From Acidobacteriota bacterium (GTDB lineage: Bacteria > Acidobacteriota > Blastocatellia > Pyrinomonadales > Pyrinomonadaceae): 64,000 nucleotides of DNA. Position 1 is the stretch's first letter. Each line of letters opens with the position of its first letter. This document shows positions 1-64,000 of the stretch, piece by piece. The position numbers were made by a program, and so were the translations under genes. Under the pieces are notes generated by a model. It saw only the letters and a program-made list of their open reading frames with translations, was not told the origin of the DNA and searched no databases. Location of the stretch: NCBI GenBank assembly GCA_025463135.1, contig JAOAPY010000039.1, forward strand, positions 62,001 through 126,000, in the 5' to 3' direction.

Positions 1-1983
1 CCCAGGGAGGCTATCCCCAAGCTGATCACGCGAAATAAAGGCGACGCAGCAACTGGCGACGACGAAATGGACGACGAAGAGGCGCTTGCCGAACTTGAGA
101 ACGACGACGCAACCACGCCGCTTGATCGCATTGGCTACAAATTGACCGAGCGCTTGTCGAATGGTATTGGCATCGACCTGCGCATAATAAAGGGGGCAGC
201 GGTAATCACTCGCGTGGAACCGGCTTCGACTGCGGCGCGCGCGGGCCTGCGTCCCGGGTTTGTTATTCAGAGTGTCGGCGGCCGTTCGCTGGCATCTGTC
301 ATCGCAAAATTTCAAAGTAATCCCACTTTTCAATCTGTATTCCGCGGCGAGCTGCCCGTAATTCTACTGGCGGGTTTTATTAACGGCGAGCGCCAGTCAC
401 CAATCAACCTGGTCTATCTTGACGGCCGCAATCGCCCGCATGCCGTGCGCCTCAACCGCGAAAAACTCAAAGGAGAAATGTCGCCGGCCATCGGCAACCT
501 GCCGGCAATGTACACCGAGTTTGTCTCAAGAGAGCTGCCGGGTGGATTTGGCTATCTTCGCTTCAATGCTTTCATGCCGAACCTGATGAAAAAAGTTTGC
601 GCCGCGTTGCGTGCCCATCACGAGGATCGAGGCTTGATCCTCGACCTGCGCGGCAACCAGGGCGGACTGCTGGGTATGATTGGTGGTTTGAGCGGGCTGT
701 TGGAAACAGATGCAGTTCCGCTGGGCATTATGAAATCACGCGCCGGGAGCGCCTCTGTAATGGCCTATCCACAAAGGATGCCCTACTCCGGACCAATCGT
801 GATCTTGATCGACGGCGGGACCCAATCGGCCGCGGAAATGTTTGCCAGCGGTCTGCAGGAAGTCGGCAGGGCCACAGTCATAGGTGAACAAAGCGCGGGC
901 AATACCCTGCCCTCGGCAATAACGAAGCTGCCGACGGGCGCACTTTTTCAATATGGCTTTGCGGATTATGAAACGGTCTCAGGCCTCAGGCTTGAAGGGC
1001 GCGGCATAACTCCGGACCTGACAGTGGTACTGAGTCGTCGATCGTTGTTAGCTGGTCCTGATCCACAGCTCGCCGCCGCCGCGAAAAAGATTCACGAACT
1101 GGCTCGCCTCTTATCTACAGGTCGCCGTCAGGAATTAATTGCAGACGTGAGTGTGACATCGCTGTCGGTCCAGGCTCCGCCCGTCAAACAAGGACCAACG
1201 AGGATTGAGATCGCGCAACCCACCGGCGGGACGCCCGTGCTACAAGGGCCGCCGCCACCGCCGCAGCCAGCACCTAAGCGAGCCAAAGTGATGGGCGAGC
1301 CCTACAAGAGACCGGACGTTTCCGGATTGCCTTCAGTCGATGAAATAGTCGGGCATTATCTCGAGGCCATCGGCGGTCGCGCGGCACTAGAGAAATTAAA
1401 CAGCCGCGTTTCGCGCGGCACTGTTGAGTTACAGTCCATGGGACTCAGTGGTACTGCCGTGATTTACGAACAAGCCCCCGATAAATCCACGCTGGTCCTA
1501 AACGTCGATGGCCTGGGAACTATTCAGCAGACCTTTGACGGCACCAGCGCGTGGTTGCAGGATCCATTGGACGGTTACATAAAATTCGCGCCCACCGCCG
1601 CAGCCAGAATTCACGACCAGTCAATTTTCCAGCGCGAGCTGCGCCTTAAGGAATTGAATCCCGGTCTGGTATTGATCGGAAAGGACAAAGTAGGCGAGCA
1701 CGAGGCGTTTGTATTGCATTCTTTCTCGCCGCGTGTCTTCGAGAAATGGTACTTCGATACGCAGACGGGCCTGCTACTGCGCAAAGGAAACATTTACTAT
1801 GATGATTACCGCGAGGTTGACGGCATAAAACTTCCCTTCAAGGTAACCGACGACTCTTCGTATGGTTTTGGCGTTGTGGTTCGCTTGACCGAAATCAAGC
1901 ATAATGTCCCCATCGACCAGGCAAAATTCGCGGAGTACCCGGACTGCTTCACCAAACCGGAGCAGGTGTGGGAGAAGAAGTAG
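1..1983 (+). CDS. S41-family (C-terminal processing type) peptidase with PDZ and C-terminal LolA-like domain, 5' truncated
   Basis: The frame is open to base 1, so the start and any signal peptide lie outside the window; the first internal ATG is at 67. Counting from that ATG, a PDZ-like segment (IKGAAVITRVEPASTAARAG, about 40-80) is followed by the S41 catalytic core (about 155-330). It has the substrate-strand signature GFGYLRF, LILDLRGNQGG, the nucleophile region GGTQSAAEMFASG (Ser in the TQS triplet) and GEQSAGN. A Pro-rich linker (GPPPPPQPAPK) leads to a domain from about 430 (DEIVGHYLEAIGGRAAL) resembling the outer-membrane lipoprotein-sorting/LolA-like beta fold common in acidobacterial exported proteins. 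Expected to act in the cell envelope; substrate unknown. Bases 1225-1248 in the linker match one end of the 97-bp palindromic element seen at 6108. Confidence 0.85.
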   Translation, partial: PREAIPKLITRNKGDAATGDDEMDDEEALAELENDDATTPLDRIGYKLTERLSNGIGIDLRIIKGAAVITRVEPASTAARAGLRPGFVIQSVGGRSLASVIAKFQSNPTFQSVFRGELPVILLAGFINGERQSPINLVYLDGRNRPHAVRLNREKLKGEMSPAIGNLPAMYTEFVSRELPGGFGYLRFNAFMPNLMKKVCAALRAHHEDRGLILDLRGNQGGLLGMIGGLSGLLETDAVPLGIMKSRAGSASVMAYPQRMPYSGPIVILIDGGTQSAAEMFASGLQEVGRATVIGEQSAGNTLPSAITKLPTGALFQYGFADYETVSGLRLEGRGITPDLTVVLSRRSLLAGPDPQLAAAAKKIHELARLLSTGRRQELIADVSVTSLSVQAPPVKQGPTRIEIAQPTGGTPVLQGPPPPPQPAPKRAKVMGEPYKRPDVSGLPSVDEIVGHYLEAIGGRAALEKLNSRVSRGTVELQSMGLSGTAVIYEQAPDKSTLVLNVDGLGTIQQTFDGTSAWLQDPLDGYIKFAPTAAARIHDQSIFQRELRLKELNPGLVLIGKDKVGEHEAFVLHSFSPRVFEKWYFDTQTGLLLRKGNIYYDDYREVDGIKLPFKVTDDSSYGFGVVVRLTEIKHNVPIDQAKFAEYPDCFTKPEQVWEKK

Positions 1984-2073
1984 CTAGCGAAACGGAATTC
2001 GCATCAAGGCTACCGAGATGTAGTTTGGTCTCTCTTTCATTTTCGAGTACGAACAACACCCGGAGAAACGTGA

Positions 2074-2886
2074 GTGGAAATAATCGAGCAGATCGACGAT
2101 TGGCGAAAGAGCTTCGCTGACTGGCAGCAAGACCATCCAGGTGCCCCGCACAGTGACGTGGACGAGTCGTATCCATTCGTCAAGAACCGTCAGGCGCCAT
2201 TTTTGCCCGCACGGCGGGCGCTACCAATGTTGAATCTGGCGCTCGTCTCTTCGGCCGGCGCTTATCTTGACGGCTCGGCATCGTTTGACGCCGCCGCTGC
2301 AGATGGTGACCTGACTTATCGCGAGATTCCGACGGAGATTGACGCGGAAGATTTGCAAATCGTCGCGCGTGGTTATGACCCGACGGCAGTACTCCAGGAT
2401 CTCAATTGTCTGGTTCCCCTGGTGCGGCTGATTGAATTCCAACAAAACGGAATCATTGGACAACTCAATCCGGTCTTCTGGAGTTTCCAGGGCTTCATTC
2501 CCAATGCCGCGCGGCTGGTCGACGAGTTGCTTCCGAAATTGGTCCAGCGATTGGCCAGATATGAAGTCCAGGCGGCGCTGCTGGTGCCGGCTTCGCGTCT
2601 GTGTCATCAATCAATTTCGCTGGCCGCGCGCGCGATTGAGGCTGTGGGTATTCCCACGATGATGCTGGCCGTCAATAAGGAAGTGATCGAAAGTGTGCGC
2701 CCGCCCAGGGCCGCATTGTACGAAGGAGACTTTGGCAGCGTGGCCGGCCGCCCGCACTTCCCTGAGCAGCAACGCCGCGTATTGGACGAAGCGCTGCGGC
2801 TAATCGAGCCGATGGATCAACCCGGCATCCGTCGCCTCAATGTGGCGATGGAAAGCGCCGTCGAAAAGCAACGCGGCGAAAGATGA
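2074..2886 (+). CDS. Glycine/sarcosine/D-proline reductase B-subunit (GrdB/PrdB)-like protein
   Basis: GTG start with a GGAG ribosome site at 2062-2065. The 270-residue protein carries the central pattern of the GrdB/PrdB reductase family: a D-L-N-C-L-V-P-x-x-R-L segment (about 109-118), GIIGQLNPVFWSFQGF (126-141) and a Rossmann-like ALLVPASRLCHQS...AIEAVGIPTMML block (168-200). In the clostridial enzymes this region bears the catalytic selenocysteine or a Cys cluster; here a single Cys177 remains, with no in-frame TGA. No GrdA, GrdE or thioredoxin-like partner lies nearby, so a Stickland reductase role is unlikely. The family assignment is from remembered motifs; the reaction is unknown. It is 90 bp downstream of the S41 gene on the same strand. 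Confidence 0.6.
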   Translation: MEIIEQIDDWRKSFADWQQDHPGAPHSDVDESYPFVKNRQAPFLPARRALPMLNLALVSSAGAYLDGSASFDAAAADGDLTYREIPTEIDAEDLQIVARGYDPTAVLQDLNCLVPLVRLIEFQQNGIIGQLNPVFWSFQGFIPNAARLVDELLPKLVQRLARYEVQAALLVPASRLCHQSISLAARAIEAVGIPTMMLAVNKEVIESVRPPRAALYEGDFGSVAGRPHFPEQQRRVLDEALRLIEPMDQPGIRRLNVAMESAVEKQRGER

Positions 2887-2944
2887 ACAAAGCAAAGCAG
2901 ACTTCAATCTGTGTTCGCGGCGGCCTGAATCACAGACTGACCTC

Positions 2945-3081
2945 AGCCCGCGGAGCGGGCTAAAGCGAGTTTCAGTACTCAATCAGAGGTACCCTTTCAG
3001 TTTGTCACCTGGTAGCGGCAGCGTTTTGCCCTCTTCATCAATTCTGAGCACCGAAGGGTAACGACAAACTGAAGTTTGTCG
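2945..3081. repeat. Two intergenic palindromes
   Basis: The 220-bp spacer 2887-3106 has no gene. It holds AGCCCGCGGAGCGGGCT (2945-2961) and CGACAAACTGAAGTTTGTCG (3062-3081). The second recurs at 25941 and, degraded, at 26011. They could end transcription of the upstream gene, but neither has a T-run. Confidence 0.7.
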
Positions 3082-3106
3082 GACCATAAAGAACCTGCGT
3101 CAACTT

Positions 3107-4180
3107 ATGCGTACTAAACTCATTCTGCGCGGCCTCGCGCTAATCACGGTCGCGCTGCTTCTCTATCTCCTTTTCTGGCCCGTACCGGTATCGCCCGGTG
3201 CCTGGACGCCGCCGCCGGCGCCGGAACTCGCCGGTCAGTACGCGCCCAATAATAAGCTCGCGGGCATTCAAAGATTAGAGACAGGCGGCGGCTTTGCACC
3301 TGAAGACGTGGCGCTGGATTCACGCGGGCGTATTTATGGTGGAATGGACAATGGTCGCATCGTGCGTCTGCAAGCGGACGGCACGCATCCGGAAGGTTTC
3401 GCCAACACTCATGGACGACCACTGGGATTAATCTTTGACCGCGCCGATAACCTGATCGTAGCGGATGCCGACAAGGGCTTGTTATCGATCGCGCCTGATG
3501 GCTCTATCACTGTATTGAGTACACAGGCTGACGGTCTTCCCTTCCGCTGCACGAATGATCTGGACCAGGCAGCTGACGGCACCATCTACTTTACCGATGC
3601 ATCGAGCAAGTTTCCCCTGGCGACCTTTACTCTGGATATCCTCGAGCATCAGGGAAACGGGCGTCTGCTGGCGTACGATCCAATAAAAAAGACGACGCGC
3701 GTGGTGCTGAGCAATCTTTGTTTCGCCAACGGTGTCGCAGTCAGTCCGGACCAATCATTTCTGCTCGTGGCGGAAACCGGCAAGTACCGCGTCCACCGCG
3801 TGTGGCTTAGCGGACCAAAACAGGGCCAGTCGGAAATCTTTATTGATAACCTGCCGGGCTTTCCCGATGGCATTCTCTCCAACGGCCGCGACAAATTCTG
3901 GTTGGCGTTGGTAACGCCGCGCGATACCGTGCTCGATCGATTGCTGCCTCACCCTTTTCTGCGCAAGATGGTGGCGCGTCTGCCTAAGCTTTTGCAGCCG
4001 GCGCCCAAACGCTACTCCTTTGTGCTGGGTCTGGACACCAACGGCCGCGTTGTCGCGAATCTGCAGGATGGATCGAAGGAGTGTTATGCGGAGATCGCGA
4101 ACATAGTCGAACGCGATGGGATGCTTTACTTTGGCAGCATTGGCGAATCCGCGATCGGAAGGATCGCATTACCGAAGTAA
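3107..4180 (+). CDS. SMP-30/gluconolactonase/strictosidine-synthase-like beta-propeller protein
   Basis: 357 residues. An N-terminal hydrophobic segment (about 7-27, LALITVALLLYLLFWPVPV) predicts a membrane anchor, so the propeller probably faces the periplasm. The body shows the six-bladed SMP-30/strictosidine synthase pattern: PEDVALDSRGRIYGGMDNG, GRPLGLIFDRADNLIVADA, CTNDLDQAADGTIYFTDASS, ANGVAVSPDQSFLLVAETGKYRVHRVWL and FPDGILSNGRDKFWLAL. These match the metal-binding loops of lactonase-type propellers, including the Asn-Asp and Pro-Asp-Gly positions. Length and blade order fit acidobacterial and plant strictosidine-synthase-like proteins rather than the shorter cytosolic SMP-30. Likely a lactonase or esterase; substrate not predictable. 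No strong ribosome site is visible; ATG 3107 is chosen because the hydrophobic anchor follows directly. Confidence 0.8.
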   Translation: MRTKLILRGLALITVALLLYLLFWPVPVSPGAWTPPPAPELAGQYAPNNKLAGIQRLETGGGFAPEDVALDSRGRIYGGMDNGRIVRLQADGTHPEGFANTHGRPLGLIFDRADNLIVADADKGLLSIAPDGSITVLSTQADGLPFRCTNDLDQAADGTIYFTDASSKFPLATFTLDILEHQGNGRLLAYDPIKKTTRVVLSNLCFANGVAVSPDQSFLLVAETGKYRVHRVWLSGPKQGQSEIFIDNLPGFPDGILSNGRDKFWLALVTPRDTVLDRLLPHPFLRKMVARLPKLLQPAPKRYSFVLGLDTNGRVVANLQDGSKECYAEIANIVERDGMLYFGSIGESAIGRIALPK

Positions 4181-4186
4181 GCTTCT

Positions 4187-4285
4187 GGACCGCACGCATC
4201 CTGCGTGGCGGCGTTGCGATGCAGACTTGCCTGCTGACAACCTCGACTCTGACAGACGTATCAGCACGCAGGAGGCGTGCGGTCC
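4187..4285. repeat. GGACCGCACGC-type palindromic element (99 bp)
   Basis: Terminal inverted repeats of about 22 bp (left begins GGACCGCACGCATCC, right ends GGCGTGCGGTCC, two to three mismatches) flank about 55 bp of unrelated sequence. It begins 6 bp after the stop of the upstream gene. Copies of similar length occur at 37861, 40611, 48695 and 61516; half copies at 17028, 27487, 30032 and 43144. Confidence 0.8.
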
Positions 4286-4322
4286 CGGGGCGCGCTAAGA
4301 CCTTCGTGAGGGCGACTGTTTT

Positions 4323-5171
4323 ATGGAAGATAAAATCAAGACAAAGCTGCTGCGGGGAATGGGCGAAGCCATCCATGATTTCGGGATGATCGCCGCTGGC
4401 GATCGCATTATGGTTTGTCTTTCGGGTGGCAAAGACAGCTACACACTGCTGGATTTACTGCTCGATATTCGACTGCGGGCGCCAGTCAGTTTTGAGATTT
4501 TGGCGGTCAACCTGGATCAGAAGCAACCCGGATTCCCCGCAGAGGTGTTGCCAGAGTATCTGAGCGGGTTAGGCGTTCCCTTTCGCATCGTTGAGCGCGA
4601 CACCTATTCAATCGTCAAGCGTCTGGTGCCGGAAGGAAAAACATTTTGCGCTGTCTGCTCTCGCTTGCGTCGCGGCATCCTTTACAACATCGCCGTCGAA
4701 GAAGGTTGCACCAAGATCGCCCTGGGCCATCACGCCGACGACATCCTGGCAACTTTTCTTTTGAATCTGTTCTTTGTCGGCAAGCTTAAGGCGATGCCTC
4801 CTATTCTGCGTTCAAACGACGGGCGGAACACGCTGATTCGACCGCTGGCATACTGTCGCGAAGCGGACCTTACTGAGTACGCGGCGCTCAAACAATTTCC
4901 CATCATTCCCTGCGACCTTTGCGGTTCGCAATCAAATCTGAAACGCGCGCGCATCAGCCGCCTGATTGGCGAACTCGAAAAAGAGATTCCCCACCTTCGC
5001 AGCTCGATGATGACAGCCCTGGGCAACACAGTGCCATCGCACCTGCTGGATCGCGAAATCTTTGATTTTATGAAAGACACACTGCCGATTGGCGATGTGG
5101 AATCCGAACTCGACATGGCGGTGGGCCACACGGACGAAGGGTTGAACGCGTCGCTGGTGTCGATCATGTGA
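4323..5171 (+). CDS. ttcA: tRNA 2-thiocytidine(32) synthetase TtcA
   Basis: Cytosolic ATP-dependent enzyme that thiolates C32 of certain tRNAs using an iron-sulfur cluster. The 282-residue protein has the PP-loop SGGKDS at 34-39 ([17 protein letters not shown]), the Cys-x-x-Cys pair C109/C112 ([12 protein letters not shown]) and [12 protein letters not shown] with C197/C200. Together these give the three cluster ligands of the TtcA family, plus the [14 protein letters not shown] segment. Length is slightly under the E. coli protein. ATG 4323 follows an imperfect AGGGCG ribosome site. Its stop overlaps a possible GTG start of the next gene, so the two may be co-transcribed. Confidence 0.93.
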
Positions 5172-5215
5172 ACGCGCTCTTCATCACTTCGCGTTTTGTG
5201 GTTAGAATCCACCAC

Positions 5216-6106
5216 ATGCCGGCCCCGGCCAAACGCTACGAACACGATCTAAGCAAGTTTCCCGCAGCGAGTGTCTCGGAATACTCGACACTGGTTTGTC
5301 TTGCCTGCACCTTCGATATTTTTACTTCGCAGCTGGGTCTCGCGCCGCGCACAGCCTACTCCGAGATCAAACGCTACGCGCCAACTGTGCAGGAACTAAC
5401 AGCACCAGCCGCCGCGCGCCCGTTCTTCGACAGCGAAGAAAAGCATCCCCACTGTCCCTATTGCGACGCGGTTAAGCGCTGGCATGCGCGCCTGGAAACG
5501 TTACGGCTTGAAGGGAGCAAAGCGACGGACGCGGCGCGGCGGGCGTTGCTAAAATCGCTACCCGGAAAAGACGATCAGTTTCAGGTTATCGAAACAAAAT
5601 CGGACCGCCGCGCTGTCTTCTTTGAATGGCTGGACACGCTGCGCGCAAAGGTGGATTTCGACGACCCTGCGTGGCTGGTGGCAGCAACGCGCGCCTTTCT
5701 CGAAAGACGTGATGCAAAAACAGATTGGGACCAGGTGTTCGCGGGCGTGCGCGGGGTGCGGCGCTCGAGCCGGCTGAAAGAAAACTATGAACGTGAAGAC
5801 TCGCGTTTGTTTTTGGCGCCCTCGCTCTTTAATGATGTATTGCTGGTGCAGTACCTGCTGAGCCGCTCGCATCAGTCGGGCGGCAGTACGCTCGCGGGTC
5901 GGTTAACTCTGCTGGAGCTGACCCGACGTTTTCGTCGCGGCGATTATTTGAACACGCACGGCATTACCGAAAGCGATCAGTTCGAAATTCTGGAGCAGTT
6001 GGTTGCGGACATCGCCGGTGCTGGTTCAGTCAAACTCTACTACATCGTCGACCGAAGGGATTTTCTGGAGAAGGTAAAGTCGGTCTATGCGCAGTACGCG
6101 GCATAA
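5216..6106 (+). CDS. Hypothetical protein with a CPYC motif
   Basis: I do not recognise a family. The 296-residue protein (from ATG 5216) has a Cys-containing N-terminal stretch (STLVCLACTFDIFTSQLG), a CPYC motif in EEKHPHCPYCDAVKRWHARL that could bind metal or be redox active, and a mostly helical, charged C-terminal half (LFLAPSLFNDVLLVQYLLSRS; a RRFRRGDY segment). There is no signal peptide or membrane segment. An alternative GTG at 5168 overlaps the ttcA stop (GTGA) and adds 16 hydrophobic residues. I prefer the ATG because the hydrophilic MPAPAKRYEHDL start looks natural, but neither start has a clear ribosome site. Position suggests co-expression with ttcA. Confidence 0.7.
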   Translation: MPAPAKRYEHDLSKFPAASVSEYSTLVCLACTFDIFTSQLGLAPRTAYSEIKRYAPTVQELTAPAAARPFFDSEEKHPHCPYCDAVKRWHARLETLRLEGSKATDAARRALLKSLPGKDDQFQVIETKSDRRAVFFEWLDTLRAKVDFDDPAWLVAATRAFLERRDAKTDWDQVFAGVRGVRRSSRLKENYEREDSRLFLAPSLFNDVLLVQYLLSRSHQSGGSTLAGRLTLLELTRRFRRGDYLNTHGITESDQFEILEQLVADIAGAGSVKLYYIVDRRDFLEKVKSVYAQYAA

Positions 6107-6107
6107 C

Positions 6108-6204
6108 GTGGCACGCGCATCCTGCGCGTGTGCTGGGCGCAAGAGGCCGGTTCATTTCCCAGGTGTTTCCTGCGTGACCCTCACCGGCGGGACGCCCGTG
6201 CCAC
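6108..6204. repeat. GTGGCACG-type palindromic element (97 bp)
   Basis: Starts GTGGCACGCGCATCCTGC and ends GGGACGCCCGTGCCAC; the ends are imperfect inverted repeats of about 16 bp. The same class, with the same length, is present twice in tandem at 19866-20058. It fills the 105-bp space between two convergent genes and may act as a bidirectional terminator. Confidence 0.8.
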
Positions 6205-6211
6205 GTCGTTT

Positions 6212-7225
6212 TTACGGCTGTTTGTAACTATCGATCAACTTCTGCAAGCCATCGCTGGAGTTGCTATGGCGATAACGATAGTACGAAGCTAGATCCTGTA
6301 GCAGCTGATCGTGAAAATTCTGGTACTGCGGTTTTCCTTCCGCGAGACCGACGCCATGGGCGTAATAATCAATAACTTTATCCAGCAACGCATTGGCCCT
6401 CGCCAGCGCGTCATCCTTTTCTTTCCCCGCCGCCATACCCTTATAAGTTACGGCGAGCTTCTGGTATTCATCGTTGGCGATGCTTCCCAACAACATGTAA
6501 TTAAAAGGATCGGCAGGATTCGACTTCGTGGCTTTTTCCAACTTGACCTGGGCTTCGGCGGGTTTCTGCTCCATTAAAGAGACGATCGCCATCTCCTGAT
6601 ATACCTGCGGCAGCAGCGCTTTTTGCTTTTCCCAGATCGCGTCGTCCATACCAGCGGGCTTCTTGTTTGCTTCAAACTGCTCGATCGCCCTGGCGCCATA
6701 TTGCCGGCTGGCATTGACATATTTCGGGTTCTGTTTCTTAGCTTGCTCGGTGCCGGTAATCGTTAAATTAACCAATACCGAGATATCGTCAGGCTTTTTG
6801 GCCAGGTACGCGGCGCCTTCGGCAAAGGCCTCGTCAAAGCGGTTCAGTTGGAGGTAAGCATCGATCAAAGCGGGCTTAATCAACTCTGCTTCCGTGTTCG
6901 CTGTGAAAACCGTGGGGAACTTTTGCGCCAGTGCCAATTTCTGTGCTGGATCCTTGACGGCCAGGATCTGATCAACGATGTACTCGGCCACGTGTTGTCG
7001 CGAGGTGCTCTTGGGATACTTTGTGACAAAGTCGGCGGCGGCGGTAATTTTGGCATCGATGTCGGCGGCCCCTTCAACGGCACTTACGGCTTTGGCTTCG
7101 ACTTCGGGGATCTTGGTCTTGTTCTTGTCCTGAAAACCTGGTCCACCCGCGAACGCTGATCCGTTGAGTACCAGCGCCAGCAAAACGGGGACGAGCGCCT
7201 GCAATAGAAACGTTCTGATTTTCAT
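6212..7225 (-). CDS. Exported tetratricopeptide-like repeat protein
   Basis: ATG 7225 gives MKIRTFLLQALVPVLLALVLNGSAFA, a clear Sec signal peptide (cleavage near residue 26), preceded by an AGGCGG ribosome site. The upstream-extended frame to 7459 runs through repeats and is rejected. The mature part is helical with TPR-like units (LIDAYLQLNRFDEAFAEGAAYL; PQVYQEMAIVSLMEQKPAEAQVKLEKA; DPFNYMLLGSIANDEYQKLA). Probably a periplasmic scaffold; specific partner unknown. It is convergent with the upstream plus-strand genes and follows nadE on the minus strand, separated by a repeat-rich spacer. Confidence 0.8.
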   Translation of the reverse strand: MKIRTFLLQALVPVLLALVLNGSAFAGGPGFQDKNKTKIPEVEAKAVSAVEGAADIDAKITAAADFVTKYPKSTSRQHVAEYIVDQILAVKDPAQKLALAQKFPTVFTANTEAELIKPALIDAYLQLNRFDEAFAEGAAYLAKKPDDISVLVNLTITGTEQAKKQNPKYVNASRQYGARAIEQFEANKKPAGMDDAIWEKQKALLPQVYQEMAIVSLMEQKPAEAQVKLEKATKSNPADPFNYMLLGSIANDEYQKLAVTYKGMAAGKEKDDALARANALLDKVIDYYAHGVGLAEGKPQYQNFHDQLLQDLASYYRYRHSNSSDGLQKLIDSYKQP

Positions 7226-7312
7226 ATTTCCGCCTTTATTCCTGCCTTTGTCTGGATTATTTTCGGGGAAAATACTGGAGCGCAGATAATGCTCCAGGAG
7301 GATACGTAATGG

Positions 7313-7442
7313 CAAGCCCTTCTCCCTCACCACAAGTGGGGAGGGTTGGGGTGGGGTTGTCCGTGCGGCGCACCTCTCCCTTACCTCTCCCCTTGCGGAG
7401 AGGGACCAAGCGCACCACTTGGACCACAGACTGAAGTCTGTG
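7313..7442. repeat. Mosaic repeat spacer downstream of nadE
   Basis: Contains a CTCCCTCACC/GTGGGGAGGGTTGGGG stretch, a CTCTCCCCTTGCGGAGAG hairpin and, at 7425-7442, the palindrome CACAGACTGAAGTCTGTG. The nadE stop codon (TAG, complement of 7443-7445) abuts that palindrome directly. Related palindromes occur next to ADOP copies 1, 2 and 4. Confidence 0.7.
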
Positions 7443-9101
7443 CTACTTCGCCGGTTCACGTCGGTAGTGATGCGTCACTGGGCGGCGCCGGCCGATACCG
7501 ATCGCATTGCGGGAAATTATCAGGGTGGGTGGTAACTGGCGCCGCTTGAATTCATTCGCCGGCGATTCAACGCGATTCAAGATGTCGTAAACCAACCGTG
7601 CATCACTCCCTTGCGCAATGATCTCTTCCGGAGTCGCCTTCTGCTCGAAGTACATGGTCAGAATGGGATCGAGAATGTCATATGCGGGCAGCGACTGATC
7701 GTCGAACTGGCCGGGAGCCAACTCTGCTGAAGGTCGTTTCTCAATGATATTTTCAGGAATGATCGCGCGCTCGCGATTGAGGTTGCGGGCCAATGCGTAG
7801 ACTTCAGTCTTGAGGACGTCGCCGATCACGGCCAGCCCGCCATTCGTATCGCCATAGAGCGTGCAATACCCGAGTGCCAGTTCGGATTTATTTCCGGTCG
7901 ACAACAACAACCGACTCTCAGCGTTCGAGATGGTCATCAGTATATTTCCGCGCAGTCGCGATTGCAGATTCTCGACGGCGGTCGAGCTGCTCTCTACCGA
8001 TGGCGGCGGCAGCTTCAACTCGTTGATCATGACTTCAAAGGGTGCGCTAATCGAATGCTCGATAACTTTCATGCCCAGGCGGCGGACCAGCTCCAAAGAA
8101 TCTTCAATGCTCGAAACGGAGGAATAGGGCGAGGGCATCATGACTGCGAGGATATTCTCAGCACCCAACGCTTCACAGGCCAGGGCCGCAACCACCGCCG
8201 AATCGATGCCGCCGGATAAGCCGAGCAGTGCCTTTGAGAAGCGGTTCTTGCGCGCATAGTCCTGAATGCCGAGCACCAGCGCCTGGTGCACCGTTTCAAT
8301 GTCGTCGCCCGGCAGACAATGATCATCGGCCACACCGCACTCGAGATCTACCGTCCCGAAAAACTCTTTGAATGGCGGCGCCTGCATGATGATCCGACCT
8401 TCACAGTCAGCCACAATGCTGGCGCCGTCAAAAATTATTCCGTCATTGCCGCCGACCAGGTTGACGAAGACCACTGGTACCCGCGCCAGTTTTGCGCGAT
8501 GAGAAACCATGGCGCAGCGCTGGCCCATCTTTGCTTTATTGAAGGGTGAAGCATTGATGGAGACGAGCACCTTCGCGCCCAGATTGATCAACTCGTCCGC
8601 CGGATCGGAGGCGTACAGGCGCTCTCTCCAAAAAGTCTTGTCATTCCAAAAATCTTCACAGACCGCGATGCCCAGTTCGCAATCATCGATGTTGAAAAGA
8701 TGCCTTTCGAGGGCCGGTTCAAAGTAACGCGGGTCGTCAAAGACGTCGTATTCCGGCAAGAGGGTCTTGTCTGAAAAACCCAGCAACTGTTGATTGCGAA
8801 TGATCGCCGCCGAGTTAAAAAGCTTTCGACCCGTGGGCAGATTTGAAGGACGTACCGTACCGACCACAGCGGTGATGCCTGCGGTGGCCGCGATAATTTT
8901 TTCCAGAGGTTCGAGTGAGCGCGCCACCACGTCGCGATCCAGAAACCAATCGAGCGAGGTATAACCCTGGATGGCAACCTCAGGAAGTACAACCAGATCG
9001 GAACGATCTTTCTTCCCCTGTTCGATTGCGCGGATGATACTGGCGGTATTGCCCTCGTATTCCCCGTTGGTGGTATTGATTTGGCCGATCGTTACACGCA
9101 T
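7443..9101 (-). CDS. nadE: Glutamine-dependent NAD(+) synthetase
   Basis: Catalyses the last step of NAD formation, amidating nicotinic acid adenine dinucleotide with ammonia released from glutamine. The 552-residue protein fuses an N-terminal nitrilase-type glutaminase domain (1-265) to an ATP-pyrophosphatase synthetase domain (275-552). Visible catalytic triad: E41 (VVLPEVAIQGY), K112 (SDKTLLPEYDVFDD), C148 (GIAVCEDFW). PP-loop SGGIDS at 296-301 in LLGLSGGIDSAVVAALA; LSTGNKSELALGYCTLYGD is the adenylate-binding region. The length fits the bacterial two-domain form. ATG 9101 begins the conserved MRVTIGQIN strand; no strong ribosome site is seen. Confidence 0.95.
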   Translation of the reverse strand: MRVTIGQINTTNGEYEGNTASIIRAIEQGKKDRSDLVVLPEVAIQGYTSLDWFLDRDVVARSLEPLEKIIAATAGITAVVGTVRPSNLPTGRKLFNSAAIIRNQQLLGFSDKTLLPEYDVFDDPRYFEPALERHLFNIDDCELGIAVCEDFWNDKTFWRERLYASDPADELINLGAKVLVSINASPFNKAKMGQRCAMVSHRAKLARVPVVFVNLVGGNDGIIFDGASIVADCEGRIIMQAPPFKEFFGTVDLECGVADDHCLPGDDIETVHQALVLGIQDYARKNRFSKALLGLSGGIDSAVVAALACEALGAENILAVMMPSPYSSVSSIEDSLELVRRLGMKVIEHSISAPFEVMINELKLPPPSVESSSTAVENLQSRLRGNILMTISNAESRLLLSTGNKSELALGYCTLYGDTNGGLAVIGDVLKTEVYALARNLNRERAIIPENIIEKRPSAELAPGQFDDQSLPAYDILDPILTMYFEQKATPEEIIAQGSDARLVYDILNRVESPANEFKRRQLPPTLIISRNAIGIGRRRPVTHHYRREPAK

Positions 9102-9150
9102 TTATTCACTCATACGAAATTAATCAACGGTAGATTCCGGTCGTCTGGCA

Positions 9151-9232
9151 ACAGGCGTTCAGAGTACCGACTTCAGTCGGGTTCTTCGCCCAGCTAAAGC
9201 CCTCCTAAAAAGGCAGTACTCAAAACGCCTGT
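9151..9232. repeat. 82-bp element with inverted ends
   Basis: Left end ACAGGCGTTCAGAGTAC and right end GTACTCAAAACGCCTGT are inverted repeats with two mismatches. They enclose a smaller palindrome, CCGACTTCAGTCGG. Lies between the nadE start and the stop of the next minus-strand gene, so it would be in the nadE 5' region. Confidence 0.65.
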
Positions 9233-9238
9233 GAAACA

Positions 9239-10642
9239 TCAGTCCTGCGGTGCGATCTGGTACTGCTCAAGTTTGCCGTTGGGCATTTCATAGGTCCAGG
9301 CGCGCAAGTTTTTTTGCGCCAGTTTGATCCTGTACACACGCAGAGTCATGCCGCCGCGCAGACCGCTACGAACCTGTGTGAACTCCACTGGCGCACCTAA
9401 AGGGGCCAGTCCACTGGCGAAATCTTTCAGGGCTTGTTCGCTGAAATAGGCGTTTGCGTTGTCCGTGAACAGCGAACGATCGATCGTCCCCTGCTGGAGT
9501 CCGGCAAATATCTTGCGCGCCTGTTCCAGTTTCTGAGGCGTGGCCGGATCATCGGTCGCGAGCAACAACGGTGCAATGCCGTGCGCAATAGGCCCGGCTG
9601 CGGCGGCGGCATCCTGATTCGTCAGCACTGCCACCGCCACGCGGTCGTCAGGGAAGACGATATTCTCTGCCGTAAACCCCGAGACCTCGCCGCCATGAGA
9701 GAGCGCGCGATGTCCGGCCTCGGTGCCGACATCAACGCCCAAGCCATACCCGGTCGCGGCCCCGTTTTTGAGCAGAACATCAGTCTCGAAGTCGCGGTAC
9801 GAACCCGGCTTCAACAATTTCTGGTCCATGATCGAGATGTCCCACCTGGCAAGATCCTGCGCCGGCATGGCTAACTCACCAGCAGCAAACAACCAACCCT
9901 TGCCTTCTTTGGGCGCCGCTCGCAACGGTCCCAAAGCGTATCGCAGATAACCGGTCGGATCTGTCTCGCCGAGTTTTTCCTGATCGATGTTAGCCACACT
10001 CTTCATGCCGAGTGGCGTAAAGACTTTCTCGCTCAGAAATTGAAGCAGAGGCATTCCGGCGGCCTTTTCCACGATGACGCCGGCGATTACGTAATTCGTA
10101 TTGCTGTATTGCCACTTTGTACCGGGTTCGAAATCCAAAGGCTTGCGTGCCCACTGGTCCATGATCTTTTGCGCAGTGATTGGCTGCAACATCATGGGCA
10201 TCACATAGTCCTGCGGCCAATAGTCCTGGTAGCCGGAAGTATGAGAAAGCAACTGGCGAATGGTAACTTCGCCGGCGCGTGTAAGGTCGGGAATAAACTT
10301 CGCGACTTTGTCATCGAGCGAGAGCTTGCCTTGTTCCTGTAGCAGAAGAATTGCCGTCGCGGTGAACTGTTTGCTGATCGAGCCGATGCTGTAGCGCATC
10401 TCGGCGGTGGCCGCAGTGCGCGGTTCGAGACGAGCATCTCCGTAAGCCTTTACGTAAGCGATCTGGCCATCTTTTACAATCGCCACCGACGCGCTCGGCA
10501 CACCGCTTTTGGCCAGACCTTCGGCCACGATCTTATCAATCTTCTCGCGCAGGTCCGCGGAGAGTTGAGTCTGCGCGGTCACGGACCGGGACGAAAAAGA
10601 CAGGAAAGTCAGAATGGCAAGACAGTAAATCGAACGACGCAT
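9239..10642 (-). CDS. Secreted serine hydrolase of the beta-lactamase/penicillin-binding (class C) superfamily
   Basis: ATG 10642 has a strong AGGAGGAG ribosome site and begins a signal peptide (MRRSIYCLAILTFLSFSSRSVTAQ). The longer frame to 10750 runs into palindromes and is rejected. The catalytic core shows SxxK as S88-I-S-K91 (MRYSIGSISKQFTATAI), a YSN motif in WQYSNTNYVIAGVIVEKAAG and an HGG triad in LSHGGEVSGFTAENIVF, which replaces KTG as in esterase-type members. A C-terminal tail of about 110 residues (from about 360) resembles the lipocalin-like or DUF domain often attached to acidobacterial serine hydrolases. A peptidase, esterase or amidase role is more likely than antibiotic resistance. 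Confidence 0.85.
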   Translation of the reverse strand: MRRSIYCLAILTFLSFSSRSVTAQTQLSADLREKIDKIVAEGLAKSGVPSASVAIVKDGQIAYVKAYGDARLEPRTAATAEMRYSIGSISKQFTATAILLLQEQGKLSLDDKVAKFIPDLTRAGEVTIRQLLSHTSGYQDYWPQDYVMPMMLQPITAQKIMDQWARKPLDFEPGTKWQYSNTNYVIAGVIVEKAAGMPLLQFLSEKVFTPLGMKSVANIDQEKLGETDPTGYLRYALGPLRAAPKEGKGWLFAAGELAMPAQDLARWDISIMDQKLLKPGSYRDFETDVLLKNGAATGYGLGVDVGTEAGHRALSHGGEVSGFTAENIVFPDDRVAVAVLTNQDAAAAAGPIAHGIAPLLLATDDPATPQKLEQARKIFAGLQQGTIDRSLFTDNANAYFSEQALKDFASGLAPLGAPVEFTQVRSGLRGGMTLRVYRIKLAQKNLRAWTYEMPNGKLEQYQIAPQD

Positions 10643-10695
10643 GTGGATTCTCCTCCTGGGGCAATGATTACTCGAAACGCGAATTGATTGTACTG

Positions 10696-10765
10696 CAGGC
10701 TGCCAGCCTGCGGATCTGTCAACGCCAAGCTGGTCTGTCTGTAACCGCAACAGGCTGGCAGCCTG
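10696..10765. repeat. Pair of CAGGCTGCCAGCCTG palindromes
   Basis: CAGGCTGCCAGCCTG at 10696-10710 and CAGGCTGGCAGCCTG at 10751-10765 lie 40 bp apart in the hyuB to hydrolase spacer, ending 7 bp from the hyuB stop. The pair can also fold as one larger hairpin. Confidence 0.75.
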
Positions 10766-10772
10766 TTGGAGA

Positions 10773-12419
10773 CTAATCTGGTTTTCCGTGGCCGCCGCCG
10801 CCGGGCGATTCGATGCGGATACGATCGCCGGCTTCCAACTGCCAGCTTCCCTTTGATCCGATTCTGCGCGCGCGACCCTCGTGAATAATTTTCGCGTTGC
10901 CGGTCATTCCCGCGGCGCCTCCGCTTAATCCATACGGGCCGCGCTTTCGACGATCGGAAAGGAGCGACATGCGCGCGGGTACCAGGGTTTCGATCTCGCG
11001 TACAACACCGTCGCCACCGCAATGCTTTCCCTTCCCTCCTGATCCACGGCGGATGCGATACTCGCGCACGCGCAACGGATAAGCATACTCGAGCGCCTCG
11101 ACGGGCGTGTTCAGGCTGTTGGTCATGTGCGTATGCACCGCGCTCGAACCATCAAGGCCCGGTCGGGCTCCCATGCCTCCGGCCACGGTTTCGTAATATG
11201 AAAACTCGCTGCCGGTGCGCGCATCGATACCACCCATCGTTAAATTGTTCATCGTGCCCTGACTGGCGGCGGGAATCCTGAGTGGCAGCGCCTGGGCCAG
11301 CGCCTTGAAGACGACGTCGACGGTCCGCTGTGAAGTCTCGACATTGCCGCCCGCCACGGATGCCGGGTGATTGGCATTAACAATTGTGCCGGATGGCGCG
11401 ATGACTTCGATTGGTTCCATCAGCCCGGCACTTGCCGGAACGTCGTCGCCCAGCAAACAGCGAAACACATAGGCCACGGCGGAAACGGTAATGGCTTCCA
11501 CAGCATTAATCGCGCCGTCAACCTGCGGCGCGCTGCCGCTAAAATCAATCAGCGCCTGTTCGCCTTTGATTGTGATCCGCACGCGAATAGGTACTGGCTC
11601 CGGGTGAATGCCGTCATCATCAAGCGCGTCCTCAGCCTGGTAAGTGCCGTCCGGAATCGAGTTGATCGCGTGGCGCATGAGTCGCGCCGAATAAGCGATG
11701 AGATGCTCGGCATAGATCGAGGCCTCGAGGGCGCCGCGGCGTTCCACGATTTCCAGCAGTCGGGTCGCTCCGGTTTGTAGTGAGCCAATCTGGGCCTGGA
11801 AGTCTCCACGTCGTTCGTCGTTCCCTCGTACATTCGCCAGAATCAACTGCATCAGATCTGTGTCAAGCTCACCATTTTGCACGAGTCGAATCGGCGGAAT
11901 GCGAACGCCTTCCCCATAGACATCGGTAGCCAACCCCATCGATCCGGGAGTAGCGCCGCCAATGTCCGCGTGGTGCGCGCGATTGGCTACGTAGAACAAT
12001 GTCCGTGGTCCGTTGTTGGTTGTCAGTTGTTTCACTGGCGGAAGTGCACGGTTCCATCCCGCCTTTCTACTACTGACAACTGACAACTGACTACTGACTA
12101 CAGGCATCACCAGCGTCACGTCCGGCAGATGCGTACCGCCTGCGAACGGATCATTCAGGATCACTACATCGCCGGATCGAATCTCAACGGCCTTCAAGGC
12201 AGCGGCGACGGCCATGGGCATCGAGCCGAGATGGACCGGCATGTGATCGCCCTGCGCAATCACACGTCCGGCGCTATCAAAAACCGCGCACGAATAATCA
12301 CGGCGTTCTTTGATGTTGGGCGAGAAGGCCGTGCGCCTGAGCGCGATGCCCATCTCCTCTGCCACCGAAGTGTAGAGCGCCCGGTAGATTTCCAACGTGA
12401 TGGGATCGAAATTCTTCAT
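10773..12419 (-). CDS. Hydantoinase B / 5-oxoprolinase B-type subunit
   Basis: One half of an ATP-dependent hydantoinase/oxoprolinase. The 548-residue frame shows the HyuB signature: DPITLEIYRALYTSVAEEMG at the start, IAQGDHMPVHLGSMP, ILNDPFAGGTHLPDVTLVMPV, YVANRAHHADIGG, DFSGSAPQV, and a C-terminal GGKGKHCGGDGVVREIE and glycine-rich end. ATG 12419 is preceded by AAAGG; a TTG at 12431 is less likely. Between LVMPV and YVANRAHHADIGG there are about 30 residues (SQLSVVSSRKAGWNRALPPV and on) not expected in the family. They are translated from a repeat (12012-12101), in frame. Partner HyuA is encoded upstream on the same strand, separated by a 170-bp repeat element. Confidence 0.9.
   Translation of the reverse strand: MKNFDPITLEIYRALYTSVAEEMGIALRRTAFSPNIKERRDYSCAVFDSAGRVIAQGDHMPVHLGSMPMAVAAALKAVEIRSGDVVILNDPFAGGTHLPDVTLVMPVVSSQLSVVSSRKAGWNRALPPVKQLTTNNGPRTLFYVANRAHHADIGGATPGSMGLATDVYGEGVRIPPIRLVQNGELDTDLMQLILANVRGNDERRGDFQAQIGSLQTGATRLLEIVERRGALEASIYAEHLIAYSARLMRHAINSIPDGTYQAEDALDDDGIHPEPVPIRVRITIKGEQALIDFSGSAPQVDGAINAVEAITVSAVAYVFRCLLGDDVPASAGLMEPIEVIAPSGTIVNANHPASVAGGNVETSQRTVDVVFKALAQALPLRIPAASQGTMNNLTMGGIDARTGSEFSYYETVAGGMGARPGLDGSSAVHTHMTNSLNTPVEALEYAYPLRVREYRIRRGSGGKGKHCGGDGVVREIETLVPARMSLLSDRRKRGPYGLSGGAAGMTGNAKIIHEGRARRIGSKGSWQLEAGDRIRIESPGGGGHGKPD
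12012..12101. repeat. Period-7 repeat hairpin inside hyuB
   Basis: Left arm contains GTTGTCAGTTGTT, right arm is a run of CTGACAA / CTGACTA heptamers (12069-12101). The arms are complementary, and about 35 unrelated bases lie between. The whole block keeps the hyuB frame open. Confidence 0.75.
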
Positions 12420-12440
12420 TTGACCTTTCAACGCCGCACT

Positions 12441-12610
12441 GGGCGGTCAGGAAGGGGACCCCTGTCCCCGCCGCTGGCGATAAATTCAACTGATTTCGGA
12501 TGGCTCAAGTTTAAGTTAAATAGAGAGTTGATCTAACTTGAGCGGGGACAGGGCGGGGTCCCCAGCGCGGCAACCGCGCTGGGGTGCTAGAGTCCCCTTC
12601 CTGACTGCCC
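12441..12610. repeat. 170-bp MITE-like inverted-repeat element
   Basis: The ends GGGCGGTCAGGAAGGGGACC (left) and the complement of AGTCCCCTTCCTGACTGCCC (right) match at 18 of 20 positions. Inside are CCCCTGTCCCCGC, facing GCGGGGACAGGGCGGGG, and a GCGCGGCAACCGCGC hairpin. There is no coding capacity and no clear target-site duplication. It occupies almost the whole hyuA-hyuB spacer. Confidence 0.7.
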
Positions 12611-12639
12611 TGCCCAAACTTGTGTTGCGCTGATTTAGA

Positions 12640-14745
12640 TCAAGGCTGCTGCAAATCAATGATCAGGTTGCCATAAAAATCAACCCGCACTGTCACGCCT
12701 TCCGGAATCAAGGTGGTCGCCGAATACTCGGTCACAACACAGGGCGCCTGAAGTTTAGCTCCCGCACGAAGTTCATCGCGATTGTAGACACCGGCACGAA
12801 CTTTTTTCCCGGCGAAGAAAACCTCGATGTGCGTAAAAGGCTTTGCCTGAGACTTTCCGTCGAAGTGCGGCAACCGACTTTGTTTCAATTTCTTTACCAC
12901 TCCCGTCGATCTCAAACGGGCTGCGACGATCTCAACGATATTGCCCTGCTGCGCGTAACCATAACGGGCCTGATGCGCACGATGAAAAGCCGCGGCGATG
13001 TCTCCGATTGTTTGTTTGATCTCCAGTTCAAAAGACTGGCCTTTGTAACGCGCGGCCAGGGATCGCTGATGACGTTGGTTGCCTTCTTTGAAACCTTCCG
13101 CTCGCAAGGCAGTACGCGTCGAGTTTTCCATCTCACTAAAAGTCTTTTCCAATTTAGCCGCGAGGCCCGGGCTGACCTCGAGCATCACGGTCCGGCTTTG
13201 GTCCTTTACAACGTCAGCCGCGAGAACGCCTATCGCCGACAACGCCCCACCCGCCGAAGGCGCGACAATTGTGGGAATACGCAACGCGCGCGCGAGATCG
13301 ACGGCATGCAATCCGCCCGCGCCGCCAAACGGAAGAAGCGCGAACCCTCTGGGATCATAACCGCGTTCTACCGAGATACGACGCAGCGCCCTTTCCATGT
13401 TCGTGTTCACGACTGACAGCACCCCTTGCGCGGCTCGGGTGATGCTCACTTCGCGGCGCGCGGCTTTTGTCATGTCACTCGCCAGCCGCTTTAGCGCTTC
13501 GCGGGCGCGCGCCTGGTCCAACTTGAACTCACCGCCGAGTAAACCGCCATCGGCGAAATGTCCCAGCACGAGGTGGGCATCGGTGACCGTGGGCAACAGT
13601 GAGCGGCCATAGCAGGCAGGTCCCGGATCCGCGCCCGCCGATTCCGGACCAACACGCAAAGAACCACCTTCATCGACCCGCGCAATTGAACCACCGCCGG
13701 CTCCCACGGTGTGAATGTCCATAACGGATACGGCCACCGGCAGACCCGCAACGTTGGCCTCGTTAGTCATGCGCAACGCGCCGCCATCGCAAAGCGCTAC
13801 ATCAGTCGAAGTTCCACCCATATCAAAAGTGACGATGTTGGGAAAACCCGCGGCCAGCGCGGCGCGCAAAGCCCCGACAATGCCACCCGCGGGTCCGGAA
13901 AGGATTGTGCGCACCGGTTCTTCAGCAGCGGCGGAGGCGGAAATGCTGCCGCCCGACGATTGCATTACGCGAAGGAAAAGCGGTTTTTGGTCTTTGGTCT
14001 TTGGTCTTTGTTTGTTCACGGCGGCGTGAGCGTCTTGGGCGGGTGCAGCCAGGCGTCTGAGATAAGTGCCCATCAACGGCTGCAGGTAAGCGTTGATGGC
14101 AACGGTAGAGGTGCGCTCGTATTCACGATACTCAGGCAGAATTTCATGCGAGATGGAAAGTGGAATGTCGAGCGAAGCCAGAGCCCTGGCGAGTTGTTGC
14201 TCGTGCGCGGGATTGGCAAACGAGAACAGCAGCGAGATCGCCAGCGACTCGACGCGGGCGCGTTTTACTTTTTGGAGCAGGCGGTTGACGTCCGTTTCTT
14301 TTAAGACTTCCAGGACTTCGCCGGCCGAGCTGACGCGCTCGGGAACGCCGAAACGCAGCTGGTCGGCAACCAGCGGCGGCGGTTTTATCGCGTTCAGATT
14401 GTAGAGTTCAGGACGCGCCTGCCTTCCGATCGCCAATACGTCTTCAAAACCTTTGGTCGTAATCAGCGCCGTGCGCGCGCCGCGTCTCTGGAGCAAAGCA
14501 TTGGTGCCCACCGTAGTGCCATGGACCACTTCGAGGTTCGCTGGTTCGGTTGCTGTAATTTCCCCGATGCGTCGCAGGCCGGCGATAATTGCCTGTGCTG
14601 GGTCTGCCGGGGTTGAGGCAAGTTTGAAGATCTGTAAACGGCCCTTTATCTCACAAACAAAATCCGTAAAGGTGCCGCCGGTGTCCACACCCACGCGCAC
14701 GACGGATTCCCGGTTCGGTAATCGGCGCTTGCGCAGTTTCTTCAT
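12640..14745 (-). CDS. Hydantoinase A / 5-oxoprolinase A-type subunit
   Basis: ATP-binding partner of the HyuB-like protein. The 701-residue frame from ATG 14745 starts MKKLRKRRLPNRESV and then RVGVDTGGTFTDFV, the ASKHA-type phosphate-binding strand of HyuA (about 17-30). It continues with VVHGTTVGTNALLQRRGAR, ILSGPAGGIVGAL, VTFDMGGTSTDVALCDGG, HTVGAGGGSIARVD, GPACYGR and LLPFGGAGGLHAVDLA. The frame can be read upstream to 14943, but that part translates a CTTCTGC heptamer array ([20 protein letters not shown]) and is rejected. A second array inside the gene (13986-14011) adds NKQRPKTKDQKP just before the conserved VMQSSGG strand, without a frameshift. Substrate (hydantoin, oxoproline or similar) not deducible. 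Confidence 0.9.
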   Translation of the reverse strand: MKKLRKRRLPNRESVVRVGVDTGGTFTDFVCEIKGRLQIFKLASTPADPAQAIIAGLRRIGEITATEPANLEVVHGTTVGTNALLQRRGARTALITTKGFEDVLAIGRQARPELYNLNAIKPPPLVADQLRFGVPERVSSAGEVLEVLKETDVNRLLQKVKRARVESLAISLLFSFANPAHEQQLARALASLDIPLSISHEILPEYREYERTSTVAINAYLQPLMGTYLRRLAAPAQDAHAAVNKQRPKTKDQKPLFLRVMQSSGGSISASAAAEEPVRTILSGPAGGIVGALRAALAAGFPNIVTFDMGGTSTDVALCDGGALRMTNEANVAGLPVAVSVMDIHTVGAGGGSIARVDEGGSLRVGPESAGADPGPACYGRSLLPTVTDAHLVLGHFADGGLLGGEFKLDQARAREALKRLASDMTKAARREVSITRAAQGVLSVVNTNMERALRRISVERGYDPRGFALLPFGGAGGLHAVDLARALRIPTIVAPSAGGALSAIGVLAADVVKDQSRTVMLEVSPGLAAKLEKTFSEMENSTRTALRAEGFKEGNQRHQRSLAARYKGQSFELEIKQTIGDIAAAFHRAHQARYGYAQQGNIVEIVAARLRSTGVVKKLKQSRLPHFDGKSQAKPFTHIEVFFAGKKVRAGVYNRDELRAGAKLQAPCVVTEYSATTLIPEGVTVRVDFYGNLIIDLQQP
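13986..14011. repeat. TTTGGTC heptamer array inside hyuA
   Basis: Three-plus head-to-tail copies of TTTGGTC. Three copies are 21 bp, so gain or loss in units of three leaves the frame intact. The same heptamer dominates the ADOP spacers at 43.2, 46.2 and 53.7 kb. Confidence 0.8.
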
Positions 14746-14849
14746 ACCTTTTGCAAACAGCAGGCGGCAGTCGGCAGGAGCAGCCGTCACGATTTTAAGA
14801 GCGTTCGCGGTCGTCCATAAAAGTCGAAGTTCTGAGCTGCCCCTGCCAC

Positions 14850-14926
14850 TGCTCCTGCCTTCTGCCTTCTGCCTCCTGCCTCCTGCCTTCTGCCTTCTGC
14901 CTTCTGCCTTCTGCCTTCTGCTTACT
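14850..14926. repeat. CTTCTGC/CTCCTGC heptamer array
   Basis: About ten tandem 7-bp units (CTTCTGC with CTCCTGC variants) in the spacer upstream of hyuA. The array runs into the stop codon (TAA, complement of 14922-14924) of the oxidoreductase gene. A related array lies at 18279-18364. Confidence 0.85.
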
Positions 14927-16049
14927 CTACATCCGCCCAACATCCACTCTTGTTGGACGCACGCGCCGCGTCGAGCACGAGTTGTGTTTGATATCCGTCC
15001 GCGAAAGTTGCCGCTCCCTCGACCGTTGTCTTTCCCTCGTGCAGGGCGTCAATGACGGCGCCTGAGAATGCGGTAAAGCCACGCGACCAACTGCCGGCGC
15101 GCATGCCGGCGGCCATTGAATCCTGATCCACGGGCACCGGACGCCACGAGCCCGAGCCGGCCGGTGAATGCCACAGCTCGCCGGTCTCCTCAACCATTAA
15201 CGCTCCGGTCGTGCCGTACACCTCGAGCCGGTTCTCGTGTCCGCCCGATTCCACCACTGAAAGCGAAGCGGCGCCGGTCGTGTTCCGGGTCAATTCGGAA
15301 TCGGCAAAGCGAAACAGCAGCTTTGCTTCATCATCCGAAGTAACCGCGCGCATCACTCCGCTTCCCTTCTCAGGTCTTTCTGCGATGTGTGAAGAGAGCA
15401 TTGCGAAGACCTGCGAGATTTCAGCGCCGACAACCCAGCGAAACGAGTCGATGGCGTGCGAACCGATCGCGCCCAGCGTACCGCCGCCCATTGCCTCGTC
15501 AGCCCACCAATCCCAAGGCCGTTCCAGCAGGCCGCGATAATCGGATCGAAACACGTAATTGCAATGCCGCACGGTTCCGATCGCTCCACCGTTAAGCATC
15601 GCTCGCATCATGCGGCGACTGTTCAAGAAACGCAGTTCGTGATCGATCAGCGCCAACACACCGGCCTCGGCGGCGCGCTCGGTCATCTGCCGTGCTTGCT
15701 CGGCGTTCATAGCCATGGGCTTTTCGCAAAGCACGTGCTTGCCATGCTCGAGTGCCGCCATGGTTATCTCCAGGTGCGTGGCCGGAGGTGTAACGATGCT
15801 GACGAGATCGACGTCGTCACTGGCGACCAGTTCGCGCCAATCGTTGGCGACGTGCCGGATCTTGAATTCGTCGGCGACGCTCTCAGCGTTTTCGCGATGC
15901 GCGCTGGCAATCGCCACGACGCGGGCGCCGATACAATCCTTAAAGGCGGGAATCTGCGTCGTGCGCGCAAAGCCCGCGCCGATAATGCCAATACCAATGA
16001 CTTTCTTTCCCAAGTGCGCGCTCCCTGTGGCCCGCAGAATCGTGCCCAT
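14922..16049 (-). CDS. Gfo/Idh/MocA family NAD(P)-dependent oxidoreductase
   Basis: 375 residues. The N-terminal Rossmann domain (about 15-135) shows [54 protein letters not shown] (the Lys of the E-K-P motif is the family's catalytic or substrate-contacting residue) and a [14 protein letters not shown]-like segment. The C-terminal alpha/beta substrate domain includes [21 protein letters not shown] with the conserved His. Probably acts on a sugar or cyclitol; specificity unknown. ATG 16049 has no good ribosome site. A TTG at 16013 (just before [11 protein letters not shown]) has AGGGAG 7 bp upstream and is a serious alternative. Precedes hyuA on the same strand. Confidence 0.87.
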
Positions 16050-16216
16050 TTGATAAGAAGTCTCGGGAAACTCTTATCTTATTCTGCAAGCGAATTTCTG
16101 AATATTGCTCGAAGGATTATGAGTTGCGGCCCGATGGAATGTCCAGCGCCTTTTGTAACGCAAATTCTTAGTTAGCGATCATTGCGTTTAAGAGTGGACA
16201 CGAAAAAAAGAACACC

Positions 16217-17014
16217 TTATTTCCTAAGAGGAGAGTAAGCTTCTATCTTATCCTGCAACTCACGAGGCGAAGCCGGCTGCTCGATATACTCAACACAACC
16301 CGCTGACAGAGCGACTTCTTTCATCTCCTCTTCCATGCAGGCGGAACTCATGATTATCGGTATCTTTTTCAAACTGGGCTGTTGCCGAATAATCTCCGTC
16401 GCTGTCAGCCCGTCCATCTCGGGCATCAGATAGTTCATGAGAATTAGCCGTGGTCGTTCGCGAACCGCGGCCTCGACGCCGGCGCAACCATTCTCAGCCT
16501 CCACGACTGTGTATCCCAAACGGCGCAGGTAATCTCTAAAGATCTCCCGCATGGTCTCGTCATCATCGACGATGAGAATGTGATTAGGTTTGTCTTCATT
16601 GCGCGCACGAACTCCGAGGTTGAGCTTGTACTTCTGTGAGCGCATGCGTGAAGGGTGCAGGCAAACGCAATCCGTCGAACCGACCTTGTTGCGGCTAAGT
16701 GCTTTTCGATTTTCGCAATGACAGGGATTAGCTGACCGGCGGCTGGAACCTGCGAGGGCGTTGTTTACCTGTCTAATTTCCTTCATAGAAAACACAACGC
16801 TGCCCTTAGCCATTGGCTCGCCGCCGGCAGATTTATTTTTCGCCAGGTCGCTGCCAAGCGTGTAACAGCCCCGCGGCATCAGCGCGGATCCCTTCACCGG
16901 TCTGTCTGAAGCAGCGGCATCAGGCTGACTCGAAAGGTGGTGCCGCTCCAGCGGCCCCGCGAGCACTCCATCACAGCGGCGGCACCAGAATTTGGCGAAC
17001 GTGGTCTTGGTCAT
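16217..17014 (-). CDS. Single-domain receiver protein lacking the phospho-acceptor aspartate
   Basis: The C-terminal 120 residues are a CheY-like receiver: HILIVDDDETMREIFRDYLRRLGY with the acidic pocket (D150-D152), LILMNYLMPEMDGLTATEI and IPIIMSSACMEEE. At the phospho-acceptor position the codon is AAC (16433-16435 complement), giving N194 instead of Asp, and the conserved Lys before Pro is Gln (YIEQPASP). So phosphorylation in the usual way should not occur. The N-terminal 140 residues (with CRRC and little recognisable structure) may be partly untranslated. ATG 17014 has an AGGGG site, but internal ATGs at 16813, 16786 and 16645 are possible. No kinase gene is adjacent. Confidence 0.7.
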   Translation of the reverse strand: MTKTTFAKFWCRRCDGVLAGPLERHHLSSQPDAAASDRPVKGSALMPRGCYTLGSDLAKNKSAGGEPMAKGSVVFSMKEIRQVNNALAGSSRRSANPCHCENRKALSRNKVGSTDCVCLHPSRMRSQKYKLNLGVRARNEDKPNHILIVDDDETMREIFRDYLRRLGYTVVEAENGCAGVEAAVRERPRLILMNYLMPEMDGLTATEIIRQQPSLKKIPIIMSSACMEEEMKEVALSAGCVEYIEQPASPRELQDKIEAYSPLRK

Positions 17015-17027
17015 CCTTCACCCCTGG

Positions 17028-17052
17028 GACCGCACGCATCCGGCGTGCTTGC
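17028..17052. repeat. Half GGACCGCACGC element
   Basis: GGACCGCACGCATCCGGCG and flank, one arm of the element described at 4187, without its partner arm. The rest of 17015-17293 shows nothing I can name. Confidence 0.6.
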
Positions 17053-17293
17053 GTCGCGACTGAATCATCGTAAAGAAACAATTGCCCCGCGCGCGAGCAT
17101 ACAACAAGTCTTGCGCAAAACTGCCGGGCAACCAAACACGGATCGATCCGCAACCAACACGCATGAAATTTGACCTCTCCCACGCCTGGTCCATGCGCAC
17201 AAGGAAAGCGGCTTGCCCTAACTAAGCGCCGCGAACGTTCATACCCAACGAGCCTGGGCCAAATCCATTTTTCCGCTTGAGGAGGAGTTCTGA

Positions 17294-18205
17294 ATGCAAA
17301 TCTTGAATGAGCTTTTAGACAGTATCACCGTTGGCGCACCGCAGATGTTCGAGGAGGTGCAGGTGTTTCCGCTCTTCAGCAGCCACGGAGAATCGGCGGC
17401 CCCGTTCCTGCAACTTGACGAGGCGCTTACGCAGGGACTGGCCGAAATCACAGAGGTGTCCGATGCCGGCAATGTCCCACAACTTACAGTTGTTAATAAA
17501 TCACCACGAGACATCATTATCTATGACGGACAACAACTGATTGGCGCCAAGCAAAACCGGGTCGTGAATATTACGGTGGTCGTCGCCGCTAACTCGACAC
17601 TGCCGATTCCCGTTTCGTGTGTGGAGCAGGGGCGCTGGCGCTACAACAGTCCTGGCTTTGCTTCATCGGATCACTTTTCTTATCCCAGCTTGCGCAGTTC
17701 CACTCACAGCGATGTCACCCGCAGTAAGGAAAGTCACGGCAGTTCCGCTTCGGACCAATCAAGAGTTTGGCGCGATATTTCGGCCAAGGCCGTGCGCCTG
17801 GAAGTTGTCAGCGACACCATGTCCATGTCCGATATCTATGAAAGTCAGACGCCGGATCGCGAGGTCTTGAACGTGGCGTTCAAGGTTGAGGAAAATCAAA
17901 TCGGTTACATGGCATTCATCAAGGGAGGCTTTGCCGGCAGCGATCTGTTTACTTCCGCTGAAGTATGCCGCGGAAAAATGGAGAAACTGCTGCGCGGTTA
18001 TTACCTGGATTCACGAGACCATGGAGTCAGCTTCGACAAAGTTGAGATTGCTGAAATTCTCCGAGAGGTCAGGACCGCCGACCATCGCGAGTTCGACACG
18101 GTTGGCAAGGGACGAGAAAGACGCTTTGATGCGCCGCATGTGCAGGGCTCCTGGAAGGAAGTCGACGGACTCATTCCGCACATGGCGATCCTGCCGAAAG
18201 TATAA
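17294..18205 (+). CDS. ARPP-1 (DUF6569)-like protein
   Basis: ATG 17294 follows a near-perfect GAGGAGGAG ribosome site (17279-17287). The 303-residue protein has the pattern I associate with the ARPP-1 domain: a central IIIYDGQQLIGAKQNRVVN, a strand NSTLPIPVSCVEQGRWRY and a C-terminal half with GYMAFIKGGFAGSDLFTSAE. A Ser-rich middle region (about 130-160) looks disordered. There is no signal peptide or membrane helix. The name comes from an ADP-ribosyl-glycohydrolase and rhodanese-phosphatase associated set; the biochemical role is unknown. Family call from memory, moderate certainty. Confidence 0.7.
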   Translation: MQILNELLDSITVGAPQMFEEVQVFPLFSSHGESAAPFLQLDEALTQGLAEITEVSDAGNVPQLTVVNKSPRDIIIYDGQQLIGAKQNRVVNITVVVAANSTLPIPVSCVEQGRWRYNSPGFASSDHFSYPSLRSSTHSDVTRSKESHGSSASDQSRVWRDISAKAVRLEVVSDTMSMSDIYESQTPDREVLNVAFKVEENQIGYMAFIKGGFAGSDLFTSAEVCRGKMEKLLRGYYLDSRDHGVSFDKVEIAEILREVRTADHREFDTVGKGRERRFDAPHVQGSWKEVDGLIPHMAILPKV

Positions 18206-18278
18206 CTGTGTTGGTGTGGGCTCGAGCGGCATGACCGGGAACGCGTTGTGAGCAAAGAGGCGGCAGTGGTGGCCCATC

Positions 18279-18364
18279 TCCTGCCTACTGCCGTCTGCCT
18301 CCTGCCTTCTGCTTACTGCCTTCTGCTTACTGCCTCCTGCCGCCTGCCTCCTGCCTTCTGCTTT
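18279..18364. repeat. CTTCTGC/CTTACTGC heptamer array
   Basis: About a dozen degenerate 7-bp units (CTGCCTA, CTGCCTC, CTGCCTT, CTGCTTA) ending three bases before the tRNA gene, i.e. at its 3' side. Same family as 14850-14926. Confidence 0.85.
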
Positions 18365-18366
18365 AA

Positions 18367-18439
18367 TGCCCCCGCAGGGATTCGAACCCCGAACCAACAG
18401 ATTATGAGTCTGCTGCTCTAACCATTGAGCTACAGGGGC
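18367..18439 (-). tRNA. tRNA-Met (anticodon CAT)
   Basis: On the minus strand: acceptor arm GCCCCTG pairing with CGGGGGC plus discriminator A, D-arm GCTC/GAGC, anticodon stem GCAGA/TCTGT with loop CTCATAA (anticodon CAT), and T-arm CGGGG-TTCGAAT-CCCTG. 73 nt, no encoded CCA. The loop resembles elongator tRNA-Met; a CAT tRNA-Ile (lysidine) cannot be excluded from sequence alone, and it lacks the initiator-type mismatch at the acceptor end. Confidence 0.93.
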
Positions 18440-18571
18440 ACAACTTTGGGTTTGAGGAATTACCATCAAAACCTGAGGTCGAAAGAGTGTAGCCGCAGAC
18501 GTTCGCATGCTGCAAATCAGACCGCAGCTTAGTGATCAGTCACGCTGGGACTCGGTTACCACCTAAAGACT

Positions 18572-19828
18572 TCATTCGCTCGCCTCAACTTCTCGCAACC
18601 GCCGGCGCACATATTCTTGTTCAATAGGGTTCGTCACGAGTTCAAGCGCGCGCGCATAAGCGTCGGCCGCTTCGGGAAAGCGGTTGAGTCTCCGGAGTAA
18701 GTCCGCGCGGGCCGCGTGAAAGAGATAATAGTTGTCCAGCCTGCCCTCGGCGCCGGCGCGCTCCACCAGCCGCAACCCGTCTTCGCACCGTTCGGTCATG
18801 GCCACCGCGGCCGCGTGATTCAGCGCCACGATGGCCGAGGGCGTGATGCGCATCAGCTCTGTGTAGAGCGCCACAACCTGTGGCCAGTCAGTAGCGGCGG
18901 CGGTTTGTGCTTCGGCATGAACGGCGGCGATGGCAGCCTGCAACTGATAAACGCCCAGGCGATGCAGCCGCAGCGCTTTCTCAACCAACCGCAAACCTTC
19001 CTCGATTTCCCCGCGGTCCCAAAGCGAGCGATCCTGCTCCTCCAAAGTGACGAGTTCACCCTGCGAATTAATACGAGCGTCGCGGTGCGAGTCCTGCAAG
19101 AGCAGTAATGCCAGCAGGCCGAAATTCTCGGCGTCGTGCGGCACGAGTTCGCACAGCACGCGAGCCAAACGAATCGCTTCCGCGCTGAGGTCGCGGCGGA
19201 TCAGACTGTCACCGCCAGTGGCAGAGTAGCCTTCGTTGAAAATCAGATAGATGACGGCCTGTACCGCGGCCAGACGTTCGGCGAGCACCGCAAGTGGCGG
19301 CACTTGATAGGGAATTTGAGCGAGCCGGATCTTGCTTTTCGCGCGTACTAGTCTTTGGGCCATGGTCGGCTCGGGCAAAAGAAAGGCGCGCGCAATTTCC
19401 GCGGTGGTCAGGCCGCCCAGTGTGCGCAGCGTGATGGCCACTTGCGCCTCGCGACTGAGTGCGGGATGGCAGCAGGTGAAGATCAACTGCAGACGATCGT
19501 CCGGATACTCCACGGTTTCCTCAAACAGCGCGGTTTCGACCTGGGGTTGTAACCTCGTAGTCTCGTATTCGAGGTAGGACTGCTTGTCACTGCGGGTCTG
19601 CTCGCGGCGCACTGCGTCGAGCAGTTTGCGATGGGCCACCGTCGTCAGCCAGGCGCCGGGATTTTTGGGTGTGCCGGTCTTCTCCCAATTCGCGAGCGCG
19701 GCGGCCAAGGCTTCCTGCAGGGCCTCTTCGGCCAAGTCGAAAGAACCGGAGATCCGAATCAGGGTAGCAATGATGCGACCGTACTCTTCGCGGAATACTT
19801 GCGCGAGTGTCTCGCCCGGCTGCGGCAT
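18572..19828 (-). CDS. ECF42-type RNA polymerase sigma factor with TPR-like C-terminal extension
   Basis: About 418 residues. Sigma region 2 ([56 protein letters not shown]) and region 4 ([39 protein letters not shown]) occupy the first half. The long second half ([47 protein letters not shown]) is the helical repeat extension typical of the ECF42 group, which lacks an anti-sigma gene. ECF42 sigma factors are known to sit beside DGPF/YCII proteins, as here (20066). ATG 19828 is chosen because the 12 residues upstream lie in a repeat; there is no clear ribosome site. Confidence 0.9.
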
Positions 19829-19865
19829 GGGGCGAGAGTTGCACAGTCCGCGCGTGCCATGCAAC

Positions 19866-20058
19866 GTGGCACGCGCATCTTGCGCGTGGTTCGCGGGACA
19901 GAGGCCCGTGTGGCGTTACGTGTTCCCTCGGTACGGCTCACGGGCGGGACGCCCGTGCCACGTGGCACGCGCATCTTGGGCGTGGTTCGCGGGAGAGAGG
20001 CTTCGTGTGGCGTTACGTGTTCCCTCGGTACGGCTCACGGGCGGGACGCCCGTGCCAC
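19866..20058. repeat. Tandem duplication of the GTGGCACG element (96 + 97 bp)
   Basis: Two head-to-tail copies, 19866-19961 and 19962-20058. Each begins GTGGCACGCGCATCTTG and ends GGGACGCCCGTGCCAC, and they differ at only a few positions. Same class as 6108-6204. Fills the spacer between the DGPF gene and the sigma factor gene. Confidence 0.88.
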
Positions 20059-20065
20059 ATTCTTA

Positions 20066-20431
20066 CTATGCCGTCGCCTGGGCCGGCGCCTCAACCTGTG
20101 GCCGCACCTCAACAGTCCCAAACCGCGCCGAGGGAATCCGGGCGGCGATCGCAGTCGCTTCATCCAGATTGGCCGCTTCAATCAGATAGTACCCGCCAAG
20201 CTGCTCGTGGGTTTCCGCGAATGGACCATCCGTCACCAACTGCTGACCATCGCGCACACGCACGCTGGAGGCAGTAGTGATCGGGTGCAATTGCGCGCCG
20301 GTCACATAATGGCCGCTCGCCTTGATTTCCTGCGTGAACTGTCCGTACTCCGCGTACATTCGGCGCTGTTGGGCCTCGCTCAGCTTTCCCCAATCCTGTT
20401 CGGCGTCATAAATCAACAACATGTATTTCAT
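20066..20431 (-). CDS. YCII-related (DGPF) domain protein, partner of the ECF42 sigma factor
   Basis: 121 residues starting MKYMLLIYDAEQDWG, with LVTDGPFAETHEQLGGYYL (the DGPF signature) and a C-terminal LDEATAIAARIPSARFGTVEVRP. This is a ferredoxin-like alpha/beta fold, normally dimeric. AGGAG lies 9 bp before ATG 20431. Known genomic partner of ECF42 sigma factors; it may transmit the signal the sigma factor's C-terminal extension senses, but the mechanism is not settled. It is transcribed towards the sigma gene across the tandem repeat. Confidence 0.9.
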   Translation of the reverse strand: MKYMLLIYDAEQDWGKLSEAQQRRMYAEYGQFTQEIKASGHYVTGAQLHPITTASSVRVRDGQQLVTDGPFAETHEQLGGYYLIEAANLDEATAIAARIPSARFGTVEVRPQVEAPAQATA

Positions 20432-20713
20432 TTTCGTGTCTCCTGTCGTATTTGGTGTTAACTCTCAATCATACGACGGATGAATGTCCTCGGATCGACA
20501 AGCGTCGTGCAGGATTTTTCTGAGTAGGGTGAGGTTCCTGCGACAGCGGCTTATCTATTTGTAAACATCATGCAAATCGTGATAAGAGGGTCTCCAGATG
20601 CTTAGGCGCTCAAAACATTCACGCATCCTTCAACCTCTGTCCACCACGAGGGATGTGAAAAAGGAAAGCCACCCATGAGAATGAGCCTGCTATAGGATTC
20701 GTATCTTACTGCG

Positions 20714-21428
20714 GCCTTCGTCGCAGAGCGACGGCATGACTTTAGCCCGGCTTTTCAAAGCCGGGATGGATGGTGTGAGATTTCCTTCGTCGCTTTAGCG
20801 ACGATTGACTAACTTCTGAGAAGGTTTTCAAATGGCTAATACCTATTCATCACTTCACTATCACCTTATTTTTTCAACCAAGAACCGTCAGTCATGGATA
20901 GTTCCTGATATTGAACAACGCATCTGGGCGTTTCTCGGCGGCATCGCACGTACCCACATGATGACGGCGCTGCAAGTTGGCGGCGTTGAAGATCATATTC
21001 ACGCACTGGTGACCGCCCCACCGACAATTGCCCCGTTTCAAATCGCCCAATTCCTAAAAGGCGAATCTTCTAAATGGATTCACCAAGAATTTGCTGCGAT
21101 GCGTCACTTCGGCTGGCAAGATGGATACGGTGCTTTTTCTGTGAGCAAGTCTAACATCCCCGATGTTATCCGCTATATTCAGAACCAGCGCGAGCATCAT
21201 CGAACAAGGACATTTCAGGAAGAGTACATAAACTTCCTTAATAAGAGCGGAATTGAATTTGACGAACGATATCTATGGGGATGAGTCGCGTTTGTCAGAA
21301 TTCTTCTTTGCAGGGCGACCGCGCGAAGCTTATTCTTCACTCGTCGCTGACGCGACGAAATTACTCTTTTGAATTCTCTAACCGTGGCTTGAAAGCCACG
21401 GCTAAAGTCATGGCGACGCTACGCGTCG
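20714..21428 (+). mobile_element. REP-transposase unit (REPtron-like): Y1 transposase between inverted triple stem-loops
   Basis: Left side, outside to inside: CGTCGCAGAGCGACG (20718-20732), CATGACTTTAG then CCCGGCTTTTCAAAGCCGGG (20735-20765), TCGTCGCTTTAGCGACGA (20787-20804). Right side, inside to outside: TCGTCGCTGACGCGACGA (21341-21358), CCGTGGCTTGAAAGCCACGG then CTAAAGTCATG (21382-21412), CGACGCTACGCGTCG (21414-21428). The right set is the reverse complement of the left in order and sequence type. The single enclosed gene is a Y1 transposase. The 400-bp and 450-bp spacers on either side hold no other gene that I can see. Confidence 0.8.
20832..21284 (+). CDS. IS200/REP-associated Y1 (HUH) transposase
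   Basis: 150 residues starting MANTYSSLHYHLIFSTKNRQ, the typical opening of IS200-type TnpA and REP-associated tyrosine transposases. The HUH motif is HIH in VGGVEDHIHALVTAPP and the catalytic Tyr is in DVIRYIQNQREHH. These single-strand DNA transposases recognise stem-loops at element ends. ATG 20832 has GAGAAGG 8 bp upstream. Full length with no frameshift, so possibly active. No tnpB/IscB gene accompanies it, which with the flanking REP-like stem-loops favours a domesticated REP-associated enzyme. Confidence 0.92.
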   Translation: MANTYSSLHYHLIFSTKNRQSWIVPDIEQRIWAFLGGIARTHMMTALQVGGVEDHIHALVTAPPTIAPFQIAQFLKGESSKWIHQEFAAMRHFGWQDGYGAFSVSKSNIPDVIRYIQNQREHHRTRTFQEEYINFLNKSGIEFDERYLWG

Positions 21429-21734
21429 ACCCTCAGTTTCCTACGACAGCAGAAATCAAAGACGCAAGGTTGCGGGTATGTTGTTGCCCGGCCAACGGTT
21501 CACGAGAATCTAGCGCGTGTGTCTGTTGTCTCATCAGTATTTGATCGTGTGCTAATTACTGATTGCTATTTCCCCAATTTAGGATTTACCATTCGGCATA
21601 TCAGTGGAGATTGCCTCACACAGCGTGATTGCGTTCTCAGGCAATCGAAGTTGAGCATTTAGCAGGCAACCCACTCAACCGCTTCGAGTGCCAATAGTTA
21701 GTGCGGAGGCCAGCCAAATTGGAGACTAGCACCT

Positions 21735-22523
21735 ATGAAAGTGTTTCTCAGTTGGTCGGGAGATAGAAGCCGAGTTATGGCAGAGGCTTTGCGAGACTGG
21801 CTTCCTAAGGTTATACAGTCTGTCAAGCCTTGGATGTCAGCCGTCGATATTGATCGAGGCGCCCGTTGGAGTTCGGACATCGCTGTCGAACTGGCTGATA
21901 CCAGTTTCGGAATATCGTGTCTCACGCCGGAGAACCTCAGTGCTCCTTGGATACATTTCGAAGCTGGGGCGCTGTCAAAAACTCTTGAAAAGTCATACGT
22001 CTGTCCTTATTTATTCCAAGTGGAGCTGGCTGATCTGAAGGGCCCTCTAATTCAGTTCAACGCCGCCAAAGCAGACAATAAAGACACGTTGAAATTAGTT
22101 CTCACTATTAATGACGCTCAAGAGACTCCGTTACCAGAGAGGACCGTTGAAGAATCGTTTGGAGTTTGGTGGCCTCAATTGAAAGAAGCGCTAAATGGTT
22201 TGTCTAATCCGCAGGCGGAGTTAAAACAAATGCGACCTGAACGCGACATGCTTGAAGAAATTCTGGAACTGGTTCGGGGACAAGTCAGAGCTGAAACCCT
22301 ACGTCTAGAAACCTCAAACTTGGCTATGCTAGCTGATGACTCGCTGGAGGTACAGCAAACCGGGGTCTTTGTTCCAGGATCCTACGTCCGACACCTAAAA
22401 TACGGCCGGGGTCTTGTGTTGCGACGTGAAGGCGTGGGCGATTCGTTAAAGTTAACTGTTAGCTTTCCTGGATACGGCCAAAAGAGATTGGTTCAGAAAT
22501 ATGCGAATCTATCAAGCGCTTGA
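21735..22523 (+). CDS. TIR-domain protein with UvrD/PcrA-type C-terminal Tudor-like domain
   Basis: 262 residues. Residues 1-130 are a TIR domain: MKVFLSWSGDRSRVMAEALRDWL, VDIDRGARWSSDIAVELADT, and PWIHFEAGALSK with E76 at the position of the NADase catalytic Glu. A helical linker (about 160-200, MLEEILELVRGQVRAE) follows. Residues 211-260 (VPGSYVRHLKYGRGLVL; LTVSFPGYGQKRLVQKYANL) align closely with the extreme C-terminus of UvrD/PcrA helicases (G-x-x-V-R-H-x-K-x-G-x-G ... V-x-F-x-G-x-G-x-K-x-L-x-x-x-Y-A-x-L). There is no helicase motif. ATG 21735 has GGAG at 21721-21724. Base use is visibly more A/T-rich than the neighbours, suggesting transfer. Likely a defence or stress effector; function inferred only. 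Confidence 0.85.
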   Translation: MKVFLSWSGDRSRVMAEALRDWLPKVIQSVKPWMSAVDIDRGARWSSDIAVELADTSFGISCLTPENLSAPWIHFEAGALSKTLEKSYVCPYLFQVELADLKGPLIQFNAAKADNKDTLKLVLTINDAQETPLPERTVEESFGVWWPQLKEALNGLSNPQAELKQMRPERDMLEEILELVRGQVRAETLRLETSNLAMLADDSLEVQQTGVFVPGSYVRHLKYGRGLVLRREGVGDSLKLTVSFPGYGQKRLVQKYANLSSA

Positions 22524-22980
22524 TTCTTACGATTTGAGGGATTTTGGGATTGCGGATTTGTCCACGAATTCCGCTCCATGCCGGGAAGACCCATTGAAGG
22601 CAAAGCAACTCCTTCCGAAAGACATTGTGGCGGCCATCCGCGACGGTAAGATTCTCGGCATACGCGCGGGCACAAAGCCGCATCGAGTCATCGGCATCTG
22701 GGCGGTGGTGGTTGAGAATCGCGTGTTCGTGCGGTCATGGAGTCTGAAGCAGCGAAGCTGGTATCGTACATTTCTCGAAGAGCCGGTCGGTGTGATCGTG
22801 GTTGACGGTCGCGAGATTCCGGTGCGCGCAGTCTCTACGCGCAGCGAGCGTTTGAAAACAGCGGTCGATAAAGCCTACCGAGAGAAATTCAATACGCCAG
22901 GGTCACGGCATTATGTAATCGGCCTCGCGCGTAAGAAGCGACGCGACACCACGACGGAATTGCTGCCGCACCAGGGGTGA
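22501..22980 (+). CDS. DUF2255 family protein
   Basis: Residues 38-145 fit the DUF2255 pattern: LLPKDIVAAIRDGKILGIRAG, HRVIGIWAVVVENRVFVRSW, SWYRTFLEEPVGVIVVDGREIPV and ERLKTAVDKAYREKFNTPGS. The fold is thought to be a small split barrel; no activity is established. The ATG at 22501 overlaps the TIR stop by 23 bp, and the first 35 residues do not belong to the domain. A non-ATG start around 22540-22600 is possible, but I see no ribosome site there. It may be translated with the TIR gene, though a defence role is not implied by the family. Confidence 0.75.
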   Translation: MRIYQALDSYDLRDFGIADLSTNSAPCREDPLKAKQLLPKDIVAAIRDGKILGIRAGTKPHRVIGIWAVVVENRVFVRSWSLKQRSWYRTFLEEPVGVIVVDGREIPVRAVSTRSERLKTAVDKAYREKFNTPGSRHYVIGLARKKRRDTTTELLPHQG

Positions 22981-23021
22981 CTGAAGCAAAGGGACCATGA
23001 CTAGAAGGCTAACGCCAAAGG

Positions 23022-24467
23022 CTATTGTGCAACCATGACCACTCGAAATCCGTCCGTGCCGCTGGCGGTCGTCTCCCGGTCCTTATCCCTGCTGGCCGAA
23101 CGGCAGGCTGAGTCAGGATAGTTCCACGAACATCCGCGCACAACTCGGAAAAGTGGATCTGCTCCTTCAAGCCACGCCCCGCCGTCAATGGGTGCGCCGT
23201 TGTAATTGGGGTGATAGCGATCCATACACCACTCATAGAGATTCCCATGCATATCGGACAGCCCGAACGCATTCGCAACTCCCAGTTCACCTACCCTGAC
23301 CGTAGAGTCTCTGGCCCCACTATTATTTGCCAATTCCCTGGTGAGCGTCTGCCCAAACGCAAAGGGAGTCGTGGTACCGGCGCGACAGGCGTATTCCCAT
23401 TCAGCCTCTGTGGGTAGCCGAAACTGAAGTCCGGTCAGCTGAGATAATTTCGCGCAGAACGCCGTTGCGTCGGTCCACGACACGGTATCCACCGGAAACC
23501 GGTCGCCGTGTGACGGTCCCTGCCTGGATGGGTTACTTCCCATTACTATTTGCCAAAGCTCCTGCGTAATCTCGTACCTGCTCATATAAAAAGTCTTGAC
23601 CGTCACCTGATGCTGCGGTTTTTCATCCTCAGTAATTGAGACTTCGTCCGCCGAACCCATCAGAAAAGTTCCCGCCGGTATTTGGACCATTTCAAGTGGA
23701 GTATGGTTACCGAAATGGACCGCGAAAGCATTCGCTTGTTTCATCGTTCGGGAAACCGATCCATTAGAGTTAACGGTTGGCGTGTAAAACCCAAAACTCC
23801 TCAGCTGACTTACGGTGGGTTTCCCGATGCTGGTCCAAAAGCGAGACGCCAGAGCCAATGACAATGCGATTACGGCGATAGCGAGCGTGGCGATACCCGC
23901 GGCCAGCCATAGCTTGCGACGCCGTGGACGCAGCGACTGAATCAACGGCAAGAAAGGAGCCGACTGGACGGCTTTGCCTCTCCGCGTTCGTTCTCTATCA
24001 AGAACTTCAATCAAGCGATCAACGTCGTGCCGCCAACGAAGGTCGCTAACTTCGAGCGCATTGCGTCGTACCAGTTCAGCCAGGTCAACCGGCAGGTCCT
24101 GAACACGCGGCATGCTCGCTCCCTGGACCAATACCGGAATTACCAAAATCTTTTGCCTCAGCGCGGCGCCTATTTCCAGCCGAACGAAATCAAGGGGGTC
24201 ATCCAACCGGCGCGTCGTCCGTCCACGAATGGTAATCCAATCCCTGCCGATAATCGCGACTAACACATCGCAGGTGCTGACGGCATCTTCCATGACCTGA
24301 ACAAAGTCCTGACCGGGTTCAATATGATCCACGTCCATGAAGATTTGAGCCTCGCCGAAAGTCGCGGCGAGGCCATCGTAGATACGCCCCGTGTGACCCG
24401 CCGAATCATCGCGGCGATAACTGACGAAGATCTTAAAAGGCTTTTGAGGTCCAGTCTGGTTCGGCAT
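23022..24467 (-). CDS. TIR domain - transmembrane - formylglycine-generating-enzyme-like (SUMF1) protein
   Basis: 481 residues. A TIR domain at about 10-150 (FKIFVSYRRDDSAGHTGRIYDGL; IFMDVDHIEPGQDF; E98 in FVRLEIGAAL) is followed by a basic stretch (LRPRRRKLW) and one membrane helix (186-209). The FGE-sulfatase/SUMF1-type domain (255-480) shows VQIPAGTFLMGS, FPVDTVSWTDATAFCAKLS, FRLPTEAEWEYACRAGT, GLSDMHGNLYEWCMD and VVRGCSWN. The paired Cys of true formylglycine-generating enzymes are not evident, so it more likely serves as a ligand-binding lectin-like module. By the positive-inside rule the TIR part is cytosolic and the FGE-like part periplasmic. Convergent with the DUF2255 gene, only 41 bp apart. 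Confidence 0.88.
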   Translation of the reverse strand: MPNQTGPQKPFKIFVSYRRDDSAGHTGRIYDGLAATFGEAQIFMDVDHIEPGQDFVQVMEDAVSTCDVLVAIIGRDWITIRGRTTRRLDDPLDFVRLEIGAALRQKILVIPVLVQGASMPRVQDLPVDLAELVRRNALEVSDLRWRHDVDRLIEVLDRERTRRGKAVQSAPFLPLIQSLRPRRRKLWLAAGIATLAIAVIALSLALASRFWTSIGKPTVSQLRSFGFYTPTVNSNGSVSRTMKQANAFAVHFGNHTPLEMVQIPAGTFLMGSADEVSITEDEKPQHQVTVKTFYMSRYEITQELWQIVMGSNPSRQGPSHGDRFPVDTVSWTDATAFCAKLSQLTGLQFRLPTEAEWEYACRAGTTTPFAFGQTLTRELANNSGARDSTVRVGELGVANAFGLSDMHGNLYEWCMDRYHPNYNGAPIDGGAWLEGADPLFRVVRGCSWNYPDSACRSASRDKDRETTASGTDGFRVVMVAQ

Positions 24468-24524
24468 GATCAGTTGGACGTTTCTTTTAGAGGATTATAC
24501 AAAACAGAAATAGCTTTCGAAGAA

Positions 24525-25916
24525 TCAAAACGGCAGCCGCAGCAACGCTTCGCAACCTCGACCACGTCGCCGATTCTCCAGCGTCAGCGTGCCACCGTGA
24601 GCTTCGGCTATTTGCCGCGAAAGGACCAGACCGATTCCGGAGCCATTCGCCTTCGTCGTAAAAAAAGGCACGAACAGATTCGCGGTATTGGCCAGGCCCA
24701 GGCCTTCGTCTTTGATACTGACCTCGATACTGCCGTTGTTTTGGGCCCACCCGATCTCTACGCCGCCGCTCGTTTCCATGGAAGCGTCGACCGCATTGCG
24801 CACCAGATTGATCAGCAACTGCTCGAGCTGCACATTGTCGGCCTGGATAACCAACTCTGGACCGGCAAGCACCATGATCGGCAAACGCGTTTCGAGATTG
24901 GCGACACGCCGCACCAGGGCGCCGATGTTCAGCTGCTCAAAACGCGGTTGCGGCAGGCGCGCCAGCTTGGAGTACGATTCGACAAAGCGCGCCAGCGAAT
25001 CAGCACGCGAAGAAATCACCTCCAGCCCGCGCTGCATATCATCGCTCAAATCAGACGGGCGCGGCTCGCGATTTAGAAGATCAGCCAGGCTACCCGCAAC
25101 CGATTTGATCGGCGCCAGCGAGTTGTTCAACTCGTGGCCCAGGACGCGCAACAGCCGCTGCCACGCCGAGCGTTCTTCTTCCCGCAGAGTGCGGCTGAGA
25201 TCGGTCAATACCAGCAACTGATGCTGGGCGCCGCCTTCGCGAAACGTGCTGCGACGAATGTCCCAACGTCCTACGCCGCCGGGAAAAACCATTTGCATCG
25301 TGTGCGGACCATCGCCAACGGCGCGATCGAAACAAGCGGCCAGGCCCAGCTCGGTGCTGGTGCGGCCCAGCAGTCGGGTCGCGGGTTGGGCCAGCAGTTT
25401 TTCTCCCGCCCGATTCACCAGCCGCAATCGCTGCTCACCATCAAACGCAAAAACAGCAACGTCAATTTCAGCCATGACTGTGCGCAACAGGGCGGTCGCC
25501 TCCAGCGCTCCCAATCTTTGCTCGCGCAAGGTCTGGCCCAGATCGTTGACTTCGAGCATGACTTCGCCCAGTGCGTCGCCTATTTCGGCACGTCGTCCGC
25601 GAATTGAATAATCACCCTCGCGAATGGCGGCGAGGATATTCGAAAGAGTCTGCAGCGGACGCACGATCCTTTGTTTGAGATTGAAAGAGACACCCAGCCA
25701 GATGAGTGCGAGGAATAGATCGACGGTCCATTGCACGCGGCCCGAGTAGTCGCCGTACCAGAGCAAGACGGCGCAAAGAACTACCGCGGGGAAACCAGCG
25801 CCCAAAGCGAGAAGGGTCACTCTTCTTTCAAATCTCAGATGGTGGCTACGCTTGAAGGCTGGATCGAGGGTTGTGAAGCTCGGCGTGTTCTTCGTCAGTT
25901 TGGCAGGCGTACTCAC
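24525..25916 (-). CDS. NtrY-like membrane sensor histidine kinase
   Basis: Two membrane helices near the N-terminus (VTLLALGAGFPAVVLCAVLLW; VDLFLALIWLGVSFNL), a HAMP-like segment (IVRPLQTLSNILAAIREGDYSI), a PAS-type domain (VAVFAFDGEQRLRLVNRAGEKLL) and a kinase core. The core has the phospho-His in LRVLGHELNNSLAPIKS, N box NLVRNAVDA, G1 DEGLGL, F box PFFTTK and G2 GSGIGL. Only a very short periplasmic loop, so it probably senses the membrane or cytosol. GTG 25916 is preferred; the frame continues to a TTG at 25946, which lies inside the palindrome at 25941. Follows the NtrC-like regulator gene as the second gene of an operon. Confidence 0.9.
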   Translation of the reverse strand: MSTPAKLTKNTPSFTTLDPAFKRSHHLRFERRVTLLALGAGFPAVVLCAVLLWYGDYSGRVQWTVDLFLALIWLGVSFNLKQRIVRPLQTLSNILAAIREGDYSIRGRRAEIGDALGEVMLEVNDLGQTLREQRLGALEATALLRTVMAEIDVAVFAFDGEQRLRLVNRAGEKLLAQPATRLLGRTSTELGLAACFDRAVGDGPHTMQMVFPGGVGRWDIRRSTFREGGAQHQLLVLTDLSRTLREEERSAWQRLLRVLGHELNNSLAPIKSVAGSLADLLNREPRPSDLSDDMQRGLEVISSRADSLARFVESYSKLARLPQPRFEQLNIGALVRRVANLETRLPIMVLAGPELVIQADNVQLEQLLINLVRNAVDASMETSGGVEIGWAQNNGSIEVSIKDEGLGLANTANLFVPFFTTKANGSGIGLVLSRQIAEAHGGTLTLENRRRGRGCEALLRLPF

Positions 25917-25940
25917 GTCGTTATGATACTCCAACCTGCC

Positions 25941-26028
25941 CGACAAACTTCAGTTTGTCGTCAACGATGCGAGAGTGCTGCCGGGGAAAGTCGCGGTCAT
26001 CCCGGTCATCGACAAACTGAGGTCTGTC
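25941..26028. repeat. Inverted pair of GACAAACT palindromes
   Basis: CGACAAACTTCAGTTTGTCG (25941-25960) and GACAAACTGAGGTCTGTC (26011-26028) separate the regulator and kinase genes. Same class as 3062-3081. Confidence 0.75.
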
Positions 26029-26036
26029 GGACAGTT

Positions 26037-27413
26037 TTACGACAACCCGTATTTTTGTAAACGACGGTAGAGGGCGCTGCGACTGAGCCCGAGGGCCTCG
26101 GCGGCCCGGTTCGCATTACCTTCAAAGCGGGCCAGGGCTTTCTTGATCAGCAGGCGTTCGGCTTCTTCCAGACTCATCTCTTCGAGGCGCGCCGAAAGAC
26201 GCGCATCCGGAGTGGACTGCAGCGCCAGATCAAACGCGGTCACCACGCTGCTGGAACTCATTAACACCGCGCGCTCGATGACGTGGTCCAACTCTCGCAC
26301 GTTGCCCGGCCAGGCATGCTGGCGCAGGGCTTCGAGGGCCTGCGGCGTCAGTCCCATGACGCCCCGGCGATAGCGCTCGCTGTGTTGTCGCAGAAAGTGT
26401 TCGGCCAGCGGAGGAATGTCTTCGCGCCGTTCGCGCAGGGGCGGCAAGTGAATTTCCACCGTGTTCAGCCGGAACAATAGATCCTGGCGAAATTTTCCCT
26501 GGGCCACATCGGCATTCAAATCGGCATTAGTCGCTGACAAAACCCGCACGTCCACTTTCCGAGTTTTGGAAGATCCCACGCGCTCGAATTCGCCGGTTTC
26601 CAAAACGCGCAAGAGTTTTGGTTGCAGATTGAGCGGCACATTGGCAATTTCGTCTAGAAAAAGTGTGCCGCCGTCGGCCAGTTCAAATCTGCCGACGCGA
26701 TCTGCCTTGGCGTCGGTAAACGCGCCGCGCACGTGTCCGAACAATTCGCTTTCAAAGAGACCTTCAGCCAGCGCGCCGGCATTGAGAGACACCAACGGTT
26801 TCGCCGCACGCGCCGAACTGGTGTGCAGGGCGCGCGCGATCACTTCCTTGCCCGCGCCGTTCTCGCCGGTGATCAAAACATTTGCGTCCGCGGGACCAAT
26901 GCGCTCGACGACTTTGAGAATCGCCTTCATGGCCTGTGATTCGGCAATCACGCGCGGCAGATTGGCGGTCGCATCGGCGGCACTGTCGCGCAACGCCAGG
27001 TTCTCGGCTTCCAGTCGCTGTCCGCGGCGCAGGGCTTTGGCAAGTTCAACCTGCGTGCGCAACACCGCAAGTAGACGCGCGTTGTCCCAGGGCTTTTGAA
27101 TGAAATCGCGCGCGCCGCGACGCATCACTTCCACTGCCAGATTGACACTGCCCCAGGCCGTCATGACGACAACCGGCAAGGTGGGATCGACCGTTTGAAT
27201 TCGCGTCAACAGATCCAGGCCTTCACTGCCGGAGGTAGTATCGCGGGCATAGTTGAGATCCATCAGGACGACATCGAGTTCCTGAGCGTCGACGGCCTGC
27301 AAGACGCCGGCTGGAGATGAGGCGCCTTCAATGTCATAGCCATCACCTTTGAGCAGGAGCCGCAAAGCAGCCAGGACGTCTGCTTGATCGTCTGCAATCA
27401 GAATTCTAGGCAT
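26037..27413 (-). CDS. NtrC-family sigma-54-dependent response regulator
   Basis: 458 residues: receiver (1-120) with D9/D10, acceptor D52 (VVLMDLNYARD) and KP at 107-108; AAA+ domain (about 150-385) with Walker A GENGAGKE (183-190) and Walker B LFLDEI (251-256); Fis-type HTH at the end (NRAAEALGLSRSALYRRLQ). The sigma-54 contact loop reads GAFTDA (230-235) instead of GAFTGA, a variant in the second Gly. Expected to activate sigma-54 promoters on phosphorylation by the adjacent kinase. It is the next gene after the 14-gene permease array on the same strand. ATG 27413 starts MPRILIADDQADVL. Confidence 0.93.
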   Translation of the reverse strand: MPRILIADDQADVLAALRLLLKGDGYDIEGASSPAGVLQAVDAQELDVVLMDLNYARDTTSGSEGLDLLTRIQTVDPTLPVVVMTAWGSVNLAVEVMRRGARDFIQKPWDNARLLAVLRTQVELAKALRRGQRLEAENLALRDSAADATANLPRVIAESQAMKAILKVVERIGPADANVLITGENGAGKEVIARALHTSSARAAKPLVSLNAGALAEGLFESELFGHVRGAFTDAKADRVGRFELADGGTLFLDEIANVPLNLQPKLLRVLETGEFERVGSSKTRKVDVRVLSATNADLNADVAQGKFRQDLLFRLNTVEIHLPPLRERREDIPPLAEHFLRQHSERYRRGVMGLTPQALEALRQHAWPGNVRELDHVIERAVLMSSSSVVTAFDLALQSTPDARLSARLEEMSLEEAERLLIKKALARFEGNANRAAEALGLSRSALYRRLQKYGLS

Positions 27414-27486
27414 TGAGCAACGCTTTTTCGAGAATCAAAAGTCCTGCTGAGGCTACCACACGGCGCGCTGGATCCCTTACTTCCCT

Positions 27487-27592
27487 GGGACCGCACGCCG
27501 CCGGCGTCCAGTAGCACAGACTTCAGTCTGTGTGGCCCTTCGAGACCACTCAGTTACAATTCCCCCACTAACACAGACTCAAGTCTGTGCTA
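27487..27592. repeat. Composite repeat: GGACCGCACGC half element plus 81-bp CACAGACT pair
   Basis: GGGACCGCACGCCGCC arm, then an 81-bp unit (27512-27592) made of two palindromes, CACAGACTTCAGTCTGTG and CACAGACTCAAGTCTGTG, about 35 bp apart. The last three bases are the complement of the TAG stop codon of the first permease gene. The spacer 30032-30138 has the same layout and unit length. Confidence 0.85.
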
Positions 27593-30019
27593 CTCGTAGC
27601 GCAGGGCCTCGAGTGGATCGACTTTCATCGCCCGGCGCGCCGGGAGATAGGTTGCCAGCAGTGCTACGCTCGTTAAGCCTATCGACACCACGACAAACGT
27701 AAACGGATCCGTGGCGCTCACCCCAAACAACAGATTCGTCAGCAGCCGCGTCAATGCAAAGGATCCGATCAACCCAATCACTACGCCGCTTCCCGCCAGA
27801 ATGAGTCCGCGTTTGAGCACCAGGCCAAGCACATCACGACCGCTGGCGCCCAGCGCGATGCGAATGCCGATTTCATTTGTGCGTTGCGTAACGGAGTAAG
27901 ACATAACGCCGTAGATCCCGACCGCGGCCAGCATGAAAGCCACTGAAGCAAAGATGCTGAGCAATACGGATGCAAATCGCGCCCGCGAAATCGAGTCAGC
28001 CATCAGAGATCGCATTGAGCGCATTTCTGAAATTGGCTGGTCCTTGTCGAGGGCCAGCACCTCGCGTTGAATCGCGCCCGACATCGCGGCGGGCTCAGAG
28101 CTGGTCCTGACAACCAACGTCAGCGGAAAGCCCGGCAACTCAGACTGCGGCCAATAGATCATTGCTTTCGTCGGCAGATCGAGCCCGATCGATTTCACAT
28201 CACCGACCACCCCCACAATCTCGCAGGGATCATTCTTCTCTTTCATGTCAATGGTCAGACGCTTGCCCAGGGGATCTTCGTTCGGGAAGTTCTGCCGCGC
28301 CAACGCTTCGTTGATGATGACCACGTGCGACTCTTTCTCAACTTCGCGGTCAGTGAAGTTGCGACCCTTGCGTAAGGGAATCGCCAGGGTTCGAAAATAA
28401 TCCTGATCGATTACCCGCACGTCGGTGACCGGCCTATCAGTAGGGGACAGCGCCGGTTTGCCTTCGATAATAAAGCCGGTCGCGGCTGGAACTCCGGTGA
28501 AAGGAGGTCCGCTGCCGACTCCCGCGGTGTTGACCCCCGGAAGTTGCCGGACGCGAGCCAACAACTTCTGAAAGAAATCCATTTTCTTTTGCGCATCAGG
28601 ATAATTAGCGCGCGGCAGCGACACCGCCACGGTGAGGACGTTGTCCGGAGCGAAGCCGGGGTCAACCGATTGCAATCGCTTCAAGCTCTTAATCATCAGA
28701 CCCGAGCCGATCAGCAACATCAATGAAAGCGCCACCTGGGCAACCACGAACCAGTTAAGCGCCCGATGGCTGCGGCCAGTTGTGCCGCGACTTCCTTCCT
28801 TCAAGGCTTCACTGGTTCTCGGCCGAGCGGACTCCCACGCCGGCAACAATCCAAAAATCATGCTGGTTAAAAACGACATGCCCAACGCAAAACCCAGCAC
28901 ACGCTTATCGATGTTTACTGTCGTAAAGGAAAGCAGATCGCGCGGGCTAATCGCCAGCAGCGCATCAATTCCCCAGCGAGTCAGCAACAGACCTACCAGG
29001 CAGCCCGCGAGGCCCAGCAGCAAACTCTCTGTCAGCAATTGACGAATAATGCGCGAGCGACCGGCGCCCAGCGCGGCGCGGATGGCGAACTCTTTTTGCC
29101 GCGCCACCGATCGGGCCAACAAGAGATTAGCGACATTAGCGCAAGCGATGAGCAGCACAAACCCAACCGCACCCAACAGAACCAATAAAGCTGGTCTCAG
29201 GTCGCCTGAGAATTGTTCATGCAGCGGCACCAGATTGATGCCCCAACCCTTATTGAAATCCGGATACTGCTGCTCGAGCCTGATGCCCAGCGCGTTCATA
29301 TCTGCGCGCGCCTGGTCGAGTGTCACACCAATCTTGAGCACCCCGATGGCGCTCATGAATCGTCCCTGGCGGACGCGTGCGTTCTGCGAGAAGGCCACAG
29401 GTACCCACAATTCCGGCGCTTTCTTGACGAAGGCATTTTCTTTGACGAAGAAATCAAACCCCTCCGGCATAACTCCAATGACCGTGTGCGACACGCCATC
29501 CAGCGCGAAAGTTTTACCGACGACCTTCCGATCGCCGCCGAAATGTTTTTGCCAGAAGCCGTACGTCAGAACGACAACGTTGTCCTTACCCCGCACACCA
29601 TCTTCCTCCACGAAAGTGCGGCCCAACAGCGGACGGCTGCCGAGCACGTCGAACAGGTTCGACGAGGCTGCCATCCCCGTGACCTCCTGGGGATCGCCCA
29701 ACCCGGTTAAGTTGTAAGGCGCGGCGAAAAAGGCCGACATGTCCTCAAACACATGGTTCTGCTCGCGCCAGTCAAAAAAGTTCGCTGTCGAAATGACATT
29801 ACGGTCCCTCGAACGAGGCCGGTTCTGTTCCCAAACCATCACCAGCCGGTTGCCGTTGGGATAAGGCAAAGCGCGCAGCAAAACTGTGTTCACTACGCTG
29901 AAGATGGCGGTGCTGGCGCCAATGCCCAGAGCCAGCGCGATCACAGCAATCACCGTGACCGCCGGTTTGTTGACCAGCATGCGAACGCCAAAGCGAATGT
30001 CTTTCCAAAGTGTTTCCAT
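27590..30019 (-). CDS. ADOP-family permease, copy 1 of 14
   Basis: Acidobacterial duplicated orphan permease: two MacB/FtsX-type halves in one chain, without its own ATPase gene. 809 residues from ATG 30019 (GAGGAGAG ribosome site; the frame to 30097 is rejected). TM1 at 20-42 ([18 protein letters not shown]), first MacB-like periplasmic domain about 45-270, first FtsX block 276-395 with coupling-helix motif [15 protein letters not shown] (306-320), then a second TM/periplasmic unit from about 415. The second unit has [11 protein letters not shown]; the final FtsX block (about 680-805) has TQRTNEIGIRIALGA. Ends [11 protein letters not shown]. Eight membrane spans expected in the inner membrane; transported substrate unknown. 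It is the most 3' gene of the array. Confidence 0.93.
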   Translation of the reverse strand: METLWKDIRFGVRMLVNKPAVTVIAVIALALGIGASTAIFSVVNTVLLRALPYPNGNRLVMVWEQNRPRSRDRNVISTANFFDWREQNHVFEDMSAFFAAPYNLTGLGDPQEVTGMAASSNLFDVLGSRPLLGRTFVEEDGVRGKDNVVVLTYGFWQKHFGGDRKVVGKTFALDGVSHTVIGVMPEGFDFFVKENAFVKKAPELWVPVAFSQNARVRQGRFMSAIGVLKIGVTLDQARADMNALGIRLEQQYPDFNKGWGINLVPLHEQFSGDLRPALLVLLGAVGFVLLIACANVANLLLARSVARQKEFAIRAALGAGRSRIIRQLLTESLLLGLAGCLVGLLLTRWGIDALLAISPRDLLSFTTVNIDKRVLGFALGMSFLTSMIFGLLPAWESARPRTSEALKEGSRGTTGRSHRALNWFVVAQVALSLMLLIGSGLMIKSLKRLQSVDPGFAPDNVLTVAVSLPRANYPDAQKKMDFFQKLLARVRQLPGVNTAGVGSGPPFTGVPAATGFIIEGKPALSPTDRPVTDVRVIDQDYFRTLAIPLRKGRNFTDREVEKESHVVIINEALARQNFPNEDPLGKRLTIDMKEKNDPCEIVGVVGDVKSIGLDLPTKAMIYWPQSELPGFPLTLVVRTSSEPAAMSGAIQREVLALDKDQPISEMRSMRSLMADSISRARFASVLLSIFASVAFMLAAVGIYGVMSYSVTQRTNEIGIRIALGASGRDVLGLVLKRGLILAGSGVVIGLIGSFALTRLLTNLLFGVSATDPFTFVVVSIGLTSVALLATYLPARRAMKVDPLEALRYE

Positions 30020-30031
30020 TGTTCTCTCCTC

Positions 30032-30138
30032 GGACCGCACGCCTCCGGCATGCAAAGTAGAACAGACTTCAGTCTGTGCGTCCTTCGTCCCGCTCAAGTC
30101 GCAGCTTCCCTCATTAACACAGACTGAAGTCTGTGCTA
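30032..30138. repeat. Composite repeat between copies 1 and 2
   Basis: GGACCGCACGCCTCC arm followed by the 81-bp unit 30058-30138, which carries two CAGACT(T/G)(C/A)AGTCTG palindromes. Ends on the TAG stop of copy 2. Matches 27487-27592 in order and length. Confidence 0.85.
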
Positions 30139-32532
30139 CTCGTAGCGCAACGCTTCAAGCGGATCGACTTTCGTGGCGCGGTGGGCCGGCAAATAGCACG
30201 CCAGCAGCGCCACGAAGATCAAAACACCAGAGACGACGGCGAAAGTCACCTTGTCCGTTGGCGTCACTCCGAATAGCAGAGTCGTCATCAGCCGGGTCAG
30301 CGCTACAGCGCCCGCCAGTCCGATCACCACTCCGATTAACGTCATGATCATTCCGCTTCGGATGATCAATTTCAGCACATCGGGTGCGCGCGCACCCAGC
30401 GCCATGCGGATGCCAATCTCCTGCGTGCGTTGCGTGACGGCATATGACATGACGCCGTAGATGCCGACTGCGGCGAGCACCAGCGCGAGGCCGGCAAAGA
30501 TCGCCAGCAGCAGCATGTTGAAGCTGCGCGCTGCAAATGAACTAGCCGCAACTTCATCCATCGTTTGGACTTTGGTTAAGGGCAACTGCGAATCGACTTT
30601 CCAGACCAGTTGCTTGATCGCCTGCGTCAAACTTCCCGGATCAGATTGCGTGCGCGCCACCAACGTCATCCAGCGCTTCCAGGGCTGAGCCTGCGTGTAT
30701 GGCGAATAAAGCCCCGGCTGCTCCGGCAGGTCGAGCCCGAAGTGTTTGACGTCGCCCACCACGCCGACGATGGTGATCCAATGCACCTGCGCATCGCGGG
30801 CCCAGCGAACGCGCTTGCCCAGAGGATCTTCATTGGGAAAATACTGGCGCACCATTGCGTCGTTGGCGATACCGACCAGGGGCGCGTTCTCCACAAAGTC
30901 CTGCGCGCCAAAGTCTCGGCCTGTGCGCAACGGAATCTGCATGGTATGAAAGTAGTCGCCCATGACACTGCGCGTTTCCAGGCTCGGCTCGTCACCGGGA
31001 GCGATCGGAGGTCGACCATCGATAACAAAATCGTGATTCAGAGAATCACCACTGAGCGGCAGTTCACTCACCATGGCAGCCTGCACCCCGTTCAAAGAGT
31101 TGATTGCCGCCAGCGCCTGAGTGCGAAAGCGGGTCTGCTTGTCGACTTCCTTATAGCGCGTCTCGGGTAATTCAACACGCATCGTTAATAAATGGGCAGG
31201 ATTGAAGCCGGGCTCGACTGAGCGTAGGTTCCGGAACGTCTTGATCAGCAAACCGGCGCCGACCAGCAAAATCAAAGCGACGGCGAGCTCCACGACTACA
31301 AAAGTGCTGCGCAACCTTTGTCGAGCGCCCCCGGCGGTTGCACTGCGGCCGCCTTCCTTCAACGCTTCGTTGACACCGCCGCGCGAGGCGGTCCACGCGG
31401 GCAACAATCCAAAAACCACGCCGGTCAGCAGCGAGATACCAAAAGTGAAAGCGAGCACGCGCACATCGACACCGATTTCCTGCAAGCGCGGCAGGTTATC
31501 CGGCTTTAACCACACCAGCAGGTTAGTGCCCCAGATTGCCAGCAGCACCGCCAGGGCCCCGCCGACCAGCGACACCAGCACGCTCTCAGTCAAAAGTTGG
31601 CGTATCAATCGCCAACGTCCAGCGCCCAGCGCGGCGCGGATCACAAACTCGCGTTCCCGCTCAGCGGAGCGCGCCAATAACAAATTTGCGAAATTCGCGC
31701 AGGCAATCAGCAGCACCAAACTTACGGCCGCGAACAATATCAGCAGGGACTGCCGCGACTGGCCCACAATGCGTTCATGGAGAGGAATCAGCACGGTACT
31801 CCGGTTCTTATTGTCGGCGGGATACTGCCGGGCCAGGTTCTGATCGATAACCTGCATCTCTGCGCGGGCTTGTTCCATAGTTACGCCGCCGGCCAGTCGT
31901 CCGTAGGTACGCAGAAAATGCACGCCACGAAAATTGGCCGCCACGGCATTCGACACATGGACCGGCGTCCATGCTTCAGTATTGTCGCGCGGTGAAGCGA
32001 AGCCCGCCGGCATGACACCGATAATCGTGTAGACGTTCCCGCTGAGCGGAACAGTCTTGCCCACGATCTGCTCGTCGCTGTTGAATTGGCGCCGCCACAA
32101 CGTCTGGCTCAGGACCACTACAAAGGGGCCGCCGGTTTTGTCATCAGCAGCAGCGATCGTGCGACCGCGTTCTGCCTTTACACCGAGCGTGTCGAAGAAC
32201 CCTCCGGTGACATGGCCGATCTGAATCTGGGTGGGTTCGCCGCCGGCGGTATAGTCCAGCGCCTGCCGCACTTCGCCGCCAAACCTGCTGAAGGTTTTGC
32301 TTTGCGCTTCAACGTCCGCGAGATCGGGAGCGGACTGGTTCGAACGAAGAGTAACGAGGCGGGCGGGTTCGTGATAGGCAAGAGGGCGCAGCAACACCGC
32401 ATTGATCACGCTGAAGATCGCGGTGTTAAGGCCGATACCCAGGCCCAGCGTAATTACGGCAATAGCCGTGAAGCCTGGCCGCTTGAGTAAACTGCGCACG
32501 CTGTAGCGAATGTCTCTTAGAAAAGTATCCAT
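30136..32532 (-). CDS. ADOP-family permease, copy 2 of 14
   Basis: 798 residues from ATG 32532, which has TGGAGA upstream; the longer frame to 32601 translates repeat DNA. Starts [21 protein letters not shown]. First coupling motif [18 protein letters not shown], second [19 protein letters not shown]. The second periplasmic domain carries [13 protein letters not shown]. An inter-half linker [17 protein letters not shown] is rich in Gly/Arg and cytosolic. Its C-terminal FtsX half is closest in wording to copy 1 ([17 protein letters not shown]), and both genes share the same 3' composite repeat. That fits duplication of a gene together with its downstream flank. Confidence 0.93.
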
Positions 32533-32693
32533 GATGTTTTCTCCAGATCGTGGATCTTGGTTCTTGCGTACTTTGTACTCTGTACTTTGATCTTGGTTCA
32601 TTGTTGTGGCTTCCTATCATTCTCGCCCGGTGTCAACCGGGTGAGAGTGAGAGAGAACCAGACTCAAAAGGCCTAAGGCCCAAGACTACTCGT
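32533..32693. repeat. Spacer with degenerate heptamers and a CCGGTGTCAACCGG hairpin
   Basis: TTGGTTC/TACTTTG-like 7-bp units, then at 32618-32650 a hairpin with stem CATTCTCGCCCGGT and its complement, then AAGGCCTAAGGCCC. Same hairpin family as 40499, 43341 and 53828. Confidence 0.75.
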
Positions 32694-35264
32694 CTATTCG
32701 TAGCGGAGCGCTTCCATCGGATCGACCTTGGCCGCGCGTCGCGCCGGGATGTAGCAAGCCAGGACCGCGACCACCAGTATCAGGAGCGAGACAACCACGA
32801 AGGTTGTGACATCCGTGGTTGTCACTCCGAACAGCATGGTCTTCATCAGCCGGGTCGCCGCGAAGGCCCCGGCCAATCCCAGCGCGATGCCGATCAACGC
32901 CAGCGTCGCGCCATTTCTGATCACCAGGCGCAGGACATCGATCGTGCGCGCGCCGAGCGCCATGCGAATGCCCATCTCGTGCCGGCGTTGCGTGACCGAA
33001 TAGGCCATCACTCCGTAAAGGCCGATTGCTGCCAGCAACAAAGCCAGGCCGCCAAAAAAGCTCACCAGCCCCGCAAAAGTACGTTCTTCCGTCAATGTTT
33101 GGCGGGTTTGTTTTATCTGCGTCGACACTCTGGTAACCGGTAGGTTCACGTCGGCATCGCGCACAATTTCACGAACGCCAGGCACCAAAGTCAGCGGATC
33201 GCCGGCGACCCGGACCGCAAAAAACATCTCGCCGACGTTCTCAATCTCCTGCTGCCACGGCGTATAGATCAAAGGTTCCGTATCATTGCGTTGGCTGTTG
33301 TATTTGATATCGCGCACCACGCCGATGATTTCTATTTTGCCGACGGACTTCGCATCCATCCCCACGCGCTTTCCGATGGGATCCTCGTTGGGAAAGAATT
33401 TTCGCGCCAGCGTTTCACTGACCATCGCTACTCGCGGCGCACGTTCGTCGTCCTGTGGTCCGAAACCACGACCACGCAACAGGGGGATTTCCATGGTCGC
33501 AAAATAGTTGTCCCTTACCGTTTGTACATTTGTTGAATGCTCTGCGGCTGATTCCTCAGTCTCTCCCGGCAGGATGAGCGAAGTGCTGTTTACGTAATTT
33601 GCTATGAGCGGAACATTCCCAAACGTAGCCGAACGCGCACCGGGTAAAGCATCGAGTCGTAGCCACAGTCGGTCATAAAACTGTTTCAGCTTTTCGTCCT
33701 TGTAACCAACAGCCGAAGGCTTGAGCGTGAAGAGCAGCAGATTTTCCTGGTTGAACCCCACGTCAACCCGTTCCAGATTCCGGAGCGTGCGCACAAACAA
33801 GCCCGCGCCTACCAACAGCACGAGAGACAGCGCTACTTGCGTGACCACCAGTGCTTTTATCAGCCGCGAACGGGCGATCCCGGTCCCTCCCCTATTGCTT
33901 AGCTTAAGCGCGCTGGTCAAATCCAGTTTAGTGGCTCGCCATGCCGGCGCCATCCCGAACAAAATTCCGGTGAAGAGCGATACGACAACAGTGAAGCCCA
34001 GCACGCGCCAATTCAGACTGTAGTCGTCACCGGGCGGCAGAAATGATCCCCGAGTTGAACCCATCGCTGCCAGTGCATCCTTACCCCAAAAGGCAACCAG
34101 CACTCCTGCCAATCCCCCCAACGAAGCCAGCAGCACGCTCTCGGTCAACAATTGCCGCACCAGGCGGCGGCGTCCAGCGCCCACTGCCAACCGCACAGTG
34201 ATCTCGGCTCCGCGCGAGGCTGAGCGCGCCAACAGCAGGTTGGCAACGTTCGCGCAGGCAATCAGCAACACCAGGCCTACGACGCCAAAAAGAAGATAGA
34301 GGGTATTTGAGTAGATCTTGCGCATTTCCCACATGCCGCGTTGGCCGGGAAGCGCAACCAGGATCGGAAAGTCCTTTGGTTCCAGCTGGGCAGTCTCATT
34401 TACTTTTTTCGGCGGCGGCATGATCTCCAACGCCAGTGCTTGAAATGATCCATTCAAGCTGTCGCGCGCTTGCGCGAATGTGGCGCCCGCCTTTAAGCGA
34501 CCCATCACGTGCAGCCACCACGAGCCGGGTTCGCCGTTCTTCCTAACCATAGCGCTGTTTTCGCCCATGATGAGCGGTTCAAAAGCAAGCGGCACCGAAA
34601 TGGCAGGACGATCGTCAACCTGCATCGTGCCGTTAAAACCCGCAGGGGTCACGCCGACGATGGTAAAACTGTTTTGATTGAGCTTTATTTGTTTTCCGAT
34701 CACGGCAGGGTCGGCGCCAAACCTCTCTTGCCAATAGACGTGACTGAGCATGGCTACCGGAGGCGCACTGGCGTCGTCATCCGTTTCTGTGATGGTCCGG
34801 CCTAAACGCGCCGGCACGCCGACGCCGGTAAAGTAACCTCCCGAAACCACTTGTACCTTTGCCAGTTCCGCCTGTCCCTCAATCAAAACGTTTTGCTCCC
34901 AAAGGTTCGCAAAGCCAAAGAGATCTGAAAGCGGAGTTTGCTGTGTCTTCACGTCACCACGCATCTTTTCGAAGAGGCGGTACTGGAAAGACGAGCCGCC
35001 GCGACGATCCGGCGGCAGACCACCAACAAAAATTCCGCGCTGGCCGGTGAGTCTGAAGGGCTTTCCGGCCTCCCAGTTGAACAGCACTAACCGTTCAGGA
35101 TCTTTGACCGGCAGTGTCTTTAACAACACCGCATCGACTGAACTGAACAGGGCCGTGTTGGCGCCGATCCCCAGCGCCAGAGATAGCACGGCGATCGCTG
35201 TAAAGCCCGGCGACTTCCGGATCATTCGCATTCCGTAACGCAAGTCCTGCCAAAGTTTTTGCAT
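32694..35264 (-). CDS. ADOP-family permease, copy 3 of 14 (long variant)
   Basis: 856 residues, the longest copy. Start MQKLWQDLRYGMRMIRKSPGF at ATG 35264 with AAGGAGAG upstream. The first periplasmic domain has an extra segment (FNWEAGKPFRLTGQRGIF, then GGLPPDRRGGSSFQYRLFEK, about 65-105) not found in copies 1 and 2, plus another about residue 270 (MPPPKKVNETAQLEPKDFP). First coupling motif is unusual, ASRGAEITVRLAVGAGRRR; second is [34 protein letters not shown] lies in the second periplasmic domain. This combination suggests a separate ADOP subgroup rather than a recent copy of its neighbours. Confidence 0.93.
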   Translation of the reverse strand: MQKLWQDLRYGMRMIRKSPGFTAIAVLSLALGIGANTALFSSVDAVLLKTLPVKDPERLVLFNWEAGKPFRLTGQRGIFVGGLPPDRRGGSSFQYRLFEKMRGDVKTQQTPLSDLFGFANLWEQNVLIEGQAELAKVQVVSGGYFTGVGVPARLGRTITETDDDASAPPVAMLSHVYWQERFGADPAVIGKQIKLNQNSFTIVGVTPAGFNGTMQVDDRPAISVPLAFEPLIMGENSAMVRKNGEPGSWWLHVMGRLKAGATFAQARDSLNGSFQALALEIMPPPKKVNETAQLEPKDFPILVALPGQRGMWEMRKIYSNTLYLLFGVVGLVLLIACANVANLLLARSASRGAEITVRLAVGAGRRRLVRQLLTESVLLASLGGLAGVLVAFWGKDALAAMGSTRGSFLPPGDDYSLNWRVLGFTVVVSLFTGILFGMAPAWRATKLDLTSALKLSNRGGTGIARSRLIKALVVTQVALSLVLLVGAGLFVRTLRNLERVDVGFNQENLLLFTLKPSAVGYKDEKLKQFYDRLWLRLDALPGARSATFGNVPLIANYVNSTSLILPGETEESAAEHSTNVQTVRDNYFATMEIPLLRGRGFGPQDDERAPRVAMVSETLARKFFPNEDPIGKRVGMDAKSVGKIEIIGVVRDIKYNSQRNDTEPLIYTPWQQEIENVGEMFFAVRVAGDPLTLVPGVREIVRDADVNLPVTRVSTQIKQTRQTLTEERTFAGLVSFFGGLALLLAAIGLYGVMAYSVTQRRHEMGIRMALGARTIDVLRLVIRNGATLALIGIALGLAGAFAATRLMKTMLFGVTTTDVTTFVVVSLLILVVAVLACYIPARRAAKVDPMEALRYE

Positions 35265-35358
35265 GGCTCTCCTTCCCTCAACTCACGACAATTTTAGAAA
35301 GGGCACTTGTGCCCCGCGCAAGGCGGACAAGTCCGCTTTCTAACAAATCCAGTTGCTG
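35265..35358. repeat. Short spacer with GGGCACTTGTGCCC and GGACAAGTCC palindromes
   Basis: At about 35295-35341 the block opens AGAAAGGGCACTTGTGCCC and closes GGACAAGTCCGCTTTCT, so AGAAAG and CTTTCT also form an outer inverted repeat. Not seen elsewhere in the window. Confidence 0.65.
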
Positions 35359-37797
35359 TTACTCGTAACGCAGAGCGACCAGTGGATCCACTTGTGTGGC
35401 GCGTCGCGCAGGGATATAGCAGGCAAGCAACGCGACGAAAATCAACAGTCCCGAAACTCCTGCAAACGTGGTCACGTCGGTCGCACTCACACCAAAGAGC
35501 AGACTCGTCATTAAGCGAGTCAGCAGGAATGCCCCAACGACGCCCAGGACCAGACCGGCCAAAGCCAGTTTCATTCCGCGACCCACTACAAGTTTTAGAA
35601 CATCAGACTGTTGCGCGCCCAGGGCCAGGCGCACGCCGATCTCCGGGGTCGATTGCGCCACGAAGTACGAAAGCACGCCGTAAATTCCGATGGAAGCCAA
35701 AAGCAGGGCCAATCCTGCAAATGTCATCAATAAAGTCATAGCGATACGACGGGGTGCGATCTCTTTGCTGAGCACCTCGTCCATGGTGCGGATATTCGAA
35801 ACCGGTTGGTCAGCATCGACCGAGCGAATCTCGCGGCGCACCGCGGAAACAATGGTGGAAGGATCCAATGAAGTCCGGATCACCAAATCTCGCGGTGCGA
35901 AAAAGCGAGAGCTTCCCTGCCGGAAGGGGAAATACATTTCCGCCTTGACCGGGACATCCGGTCCCATTTGGTGAACATCGCCGGCTACGCCCACGATCGT
36001 TAGCCATGGCACCTGCTCGTCCGGATCGCCGACTTTGAAACGTTTGCCTAACGTGTCCTGGCCGGGCCAATACTCGCGCGTCATTGTTTCGTTGACGATG
36101 GCAACAGGCATCGTTTGTTCGTTGTCGGTATCGTCGAATGATCTTCCGCGCAAGATCGGGATACCCATCGTCTTCAGATAACTGGCGCTGATTTCACGAT
36201 GATTGGAATCGAATGACAGCCCACTCGCTTTGGCTTCCGCCACAGATCGCCCCTCCGGATAAAAACCGCTGGTGCCGCCCTTCCACACGAGCGGAATAGT
36301 CGTTGTGTAACCCACGCCCGTCACTCCGGGCAGCGTCTGCACGCGAGCCAAAACCTGGGCATAGAAAGCCGAGCGTTGCTGTCTCTCCGGGTATTTACTT
36401 CGCGGCAGTTGCGTCCGCAACGTCAAAACATGCGACACGTCCAACGCGGCGTACTGGCGCCGCAGGCTGAAGAATGTCTGTAGCAACAATGACGCGCCGA
36501 TCAGGAGCACAAGGGTCAGTGCAACTTCCGAGGTAACCAGCACGTTGCGAAGCCGGTTACTCCCGGGTCCAACATTGCCACGCCCACTTCCCTGCTTTAG
36601 GGCTTCGTTCAGATTAAGACGTGTCGCGCGCAGAGCCGGAAGTAGTCCAAAGAATATTCCGGTGGCTAGTGAAATCAGCACGGTGGACGAAAGCATTTGC
36701 CAATCGAGACTGAGCTTGGTTGCCAGGGACATGCTTTCCGGGATCAGTTGCCGCAAAAAGGCAAAACTCCAGACCGCGCAAAATATCCCCAACAACCCGC
36801 CCGCTCCCGCGAGCACCATACTTTCAGTCAACAACTGCCGCACGATGCGTCCCCTGCCCGCGCCCAGGGCTGCGCGCAACGCAATCTCTCTCTGGCGGCC
36901 GGCTGTTCGCGACAGCAGCAAGCTGGCGATGTTCGCGCAGGCAATCAACAGGACAAAGCCCACCGCTCCCAACAACAGGAGCAGGGGACGGCGAATATCT
37001 CCGGCGAGTTCATCGCGCAAAGGCACGATATACCCGCTCAACCTGCCGGCCTCGTCAGGATGGTCATGAGCTATACGGGCGGTAATGGTGTGGATCTCAG
37101 CGTTCGCCTGACCAAAGCTAACGCCCGGCTTCAGGCGCGCAAAAACTGTCAGGTAATGGCCTCCACGGTTGCTCAGGTCTTCCGGTGTGAACGCGGCTGG
37201 AACCCACACGTTGACTTCGCTGTCCAGAAATTGAAAGCCTGCCGGTGTCACCCCGACGATCGTGTACTTCTCGCCGTTGAGCAAAACATTCTTGCCGACG
37301 ATGCCCGCTTCGCCGCCCAGGATCCGTTGCCAGAGTTCATAACTAACGACGGCCACTTTGTTTCCTTCGGGAGATTCGTCTTCGGGGATGAAACCGCGAC
37401 CCAGCAAAGGCTGCACGCCGAGAAGCGAAAAGAAATTTGCCGTTACGCCATTTGCTTCGATCTTTTCAGGTTCACCTTCACCAGTCAGGTTGAAGCTCCG
37501 TGTAGTGGTCGCAGCCATGCCTTCAAAGCTCTGATTCTGGGAACGCCAATCGGCAAAGTTGGCCGGGGCGGGTGTGTTGCGAGGAAAGTTCGCGAATGAA
37601 GCGTCTTCCCAAACCATCACCAGGCGATCGGCATCGCGGTAAGGTAATGACTTCAACAGCACCGCATTGACCAGCGAAAAGATGGCGGTGTTCGCACCGA
37701 TACCCAGCGCGAGCGTGATTACCGCTATGGCCGTAAAACCCGGACGCTTCAGCAAACCGCGCACGCCGTAACGAATATCTTTCAATAATGTTTCCAT
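35359..37797 (-). CDS. ADOP-family permease, copy 4 of 14
   Basis: 812 residues, start [21 protein letters not shown]. No ribosome site is visible: a CACAGACTTCAGTCTGTG palindrome ends about 8 bp upstream of the ATG, so initiation could be weak or occluded by a hairpin. First coupling motif [19 protein letters not shown]; second AQSTPEIGVRLALGAQQSD, where the usual QRT is QST. The second periplasmic domain has YWPGQDTLGKRFKVG. Ends [13 protein letters not shown]. Linker LKQGSGRGNVGPGSNRL. Confidence 0.92.
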   Translation of the reverse strand: METLLKDIRYGVRGLLKRPGFTAIAVITLALGIGANTAIFSLVNAVLLKSLPYRDADRLVMVWEDASFANFPRNTPAPANFADWRSQNQSFEGMAATTTRSFNLTGEGEPEKIEANGVTANFFSLLGVQPLLGRGFIPEDESPEGNKVAVVSYELWQRILGGEAGIVGKNVLLNGEKYTIVGVTPAGFQFLDSEVNVWVPAAFTPEDLSNRGGHYLTVFARLKPGVSFGQANAEIHTITARIAHDHPDEAGRLSGYIVPLRDELAGDIRRPLLLLLGAVGFVLLIACANIASLLLSRTAGRQREIALRAALGAGRGRIVRQLLTESMVLAGAGGLLGIFCAVWSFAFLRQLIPESMSLATKLSLDWQMLSSTVLISLATGIFFGLLPALRATRLNLNEALKQGSGRGNVGPGSNRLRNVLVTSEVALTLVLLIGASLLLQTFFSLRRQYAALDVSHVLTLRTQLPRSKYPERQQRSAFYAQVLARVQTLPGVTGVGYTTTIPLVWKGGTSGFYPEGRSVAEAKASGLSFDSNHREISASYLKTMGIPILRGRSFDDTDNEQTMPVAIVNETMTREYWPGQDTLGKRFKVGDPDEQVPWLTIVGVAGDVHQMGPDVPVKAEMYFPFRQGSSRFFAPRDLVIRTSLDPSTIVSAVRREIRSVDADQPVSNIRTMDEVLSKEIAPRRIAMTLLMTFAGLALLLASIGIYGVLSYFVAQSTPEIGVRLALGAQQSDVLKLVVGRGMKLALAGLVLGVVGAFLLTRLMTSLLFGVSATDVTTFAGVSGLLIFVALLACYIPARRATQVDPLVALRYE

Positions 37798-37802
37798 TGA
37801 TG

Positions 37803-37960
37803 TAGCACAGACTTCAGTCTGTGTTCCTTTCTTTAATTACAACCTAAAGTAATCCGCTCTGGGACCGCACGCCTCCGGCGTGCTGTAGTTGGGTAAGAAG
37901 CCTTTTACACTTCTAAACAGGTTTCCCGGACACCTAGGCACGTCGGAGGCGGGCGGTCCC
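37803..37960. repeat. CACAGACT palindrome plus full GGACCGCACGC element (100 bp)
   Basis: CACAGACTTCAGTCTGTG near 37805-37822, then an element 37861-37960 with inverted ends GGGACCGCACGCCTCC and GGAGGCGGGCGGTCCC. Lies between the start of copy 4 and the stop of copy 5. Confidence 0.85.
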
Positions 37961-37963
37961 GGA

Positions 37964-40408
37964 TTACTCGTAATGCAGTGCTTCCATTGGATCCACGCGC
38001 GCCGCGCGCCGCGCCGGGATATAGCACGCCAGTAAGGCTACGAATCCCAACAACACCGCTACAGCCGCAAACGTGATCGGATCTTTGGTGGTCACGCCGA
38101 AGAGGAGGCTCGCAATCAAGCGCATCAGGGCAAACGCTCCAACCAATCCGATGGCCAATCCCAGCATCACGAGTTTGAATCCCTGCGAAACTATCAGGCC
38201 CAGCACGTCGCGAGTCTGCGCACCCAGCGCCATGCGAATACCAATCTCGTTGGTCCTTTGCGCCACCGAATAACTCATCACGCCGTAAAGACCGACGATA
38301 GTCAGCACCAGAGCTACCGCAGCGAAGATCGCCAGCAGCGTCGTGTTGAAGCGTGGCGCCGCCACCGAAGCCGAGATGTATTCGTCCATGGTCTTGATAC
38401 TAAAGACCGGCAACTCCTTGTCCATCGCCGTAACTTCGCGCTGGACCGCGGTAATCAGACTGTGCGGGTCGTTAGTGGTCTTCACCAACACAGTCATTTG
38501 GTTGAAAGGTATTTGCTCGACGGGCAGAAAATATCCCGGTCGGTTTTCTAAACTCAGATAGCGGTTCTTGACGTCTCCGACCACGCCAACTATTTCGCGC
38601 ATGATGGGCTTGTCTTCATCGGTTGAGATGCCCGGCTTAATGCGCTTACCGATCGGGTCTTCGTTGGGAAAGTTTTTGCGGGCAAAGGCCTCGTTCACGA
38701 TGATCACGCCCGGCGCTTGTTTGTCATCGCGTTCCGTGAAAGCACGTCCCTTGATGATGGGGATTCCCATGGTCTTGAAATAGCCTGGCCCAATCGCGAA
38801 AAAGTCAGCCGAAGGCTGGTCGCCTTTAGCCACCGGACGGCCTTCGACCTCGAACGAGATACTGAAAAGGTCGCCAGTCAAAGGCAGCGGAATGGTGGCG
38901 CTGGCAGAGCTGACACCCGGCAAAACCTCGATCCGTTTCACCAGATCACTGTAAAACTGAGCTTGTTTTGCCGTCGGATATTTGACTTCGGGTACGCCGA
39001 CCACAAAGGTCAAAATGTTTTGCGAATTGAAGCCGGGACTGACTTGTCGCAAGCGCCAGAGACTTTGAATCAGCAACCCGGCGCCCACCAGCAGCACCAC
39101 GGCAATCGCCAACTCGCCCACCACCAGCACGTTGCGCACGCGATTACGACGTGCACCTTCGCTCGAACCGCCGCGCGCACCTTCCTTCAAAGTTTCCGTC
39201 AACTGAGTTTTCGAGGAGTGAAGCGCCGGGACGAGCCCAAAGACGATTCCGGTCAGCAACGAAACACCCAGCGTGAAACCGAGCACGCGCCAATCAATTC
39301 CGACTTGTAACGCGCGCGGAATATCCCGCTTGCCCAGCGCCACCAGGAGGTCTGACCACCAAACTGCGAGCACCAGTCCCAACGCGCCGCCCGCCAGCGA
39401 AAGCAACACACTTTCGGTAAGCAATTGCCGCACTACTCGCATGCGACTCGCTCCCAACGCTGAGCGAATGGCCATCTCTTTGTGTCGCGACATCGCGCGC
39501 GCCAGCAGCAGATTGGCGACATTTGCGCAGGCGATCAGAAGTACGCAGCCAACCGCGCCCAGCAATATGAGTAACACCGGCCGTATGTTTCCAACCAGAG
39601 CATCGAGCGCCGGCTCGATGCCGACACTGCGGTGCAGGTTCTTATCGGGATACTGCTGTTCCAGACGCGCGCCGATCGATGCCATCTCTGCCCGCGCCTG
39701 CTCTTTGGAAACGCCCGGCTTGAGACGCCCAATCACATTAATGTAATGCGCGCCGCGTTCTTCGGTGATCGACTCTTTCCCTTCCCGATCAACCGCTACG
39801 GTGGTCCATAACTCGACCGGATCGTTCTGAATAGGAAATTGAAACGCTCGCGGCATGACGCCGACGATGCTATAGGTCCGGCCATCCATGACCATTGATT
39901 GGCCCACCACGTTGGGATCGGAGCCAAAGCGTTTTTGAAACAGTTCCTGACTCAACACCACCACGCGGCCGGTGTCGCCGGGCTTGTCTTCATCGGGAAG
40001 AAAACCACGCCCCAACATTGGCGTTACGCCTAACAAGGGAAAGAGATCCGCGTTGACCACTGCGCCCTGCAACCGAGTGGATTCGCCGCGGCCGGTCATG
40101 ATGAAGTCGTTGTTGTGATAAGAGGCCACGTGCTCGAAGACATGGTTCTGGTCCCGCCAATCGGAAAAGTTTGGATAGGAAGCGGAACCGCGCTGTTGGC
40201 CGCGTACGGAATCCGTTTCCCAAAGCATCATTAACTGCTCGGCATGGGCGAACGGAAGTGGGCGGAGCAGCACGGCGTTGACGACACTGAAAATTGCAGT
40301 GTTAGCGCCAATGCCGAGAGCCAGAGCAATAGTCGCGACGATGCTGAAGCTCGGAGCTTTCCACAACATGCGAATTCCGTAGCGAAGGTCTTGTAAAATT
40401 GTTTCCAT
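37964..40408 (-). CDS. ADOP-family permease, copy 5 of 14
   Basis: 814 residues, start METILQDLRYGIRMLWKAPSF with AAGGAA ahead of ATG 40408. First coupling motif MSRHKEMAIRSALGASRMR; second [19 protein letters not shown]. The second periplasmic domain has NFPNEDPIGKRIKPG. It ends ARVDPMEALHYE, the only copy with His instead of Arg in the terminal ALRYE. Linker LKEGARGGSSEGARRNRV. The stop lies 3 bp from the end of the GGACCGCACGC element. Confidence 0.93.
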   Translation of the reverse strand: METILQDLRYGIRMLWKAPSFSIVATIALALGIGANTAIFSVVNAVLLRPLPFAHAEQLMMLWETDSVRGQQRGSASYPNFSDWRDQNHVFEHVASYHNNDFIMTGRGESTRLQGAVVNADLFPLLGVTPMLGRGFLPDEDKPGDTGRVVVLSQELFQKRFGSDPNVVGQSMVMDGRTYSIVGVMPRAFQFPIQNDPVELWTTVAVDREGKESITEERGAHYINVIGRLKPGVSKEQARAEMASIGARLEQQYPDKNLHRSVGIEPALDALVGNIRPVLLILLGAVGCVLLIACANVANLLLARAMSRHKEMAIRSALGASRMRVVRQLLTESVLLSLAGGALGLVLAVWWSDLLVALGKRDIPRALQVGIDWRVLGFTLGVSLLTGIVFGLVPALHSSKTQLTETLKEGARGGSSEGARRNRVRNVLVVGELAIAVVLLVGAGLLIQSLWRLRQVSPGFNSQNILTFVVGVPEVKYPTAKQAQFYSDLVKRIEVLPGVSSASATIPLPLTGDLFSISFEVEGRPVAKGDQPSADFFAIGPGYFKTMGIPIIKGRAFTERDDKQAPGVIIVNEAFARKNFPNEDPIGKRIKPGISTDEDKPIMREIVGVVGDVKNRYLSLENRPGYFLPVEQIPFNQMTVLVKTTNDPHSLITAVQREVTAMDKELPVFSIKTMDEYISASVAAPRFNTTLLAIFAAVALVLTIVGLYGVMSYSVAQRTNEIGIRMALGAQTRDVLGLIVSQGFKLVMLGLAIGLVGAFALMRLIASLLFGVTTKDPITFAAVAVLLGFVALLACYIPARRAARVDPMEALHYE

Positions 40409-40709
40409 GGTTGTTCCTTTTCCTTACCTTGCAGACGTAGCATAGACTGAAGGAGACTCTATCGAGTGTCTCAACGTGTACATTGGGTTTGGCTTCATCT
40501 CATTCTCTCCCGGTTTCAACCGGGTGAGAATGAGAGGAAAGCGAACCACAGATTCCTTTTGAAGCACTTTTGATCAGAGTCTCCTGAAGTCTGTGCTACT
40601 CGTAACTCCTGGGACCGCACGCATCCCGCGTGCAACCCTTACGCCCCCACTCGCTGATCTCTAAAATCCTTGTTCGGTGCGGGCACTCTGGAAGCGTGCG
40701 GTCCCAGGC
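40409..40709. repeat. 301-bp spacer with nested palindromic elements
   Basis: No gene. An outer inverted pair (TAGACTGAAGGAGACTCT near 40443-40460 and AGAGTCTCCTGAAGTCT near 40577-40593) encloses a hairpin CTCATTCTCTCCCGG / CCGGGTGAGAATGAG (40499-40534). Next to it is a GGACCGCACGC element (40611-40705) ending 4 bp before the copy 6 stop. Confidence 0.85.
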
Positions 40710-43133
40710 CTACTCGTACCTGAGCGCCGCCAGTGGATCGACTTTGGTTGCGCGTCGGGCCGGGATGTAGCAAGCCAACAGCGCCACGATAAACAGCGAG
40801 CCGGTAACCACAGCGAACGTGACTGGATCGTTGGCGCGCACGTCATAAAGCAGACTGCTCAATAATCGAGTCAGGCCCAGCGCGGCTACGACACCCAACC
40901 CCACGCCCGCTAACGCCAGCACCAGACCCTGCCGCAAAACCATCTTCAGTATGTCGGACGCTTGCGCACCCAGGGCCATGCGTATGCCGATGTGATGTGT
41001 TTGTTGGCTAACTGAATACGACACCACTCCGTAAATTCCGATCGATGCCAGCAGCAGCGCCACACCGGCAAAGATGCCGATCAGCAGCGCCGGAAAGCGA
41101 CGCATAAATGACGCCGGCGAACTGGAGATGATCTGTTCCATGGACTGCACGTTGAAGATGGCGACGCCGGGCTCGAGGTTGCGGATTTCATTGCGGACAG
41201 ATCCGGCCAACACGGTTGGATCGGCAGTGGTGCGGACGATTAGGCTCGCGGCTACAGAACTGTTTTGACGGAAGGGGTAGTAGAGGACCGGCTTGATGGC
41301 TTCATCCAGTCCGGTGATCTTTACATCGCCGACCACTCCGACTATCAGGTCCGGCTTCCCCTGGATTCCGCTATAGTTCAACAGACGCCCGATGGGATCG
41401 CGGCCCGCAAAGACCCTGTCGGCCACACTCTTGCCGATAATAACGACGCCGGGAGCATCTGCCTTGTCGCGTTCATCGAACATGCGGCCGGCCACGAGCG
41501 CAATGCCCAGTATTTGAAAATAGCTATCGTTGACATTGCGAAAGTTGGCTTCGATTTCCTGTCCCGGCGGTGGAACGGGATCGCCCTCAATGTAGAAACG
41601 CGTTGTGTTGCCGCCGTTCAGCGGCAGAATATTTACCGTGCCCGTACCGGTCACTCCCGGCAGGGATCGAATTCGCGCAGTCAGTTGCTGATTGAAATCT
41701 ACTTGCCGGTTTGCTTCTGTGTATTTGGCGCCCGGAGCAATGACCGTCATGGTCAACAGGTTGTCAGTCTTAAAGCCGACATTTGCCTGCATCAGCCGCA
41801 GCAGGCTCTTCATCATTAGCCCGGCGCCCACCAGCAACACCACCGCCAGCGCAATCTCTGTCATCACCAGGGCGCTGCGCAGATGATGTCCCGCGCCACC
41901 CGCGGTGTTGCGACCACCTTCCTTCAGGACTTCATTTAGATCGAGCCGTGACGATTGCAGCGCCGGCGCCAGACCGAAAACAAGTCCAGTCAAAAACGAA
42001 AGGCCGACCGAGAAAGCGAGGATGCCGGTGTCAATTTTCAAAGTCTTGAGGAAAGGCAAGGCGTTCAATTGGTTGTCCGGTAACGCCGCCACCAACGCAC
42101 CGACGCCCCAGTAAGCGATTAGCAGTCCCACCACACCGCCCGCCAGCGACAGCAGCAACGATTCCGTCAGCAACTGTCGAATCACACGCGCGCGCGTCGC
42201 CCCCAGGGCAGCACGAATCGCAACTTCTTTCTGCCGCGTCAACGAACGCGTAAGCAGCAGGCTGGCCACGTTGGCACAGGCGATTAACAACACAAAGCCT
42301 ACTGCCCCCAACAGGATCAGCAGTATCGGTTTCACCTGGCCCACCACCTGTTCCTGCAAAGGCACAAGCGTCAATCCTGTTCCCGCATGCGACTCGTTGT
42401 GTTCCTTCTCAATGCGGGCGGCGATGAGGGCCAATGCCGACTGCGCCTGCGCCGCGCTCACGCCCGGCTTAAGCCTGCCAATGAGATTGGTGCCGTGCAT
42501 GAAGCGCCGCGTCAGCTGGCCCTGATTCGGTTGATAGGGCAACCATAGATCGGCAGGTCTGAAGGCAAACTGAAAACTCGCGGGCAACACGCCGACCACC
42601 GTGTAACTGTCACCATTGATCGTCAGGGGCTTGCCAAGGATTCCGGCATCACCGCCAAAAAGTCTTTGCCACGCGCCATACGTCAGCACCGTTACGCGAG
42701 GGTTCCCCGGTTTGTCATCGCCGGGTTGAAACGTGCGACCGATGAGCGCGTCGACGCCGAGCACGGAAAAGAAGTTCGCGCTCGCCGCGGGCGCGCCGAT
42801 ACGTTCCGGTTCCGCGCGTCCGGTTAAGATGGCGCCGCCTCCCGTGTAAGCTGCGATACCCTCGCAGACCTGGTTCTGCTGATAGTCCTGATAATCCGGA
42901 TACGAGAATTCGCGGCGCGCAAACTCTTTCTGCGGCGTGCTTTCAAAAAGATGATAAAGGCGTTCCGGTGACTTGTAAGGCAGCCCCCGCAACAAGCCCG
43001 CGTTCACCACGGTAAAGATCGCGGTGCTGGCGCCAATACCAAGCGCGAGCGTGATCACTGCGATCGCGGTAAAGCCCGGATGCTTGGCCAACGCGCGGAG
43101 ACCGAAACGAATGTCTTTGATTATTGAATCCAT
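40710..43133 (-). CDS. ADOP-family permease, copy 6 of 14
   Basis: 807 residues from ATG 43133 (GGGAGAG ribosome site; a frame to 43172 is rejected). Start MDSIIKDIRFGLRALAKHPGF. First coupling motif [19 protein letters not shown]. The second, [19 protein letters not shown], replaces the usual Arg-Thr-x-Glu with QTHH, so the acidic residue expected at the ATPase-facing turn is missing in the second half only. The second periplasmic domain reads VFAGRDPIGRLLNYS. Linker LKEGGRNTAGGAGHHLRS resembles copy 2. Ends ATKVDPLAALRYE. Confidence 0.92.
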   Translation of the reverse strand: MDSIIKDIRFGLRALAKHPGFTAIAVITLALGIGASTAIFTVVNAGLLRGLPYKSPERLYHLFESTPQKEFARREFSYPDYQDYQQNQVCEGIAAYTGGGAILTGRAEPERIGAPAASANFFSVLGVDALIGRTFQPGDDKPGNPRVTVLTYGAWQRLFGGDAGILGKPLTINGDSYTVVGVLPASFQFAFRPADLWLPYQPNQGQLTRRFMHGTNLIGRLKPGVSAAQAQSALALIAARIEKEHNESHAGTGLTLVPLQEQVVGQVKPILLILLGAVGFVLLIACANVASLLLTRSLTRQKEVAIRAALGATRARVIRQLLTESLLLSLAGGVVGLLIAYWGVGALVAALPDNQLNALPFLKTLKIDTGILAFSVGLSFLTGLVFGLAPALQSSRLDLNEVLKEGGRNTAGGAGHHLRSALVMTEIALAVVLLVGAGLMMKSLLRLMQANVGFKTDNLLTMTVIAPGAKYTEANRQVDFNQQLTARIRSLPGVTGTGTVNILPLNGGNTTRFYIEGDPVPPPGQEIEANFRNVNDSYFQILGIALVAGRMFDERDKADAPGVVIIGKSVADRVFAGRDPIGRLLNYSGIQGKPDLIVGVVGDVKITGLDEAIKPVLYYPFRQNSSVAASLIVRTTADPTVLAGSVRNEIRNLEPGVAIFNVQSMEQIISSSPASFMRRFPALLIGIFAGVALLLASIGIYGVVSYSVSQQTHHIGIRMALGAQASDILKMVLRQGLVLALAGVGLGVVAALGLTRLLSSLLYDVRANDPVTFAVVTGSLFIVALLACYIPARRATKVDPLAALRYE

Positions 43134-43674
43134 GAATTCTCTCCCTGGGACCGCTCGCATACTGATGTTCAAGAAGGTCTTTGGACTTTGGTCTTTGGAC
43201 TTAGGGTCTTTGGTCTTTGGATCTTTGGTCTTTGGGTCTTAGTTCTTAGTTCTTAGTTCTTAAAAGGGGGTTCCTGGTTCTTTGCCCTTTGCCCTTTGCC
43301 CTTTGCCCTTTGCCCTTTGCTCTTTGCTCTTTGGTTTCATCTCATTCTCACCCGGTTTCAACCGGGTGATACTCATGCGCCATTTTTTGATCAACCGTTT
43401 CAACGGTTTCCCCAGCACGCAACGTGAAGCGACTCTGACTGACCTCAGGAAACCGTTGAAACGGTTCAGAGTTACGAGAGCCGGCTCGCTCCACCCGGTT
43501 GAAACCGGGTGAGAATGAGATGAAACCAAAGAGCAAAGGGCAAAGAGCAAAGACCCTAAGACTTGAGACCAAACAACCAAGAACTGAGAATTGAAAACTG
43601 AAAACTAAGAACGAACCCGAACTAACACCCAAAGACCAAAGACCAAAGTCCCAAGTCCAACCCCCAAGACCTTC
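43134..43674. repeat. 541-bp spacer: nested mosaic of heptamer arrays and palindromes
   Basis: No gene. From outside to inside: TTTGGTC/TTAGTTC/CTTTGCC heptamer arrays (43175-43335) face their complements GACCAAA/AGAACTG/AAAGGGC (43527-43670). Inside these lie an inverted pair of CTCATTCTCACCCGG hairpins (43341-43374, 43491-43520), and innermost AACCGTTTCAACGGTT (about 43395) and AACCGTTGAAACGGTT (about 43450). A half GGACCG(C)ACGC-like arm sits at 43144. Confidence 0.88.
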
Positions 43675-46140
43675 TTACTCGTACCGTAGCGACACTACCG
43701 GGTCGACTTTCGTCGCGCGTCTTCCGGGAACGTAACAGGCAACCAGCGCCACGGCCGTAAGCAGCAGCGCAATGCTGACAAAGGTCAGGGGATCGGTTGG
43801 CTCTATTCCGAAGAGCATCGATGCCATCAAGCGCGTCAGACCGAACGCCCCCACCAAACCAATACCTACTCCAATCAACGCCAGCGTCATTCCATGTCCG
43901 ATGATCAGCTTGAACACATCGCGCGATTGCGCGCCGATAGCCATGCGAATACCGATCTCGTGCGTGCGCTGCGTGACGGAGTAGGACATCACTCCGTAAA
44001 TCCCGACAACGGCCAACACTAAGGCGATGCCGGCAAACAGACTCAGCAGCGTGAGGTTCAAACGTTCTCCCGCCACCGACTCGGATCGAATCTCGGCCAT
44101 TGTCCGCACGCTATAGATTGGTTGATCGGGGTCAATTTGTTTGACCTGCTGACGAATAGCAGCCACCACCTGGTTGGGCTCAGCTGAGCCTTTGACGATG
44201 ACCGTCATATCGGCGCTGGGGATCTGCAAAAACGGAAAGTAGCCTTGCACGCGTTTCGAATCCTGGCCCAGGCCTTCCATTTTCACTCGTCCGACGACAC
44301 CTACGACGGTGAGCGTGAACGGCTTTTCATCGGTGCCCATTTTGATGCGCTTGCCCACGGCATCTTCGTTGGGCCAGAAGCGGCGCGCGAACTCTTCATC
44401 GATGATCAGGGAATTGACACCAGCCAGCTCTTTTTCTTCGTCGTTGTATTTGCTTAGGTCTTTGCCGGCCAGGAAAGAACGATCGTCGCGGTCGGTGAAA
44501 TAACGTCCACTCTTCAGGGGAATGCTCATGGCCCGGAAATAATCCGGAGTCACCAGGCAAGCTTCCATCAACGGCGTCTGATCGCGTGGAGGCCGCGGCC
44601 GGTCATCGACCACGAACCCCGTTTGCCAGCCATTGTTTCCGAGCGGCAAGCCTGAAGCAGCGGCGGTTGATTCGACCCCGGGCAGGCCACGAAGGTTTTC
44701 CAGCAGGCGCTTGTAAAAATCCTCCTGCTGCACGTTGGCTTTGTATTTCTTTTCCGGCAACGAGACGCTAAAGCTGGTCAGGTGCTCGTAAGAAAAACCC
44801 GGATTGACTTTCTGCAAACGATAAAAGCTGCGAATCATCAAGCCCGCGCCAATCAGCAGCACCAGCGTCGTGGCAACTTCGACCACCACCAGCGAACTGC
44901 GCAGCCAATGTCGTCGCGAGGTGCCGCGTCCCGTCTCCTTTAACGTCTCGTGTACGTCAACCACGCCTGCCTGCAGTGCGGGCACCAGGCCGAACAGCAG
45001 CCCGGTTACAAAAGAAACGCCAAGGGTGAAAGCCATCACGCGCCAATCCAGGCCAATCTCTTTCGAGCGCGGAATGGCGTTGGGACTTATGTAGAGAATG
45101 AGTTCGATGCCCCAACGCGCCAGCAACAACCCCAGCGAGCCTCCGATCAATCCCAGCAAAACGCTTTCGGTAAGTAACTGACGCGCGATGCGCCAGCGAC
45201 CCGCACCCATGGCCGCGCGAATCGCCATCTCTTTCTGGCGCGCGGTGGCGCGGGCCAAAAGCAGGTTGGCGATGTTGGCGCAGGCAATCAACAGCACGAA
45301 CCCGACCGCGGCAAACAATACCCACAGGGGGCGGCGAATATCGCTTACGAATATTTCCAGCAGCGGTCGCACGCCAACGCCATTGCCGGCATTCGAGTCG
45401 GTGTATTGCTTCTCGAGATTCGCGCCGATCAAGTCCATCTCAGCGCGGGCCGCGGCCAGCGTAACGCCGGGCTTGAGGCGCGCCACTCCATACAAGCCCG
45501 GATGGTTTCCGCGCTGCAGCCAGCTCGACTGTCCGGAAAGCTGGCCCACCGGAACCCACATCTCGACGCGACTGGGCAATTGATAATCCTGCGGCATGAT
45601 GCCGATCACGGTGTAGGCCTTGCCGTTGAGCGTGATTGGTTTATTCAGGATGCTGGTCTGCCCGCCAAAACGTCTTTGCCACAACGGATAACTCAACAGC
45701 ACCACCGGTTCGCCGCCCGGCTTGTCTTCATCATTCGTAAACAGACGACCCAACGCGGCATTGACCCGCAAAGCGGAGAAGAAATCGGCAGATACCTGAC
45801 CGGTGATGATGCGTTCCGCTTCACCCGCGCCCGTCAGGTTGTAACTGCTGCGGTTGTAGACGCCGATTTTTTCGAAGACCTTGTTCTGGTTTCTCCAATC
45901 AGAGAAGTTGGGATAGGAAACCGAGATCTCATCCATGGCCTTGCTGGTTTCATTCAGGAACACCAGGCGATCGGGTTCTGGAAAAGGTAAGGGTCGCAAG
46001 AGCACCGCGTTCACTACGCTGAAGATGGCCGTATTGGCGCCGATGCCCAGCGCCAGCGCCAGTATCACCACAAACGTGATGCCGGGGTTCTTGAGTAACA
46101 CGCGAGCGCCGTAACGCAAGTCATTTAAGAAACTGGTCAT
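43675..46140 (-). CDS. ADOP-family permease, copy 7 of 14
   Basis: 821 residues from ATG 46140 (AGGAGGG ribosome site). The frame to 46206 translates a GACCAAA heptamer array ([13 protein letters not shown]) and is rejected. Start [21 protein letters not shown]. First coupling motif [19 protein letters not shown]; second [19 protein letters not shown]. The second periplasmic domain has an insertion ([20 protein letters not shown]) and [15 protein letters not shown]. Ends [15 protein letters not shown], with Ser for Ala before the terminal LRYE. Confidence 0.92.
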
Positions 46141-46279
46141 GATGCCCTCCTTTGGTCTTGGGTCTTTGGTCTTTGGTCCTGAGGTCTTTTCACTAATAGG
46201 TTTCAAGCTCTACAGGGAGAACTAAGAACCAAGAACTAAAGATCCAAAAACCAAAGACCAAAGACCAAAGACCCAAGAC
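46141..46279. repeat. Spacer of opposed heptamer arrays
   Basis: TTTGGTC units at about 46150-46180 face CCAAAGA/AGAACCA units at about 46220-46278, forming a long hairpin that ends next to the copy 8 stop. Confidence 0.8.
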
Positions 46280-48682
46280 CTACTCATACCGCAACGCCAC
46301 CAGCGGATCGACTTTCGTCGCGCGCCGTGCCGGTATCAGACAAGCGCCCAGCGCTACTGCCGCCAACACAAGTGGAATCGCTATGAACGTCAAGCTGTCG
46401 GTCGCACTCACTTCGTAAAGCAAACTGGACATGAACTGCGTCAGCCAGAACGCGCCGAACAGTCCGACCGCGATGCCTGCAAGCGCCGGCGCCATGCCCT
46501 GCTGAACAATCATCCGCAGAACATCCGACGCCTGCGCGCCCAGCGCCATGCGTATGCCTAGCTCGTGCGTGCGGGCCGTAACCGCATCGCTCATTACGGC
46601 GTAAATCCCAACCACGGCCAGGATCAAAGCCACCGCGGCGAATACACCCAACAGCAGCATGTTAAAACGCTGCTGCTCGAGGCCCTCGGAAATAACTTCT
46701 TCCATGCTTCTGATTTCCGCCACCGGCAAATTTTTATCTATTGCCCAGACCTGATTCTCAATCGCGGTCACCAATTGCAATGGATCACCGTTGCTGCGGA
46801 CCACCAGGGTCAGACCGCGCGGTCCTGCTTGCTGAAGATGCGGAAGATACATCTCAGCATTCGGCTCCCCGGTCCATTCGTCCTGCTTCAAATCTTTTAC
46901 GACGCCGACGATCTCGCGCGGGCTGGTTTCGTCTGTGACAAAGATTCTTTTTCCCAGCGGCTCTTCACCGGGCCAATAGCGCCGCGCGAATTGTTGATTG
47001 ACGATCACCACGCCGGGCGAGGCTTCGTTGTCGCGGGCGCTGAAGTCACGGCCATTGAGCAGCGTGGCGCTCATCGTGCGAAAATAATTGGGCCGCACGA
47101 TGCGATAAACCGCACCCTGCTTTTGACCCGGCAGGGGCGCGGGTTGACCCTGAATGGTAAAAGGAACAGTCCAGACGTCGCCCCCCAGGGGCAAATGGTT
47201 GATCGCGCTTGCGGACTGCACGCCCGGCAAAGAATCAATCCGTTCCATTAACTGATTGAAAAAAGCAATTCGCTTCGGCGCCGTCGCATGCTCCGAGCCG
47301 GCCAGTGAAATGGTCATCGTCAGCAAATTGCCCGCGTTGAAACCCGGATCGACCGACAGCAGTCGCGCAAAACTTCTGACCATCAATCCGCCGCCAACCA
47401 ACAGCATCAGGGCCAGGGCTACTTCTGAAACCACCAGCAGGCGGCGCGCGCGACTGCGTCCCTTACCGACAGTCGAACCGCGGCTTCCTTCTTTCAATGA
47501 GTCGTTGAAATTCCCCTTCAAGGTTTGCAGCACCGGCGCGAGACCAAAAAGGACGCCGGTCAGTACCGAAAGCCCGAGTGTGAAAAGGAGGATGCGGCCA
47601 TCGAGGCTAATGGTTTGTACGCGCGGCAGATTCGTGGGACCGAAAGCAACGAGCGCCTTAACACCCAGCAGAGCTAGCGCTAATCCAAACGCGCCGCCAA
47701 TCAGCGCGATCATCAAGCTTTCTGTCAGCAACTGGCGGGCAATGCGACGACCACTGGCGCCCAACGCCGTGCGCACCGCGATCTCTTTTTGCCGCGCGCT
47801 GGCCCGCGCCATCATCAAGTTCGCGACATTGGCGCAGGCGATCAAAAGTACGAAGCCTACGGCGCCAAACAGGATCATCAGCGCCCGGCGGGTTTTGCCC
47901 ACGACCTTTTCATGCAGCGGATCGACCGACAGGGCGAGCCCTTTGTTTGTTTCGGGATATTCCTGCTCGAGCCTTCTGAAGATCGTGGCTGCTTCCGCCT
48001 GGGCCTGTTCGCGGCTTACGCCAGTTTTCAGACGGGCGAAGACTCGCAACGATTGACCGCCGCGATCGCCGGCGCGCGCGGCGAGGTTCAGTGGTGTCCA
48101 TAGTTCGGCACGCGTGGCCCAGAACGGCGCGAATTGAAACTCCGGGGGCATGACGCCGATGATGGTGTAGCCCTCGCCGTCAAAATTGATCTGCTGTCCG
48201 ATGACGCCGGCGTCACTGCCAAAGCGTCGCTGCCAGTGCCGGTTGCTGAGTACTACAATATGATCGCTGCCCGTTTGATCCTCTCCGTTGTGAAAAGTTC
48301 GCCCCAGGATCGGATTGACGCCCAGCAGGCGAAACATCTCGCCGGTCAATTGCAGTCCACGCAGATGCTCAGGCTGATCTCTCCCAGTGAGATTCGGTTC
48401 CCACCATTGCGCTGCCGCAATCGCGGCAAAGCTTTGACTTTGCTTTGCCAGGTCCAGAAAGTTGGCCGGCGCCACCGGCTTTGAACCTTCGTGCAGGATT
48501 GTTACCAACTGTCCCGCGTCCTGATAAGGCAACGGCCGCAGGAGCACGGCATTGATTACGGAAAAGATTGCCGTGTTGGCGCCAATACCGAGAGCCAAAG
48601 CGAGCACAGCCACGAAGGTGAAGCTGCGATGCTTGAGCATCATGCGAACCGCGTAGCGTGCATCCTTGATAAAGTTTTCCAT
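46280..48682 (-). CDS. ADOP-family permease, copy 8 of 14
   Basis: 800 residues, start MENFIKDARYAVRMMLKHRSF with GGTGGGAAG before ATG 48682. First coupling motif SARQKEIAVRTALGASGRR; second [19 protein letters not shown]. The first periplasmic domain is compact (ILHEGSKPVAPANFLDLAKQ in place of the usual W-x-D-x). The second contains YWPGEEPLGKRIFV. Linker LKEGSRGSTVGKGRSRAR. Preceding FtsX residues read AVVGIYAVMSDAV, with Asp replacing the usual Tyr before the coupling turn. Confidence 0.92.
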   Translation of the reverse strand: MENFIKDARYAVRMMLKHRSFTFVAVLALALGIGANTAIFSVINAVLLRPLPYQDAGQLVTILHEGSKPVAPANFLDLAKQSQSFAAIAAAQWWEPNLTGRDQPEHLRGLQLTGEMFRLLGVNPILGRTFHNGEDQTGSDHIVVLSNRHWQRRFGSDAGVIGQQINFDGEGYTIIGVMPPEFQFAPFWATRAELWTPLNLAARAGDRGGQSLRVFARLKTGVSREQAQAEAATIFRRLEQEYPETNKGLALSVDPLHEKVVGKTRRALMILFGAVGFVLLIACANVANLMMARASARQKEIAVRTALGASGRRIARQLLTESLMIALIGGAFGLALALLGVKALVAFGPTNLPRVQTISLDGRILLFTLGLSVLTGVLFGLAPVLQTLKGNFNDSLKEGSRGSTVGKGRSRARRLLVVSEVALALMLLVGGGLMVRSFARLLSVDPGFNAGNLLTMTISLAGSEHATAPKRIAFFNQLMERIDSLPGVQSASAINHLPLGGDVWTVPFTIQGQPAPLPGQKQGAVYRIVRPNYFRTMSATLLNGRDFSARDNEASPGVVIVNQQFARRYWPGEEPLGKRIFVTDETSPREIVGVVKDLKQDEWTGEPNAEMYLPHLQQAGPRGLTLVVRSNGDPLQLVTAIENQVWAIDKNLPVAEIRSMEEVISEGLEQQRFNMLLLGVFAAVALILAVVGIYAVMSDAVTARTHELGIRMALGAQASDVLRMIVQQGMAPALAGIAVGLFGAFWLTQFMSSLLYEVSATDSLTFIAIPLVLAAVALGACLIPARRATKVDPLVALRYE

Positions 48683-48694
48683 ATCTTCCCACCT

Positions 48695-48812
48695 GGGACC
48701 GCACGCGTCCCGCGTGCCGAAGTTTCCAAAGCTGCCCTGCTAAGATTTCGATGCCTCTGGCGCAAAGGGGCAGCACGCAGGATGCGTGCGGTCCCAGGCT
48801 ACTCGTCCCAGG
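48695..48812. repeat. GGACCGCACGC element with 14-bp duplication at its edge
   Basis: Element 48695-48795, inverted ends GGGACCGCACGCGTCC and GGATGCGTGCGGTCCC. It is followed by CCCAGGCTACTCGT repeated twice in a row. The second copy includes the real stop of the next gene; the first is a duplicate of that gene's end. Confidence 0.85.
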
Positions 48813-51260
48813 CTACTCGTACCTTAGCGCCACCAGCGGATCTACTTTTGTCGCGCGCCGCGCCGGAACGTAACACGCAAGCAGCGCCACCGCTGCCAGC
48901 ACGATAACGACAGCCGAATATGTCAACGGATCGGTCGGCGTGATCTCGAAGAGCAGACTGTGCATCAAGCGCGTCAAAGCAAACGCGCCACCCAACCCAA
49001 TTACGGTGCCGACGATCAGGAGTACGAATCCCTGGCTGAAGACCAACTTCAGGACATGTCTTCGCTGCGCGCCCAGCGCCATGCGCACTCCAATTTCCTG
49101 CGTCCGTTGCGCCACCGAATAGGCCATCACGCCATAGATGCCAATGGCCGCGAGGAACAACGCGATGGCCGAGAAAGTCGCCAGCAGCAGAGACAAAAAG
49201 CGCGGTTGCACCATCGATCGTCCCACCACTTCACTCATTGGCCGGAGCCCATAAACCGGCAAGCTGGGATCGACTTCGCGCACGGCATTGCGAATGCCGG
49301 CGGCCAGTGACTGTGGATCGCCGTCCGTGCGCACTACAAAATTCATGTTGGTGTTGAGACCGAACTGCGCGATTTGATGTGCCTGTAAATAGAGTTCCGG
49401 CCCGGCCGGCTTATCCATGCCGGCGTTTTTGGTGTCTTCGACTACGCCGATGATGGTGGACCAGACTTTCGGATCGGCGAATCCGGGATTCACACGCCGG
49501 CCAATCGGGCTGCCTTTCCAAAAACGTTTGGCGAGGGCCTGGTTGACGACGACCACTCGCTGCGCGTTGTCGGCATCGTCGCCCGGCTGAAAGGTGCGCC
49601 CTTCAATCGTGCGAATCTTCATCGTCTGAAAGTAGTCGTTGCCGACGACATTCCAGTAATCGACATTCTGGGCCGGACCATCAGGTGTTCTTTGATAACC
49701 TTCGATCTCCGTGTCGTTGGCATTGATGCGACGCAGCGGCGGCAGACCTCCCGCGAGCGATGCCGATTTCGCTCCCGGCAAACTCGCCAGCCGTTGTTCC
49801 AAAGTAGTGACAAAACGCAGGCGATCGGGATTCTGATATTTCGCCGCGGGCAGGTTGAGGCTGAAGCTGGCCACGCCGGCGGGCTCAAATCCGACATTGA
49901 CCTTTTGCAGTTTCCAAAAAGCGCGAATCATCAAGCCCGAGCCAACCACCAGCACAACGGCGAGTGCGATCTCAGTCACGACCAGTACCTTGCGCAAGGT
50001 TTGCCCGCCCACTCCTATCGCTCTCTGCCCGGCGCCCCTGATCCAATTGGCAAGATTGCGTTCACGAATCTGCGCCAGCGGAGCCAGTCCAAACAGGAAG
50101 ACCGCAAAGACCGATACACCGAGGGTGAACGCCAACACGCGCAGGTCCACATGTATCTCACCCGTGCGCGGCACACTGTCAGGAGCAAACAGCAACAGCA
50201 GTTTCAAACCAAAGAATGCCAGCAACGTACCCAACGTCGTGGCCAGCAATACGAGCACGAAGCCTTCGGCGATAAACTGCCGCACCATGCGTCGCATGCC
50301 GGCGCCCAGCGCCAATCGCACCGCGAACTCGCGATGCCTTGCTTCAGCTCGAGCCAGCAGCAGGTTCGCTACATTCACGCAGGCGATGAGCAGCACAAAT
50401 CCCACTGCGCCCATCAGCATCAGCACCGCCAGGCGCGCCGAACCGACGACGTCTTCATGCAGAGGGAGCAACAACACCGGATGCCTTTGCTCATCCAACA
50501 AATGCTGCGCGCGATTCTCACTCTTCCAACCGGCCATCAGCGTACTGAGCTCTGATTTAGCTTGCTGAATACCGACGCCCGGTTTGAGCCGTCCGATTAC
50601 GGAAAGAAAGTGCGAGCCACGCGCGCGAGTATTGGATGGATCGAGTTGCAGTGGCAGCATCAACTCGACTTGATCGTTACTGCCGGGAGGAAAAGCAAAA
50701 TCGCGCGGCAGCACGCCGATCACCGTGGTGGGTTGCGCGTTGACCTGGATTTGTTTGCCGATAATTCCGCTTTCACCGCCAAAGGCGCGCTGCCATAGGC
50801 CGTGAGAGATCAGCGCCACATTGGGCCCGCCATTAAGATCTTCTTCCGCGGTGAAGTTGCGGCCCAACTCGGGTTGTACGCCCAGCGTGTCAAGCAAACC
50901 TTTCGTGACGGCGGCCGAGGTCACCCGCAGCGGCTCGCTATTCGTGCCCACGTTCTGGCCACCGGCGGCCCAGCCGCCGATCGCCTCCCAGGATTTGGAG
51001 TCTGTTTGAATGTCGAGAAGCTCAGGCGGCGAAAGCCAGAATTTCTTCAACTGCATCGTCGGAAATTCGCTGTAGATGCGCACCAATTGGTTGGGCTCAC
51101 GAAAAGGCAGCGGGCGCAACAGCACCGAATTCACAACGCTGAAGATGGCCGTGTTCGCGCCGATACCCAGGGCCAGCGTGATGACGGCAACGGCGGTAAA
51201 GCCCGGTTTTTTGCGCAGCATCCGCAGGGCGTATCGCAGGTCATGCCAGAAGGTTTCCAT
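48813..51260 (-). CDS. ADOP-family permease, copy 9 of 14
   Basis: 815 residues, start [21 protein letters not shown] with AAAGGAAG before ATG 51260. Only 15 bp separate it from the stop of copy 10, so the two are very likely translated from one message. First coupling motif [19 protein letters not shown]; second [19 protein letters not shown]. The inter-half linker is atypical ([18 protein letters not shown] instead of LKEG-x-R). The first periplasmic domain has [20 protein letters not shown], and the second [14 protein letters not shown] without the acidic Asn-Glu-Asp. This looks like a distinct ADOP subgroup. Confidence 0.92.
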
Positions 51261-51275
51261 ATGCTTCCTTTCTAT

Positions 51276-53732
51276 TCACTCGTACCTTAATGACACCAGC
51301 GGGTCGACTTTCGTGGCACGTCGGGCCGGAAAATAACAAGCCAACAAAGCAACACCCGCTAAAACGCCGGACACAACAATAAAAGTCGGAGCATCGGTGG
51401 GCGTCACGCCAAACAGCAAACTGCTGATCAAGCGCGTGAGAGCAAACGCGCCGACGAGACCCAACACCTCTCCGGCGACGATCAACAAAAGACCCTGTTT
51501 CAAAACCAGTTTCAAGACGTCACTGACCTGAGCTCCCAAGGCCATGCGAATGCCCATTTCCTGGGTGCGCTGCGTCACCGCATAAGAAAGCAGACCGTAA
51601 ATTCCAACTGCCGCCAGCAACATTGCCAGAGCTCCAAATAATCCCATCAGCAACATATTCAGGCGCGGCTGAGCAATGCTGTCCGACACGATCTTTTCAA
51701 GAGTGTTGATGTCTGTAATCGGCTGATTGGGATCGATGCTTGCCACTGCCTGGCGCAGCGCCGGAACAAGCGCAGTTGGATCGTTATGTGTGCGCACCAG
51801 AATCGTCATGTCCGGCAAAGGCGCCTGCGCGGCGGGCACGTAGTAGGTCGGCTCGGACTCAGCGTTCAAGCCCGCGGACTTGACGTTGTGGGCGATACCG
51901 ACGATCTCAAATGATGTTAGTCGCCGGCCCTTCCAGATTCTTCCCGGCGGCCCCGGCTGGATGCGTTGACCCAACGCTTGCTCATGGGGAAAGAAGCGTC
52001 GCGCGAAAGCTTCGTTGACGATCACAACGCCGGGATGATCCTGATCGTCCTGCGCGGTGAACTCTCGGCCACTGATGATTTGCACGCCGACCGTGCGGAA
52101 GTAATCCCAGCTTATGGGTTCGAAATTTCCGCTGGGCCATTCACCCGCTTTAGGCGCAGGCCTTCCTTCAATCGCAAATGCGTCCCCCCAGTTCGCCTGC
52201 AGGGGATGGTCATAAGCGATGGCTGCCGATTCGACTCCCGGTAATCCCGAGATGCGCTCCAGCAGTTGATGGTAGAAGCTGTTTATCTGTGACGCTTCGG
52301 CATATTTGGATTGAGGCAACGTCAGGCTCAGCGACAAGACCCGGTCCGGTTTGAATCCGGGATCGACTTGTCTTAAACGCCAGAAGCTTTTGATCAGAAG
52401 GCCGGCGCTAATCACCAGCATCACGGCCATACTGACCTGAAAGACAACCAGAACCTGACGGAAGTGCTGACGACCAGCGCCTGGACCAGAGGTGCGGCGG
52501 CCCTGCTCGAGCGTCGATTGCAAATCAGGTTTCGCCGCGTGCCAGGCCGGCACCAAACCAAACACCAGACAGGTAACAACTGAAACCACCAGTGTGAAAC
52601 CAAGTACGCGCCAATCCAGCCGCACCTGCTCCAGGCGGGGAATGTCGGGTGGGATCAACTTCGTCATCGCCTCAATGCCGAGTCGGGCTACCGCGATACC
52701 CGCCGTCGTTCCCAGCAGCGAAAGTAATACGCCCTCCAAAAAGAACTGTCGCACCAAACGCGAACGTCCCGCGCCCAGCGCTGCTCGGATGGCGATCTCT
52801 TTGCTGCGGGCGGCGTGCTGTGCCAACAAGAGTCCGGCAATGTTGGCGCAGGCAATCAAGAGCACCAGACCAACGGCTGCCAGCAAAGTGATCAAGGCCG
52901 GCCTGACATTCCCTACCAGTTCATTCATGAAGGGATTAACGATGATCCCTTCGCCCTTATTGACGGCATATTCCTGTTCGAGTCGCGCACCGATCGTGTT
53001 CATCTCCTCTTGCGCCTGCGCAACGGTGATGCCCGGCTTGAGCCGGCCGACGACGCCCAGCACGTGCGAAGTCCGCCTGGCAGCCACTTCAGGACTAAAG
53101 GCCATGGGCATCCAGTATTGCGCCTGGTTTTGATCAAACGAGATTCTTCCGGACGTTGTGGGCCATGCGGGATAGACCCCGTTAGCCATCACACCAACAA
53201 CGGTGTACGTACGCCCGTCCAAAGTAATCGCTTTGTTAACAATTCCAGGGTCGGCGCCATAGCGGTGTTGCCAGAAAGCATGGCCAAGAATAACGACCTG
53301 CCCTTGGCCCGGTTCGTATTCATCCGGCAGAAACGAACGACCCAACCAAGGCTGAACGCCAACAACGGAAAAATATCCGGCGGCGACACGGGTTCCCATC
53401 AACTGTTCCGGCTCTCCATCGCCCGTTAGAGTCATTGTCGATGAGCCGAATGCCGCCATGTCTTCAAAGGTAGTGTTCTGCTTTTTCCAATCGAGAAAGT
53501 TAGCCGGCGTAGCACGCCAGCGCCCATGCTCCGGTACTTTCGCCCACAGCGAAACCAGGCGATCAGGATTGTTGTAAGGCAGCGGACGAAGCATCACTCC
53601 ATTGACCACGCTGAAGATCGCGGTGTTGGCGCCGATGCCCAGCGCCAGGGTGATCACCGCCATGACACTGACGCCCGGGTGTTTCAGGAGCATGCGCGCG
53701 CCGTAGCGCAGGTCGTGGAGAAGATTGCTCAT
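51276..53732 (-). CDS. ADOP-family permease, copy 10 of 14
   Basis: 818 residues, start MSNLLHDLRYGARMLLKHPGV with AGAGAGA before ATG 53732. First coupling motif [19 protein letters not shown]; second [19 protein letters not shown]. The second periplasmic domain has FFPHEQALGQRIQPG, and the first has a loop YPAWPTTSGRISFDQNQAQ. Ends with TGA instead of the usual TAG, followed immediately by the copy 9 ribosome site, with no repeat between them. Confidence 0.93.
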   Translation of the reverse strand: MSNLLHDLRYGARMLLKHPGVSVMAVITLALGIGANTAIFSVVNGVMLRPLPYNNPDRLVSLWAKVPEHGRWRATPANFLDWKKQNTTFEDMAAFGSSTMTLTGDGEPEQLMGTRVAAGYFSVVGVQPWLGRSFLPDEYEPGQGQVVILGHAFWQHRYGADPGIVNKAITLDGRTYTVVGVMANGVYPAWPTTSGRISFDQNQAQYWMPMAFSPEVAARRTSHVLGVVGRLKPGITVAQAQEEMNTIGARLEQEYAVNKGEGIIVNPFMNELVGNVRPALITLLAAVGLVLLIACANIAGLLLAQHAARSKEIAIRAALGAGRSRLVRQFFLEGVLLSLLGTTAGIAVARLGIEAMTKLIPPDIPRLEQVRLDWRVLGFTLVVSVVTCLVFGLVPAWHAAKPDLQSTLEQGRRTSGPGAGRQHFRQVLVVFQVSMAVMLVISAGLLIKSFWRLRQVDPGFKPDRVLSLSLTLPQSKYAEASQINSFYHQLLERISGLPGVESAAIAYDHPLQANWGDAFAIEGRPAPKAGEWPSGNFEPISWDYFRTVGVQIISGREFTAQDDQDHPGVVIVNEAFARRFFPHEQALGQRIQPGPPGRIWKGRRLTSFEIVGIAHNVKSAGLNAESEPTYYVPAAQAPLPDMTILVRTHNDPTALVPALRQAVASIDPNQPITDINTLEKIVSDSIAQPRLNMLLMGLFGALAMLLAAVGIYGLLSYAVTQRTQEMGIRMALGAQVSDVLKLVLKQGLLLIVAGEVLGLVGAFALTRLISSLLFGVTPTDAPTFIVVSGVLAGVALLACYFPARRATKVDPLVSLRYE

Positions 53733-53922
53733 GATGTCTCTCTGGTCTTTGGTCTTTGGTTTTTGGTCTTTGACTTTGGTCTTTGATCATTGGTCCTTAG
53801 ATCTTTGTTTCTGGTTTTTGGGTTTGTCTCATTCTCACCCGGTTTCAACCGGGTGGATGGGAATGAGACGAAACCCAAAATCAAAAACCCAAGACCCAAG
53901 ACCCAAGATCTAAGACCAGTCC
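53733..53922. repeat. 190-bp spacer: opposed heptamer arrays around a CCGGTTTCAACCGG hairpin
   Basis: TTTGGTC-type units (53740-53822) face GACCCAA/CCAAAAT-type units (53870-53920). The centre 53828-53867 is a CTCATTCTCACCCGG hairpin. The whole spacer can fold as one long imperfect stem. Confidence 0.85.
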
Positions 53923-56322
53923 TCATTCATATCTCAGTGCCACCAGCGGATCGACTTTCGTTGCCCGTCGCGCCGGGATGTAGCAGGCCAGCAACGCGAC
54001 CACCAGTAATGCGAGAGCGACCAGCACAAACGTGGTCGCGTCAGTCGTCGAAACTCCAAATAAGAGACTTGCCAGCAAACGCGTCAGCGCGAATGCTCCG
54101 GCCAACCCCAGCGCTATCCCCACCACCACGAGCTTTAGTCCCTCGCCCATGAACAGCTTCAACACATCGCGCCTCTGCGCGCCGATGGCCATGCGAATTC
54201 CCACCTCATGCGTGCGTTGCACTACCGTGTACGAGGTCACGCCATACACACCAATCGCGGCCAGCAACATAGCGAGCCCGGCGAAAATAGAAAGCAACCC
54301 GGTGCTGAATCGTTTCGGTGAAACTTCACGGGCCAGGACGTCGTCGAGCGTGGCGATTTCCGTAACCGGGAGGTCTTTGTCCAGCGCGTGAATTTCGCGC
54401 GTGATAGCGGCAACCAGGTTTTGCGGATCAGCGTTGGTGCTGCGCACTGAGAGCACCGCGTTTCGCTGCGCCGCCCGACCCATGGGTGTGTAGATCTTGA
54501 TCAGCGGTTTGGCATCCGACCCATAAATTTTTACTTCCTTCACTACGCCGATGACTTCGTGCCAGACGGGGCTGTCGTACTTGATGTGCTTGCCCACTGC
54601 TTCCTGATTGGGCCAGAAACGTCGCGCGAGATTCTCGTCGATTAAGAGCACAGGCTTGCCCTGCTGATCCTCGTCGCGGGTAAAGGTCCGGCCTTTGACG
54701 ATGGGGATTTTCATCGTCTTGAAATAGTCGGCACTGACGATGGACCAATCGACATTGTTCAATTCGTCCTGCTGTAGTGGGGCTTGTCCTTCGGCAAAGA
54801 TGTCGTTGGTCCAACCGCTGCCGAAGCCCGGTAACTCTGCCGAGAGAGTGGCCGACTCAACGCCCGGTTGGGCCCCCACCTGGTCCAGTATCTGTTGCAA
54901 CAGCCGAGCCAGTTCCCCCGGTCCTCGATATCTGCCGCGCGACACTTTGAGGTCCATCGTCAGCACATTGTGCGGCTCGAAACCAACCGGCGAGGTGGAC
55001 AAACGCAACATGCTCTTGAGCAGCAGTCCGGCGCCGGCCAGCAGGGCGACTGAGAGCGCAACTTCGGCGATCACCAGCGCGCCGCGCAGTCTCTTTCCTT
55101 CTCTCTCACTCGTGGTCGCACCGCTGTCCTTGAGGGTTTCCTGCAGCTCTGCTTTGGAGAAACGCCAGGCGGGTGCCAAACCAAACAGAAGTCCACTCAA
55201 CACTGAAACCAGCAGATTGAATCCCAGCACCTGATAGCTGAGGTGCAACCCGTCGAGCCGGGGAATCGTTTCGTGTGCTACTCGGGCCAGCAGCGCTGTG
55301 CTCCATGAGGCCAGCAGCAAAGCGAACAGTCCGCCTGCCAATGACAGCAGCAGACTCTCAATCAACATCTGCCTGATGATGCGGACCCGCGTGGCGCCGA
55401 GTGCGGCGCGCACCGCGAACTCTTTTCTTCTGGTGGCCGCGCGCGCCAACAGCAGGTTCGCAACGTTGGCACAGGCAATCAGCAGCACCAGGCCGACGGC
55501 GCCGAAAAGAATCAGCAGTGCGGGGGCGACATTTCCGGTGATGCTGTCTTGCAGCGAGATCACATTCACGCGGTCGGCGCCCGCGTTCGTTACCGGATAT
55601 TCGCGCGCCAGTTGCTGAGCTATGCCGTTGATTTCGGCACGCGCCTGTTCGATCGTCACTCCAGGCCGAAGTCGCGCGATTACGTTTCCGGCAATGCGCA
55701 CGTCTCGCTGCTTCCAGTCCTGCGGGCCAACCGGCAGCCACAATGGCGGTGGTCCCTGATGCACGAAGCTTCGGGGCATCACGCCAATCACCGCGTAAGC
55801 CCGATCGTCGAGCATGATCGTCTTGCCCACGATACTCGGGTCACCGCCAAATTGGTTTTGCCAGAAACTCTGGCTCAGTATCGTCACCGGTCCGGCGCCC
55901 GGCTTGTCATCATCCGCGGTAAATGATCGTCCCAGCAGTGGCGTTACTCGCATCACTTTGAAATAGTCGGCCGCCACCATGCGCGCATTCAGGTTCAACG
56001 GTTGGTCCGTGCCGGTCATCGTGACGGACCAGCCGCGAAACGTCGACATCGCTTCAAAGCTCTTGCTGCGCTCGCGCCAATCGACAAAGTTGGGATAGGA
56101 CGGCCAGCGACTGGCGACGTCCGGACCGGATTCATTCATCCACACCAGTCGATCCGGTTCCGCGTAGGGCAGTGGCCTTAACAACACGGCATTGATGACA
56201 CTGAACATGGCCGTGTTGGCGCCGATACCCAGCGCCAGCGTAACGAGGGCCAGCGCGGTGAGGCTGCGGCGCTTAAGCAGGCTGCGCACGCCATAGCGAA
56301 TGTCCTTTATTAATGAGTCCAT
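53923..56322 (-). CDS. ADOP-family permease, copy 11 of 14
   Basis: 799 residues, start [21 protein letters not shown] at ATG 56322; only AAAAG lies upstream, part of a heptamer-rich spacer, so translation may be weak. First coupling motif [19 protein letters not shown]; second [19 protein letters not shown]. The second periplasmic domain has [15 protein letters not shown]. Linker [18 protein letters not shown] is acidic/basic rather than Gly-rich. Ends [13 protein letters not shown]. Confidence 0.93.
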
Positions 56323-56449
56323 AACTTTTGGTCTTTGGATTTTGGCCTTTGGTCTTTGGATTTATCTCATTCACACGCGGTTTCAACCGGGTAGAAACCA
56401 CTCGCGCCGCCTGATTTCCGGTACAAGCAAAATCGAAGGACCAACTCTG
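56323..56449. repeat. Spacer with TTTGGTC units and degraded CATTC hairpin
   Basis: TTTGGTC/TTTGGAT units at 56328-56362, then CTCATTCACACGCGG and CCGGGTAG (about 56366-56393), a decayed member of the CCGGTTTCAACCGG hairpin family. Confidence 0.7.
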
Positions 56450-58912
56450 CTACTCGTACCGCAGCGCCACCAGCGGATTGACCCTCGTGGCTCTGCGCGC
56501 CGGGACCAGGCAAGCTACAAACGCCACCAGCGCCAGCAACAAAGGAACCGCAATGAAAATCGTCATGTCATAAGCGCTCACGCCGATCAAAACTGACGAG
56601 AGCACGCGCGACAACCCCAGCGACAATACAAATCCGATGACGATGCCGATCACCGCCAGCTTCATTCCCTGAATGGTGATCATTTTCAACACGTCCGCTC
56701 GTTTCGCGCCCAGCGCCATGCGAATACCAACCTCGCGCGTGCGCTGGGAAACGACATAGGCCATCACGCTGTAGAGCCCAACCGCGGATAACAACAGCGC
56801 GACTAAAGCAAACGCCAGCGACAAAGTGGCCGCCATGTTCGGCGCCCAGAGAGGCCAACTCATATGCTCGTTCATCGTCTTTATCGCGAATAAAGGAATG
56901 CGGCGATCGAGGGCCTCAACTTCTGTGCGAATCGCACCCACCAAACTGTGCGGATCGCCGGCGGTACGCACCATCAGGGTCATGCCGTCCGCACCGCGCT
57001 GGGCCATGGGCGAGTAGTAATAGGGTCGAGGATCTTCGGCGAGCGCGCGATATTTGCCTGTCTTGGCTATGCCGACGACTTCGAGCGCATTGGGACTGTT
57101 GGGACCGACAAAAATGTGTTTACCGAGCGCGCTTTCTCCCGGCCAAAGCATCTGCCCCATCCGCTCGTTAACAATGATGACGCGCTGCGCGCCCTTACGA
57201 TCGCGTTCGTCAAAATCGCGACCGGCCAGCAGAGGGATTTGCAAAGTCTTGAAGTGACCCGGGCTGACAACATTATTCATGATGTTGCGGCCCGCGCTGC
57301 CGGGCGCCAGTTGTTCGCCCTCTTTGAGGATTGGACCATTCGAGTTTGAGCTATCACTCAAAGGTACCAGCCGCCCCACACTCGCCGCCTGGACGCCCGG
57401 CAAACTGCCGGCGCGTTCCACTATCTGCGTAAAAAAGTTTTTGGTCCGAGCTTCGTCATAGCCGATCAGTTGTGGGTTCAATGAAACCAACAGCACGCCC
57501 TGCGGATTAAAACCCGGATCCATTTTTTGCGCGTTGCGAAAACTCTTGATGAAGAGACCGCCGCACACGAGCACCACGAGCGACAACGTCACCTGGGCCA
57601 CCACCAATGAGTTGCGCAAGGTGAAGCGACGGGCTTTTCCTGTCCGGTCGCCGCCGGCATATCCTTTCAACACCGGCACGATATCGGGGTTCGAAGCGTG
57701 CCAGGCCGGGGCCAGGCCAAAGACGAGTCCGGTAGCGAGCGAGACGACGAGAGTAAAGACCAGGGCTCGACCATCGAGCGCAAAGAAATCGTTGAGCATG
57801 TTGTAGGGCAGGTCGGGAACAAAGGCCTGCATCAGCCCCGTCACCCAATACGCCAGCAAAAGCCCCAGGCCGCCACCGAGAATTGAAAGCAGCAGACTCT
57901 CCGTCATTAGCTGTCTGATCAAACGCCCGCGTCCGGCGCCGAGCGCCAGGCGCACACCGATCTCTTTGCGACGCGAGGCGGCGCGGGCCAGCAGCAGATT
58001 CGCAACGTTCGCACAGGCGATCAGCAGAATCAGTCCAGTGATCGCCAGCGCGATCGCCGCGCCACTTTTCATGATCGGCGCCGCCTCGTCCCAACGGCCA
58101 TCGATCTCTGTCTTCACTACGGCGCGAGTTGTGCCGGCGCGATTATCGGGATAGGTCTGATTCAAGCGTTGCGCAATCGCAGACATTTCCGCCGAAGCCT
58201 GGGCCAGCGTTACGCCGGGCTTCAAACGTCCCACCACTGTCATCCAGTGACTGCCGCGCTCGCTCAATAATTTTGGGTCGCGTCGCAGTTCTTCGGCCAT
58301 CGCCATCGGCGCCCAAAAATCCAATGACAAACCAAACTTCGTTCCCCTGAAAGATTCCGGGGTGATCCCGATCACGGTGTAAGAGCGATTGTTGAGTTCG
58401 AGCGTTTTGCCGACGATGTTTGGATCAGAGCCCAAGCGACGCTGCCATAGGCTGTAGCTGAGCAAGACGACGGGATGGGCGCCCAGGGCCTTGTCTTCAT
58501 CCGCCGCGAATGAACGACCGAGCACCGGCTTGACGCCCAACATGTCAAAGTAATTGCCGCTGACGACCTGGCCCCAGATTACATCGTTCTGGTTTTGCGT
58601 GCTGATTGCCGCCTGGGTCATGTCTTCGCCTACCAGATTTTCAAATACCGTGCTCTGGTCGCGATACTCGACAAAATCCGGATAGGAAAAGGTGTCCGTC
58701 GAGCCGCGATCGTCGGTGGTCTCGAAGGGACGGACCAGGCGACCGGGCTCCGCCACGGGAAGGGGTCGCATAAGAAAGGCGCTCACTCCGCTGAAGATTG
58801 CCGTGTTCGCGCCAATCCCCAGGGCCAGCGCCAGCACCGCCACGATCGTGACGCCGGGCGATTTCAACAGCAGGCGGATTCCGTAACGAAGATCTTTGAT
58901 GAATGTGTTCAT
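56450..58912 (-). CDS. ADOP-family permease, copy 12 of 14
   Basis: 820 residues from ATG 58912, starting MNTFIKDLRYGIRLLLKSPGV. The frame continues to 59017 but there translates AAAGAAC heptamers (KNKEQRTKNKEQRAEYKTK) and is rejected; no clear ribosome site. First coupling motif [19 protein letters not shown]; second [19 protein letters not shown]. The first periplasmic domain carries ETTDDRGSTDTFSYPDFVEY, and the second LWPGESALGKHIFVG. C-terminus [13 protein letters not shown] has Asn for Asp. Sequence wording differs from its neighbours and suggests a separate subgroup. Confidence 0.92.
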   Translation of the reverse strand: MNTFIKDLRYGIRLLLKSPGVTIVAVLALALGIGANTAIFSGVSAFLMRPLPVAEPGRLVRPFETTDDRGSTDTFSYPDFVEYRDQSTVFENLVGEDMTQAAISTQNQNDVIWGQVVSGNYFDMLGVKPVLGRSFAADEDKALGAHPVVLLSYSLWQRRLGSDPNIVGKTLELNNRSYTVIGITPESFRGTKFGLSLDFWAPMAMAEELRRDPKLLSERGSHWMTVVGRLKPGVTLAQASAEMSAIAQRLNQTYPDNRAGTTRAVVKTEIDGRWDEAAPIMKSGAAIALAITGLILLIACANVANLLLARAASRRKEIGVRLALGAGRGRLIRQLMTESLLLSILGGGLGLLLAYWVTGLMQAFVPDLPYNMLNDFFALDGRALVFTLVVSLATGLVFGLAPAWHASNPDIVPVLKGYAGGDRTGKARRFTLRNSLVVAQVTLSLVVLVCGGLFIKSFRNAQKMDPGFNPQGVLLVSLNPQLIGYDEARTKNFFTQIVERAGSLPGVQAASVGRLVPLSDSSNSNGPILKEGEQLAPGSAGRNIMNNVVSPGHFKTLQIPLLAGRDFDERDRKGAQRVIIVNERMGQMLWPGESALGKHIFVGPNSPNALEVVGIAKTGKYRALAEDPRPYYYSPMAQRGADGMTLMVRTAGDPHSLVGAIRTEVEALDRRIPLFAIKTMNEHMSWPLWAPNMAATLSLAFALVALLLSAVGLYSVMAYVVSQRTREVGIRMALGAKRADVLKMITIQGMKLAVIGIVIGFVLSLGLSRVLSSVLIGVSAYDMTIFIAVPLLLALVAFVACLVPARRATRVNPLVALRYE

Positions 58913-59098
58913 TTTGGTTTTGTACTCGGCTCTCTGTTCTTTGTTCTTTGTTCTTTGTTCTTTGTTCTTTGTTCTCCGACCGGGGTCTGGCTTGGTTTCC
59001 TGGTTATTCAGATTCATGTGCCGCTACAAAAACAAAGTACCAAGCACCAAGAACGAAGAACACAAATTCAAAAACCAAAGACCAAAGACTTAAGACCA
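58913..59098. repeat. 186-bp spacer of opposed TTTGTTC and GACCAAA heptamer arrays
   Basis: At least six TTTGTTC/TTGTTCT units (58937-58978) face AAGAACG, CAAGAAC and AAAGACC units (59038-59096). It lies between the copy 12 start and the copy 13 stop. Confidence 0.85.
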
Positions 59099-61501
59099 TC
59101 ATTCGTAGCGCAGCGCCACGAGCGGATCGACCTTCGTCGCTCGTCTGGCCGGCAGGTAACATGCCAGCAGCGCCACCGCGATCAAGAGCAAAGAAATCCC
59201 CGCAAAAGTCAGCGGGTCGGTCGTGCTCACCTGATAGAGCAAACTGGCTATTAAGCGCGTCAATAGCCACGCGGAGACGAGCCCCAACCCCACGCCCGTC
59301 AGGACCAGAAGCATTCCCTGCTTTAAGACCAGGCCCAGGATGTCGCCCATTTGCGCGCCCAACGCCATGCGAATGCCAATTTCCTGCGTTCGTTGATTGA
59401 CCAGATAACTGATCACGCCATACAGACCAATCATCGTCAGCACGAGAGCTAACGAGGCGAAGATTCCCATGAGGGCCATCAGGAATTTTCGATCGGCCAC
59501 CGTGCGATTCACGAGAAACTCGACGGTGCGGACTTTCCACATTGGTTGATCCGGATCGATTTTCCAGACAGCCTGGCGCACCGACTCAGCGAGACTCAAA
59601 GGTTCGACACTGGTGCGGATCACGACAGATGAAAAGATGCCCGGGTTCTGACTGAAGGCGCTGTACATCTGCGGCTTTGTTTCCTCTTCCAGCCAGTAGT
59701 GTTTGGCGTCGCCTACCACACCGATGACGGTCCCCGTCGTCCCATCGTCAGCCAATTTGATCTGCTTGCCGAGCGGATCCTGATTGGGCCAGAAGCGGCG
59801 CGCCATGGTTTGATTGATGATGAAAACGATCGGCGTCTTGAGTTGGTCCTGGTCGTTGAAGAGACGACCTTTGACGAAGGGGATGCCGATGGTTTCGAAA
59901 TAATTCGGCATCGCCGTATTGATCATCACCTGGGGTTCCTGACCTTTCTGCGGGGGCTCGCGATCAGGCAGGATGATCGGGCTGGTACCGCCGTTGCCGC
60001 TGAAGGGCAAAGCTCGCACCAGCGCTACCGACGTCACGCCGGGCACTTGCTGGATTTTCTCGGCTACCTGCCGGTGAAAATTCCATTGGACGGCGGGCTC
60101 TTTGTATTTATTGCGCGGGAGCCGGTATTCGAGACTGAGCAGTCGCTCCGGTTTGAAGCCAACGTCGACGCGGAGCAGCTTGTCAAAGCTGCGTATTAAC
60201 AGTCCGGCGCTGACGAGCAGAAGCAGGGAAAGCGCAACCTGGCCCACGACGAAACCACTACGCACACGGTTCCACCTAGCTCCTCCACCACTGCCGCGCG
60301 CGCCTTCTTTCAAGAACGACTGCAACTGCGGTCTTGCCAACTGCAAGGCGGGCACCAAACCAAAAAGCCAACCAGTCAATACTGAGACTGCCAGTCCGAA
60401 CAGCAACACGCGTGTTTCCAGTGTGACGCTTTCCGCGCGCACGAAGTTTTGCGGCAACTTGAGCAGCGCATACAAACCCCAGTACGCGAGTAACAAGCCA
60501 ACCGCGCCGCCGACCAAACTAATCAGAGTCGTCTCAGTCAACAGTTGACGAATGAGCCGCCAGCGGCTTGCCCCCAGGGCCGCGCGCACTGCTATCTCCC
60601 TTTGCCGCGCCAGTCCGCGGGCCAAAAGTAGATTCGCCAGGTTCGCGCAGGCGATAAGCAGAATCACGCCGACAGCCGCGAACAACAACCAAAGCATCGG
60701 CCGAATATCGCCCACCACCAAATCGCGAAAAGATTCCAACCTGGCGCTGCGACCAGCGTTCTCTTTCGGATATGCCTGGGCCAATCGGCCGGCAATCGTG
60801 GCTGCTTCGGCTTGTCCCTGTGACAAGCTGATGCCTGGCTTTAGATGGCCCATGCCAAACAGGAACCGCGCCTCTCGTTGGCCGGTGTTGCCGGGATAAT
60901 TCGACATCGGCATCCATACTTCGACTTCAACATCGAGGGGATTTTTGAAGCTGGCGGACACCACGCCGATCACGCTGTAAGGCTCGCCATTCAGGATCAG
61001 CTTTCTGGATCCCAGATTGCGATCGCTGTTCAAGCGTTCCTGCCAGGTCTTCTCGTTAATGACTGCCACTTTCTCCGCGCCCTGACGGTCCTCGCCGTCA
61101 GCAAACGTTCGTCCGAGCAGGGGGGAGAGATTGAAGACTTTGAAAAAATTTGCCGAGACAAAAGCGCCGCGCACTCGATCGGGCCGTTCGCCGCCCGTCA
61201 GGTTGACACTCTGAGTCTGAAAGGCAGCCAGGTCCTCGAACGCGGTGGCGCCAGCCTGGAACTCCTGCGCTTCCGGAATCGATAGTCCGTCGCGCTCGCC
61301 GGCGGAATCGGTGGTGGAAAGGACCACCAGTCGATCGGAATTGTGATAGGGCAAAGAGCGCAACAAGACAGCATTGACCACGCTGAAGATCGCGGTGTTG
61401 GCGCCGATACCCAGCGCCAGTGTGATCACGGCCACGATTGTGAATAGCGGCTTCTTTGCCAGCATGCGCGCGCCGTAACGCAGGTCTTGTTGCAGTATCA
61501 T
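59099..61501 (-). CDS. ADOP-family permease, copy 13 of 14
   Basis: 800 residues from ATG 61501 (GGGAGGG upstream; the frame to 61525 begins within a repeat arm). Start MILQQDLRYGARMLAKKPLF. First coupling motif [19 protein letters not shown]; second [19 protein letters not shown]. The second periplasmic domain has FWPNQDPLGKQIKLA. Linker LKEGARGSGGGARWNRV resembles that of copy 5. FtsX helix residues read MIGLYGVISYLVNQRT. Ends [13 protein letters not shown]. Confidence 0.93.
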   Translation of the reverse strand: MILQQDLRYGARMLAKKPLFTIVAVITLALGIGANTAIFSVVNAVLLRSLPYHNSDRLVVLSTTDSAGERDGLSIPEAQEFQAGATAFEDLAAFQTQSVNLTGGERPDRVRGAFVSANFFKVFNLSPLLGRTFADGEDRQGAEKVAVINEKTWQERLNSDRNLGSRKLILNGEPYSVIGVVSASFKNPLDVEVEVWMPMSNYPGNTGQREARFLFGMGHLKPGISLSQGQAEAATIAGRLAQAYPKENAGRSARLESFRDLVVGDIRPMLWLLFAAVGVILLIACANLANLLLARGLARQREIAVRAALGASRWRLIRQLLTETTLISLVGGAVGLLLAYWGLYALLKLPQNFVRAESVTLETRVLLFGLAVSVLTGWLFGLVPALQLARPQLQSFLKEGARGSGGGARWNRVRSGFVVGQVALSLLLLVSAGLLIRSFDKLLRVDVGFKPERLLSLEYRLPRNKYKEPAVQWNFHRQVAEKIQQVPGVTSVALVRALPFSGNGGTSPIILPDREPPQKGQEPQVMINTAMPNYFETIGIPFVKGRLFNDQDQLKTPIVFIINQTMARRFWPNQDPLGKQIKLADDGTTGTVIGVVGDAKHYWLEEETKPQMYSAFSQNPGIFSSVVIRTSVEPLSLAESVRQAVWKIDPDQPMWKVRTVEFLVNRTVADRKFLMALMGIFASLALVLTMIGLYGVISYLVNQRTQEIGIRMALGAQMGDILGLVLKQGMLLVLTGVGLGLVSAWLLTRLIASLLYQVSTTDPLTFAGISLLLIAVALLACYLPARRATKVDPLVALRYE

Positions 61502-61515
61502 TTCTTTTCCCTCCC

Positions 61516-61642
61516 GGGACCGCACGCATCCTGCGTGCTGTGTTTGCCAAAGAAAGCACGGGTGCTTGGGTTGCCAAGGTTAAAAGTCGATCCCAGTCCG
61601 CTCCTTTCCCAGGAGCTCAGCACGCAGGAGGCGTGCGGTCCC
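61516..61642. repeat. GGACCGCACGC element (127 bp)
   Basis: Inverted ends GGGACCGCACGCATCCTGCG and CGCAGGAGGCGTGCGGTCCC, with about 80 bp inside. Its right end is 5 bp from the copy 14 stop, its left end at the copy 13 ribosome site. Confidence 0.85.
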
Positions 61643-61647
61643 AGGGA

Positions 61648-64000
61648 CTACTCGTAGCGCAGCGCCGCGAGCGGATCGACTTTTGTCGCGCGCCGCGCCG
61701 GGATGTAACACGCCGCCAGCGCCACGGCGATCAATCCCAGCGCAACCAGTGCAAACGTTGCTGCGTCCGTGGGCCGCACTCCGAACAACAAGGTCGTCAT
61801 CAAACGCGTCAGTGCGAATGACCCCGCCGACCCCGCGGCCACGCCCACGAGCGCGAGACTCATTCCATTTCCGATAACCAGCTTCAGCACGTCTGAAGCG
61901 CGAGCTCCCAGTGCCATGCGGACGCCGATTTCACGAGTACGTTGAGTAACCGCATAAGACATCACTCCATAAATCCCGACTGCCGCCAGCAACGCTGCCA
62001 GGGCCGCGAAACCCGCGAGCAAGAATGTCGTGAACCGCTGCGGCGCCACCAACTCAGAGACGGTCGTCTCGAGAGTCTTGAAGGAATGGATGGGCTGGTT
62101 CTTGTCTATAGCCGCCAGCTCAGCACGGATCGGGGCAGTCAGCTTTACGGGATCACCCGACCGGGAGCGCACCAACAGCGACATTGATCCCCAGTTGACT
62201 TGCAAGTAAGAGACGTAGACCTGCGGAACGGCCTCGCCGGAAAGATCCCAATACTTCGCTCCACCAACGACGCCGACGACCTCCCATGTCTTATTCCAGA
62301 AGTGAAGATGCTTGCCTAGCGGGTTCTCATCGGGAAACTCTCGGCGAGCCAGGCTCTCATCGACAATGGCCACACCCGTCGCACCTTGCGCATCACGCTC
62401 ATCGAACGTTCGCCCGGCGCGCAGCGGAATTCCCATGGCGCGAAAGTAGTCGCCGCTCACTTGATTCGTCTGCGCTTGTCGTTGCTGCTCCGGAGAAATT
62501 GGCGGATGCTCATCGATACTGATTGGGGATGACGAATTCAAGCTGTTGATGATTCCCGCGTGACCTACTCCAGGAATTGCTGATACTCGAGCAAGTAATT
62601 CCTTATAGAAGGCGCTGACCTGGGCCGGCTCTTTGTAATTGTCTCCGGCAGGATCGATCTGAGCGGTCAACACACCGGCAGGCTCGTAACCCGGGTTGAC
62701 ATGGGCCAGGCGCCAGAAGCTCTTGATCATCAATCCGGCTCCCACCAACGTCACCATCGCCAGCGTGACCTCGGCGACTACGAGCACTGAGCGAAATTTA
62801 TTGCGATGCCCGGCAGTTCGCCCACCCTCTTTCAGCTCTTCGTTGAGATCTACTCGCGACAACTGCAGCGCCGGTATCAAACCAAATAGAAGGCTGGTCA
62901 AGAGCGACAGTCCCAGCGTAAAACCAAGCGCGGTGGCATCGATCTTCAAGTGCGCCACGCGCGAGTTTGCATTAACCAGGTATTCAGGCAGGCCGGTCGT
63001 AACGAACTGGATCATCCAATTGGCGAGCAGTAATCCAGCGGCGCCGCCGGCAAGCGACAGCACCGCGCTTTCCAGCAGCAATTGACGCGCGAGGCGTAAC
63101 CGGCCGGCGCCGAGCGCCGCACGAACGGCCAACTCACGACGTCTCACGGATCCGCGGGCCAGGGTTAGATTGGCCACGTTGACACAGGCGATGAGCAATA
63201 CAAATCCAACCGCGGCAAACAACAGCAGCAGCAGCGGCCGCACTTCTTTACTCAAGAGAGTCTGAGGAGGACTCAGCCGGACGTGCATGTTTACTTTTGG
63301 ATTGTTGATGAACGCTAATGAAGCTCGATCGGCATCGGCCATAGCCTGTTCATTTGAAACGCCGGGCTTCCGTCGTGCGAGCAACTCCAGATAATTCGCA
63401 TTGCGCTCATTCGCTTCGGCCACGGTGAAGGCCAGTGGTGCCCACAGGTCAGTTTTGTTGTAGTAACGAAAATCCGGCGGCAGCACACCAACAACGGAAT
63501 AATCTTCACCATTGAGAGTGAGCTTGCGTCCCAGAACATTTCGGTCACCGCCAAACCGTCGTTGCCACAGTGCGTGGCTCAATACTACAACTCGATTTGC
63601 GCCGGGCCGATCCTCTTCGGCAACGAAGGTGCGCCCTACTTCCGCGTTTACGCCGAGTAGCGGAAAGAGATTTGCTGAAACCTGAAAACCTTGCAGCCTC
63701 TCCGGCTCACCCGCGCCGGTCAAGTTCGCCGGCCAGCCCTTGTTGCTGAGCGCCGCGATATCAGTGAAGACAGTATTGTTACTCCTCAAGTTATGATAAG
63801 CCGCGGGCGAAAAAGGAAATCTCGATTCCGCCGCGTCACCGCCGCTGCTGAGGTAAATGCCCGCCAACTCGCCGGCGTTCGCATAAGGCAGCGGCTGCAG
63901 TAAGACGGCATTTACCACACTGAAGATAGCGGTGTTCGCACCTATCCCCAGCGCCAGCGTCAGAACGGCAATCAAGGTGAAGCCGGGATTTTTCCATAGC
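61648..64000 (-). CDS. ADOP-family permease, copy 14 of 14, 5' end outside the window
   Basis: The frame is open to the right edge; the last visible codons read LWKNPGFTLIAVLTLALGIG, i.e. about 10-15 residues are missing at the N-terminus. First coupling motif [19 protein letters not shown]; second [19 protein letters not shown]. The second periplasmic domain is shorter than in the other copies and has EFPDENPLGKHLHFW and SSSPISIDEHPPISPEQQRQ. Linker LKEGGRTAGHRNKF. Ends ATKVDPLAALRYE. Whether further copies lie beyond the edge cannot be told. Confidence 0.92.
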   Translation of the reverse strand, partial: LWKNPGFTLIAVLTLALGIGANTAIFSVVNAVLLQPLPYANAGELAGIYLSSGGDAAESRFPFSPAAYHNLRSNNTVFTDIAALSNKGWPANLTGAGEPERLQGFQVSANLFPLLGVNAEVGRTFVAEEDRPGANRVVVLSHALWQRRFGGDRNVLGRKLTLNGEDYSVVGVLPPDFRYYNKTDLWAPLAFTVAEANERNANYLELLARRKPGVSNEQAMADADRASLAFINNPKVNMHVRLSPPQTLLSKEVRPLLLLLFAAVGFVLLIACVNVANLTLARGSVRRRELAVRAALGAGRLRLARQLLLESAVLSLAGGAAGLLLANWMIQFVTTGLPEYLVNANSRVAHLKIDATALGFTLGLSLLTSLLFGLIPALQLSRVDLNEELKEGGRTAGHRNKFRSVLVVAEVTLAMVTLVGAGLMIKSFWRLAHVNPGYEPAGVLTAQIDPAGDNYKEPAQVSAFYKELLARVSAIPGVGHAGIINSLNSSSPISIDEHPPISPEQQRQAQTNQVSGDYFRAMGIPLRAGRTFDERDAQGATGVAIVDESLARREFPDENPLGKHLHFWNKTWEVVGVVGGAKYWDLSGEAVPQVYVSYLQVNWGSMSLLVRSRSGDPVKLTAPIRAELAAIDKNQPIHSFKTLETTVSELVAPQRFTTFLLAGFAALAALLAAVGIYGVMSYAVTQRTREIGVRMALGARASDVLKLVIGNGMSLALVGVAAGSAGSFALTRLMTTLLFGVRPTDAATFALVALGLIAVALAACYIPARRATKVDPLAALRYE

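Follow-up and report, generated by a model that had tools for sequence, protein, structure and literature searches.

Acidobacteriota carry large families of ADOP genes, and these permease genes are not known to lie, except very rarely, next to genes for ABC ATPases. One published genome encodes 102 ADOPs, 80 of them transcribed, for which no more than a general transport role was suggested (PMC10564751). Among the open-licence papers searched, none linking ADOPs to an ATPase was found. Sharing of an ATPase is known from the ECF group II importers; MsmK (PMC4519317) and MceG (PMC9947336) are likewise described as single ATPases common to several transporters. MacAB-TolC combines a HlyD/MacA-type adaptor with MacB-like periplasmic domains and MacB-type ATPases, the MacB protein being an ATPase fused to a four-helix permease. 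For relatives with fused permeases, YbbP among them, the usual view is that the ATPase works as a homodimer, and YbbAP is not known to have an adaptor or a permease bank. In E. coli YbbAP, two MacB-like permeases lie in one chain and the ATPase is separate (PMC5985334).

The locus analyzed here, from a soil bacterium, carries 21 genes of the ADOP family and, unlike the family as it is generally known, two ABC ATPase genes and an adaptor gene linked to them, an arrangement that recurs in relatives. As in YbbAP, the permeases are paired in one chain; in contrast to MacAB-TolC, the ATPases are separate genes. We consider it likely that the array is a set of interchangeable permeases of a MacB/YbbP-like (type VII ABC) export machine with one dedicated motor.

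Extent and Composition of the Array

The window, a 64,000-nucleotide stretch that starts at position 62001 of contig C29, contains 14 consecutive ADOP genes on the minus strand between 27590 and 64000, with ORFs of 783 to 856 amino acids: A01 (27590-30097), A02 (30136-32601), A03 (32694-35264), A04 (35359-37797), A05 (37964-40408), A06 (40710-43172), A07 (43675-46206), A08 (46280-48682), A09 (48813-51260), A10 (51276-53732), A11 (53923-56322), A12 (56450-59017), A13 (59099-61525), and A14 (61648-64000, truncated by the window end and complete on the contig). The contig runs 22.6 kb past the window and encodes six further ADOPs there (A15-A20; C29:126182-141884, minus strand), so that the uninterrupted run comprises 20 copies and measures 52,295 bases (52.3 kb). 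Beyond A20, on the same strand, lie two ABC ATPase genes, ATP2 and ATP1 (4303-4968 and 4965-5723 of locus L003, which starts at C29:138001), the adaptor gene MFP (L003:6037-7296), and a 21st ADOP, A21 (L003:7792-10245); the contig stops 320 bases beyond A21, and the array may extend further.

An earlier note, made from the window, had described a 36-kb array of 14 ADOPs without an ATPase. The uninterrupted run of 14 minus-strand genes is borne out, whereas the length was underestimated and the ATPases were missed because the window edge cut the array before ATP2 and ATP1. ATPase genes just beyond the window are what the note itself had named as counter-evidence to its reading. They do not, however, make these genes ordinary MacB-type permeases, which the note had given alongside: all 21 copies are true ADOPs, scoring 932-1063 bits (1006 for A01, 1063 for A05) across the full TIGR03434 model, against a cut-off of 622.3. 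The remark that ADOPs have no adjacent ATPase, which is no part of that model, is thus contradicted by the genes between A20 and A21. The double MacB/FtsX architecture that had been claimed was found in both array ADOPs, of the 21, that were scanned with Pfam, each with two MacB_PCD and two FtsX stretches per chain. Genome-wide, 26 proteins exceed the TIGR03434 cut-off, 21 of them on the array contig and five elsewhere.

Predicted Fold and ATPase Docking

The AlphaFold2 model of A05 (pLDDT 91.6, pTM 0.86) has two MacB-like halves and eight long helices; the layout of type VII ABC proteins (the MacB superfamily), in which a unit of four helices includes a coupling helix and a large periplasmic domain that follows helix 1, is predicted twice per chain. 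The closest fold is that of YbbP (Z 24.7, rmsd 11.0, 660 aligned residues), followed by BceB and MacB, with Z of 17-25 to YbbP, BceB, MacB, and LolC, although other families may also match. By sequence, the nearest solved structure to A09 is MacB (5gko). YbbP has two linking helices between its halves (PMC5985334), whereas the A05 prediction places the second half right after the first, with no extra pair. Coupling-helix motifs are conserved in both halves, and both docking motifs are present in most copies. This confident model indicates that an ADOP is a fusion of two MacB-like permeases that most resembles E. coli YbbP and retains both ATPase-docking helices; such a protein would be the complete membrane part of a transporter, so it would need two ATPase subunits from outside.

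Genes at the Array Ends

Both ATP1 and ATP2 contain an ABC_tran domain and are of the LolD/MacB type. MFP is a MacA/HlyD-type adaptor with HlyD_3 and RND_mfp domains (TIGR01730, 101.3 bits over a cut-off of 94.9). Among NCBIfam models, DarD of the darobactin exporter DarBCD scores best against both ATPases, and DarC is second best for MFP; all scores lie far below the equivalog cut-offs (DarD, 251-257 of 375 bits; DarC, 95.5 of 450; DarB, 27-44 of 700).

At the other end, directly downstream of the array and also on the minus strand, is a two-component system: an NtrC-type sigma-54 response regulator of 458 amino acids (RR; 26037-27413) with Response_reg, Sigma54_activat, and HTH_8 domains, and, as the next gene, a sensor histidine kinase of 473 amino acids (HK; 24525-25946), in which HATPase_c is above and HisKA just below the cut-off. 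The RR loop reads GAFTDA in 41 and GAYTDA in three of the 44 RR sequences collected. Identity to homologs at ADOP arrays of relatives is 75-84% for ATP1, 69-73% for ATP2, 67-70% for RR, 58-65% for HK (whose homologs adjoin RR), and 55-62% for MFP.

Sigma-54-like sites (at most one mismatch, 400 bases upstream) precede 24% of 84 MFP genes, compared with 1.2% in shuffles, in a survey that took in all loci and counted overlapping ones separately; the corresponding figures are 0 of 97 for ATP1, 10% of 39 for ATP2, 4% of 258 for ADOPs, 2% of 43 for RR, and 3% of 38 for HK. The MFP gene of this array has only two-mismatch sites upstream, so it falls outside the 24%. The idea that every ADOP in the window has its own sigma-54 promoter was rejected, as such sites are not enriched there (31 sites, 38.4 expected). 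Gaps among the 14 window genes range from 15 to 502 bases, so a single transcript for the array is doubtful, and one guessed repeat pattern gave no match.

Linkage and Co-occurrence across Genomes

The linkage of ATP1, ATP2, and MFP with ADOPs is conserved. In Acidobacteriota, Verrucomicrobiota, Gemmatimonadota, Lysobacterales, and Myxococcota, the cassette is found again, either complete or as a subset of its genes, and the gene order varies. Of 80 named ATP1 loci, 55 have an ADOP no more than 1.5 kb away and 62 have one somewhere in the flank (partial ADOPs included); where at least 2.5 kb of downstream sequence is available (68 loci), 54 have one. These ADOP counts come from six-frame labels, because antisense ORFs in GC-rich DNA had masked ADOPs from the first gene caller. 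The same 80 loci contain MFP in 71, RR in 31, HK in 29, and ATP2 in 28.

In this genome and 19 relatives, ATP1 (E <= 1e-90) occurs in 11 of 13 genomes with ADOPs and ATP2 (E <= 1e-75) in eight of the 13, and neither occurs in the seven without ADOPs. Across 396 genomes of the phylum, this one included, 138 have both ATP1 and ADOPs, 11 ADOPs only, one ATP1 only, and 246 neither, so that presence is concordant in 384, and likewise within one family; P-values for this co-occurrence disregard shared ancestry. ATP2 was detected in 100 phylum genomes, 95 with ADOPs and 92 with ATP1; in these 92, with one ATP1 place taken per genome, the two ATPases share a contig in 58 and lie at most 20 kb apart in 56. 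Five genomes with ATP2 and one with ATP1 lack an ADOP at E <= 1e-150. Conversely, ATP2 was not found at E <= 1e-75 in 47 of the 139 ATP1 genomes, so a fixed ATP1-ATP2 heterodimer is not general, and we give about even chances to the two forming a heterodimer.

Proposed Function of the Array

The linked ATPases and adaptor provide an idea, open to test, of what powers ADOPs. The ATPase subunits would be ATP1 and ATP2, encoded with MFP at the array head, and expression is probably governed by the two-component system with its sigma-54 activator at the array tail. All array copies, and probably also the scattered ADOPs of the genome, would draw on this one small motor set; with it, the cell could vary the periplasmic, substrate-facing half. 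It is an evenly balanced question whether this extends to a plug-in exporter, in which one conserved ATPase/adaptor set, with roughly a single copy in each genome, drives dozens of interchangeable double permeases, perhaps more than 100, that lie in arrays or are dispersed beside their biosynthetic clusters. If true, such a system would do for export what the shared-motor vitamin importers do for uptake; MsmK and MceG serve importers of other ABC types, whereas this system would be a type VII exporter. An ATPase pair and adaptor that are linked to and co-inherited with these "orphan permeases of unknown function" make them a system testable by single-gene deletion.

The likeliest cargo would be peptides or other secondary metabolites, the cell's own or foreign, which an outer-membrane channel would take over from the periplasm. 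The C24 ADOP adjoins genes for a nonribosomal peptide synthetase (NRPS), an MFS protein, and a lantibiotic dehydratase, and at locus L067 an NRPS cluster comes after ATP1. DarD of the darobactin exporter, as the top-scoring model of ATP1 and ATP2, is a further hint of such cargo. In two of the 10 cases scanned, out of 47 found, MFP has a TolC-type (OEP) gene immediately upstream; in this array, the upstream gene is A21, followed by the contig end. The motor linkage suggests that ADOPs export peptides or secondary metabolites in a soil phylum with little-explored chemistry. The same machine might instead perform mechanical envelope work, such as lipid or lipoprotein extraction (as in LolCDE and YbbAP) or the control of cell-wall enzymes (as in FtsEX). 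The closest fold, YbbP, favors this reading, since YbbP belongs to what has been presented as a lipid hydrolase complex (PMC12646458), but the HlyD/MacA-type adaptor in 71 of 80 ATP1 loci, the upstream outer-membrane efflux genes, and the NRPS and lantibiotic links argue for export, and we regard mechanical work as unlikely, at perhaps one chance in a handful or a little better.

Somewhat less probable still is a motor that serves one or a few neighboring ADOPs, with the others using different LolD-type ATPases or being true orphans, and the array a bank of paralogs beside an unrelated efflux operon. This genome has 58 ABC_tran matches above the cut-off, some of which could serve, but only ATP1 and ATP2 lie within 5 kb of any of its 26 ADOPs (the next-nearest match is at 5.2 kb). 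An ADOP is absent from 18 of the 80 named ATP1 loci; three of them (L069, L072, and L098) read MFP-ATP1-ATP2-RR-HK with no MacB-like permease recognized, and by likeness to two ADOP references no other MacB-like permease was detected at 14 ADOP-less loci, where the other genes are mostly unnamed. All 11 genomes traced from these 18 loci, however, have ADOPs elsewhere. Two of the 11 ADOP-only genomes contain partial ATP1 pieces (74-77%). In three others, all of one genus and two of them more than 90% complete, a first look gave 122-235 ADOP candidates, part of them unscored, but no closer match to ATP1 than a 59-61% relative, with neither ADOP nor MFP in the 2.2-3.7 kb of sequence available; two of the three have ATP2. 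Such a genus would suit a motor of narrow range, against which stand the concordance in 384 of 396 genomes, the single ATP1 match at threshold in 131 of 139 ATP1 genomes, and the docking motifs in most copies.

That ADOPs work without any ATPase, as sensors or scaffolds, and adjoin ATP1 and ATP2 by chance is very improbable: the family name suggests it, and the five ADOPs outside the array have no ABC_tran match within 5 kb, but ATP1 is linked to and co-occurs with ADOPs and both ATPase-docking helices are conserved.

Age and Relatedness of the Copies

The 21 array copies share 34-51% pairwise identity (median 43%), and the longest exact word common to two of them is 37 bases (one overlapping ORF pair left out). 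In a tree of 117 ADOPs, from which 24 of 120 long ORFs were omitted as matching too weakly or over too short a length, no array copy has its nearest relative within the array; for 19 it is in another genome and for two it is a solitary ADOP of this genome. On whether order follows relatedness, a check that the earlier note had proposed, adjacent copies proved no more closely related than pairs drawn at random (shuffle p = 0.88). Judged by this divergence, the copies are old, and recent tandem amplification is ruled out; the note's claims that the copies differ throughout and do not derive from one recent amplification agree with these data, which also suit its tentative view of the copies as envelope transport proteins that vary in their periplasmic parts.

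An assembly artifact, for which one could cite the contig end 320 bases past A21, is practically excluded by the low identity among copies and by arrays of the same kind in other genomes. Arrays of such length are not unique to this genome. In one relative (G013), 16 copies span 53 kb and are interrupted in places; its neighbors are slightly closer than random (p = 0.04), and conservation of gene order with the present array was ruled out (rho -0.02 over nine reciprocal pairs). Another genome has 14 ADOPs in an unbroken row of 35 kb.

The ADOP Array and Its Proposed Motor Genes

The standing description of ADOPs, double permeases with two MacB-like halves in one chain, is that of "orphans." Fourteen ORFs, all ADOPs by sequence, occupy 27590-64000 on the minus strand; the uninterrupted run extends past the window to 20 genes in 52,295 bases (94.5% coding), with intergenic gaps of -64 to 502 bases, on a contig (C29) of 148,565 bases in a genome of 6.48 Mb. 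The window covers bases 62001-126000 of that contig. Outside the window, on the same strand, the run is followed by a 221-aa ABC ATPase (ATP2), a 252-aa ABC ATPase that overlaps it by 4 bases (ATP1), a 419-aa HlyD/MacA-type adaptor (MFP), and ADOP copy 21, the last gene before the contig end. The opposite side of the array from the ATPases holds a response regulator of NtrC type (RR) and a histidine kinase (HK); these five names were coined in this analysis. Five more ADOPs over the cut-off are found in the genome, one on each of five other contigs. One solitary ADOP (L015, contig C36, 5782-8475, minus strand; 897-aa ORF) has a lengthened N-terminus, and a PadR match, one of three in the genome, precedes it on that strand; this is perhaps a second style of ADOP.

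Two TIR-domain genes near HK, one fused to an FGE-sulfatase domain (23022-24467, minus strand) and one with a PcrA/UvrD tudor-like end (21735-22523, plus strand), are possibly signalling or defence genes. An Acido-Lenti-1 small RNA match lies at 20719-20765 on the minus strand (38.6 bits; cut-off 37). The gaps between ADOPs hold dispersed repeats (e.g., 43176-43661, 46154-46280, 40609-40707, and 40499-40534), among them a palindrome with 17-base arms; GGTCTTTGG tracts gave 19 overlapping matches, three of them beyond the array, and CTGGGACCGCACGC elements gave 12, part of them beyond the array. The repeats may be seeds for recombination.

Large ADOP families are known: one report gives 102 copies in a single acidobacterial genome (PMC10564751), and another gives 28 and 33, annotated by RAST, in two Dyadobacter (PMC11573002). 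A conserved ADOP motor cassette was reported nowhere in the literature searched. The predicted ADOP and motor system is classed as a new form of type VII ABC machine.

Co-occurrence and Linkage

The motor genes travel with ADOPs. ADOP arrays of relatives are framed by the same genes: one (G010) reads MFP, ATP1, seven ADOPs, RR, HK, ATP2, and another (G013) has HK, RR, and ATP2 at one end and ATP1 and MFP at the other. In a first set of 20 genomes (own and 19 relatives), ATP1 was found in 11, all within the 13 that are ADOP-positive, and ATP2 in eight of those 13; the seven ADOP-negative genomes have neither. G012, scored as lacking ATP1, carries it split across two contig ends. Across 396 genomes of the phylum, the own genome among them, 138 have ATP1 and ADOPs, one ATP1 only, 11 ADOPs only, and 246 neither (Fisher P 3e-92, an overstated significance, because related genomes are not independent). 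Against this caveat, presence and absence recur within single groups: one family (f1) includes eight ADOP-positive and five ADOP-negative genomes of the first set, and one genus (g3) has a genome with both ATP1 and ADOP and a genome with neither.

A scan of named genomes for ATP1-like stretches gave at least 593 related loci, of which the best 80, selected by likeness to ATP1, were analysed. By record title, Acidobacteriota supply most of them; the remainder belong to Verrucomicrobiota, Gemmatimonadota, Lysobacterales, Myxococcota, and a small number of other groups. Within this sample MFP is present in 71 loci and ADOPs, partial ones included, in 62 (55 within 1.5 kb of ATP1); ATP2, RR, and HK are present in 28, 31, and 29. 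Many of the 80 loci are cut by contig ends. The complete cassette occurs, for example, in Spartobacteria (L078), Gemmatimonadaceae (L124), and Edaphobacter (L127); two Myxococcaceae loci have ATP1-ADOP or MFP-ATP1-ADOP only.

Proposed Coupling of Permeases and ATPases

A model of array copy A05, built on an alignment of 74 ADOPs (pLDDT 91.6, pTM 0.86), predicts two units of four helices, in each of which a periplasmic domain follows the first helix. A short helix is predicted in each unit (309-317 and 719-727), at the site of ATPase contact in MacB-type proteins. Both helices bear strongly conserved motifs, with a fixed pattern in 18 of 21 array copies (first half) and 20 of 21 (second half), and in 87/96 and 93/96 other ADOPs, respectively. 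The best solved structural relative of the model is E. coli YbbP (Z 24.7, rmsd 11.0, 660 aligned), followed by BceB and MacB; by sequence, MacB is the best solved relative. According to PMC5985334, fused permease pairs always have the ATPase as a protein of its own, a rule that ADOPs with ATP1 and ATP2 would fit.

Motif counts covered 99 ATP1 and 40 ATP2, overlapping loci included. The D-loop is NLDS in 97/99 ATP1 and [NS]LH in all 36 ATP2 examined of the 40, and the signature is LSGGQQQRV in 97/99 ATP1 and LSGGQQQLV in 38/40 ATP2; these consistent differences suggest two specialised subunits. The two may form a heterodimer, a possibility opposed by the 47 of 139 ATP1 genomes in which no ATP2 was detected.

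One motor set could serve many ADOPs. A single ATP1 match, at the threshold used, was found in 131 of 139 genomes, and ADOP-positive genomes of the first set have from one to at least 29 ADOPs. Eleven of 18 ATP1 loci without ADOPs were traced to their genomes, and all 11 genomes have ADOPs elsewhere, numbering from one to at least 40. Loci L069, L072, and L098 contain MFP, ATP1, ATP2, RR, and HK, and no MacB-like permease was recognised at them. Such ADOP-less motor loci in ADOP-bearing genomes are the best evidence, of an indirect kind, for use of the motor in trans. Against a shared motor, three genomes of one genus (G020, G035, and G048) have 122-235 ADOP candidates each and no close ATP1, two of them having ATP2; five genomes have ATP2, and one ATP1, without ADOPs; and no ATPase match lies within 5 kb of the solitary ADOPs of the genome studied here.

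History of the Array

An ADOP tree was built from 117 sequences (21 array copies, five others from the same genome, and 91 from relatives), with 24 of 120 long ORFs left out. For 19 of the 21 array copies the nearest relative is in another genome, for two it is a solitary ADOP of the same genome, and for none is it another array copy. Mean distance is 1.79 for the 20 neighbour pairs and 1.76 for all pairs (shuffle p 0.88). Nine reciprocal pairs, at 44-64% identity, link the array with that of G013, from another family, and stand in different order. The ADOP set of the array is therefore old, reshuffled, and kept. A second unbroken row of 14 ADOPs lies on contig C15 (4628-39737) of G405, a Pyrinomonadaceae MAG.

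Control and Cargo

RR carries a sigma-54 activator domain. Sigma-54-like sites occur upstream of MFP in 24% of 84 loci versus 1.2% in shuffled sequence; no enrichment was seen within the window, and no clear site at the array's own MFP.

Several observations hint at cargo. Contig C24 of the same genome (locus L014, 109-14336) has a row of NRPS, MFS transporter, ADOP, and lantibiotic-dehydratase genes, the last followed by a gene of similar size and start; the row is a predicted mixed cluster for peptides that includes an ADOP of its own. In the G405 genome (locus L067, 1289-11983), an ATP1 homologue is followed by ornithine carbamoyltransferase, ornithine cyclodeaminase, TauD-type oxygenase, and NRPS genes. 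The darobactin exporter resembles the ADOP motor cassette, and an outer-membrane efflux gene adjoins MFP in two of 10 cases scanned, picked from 47.
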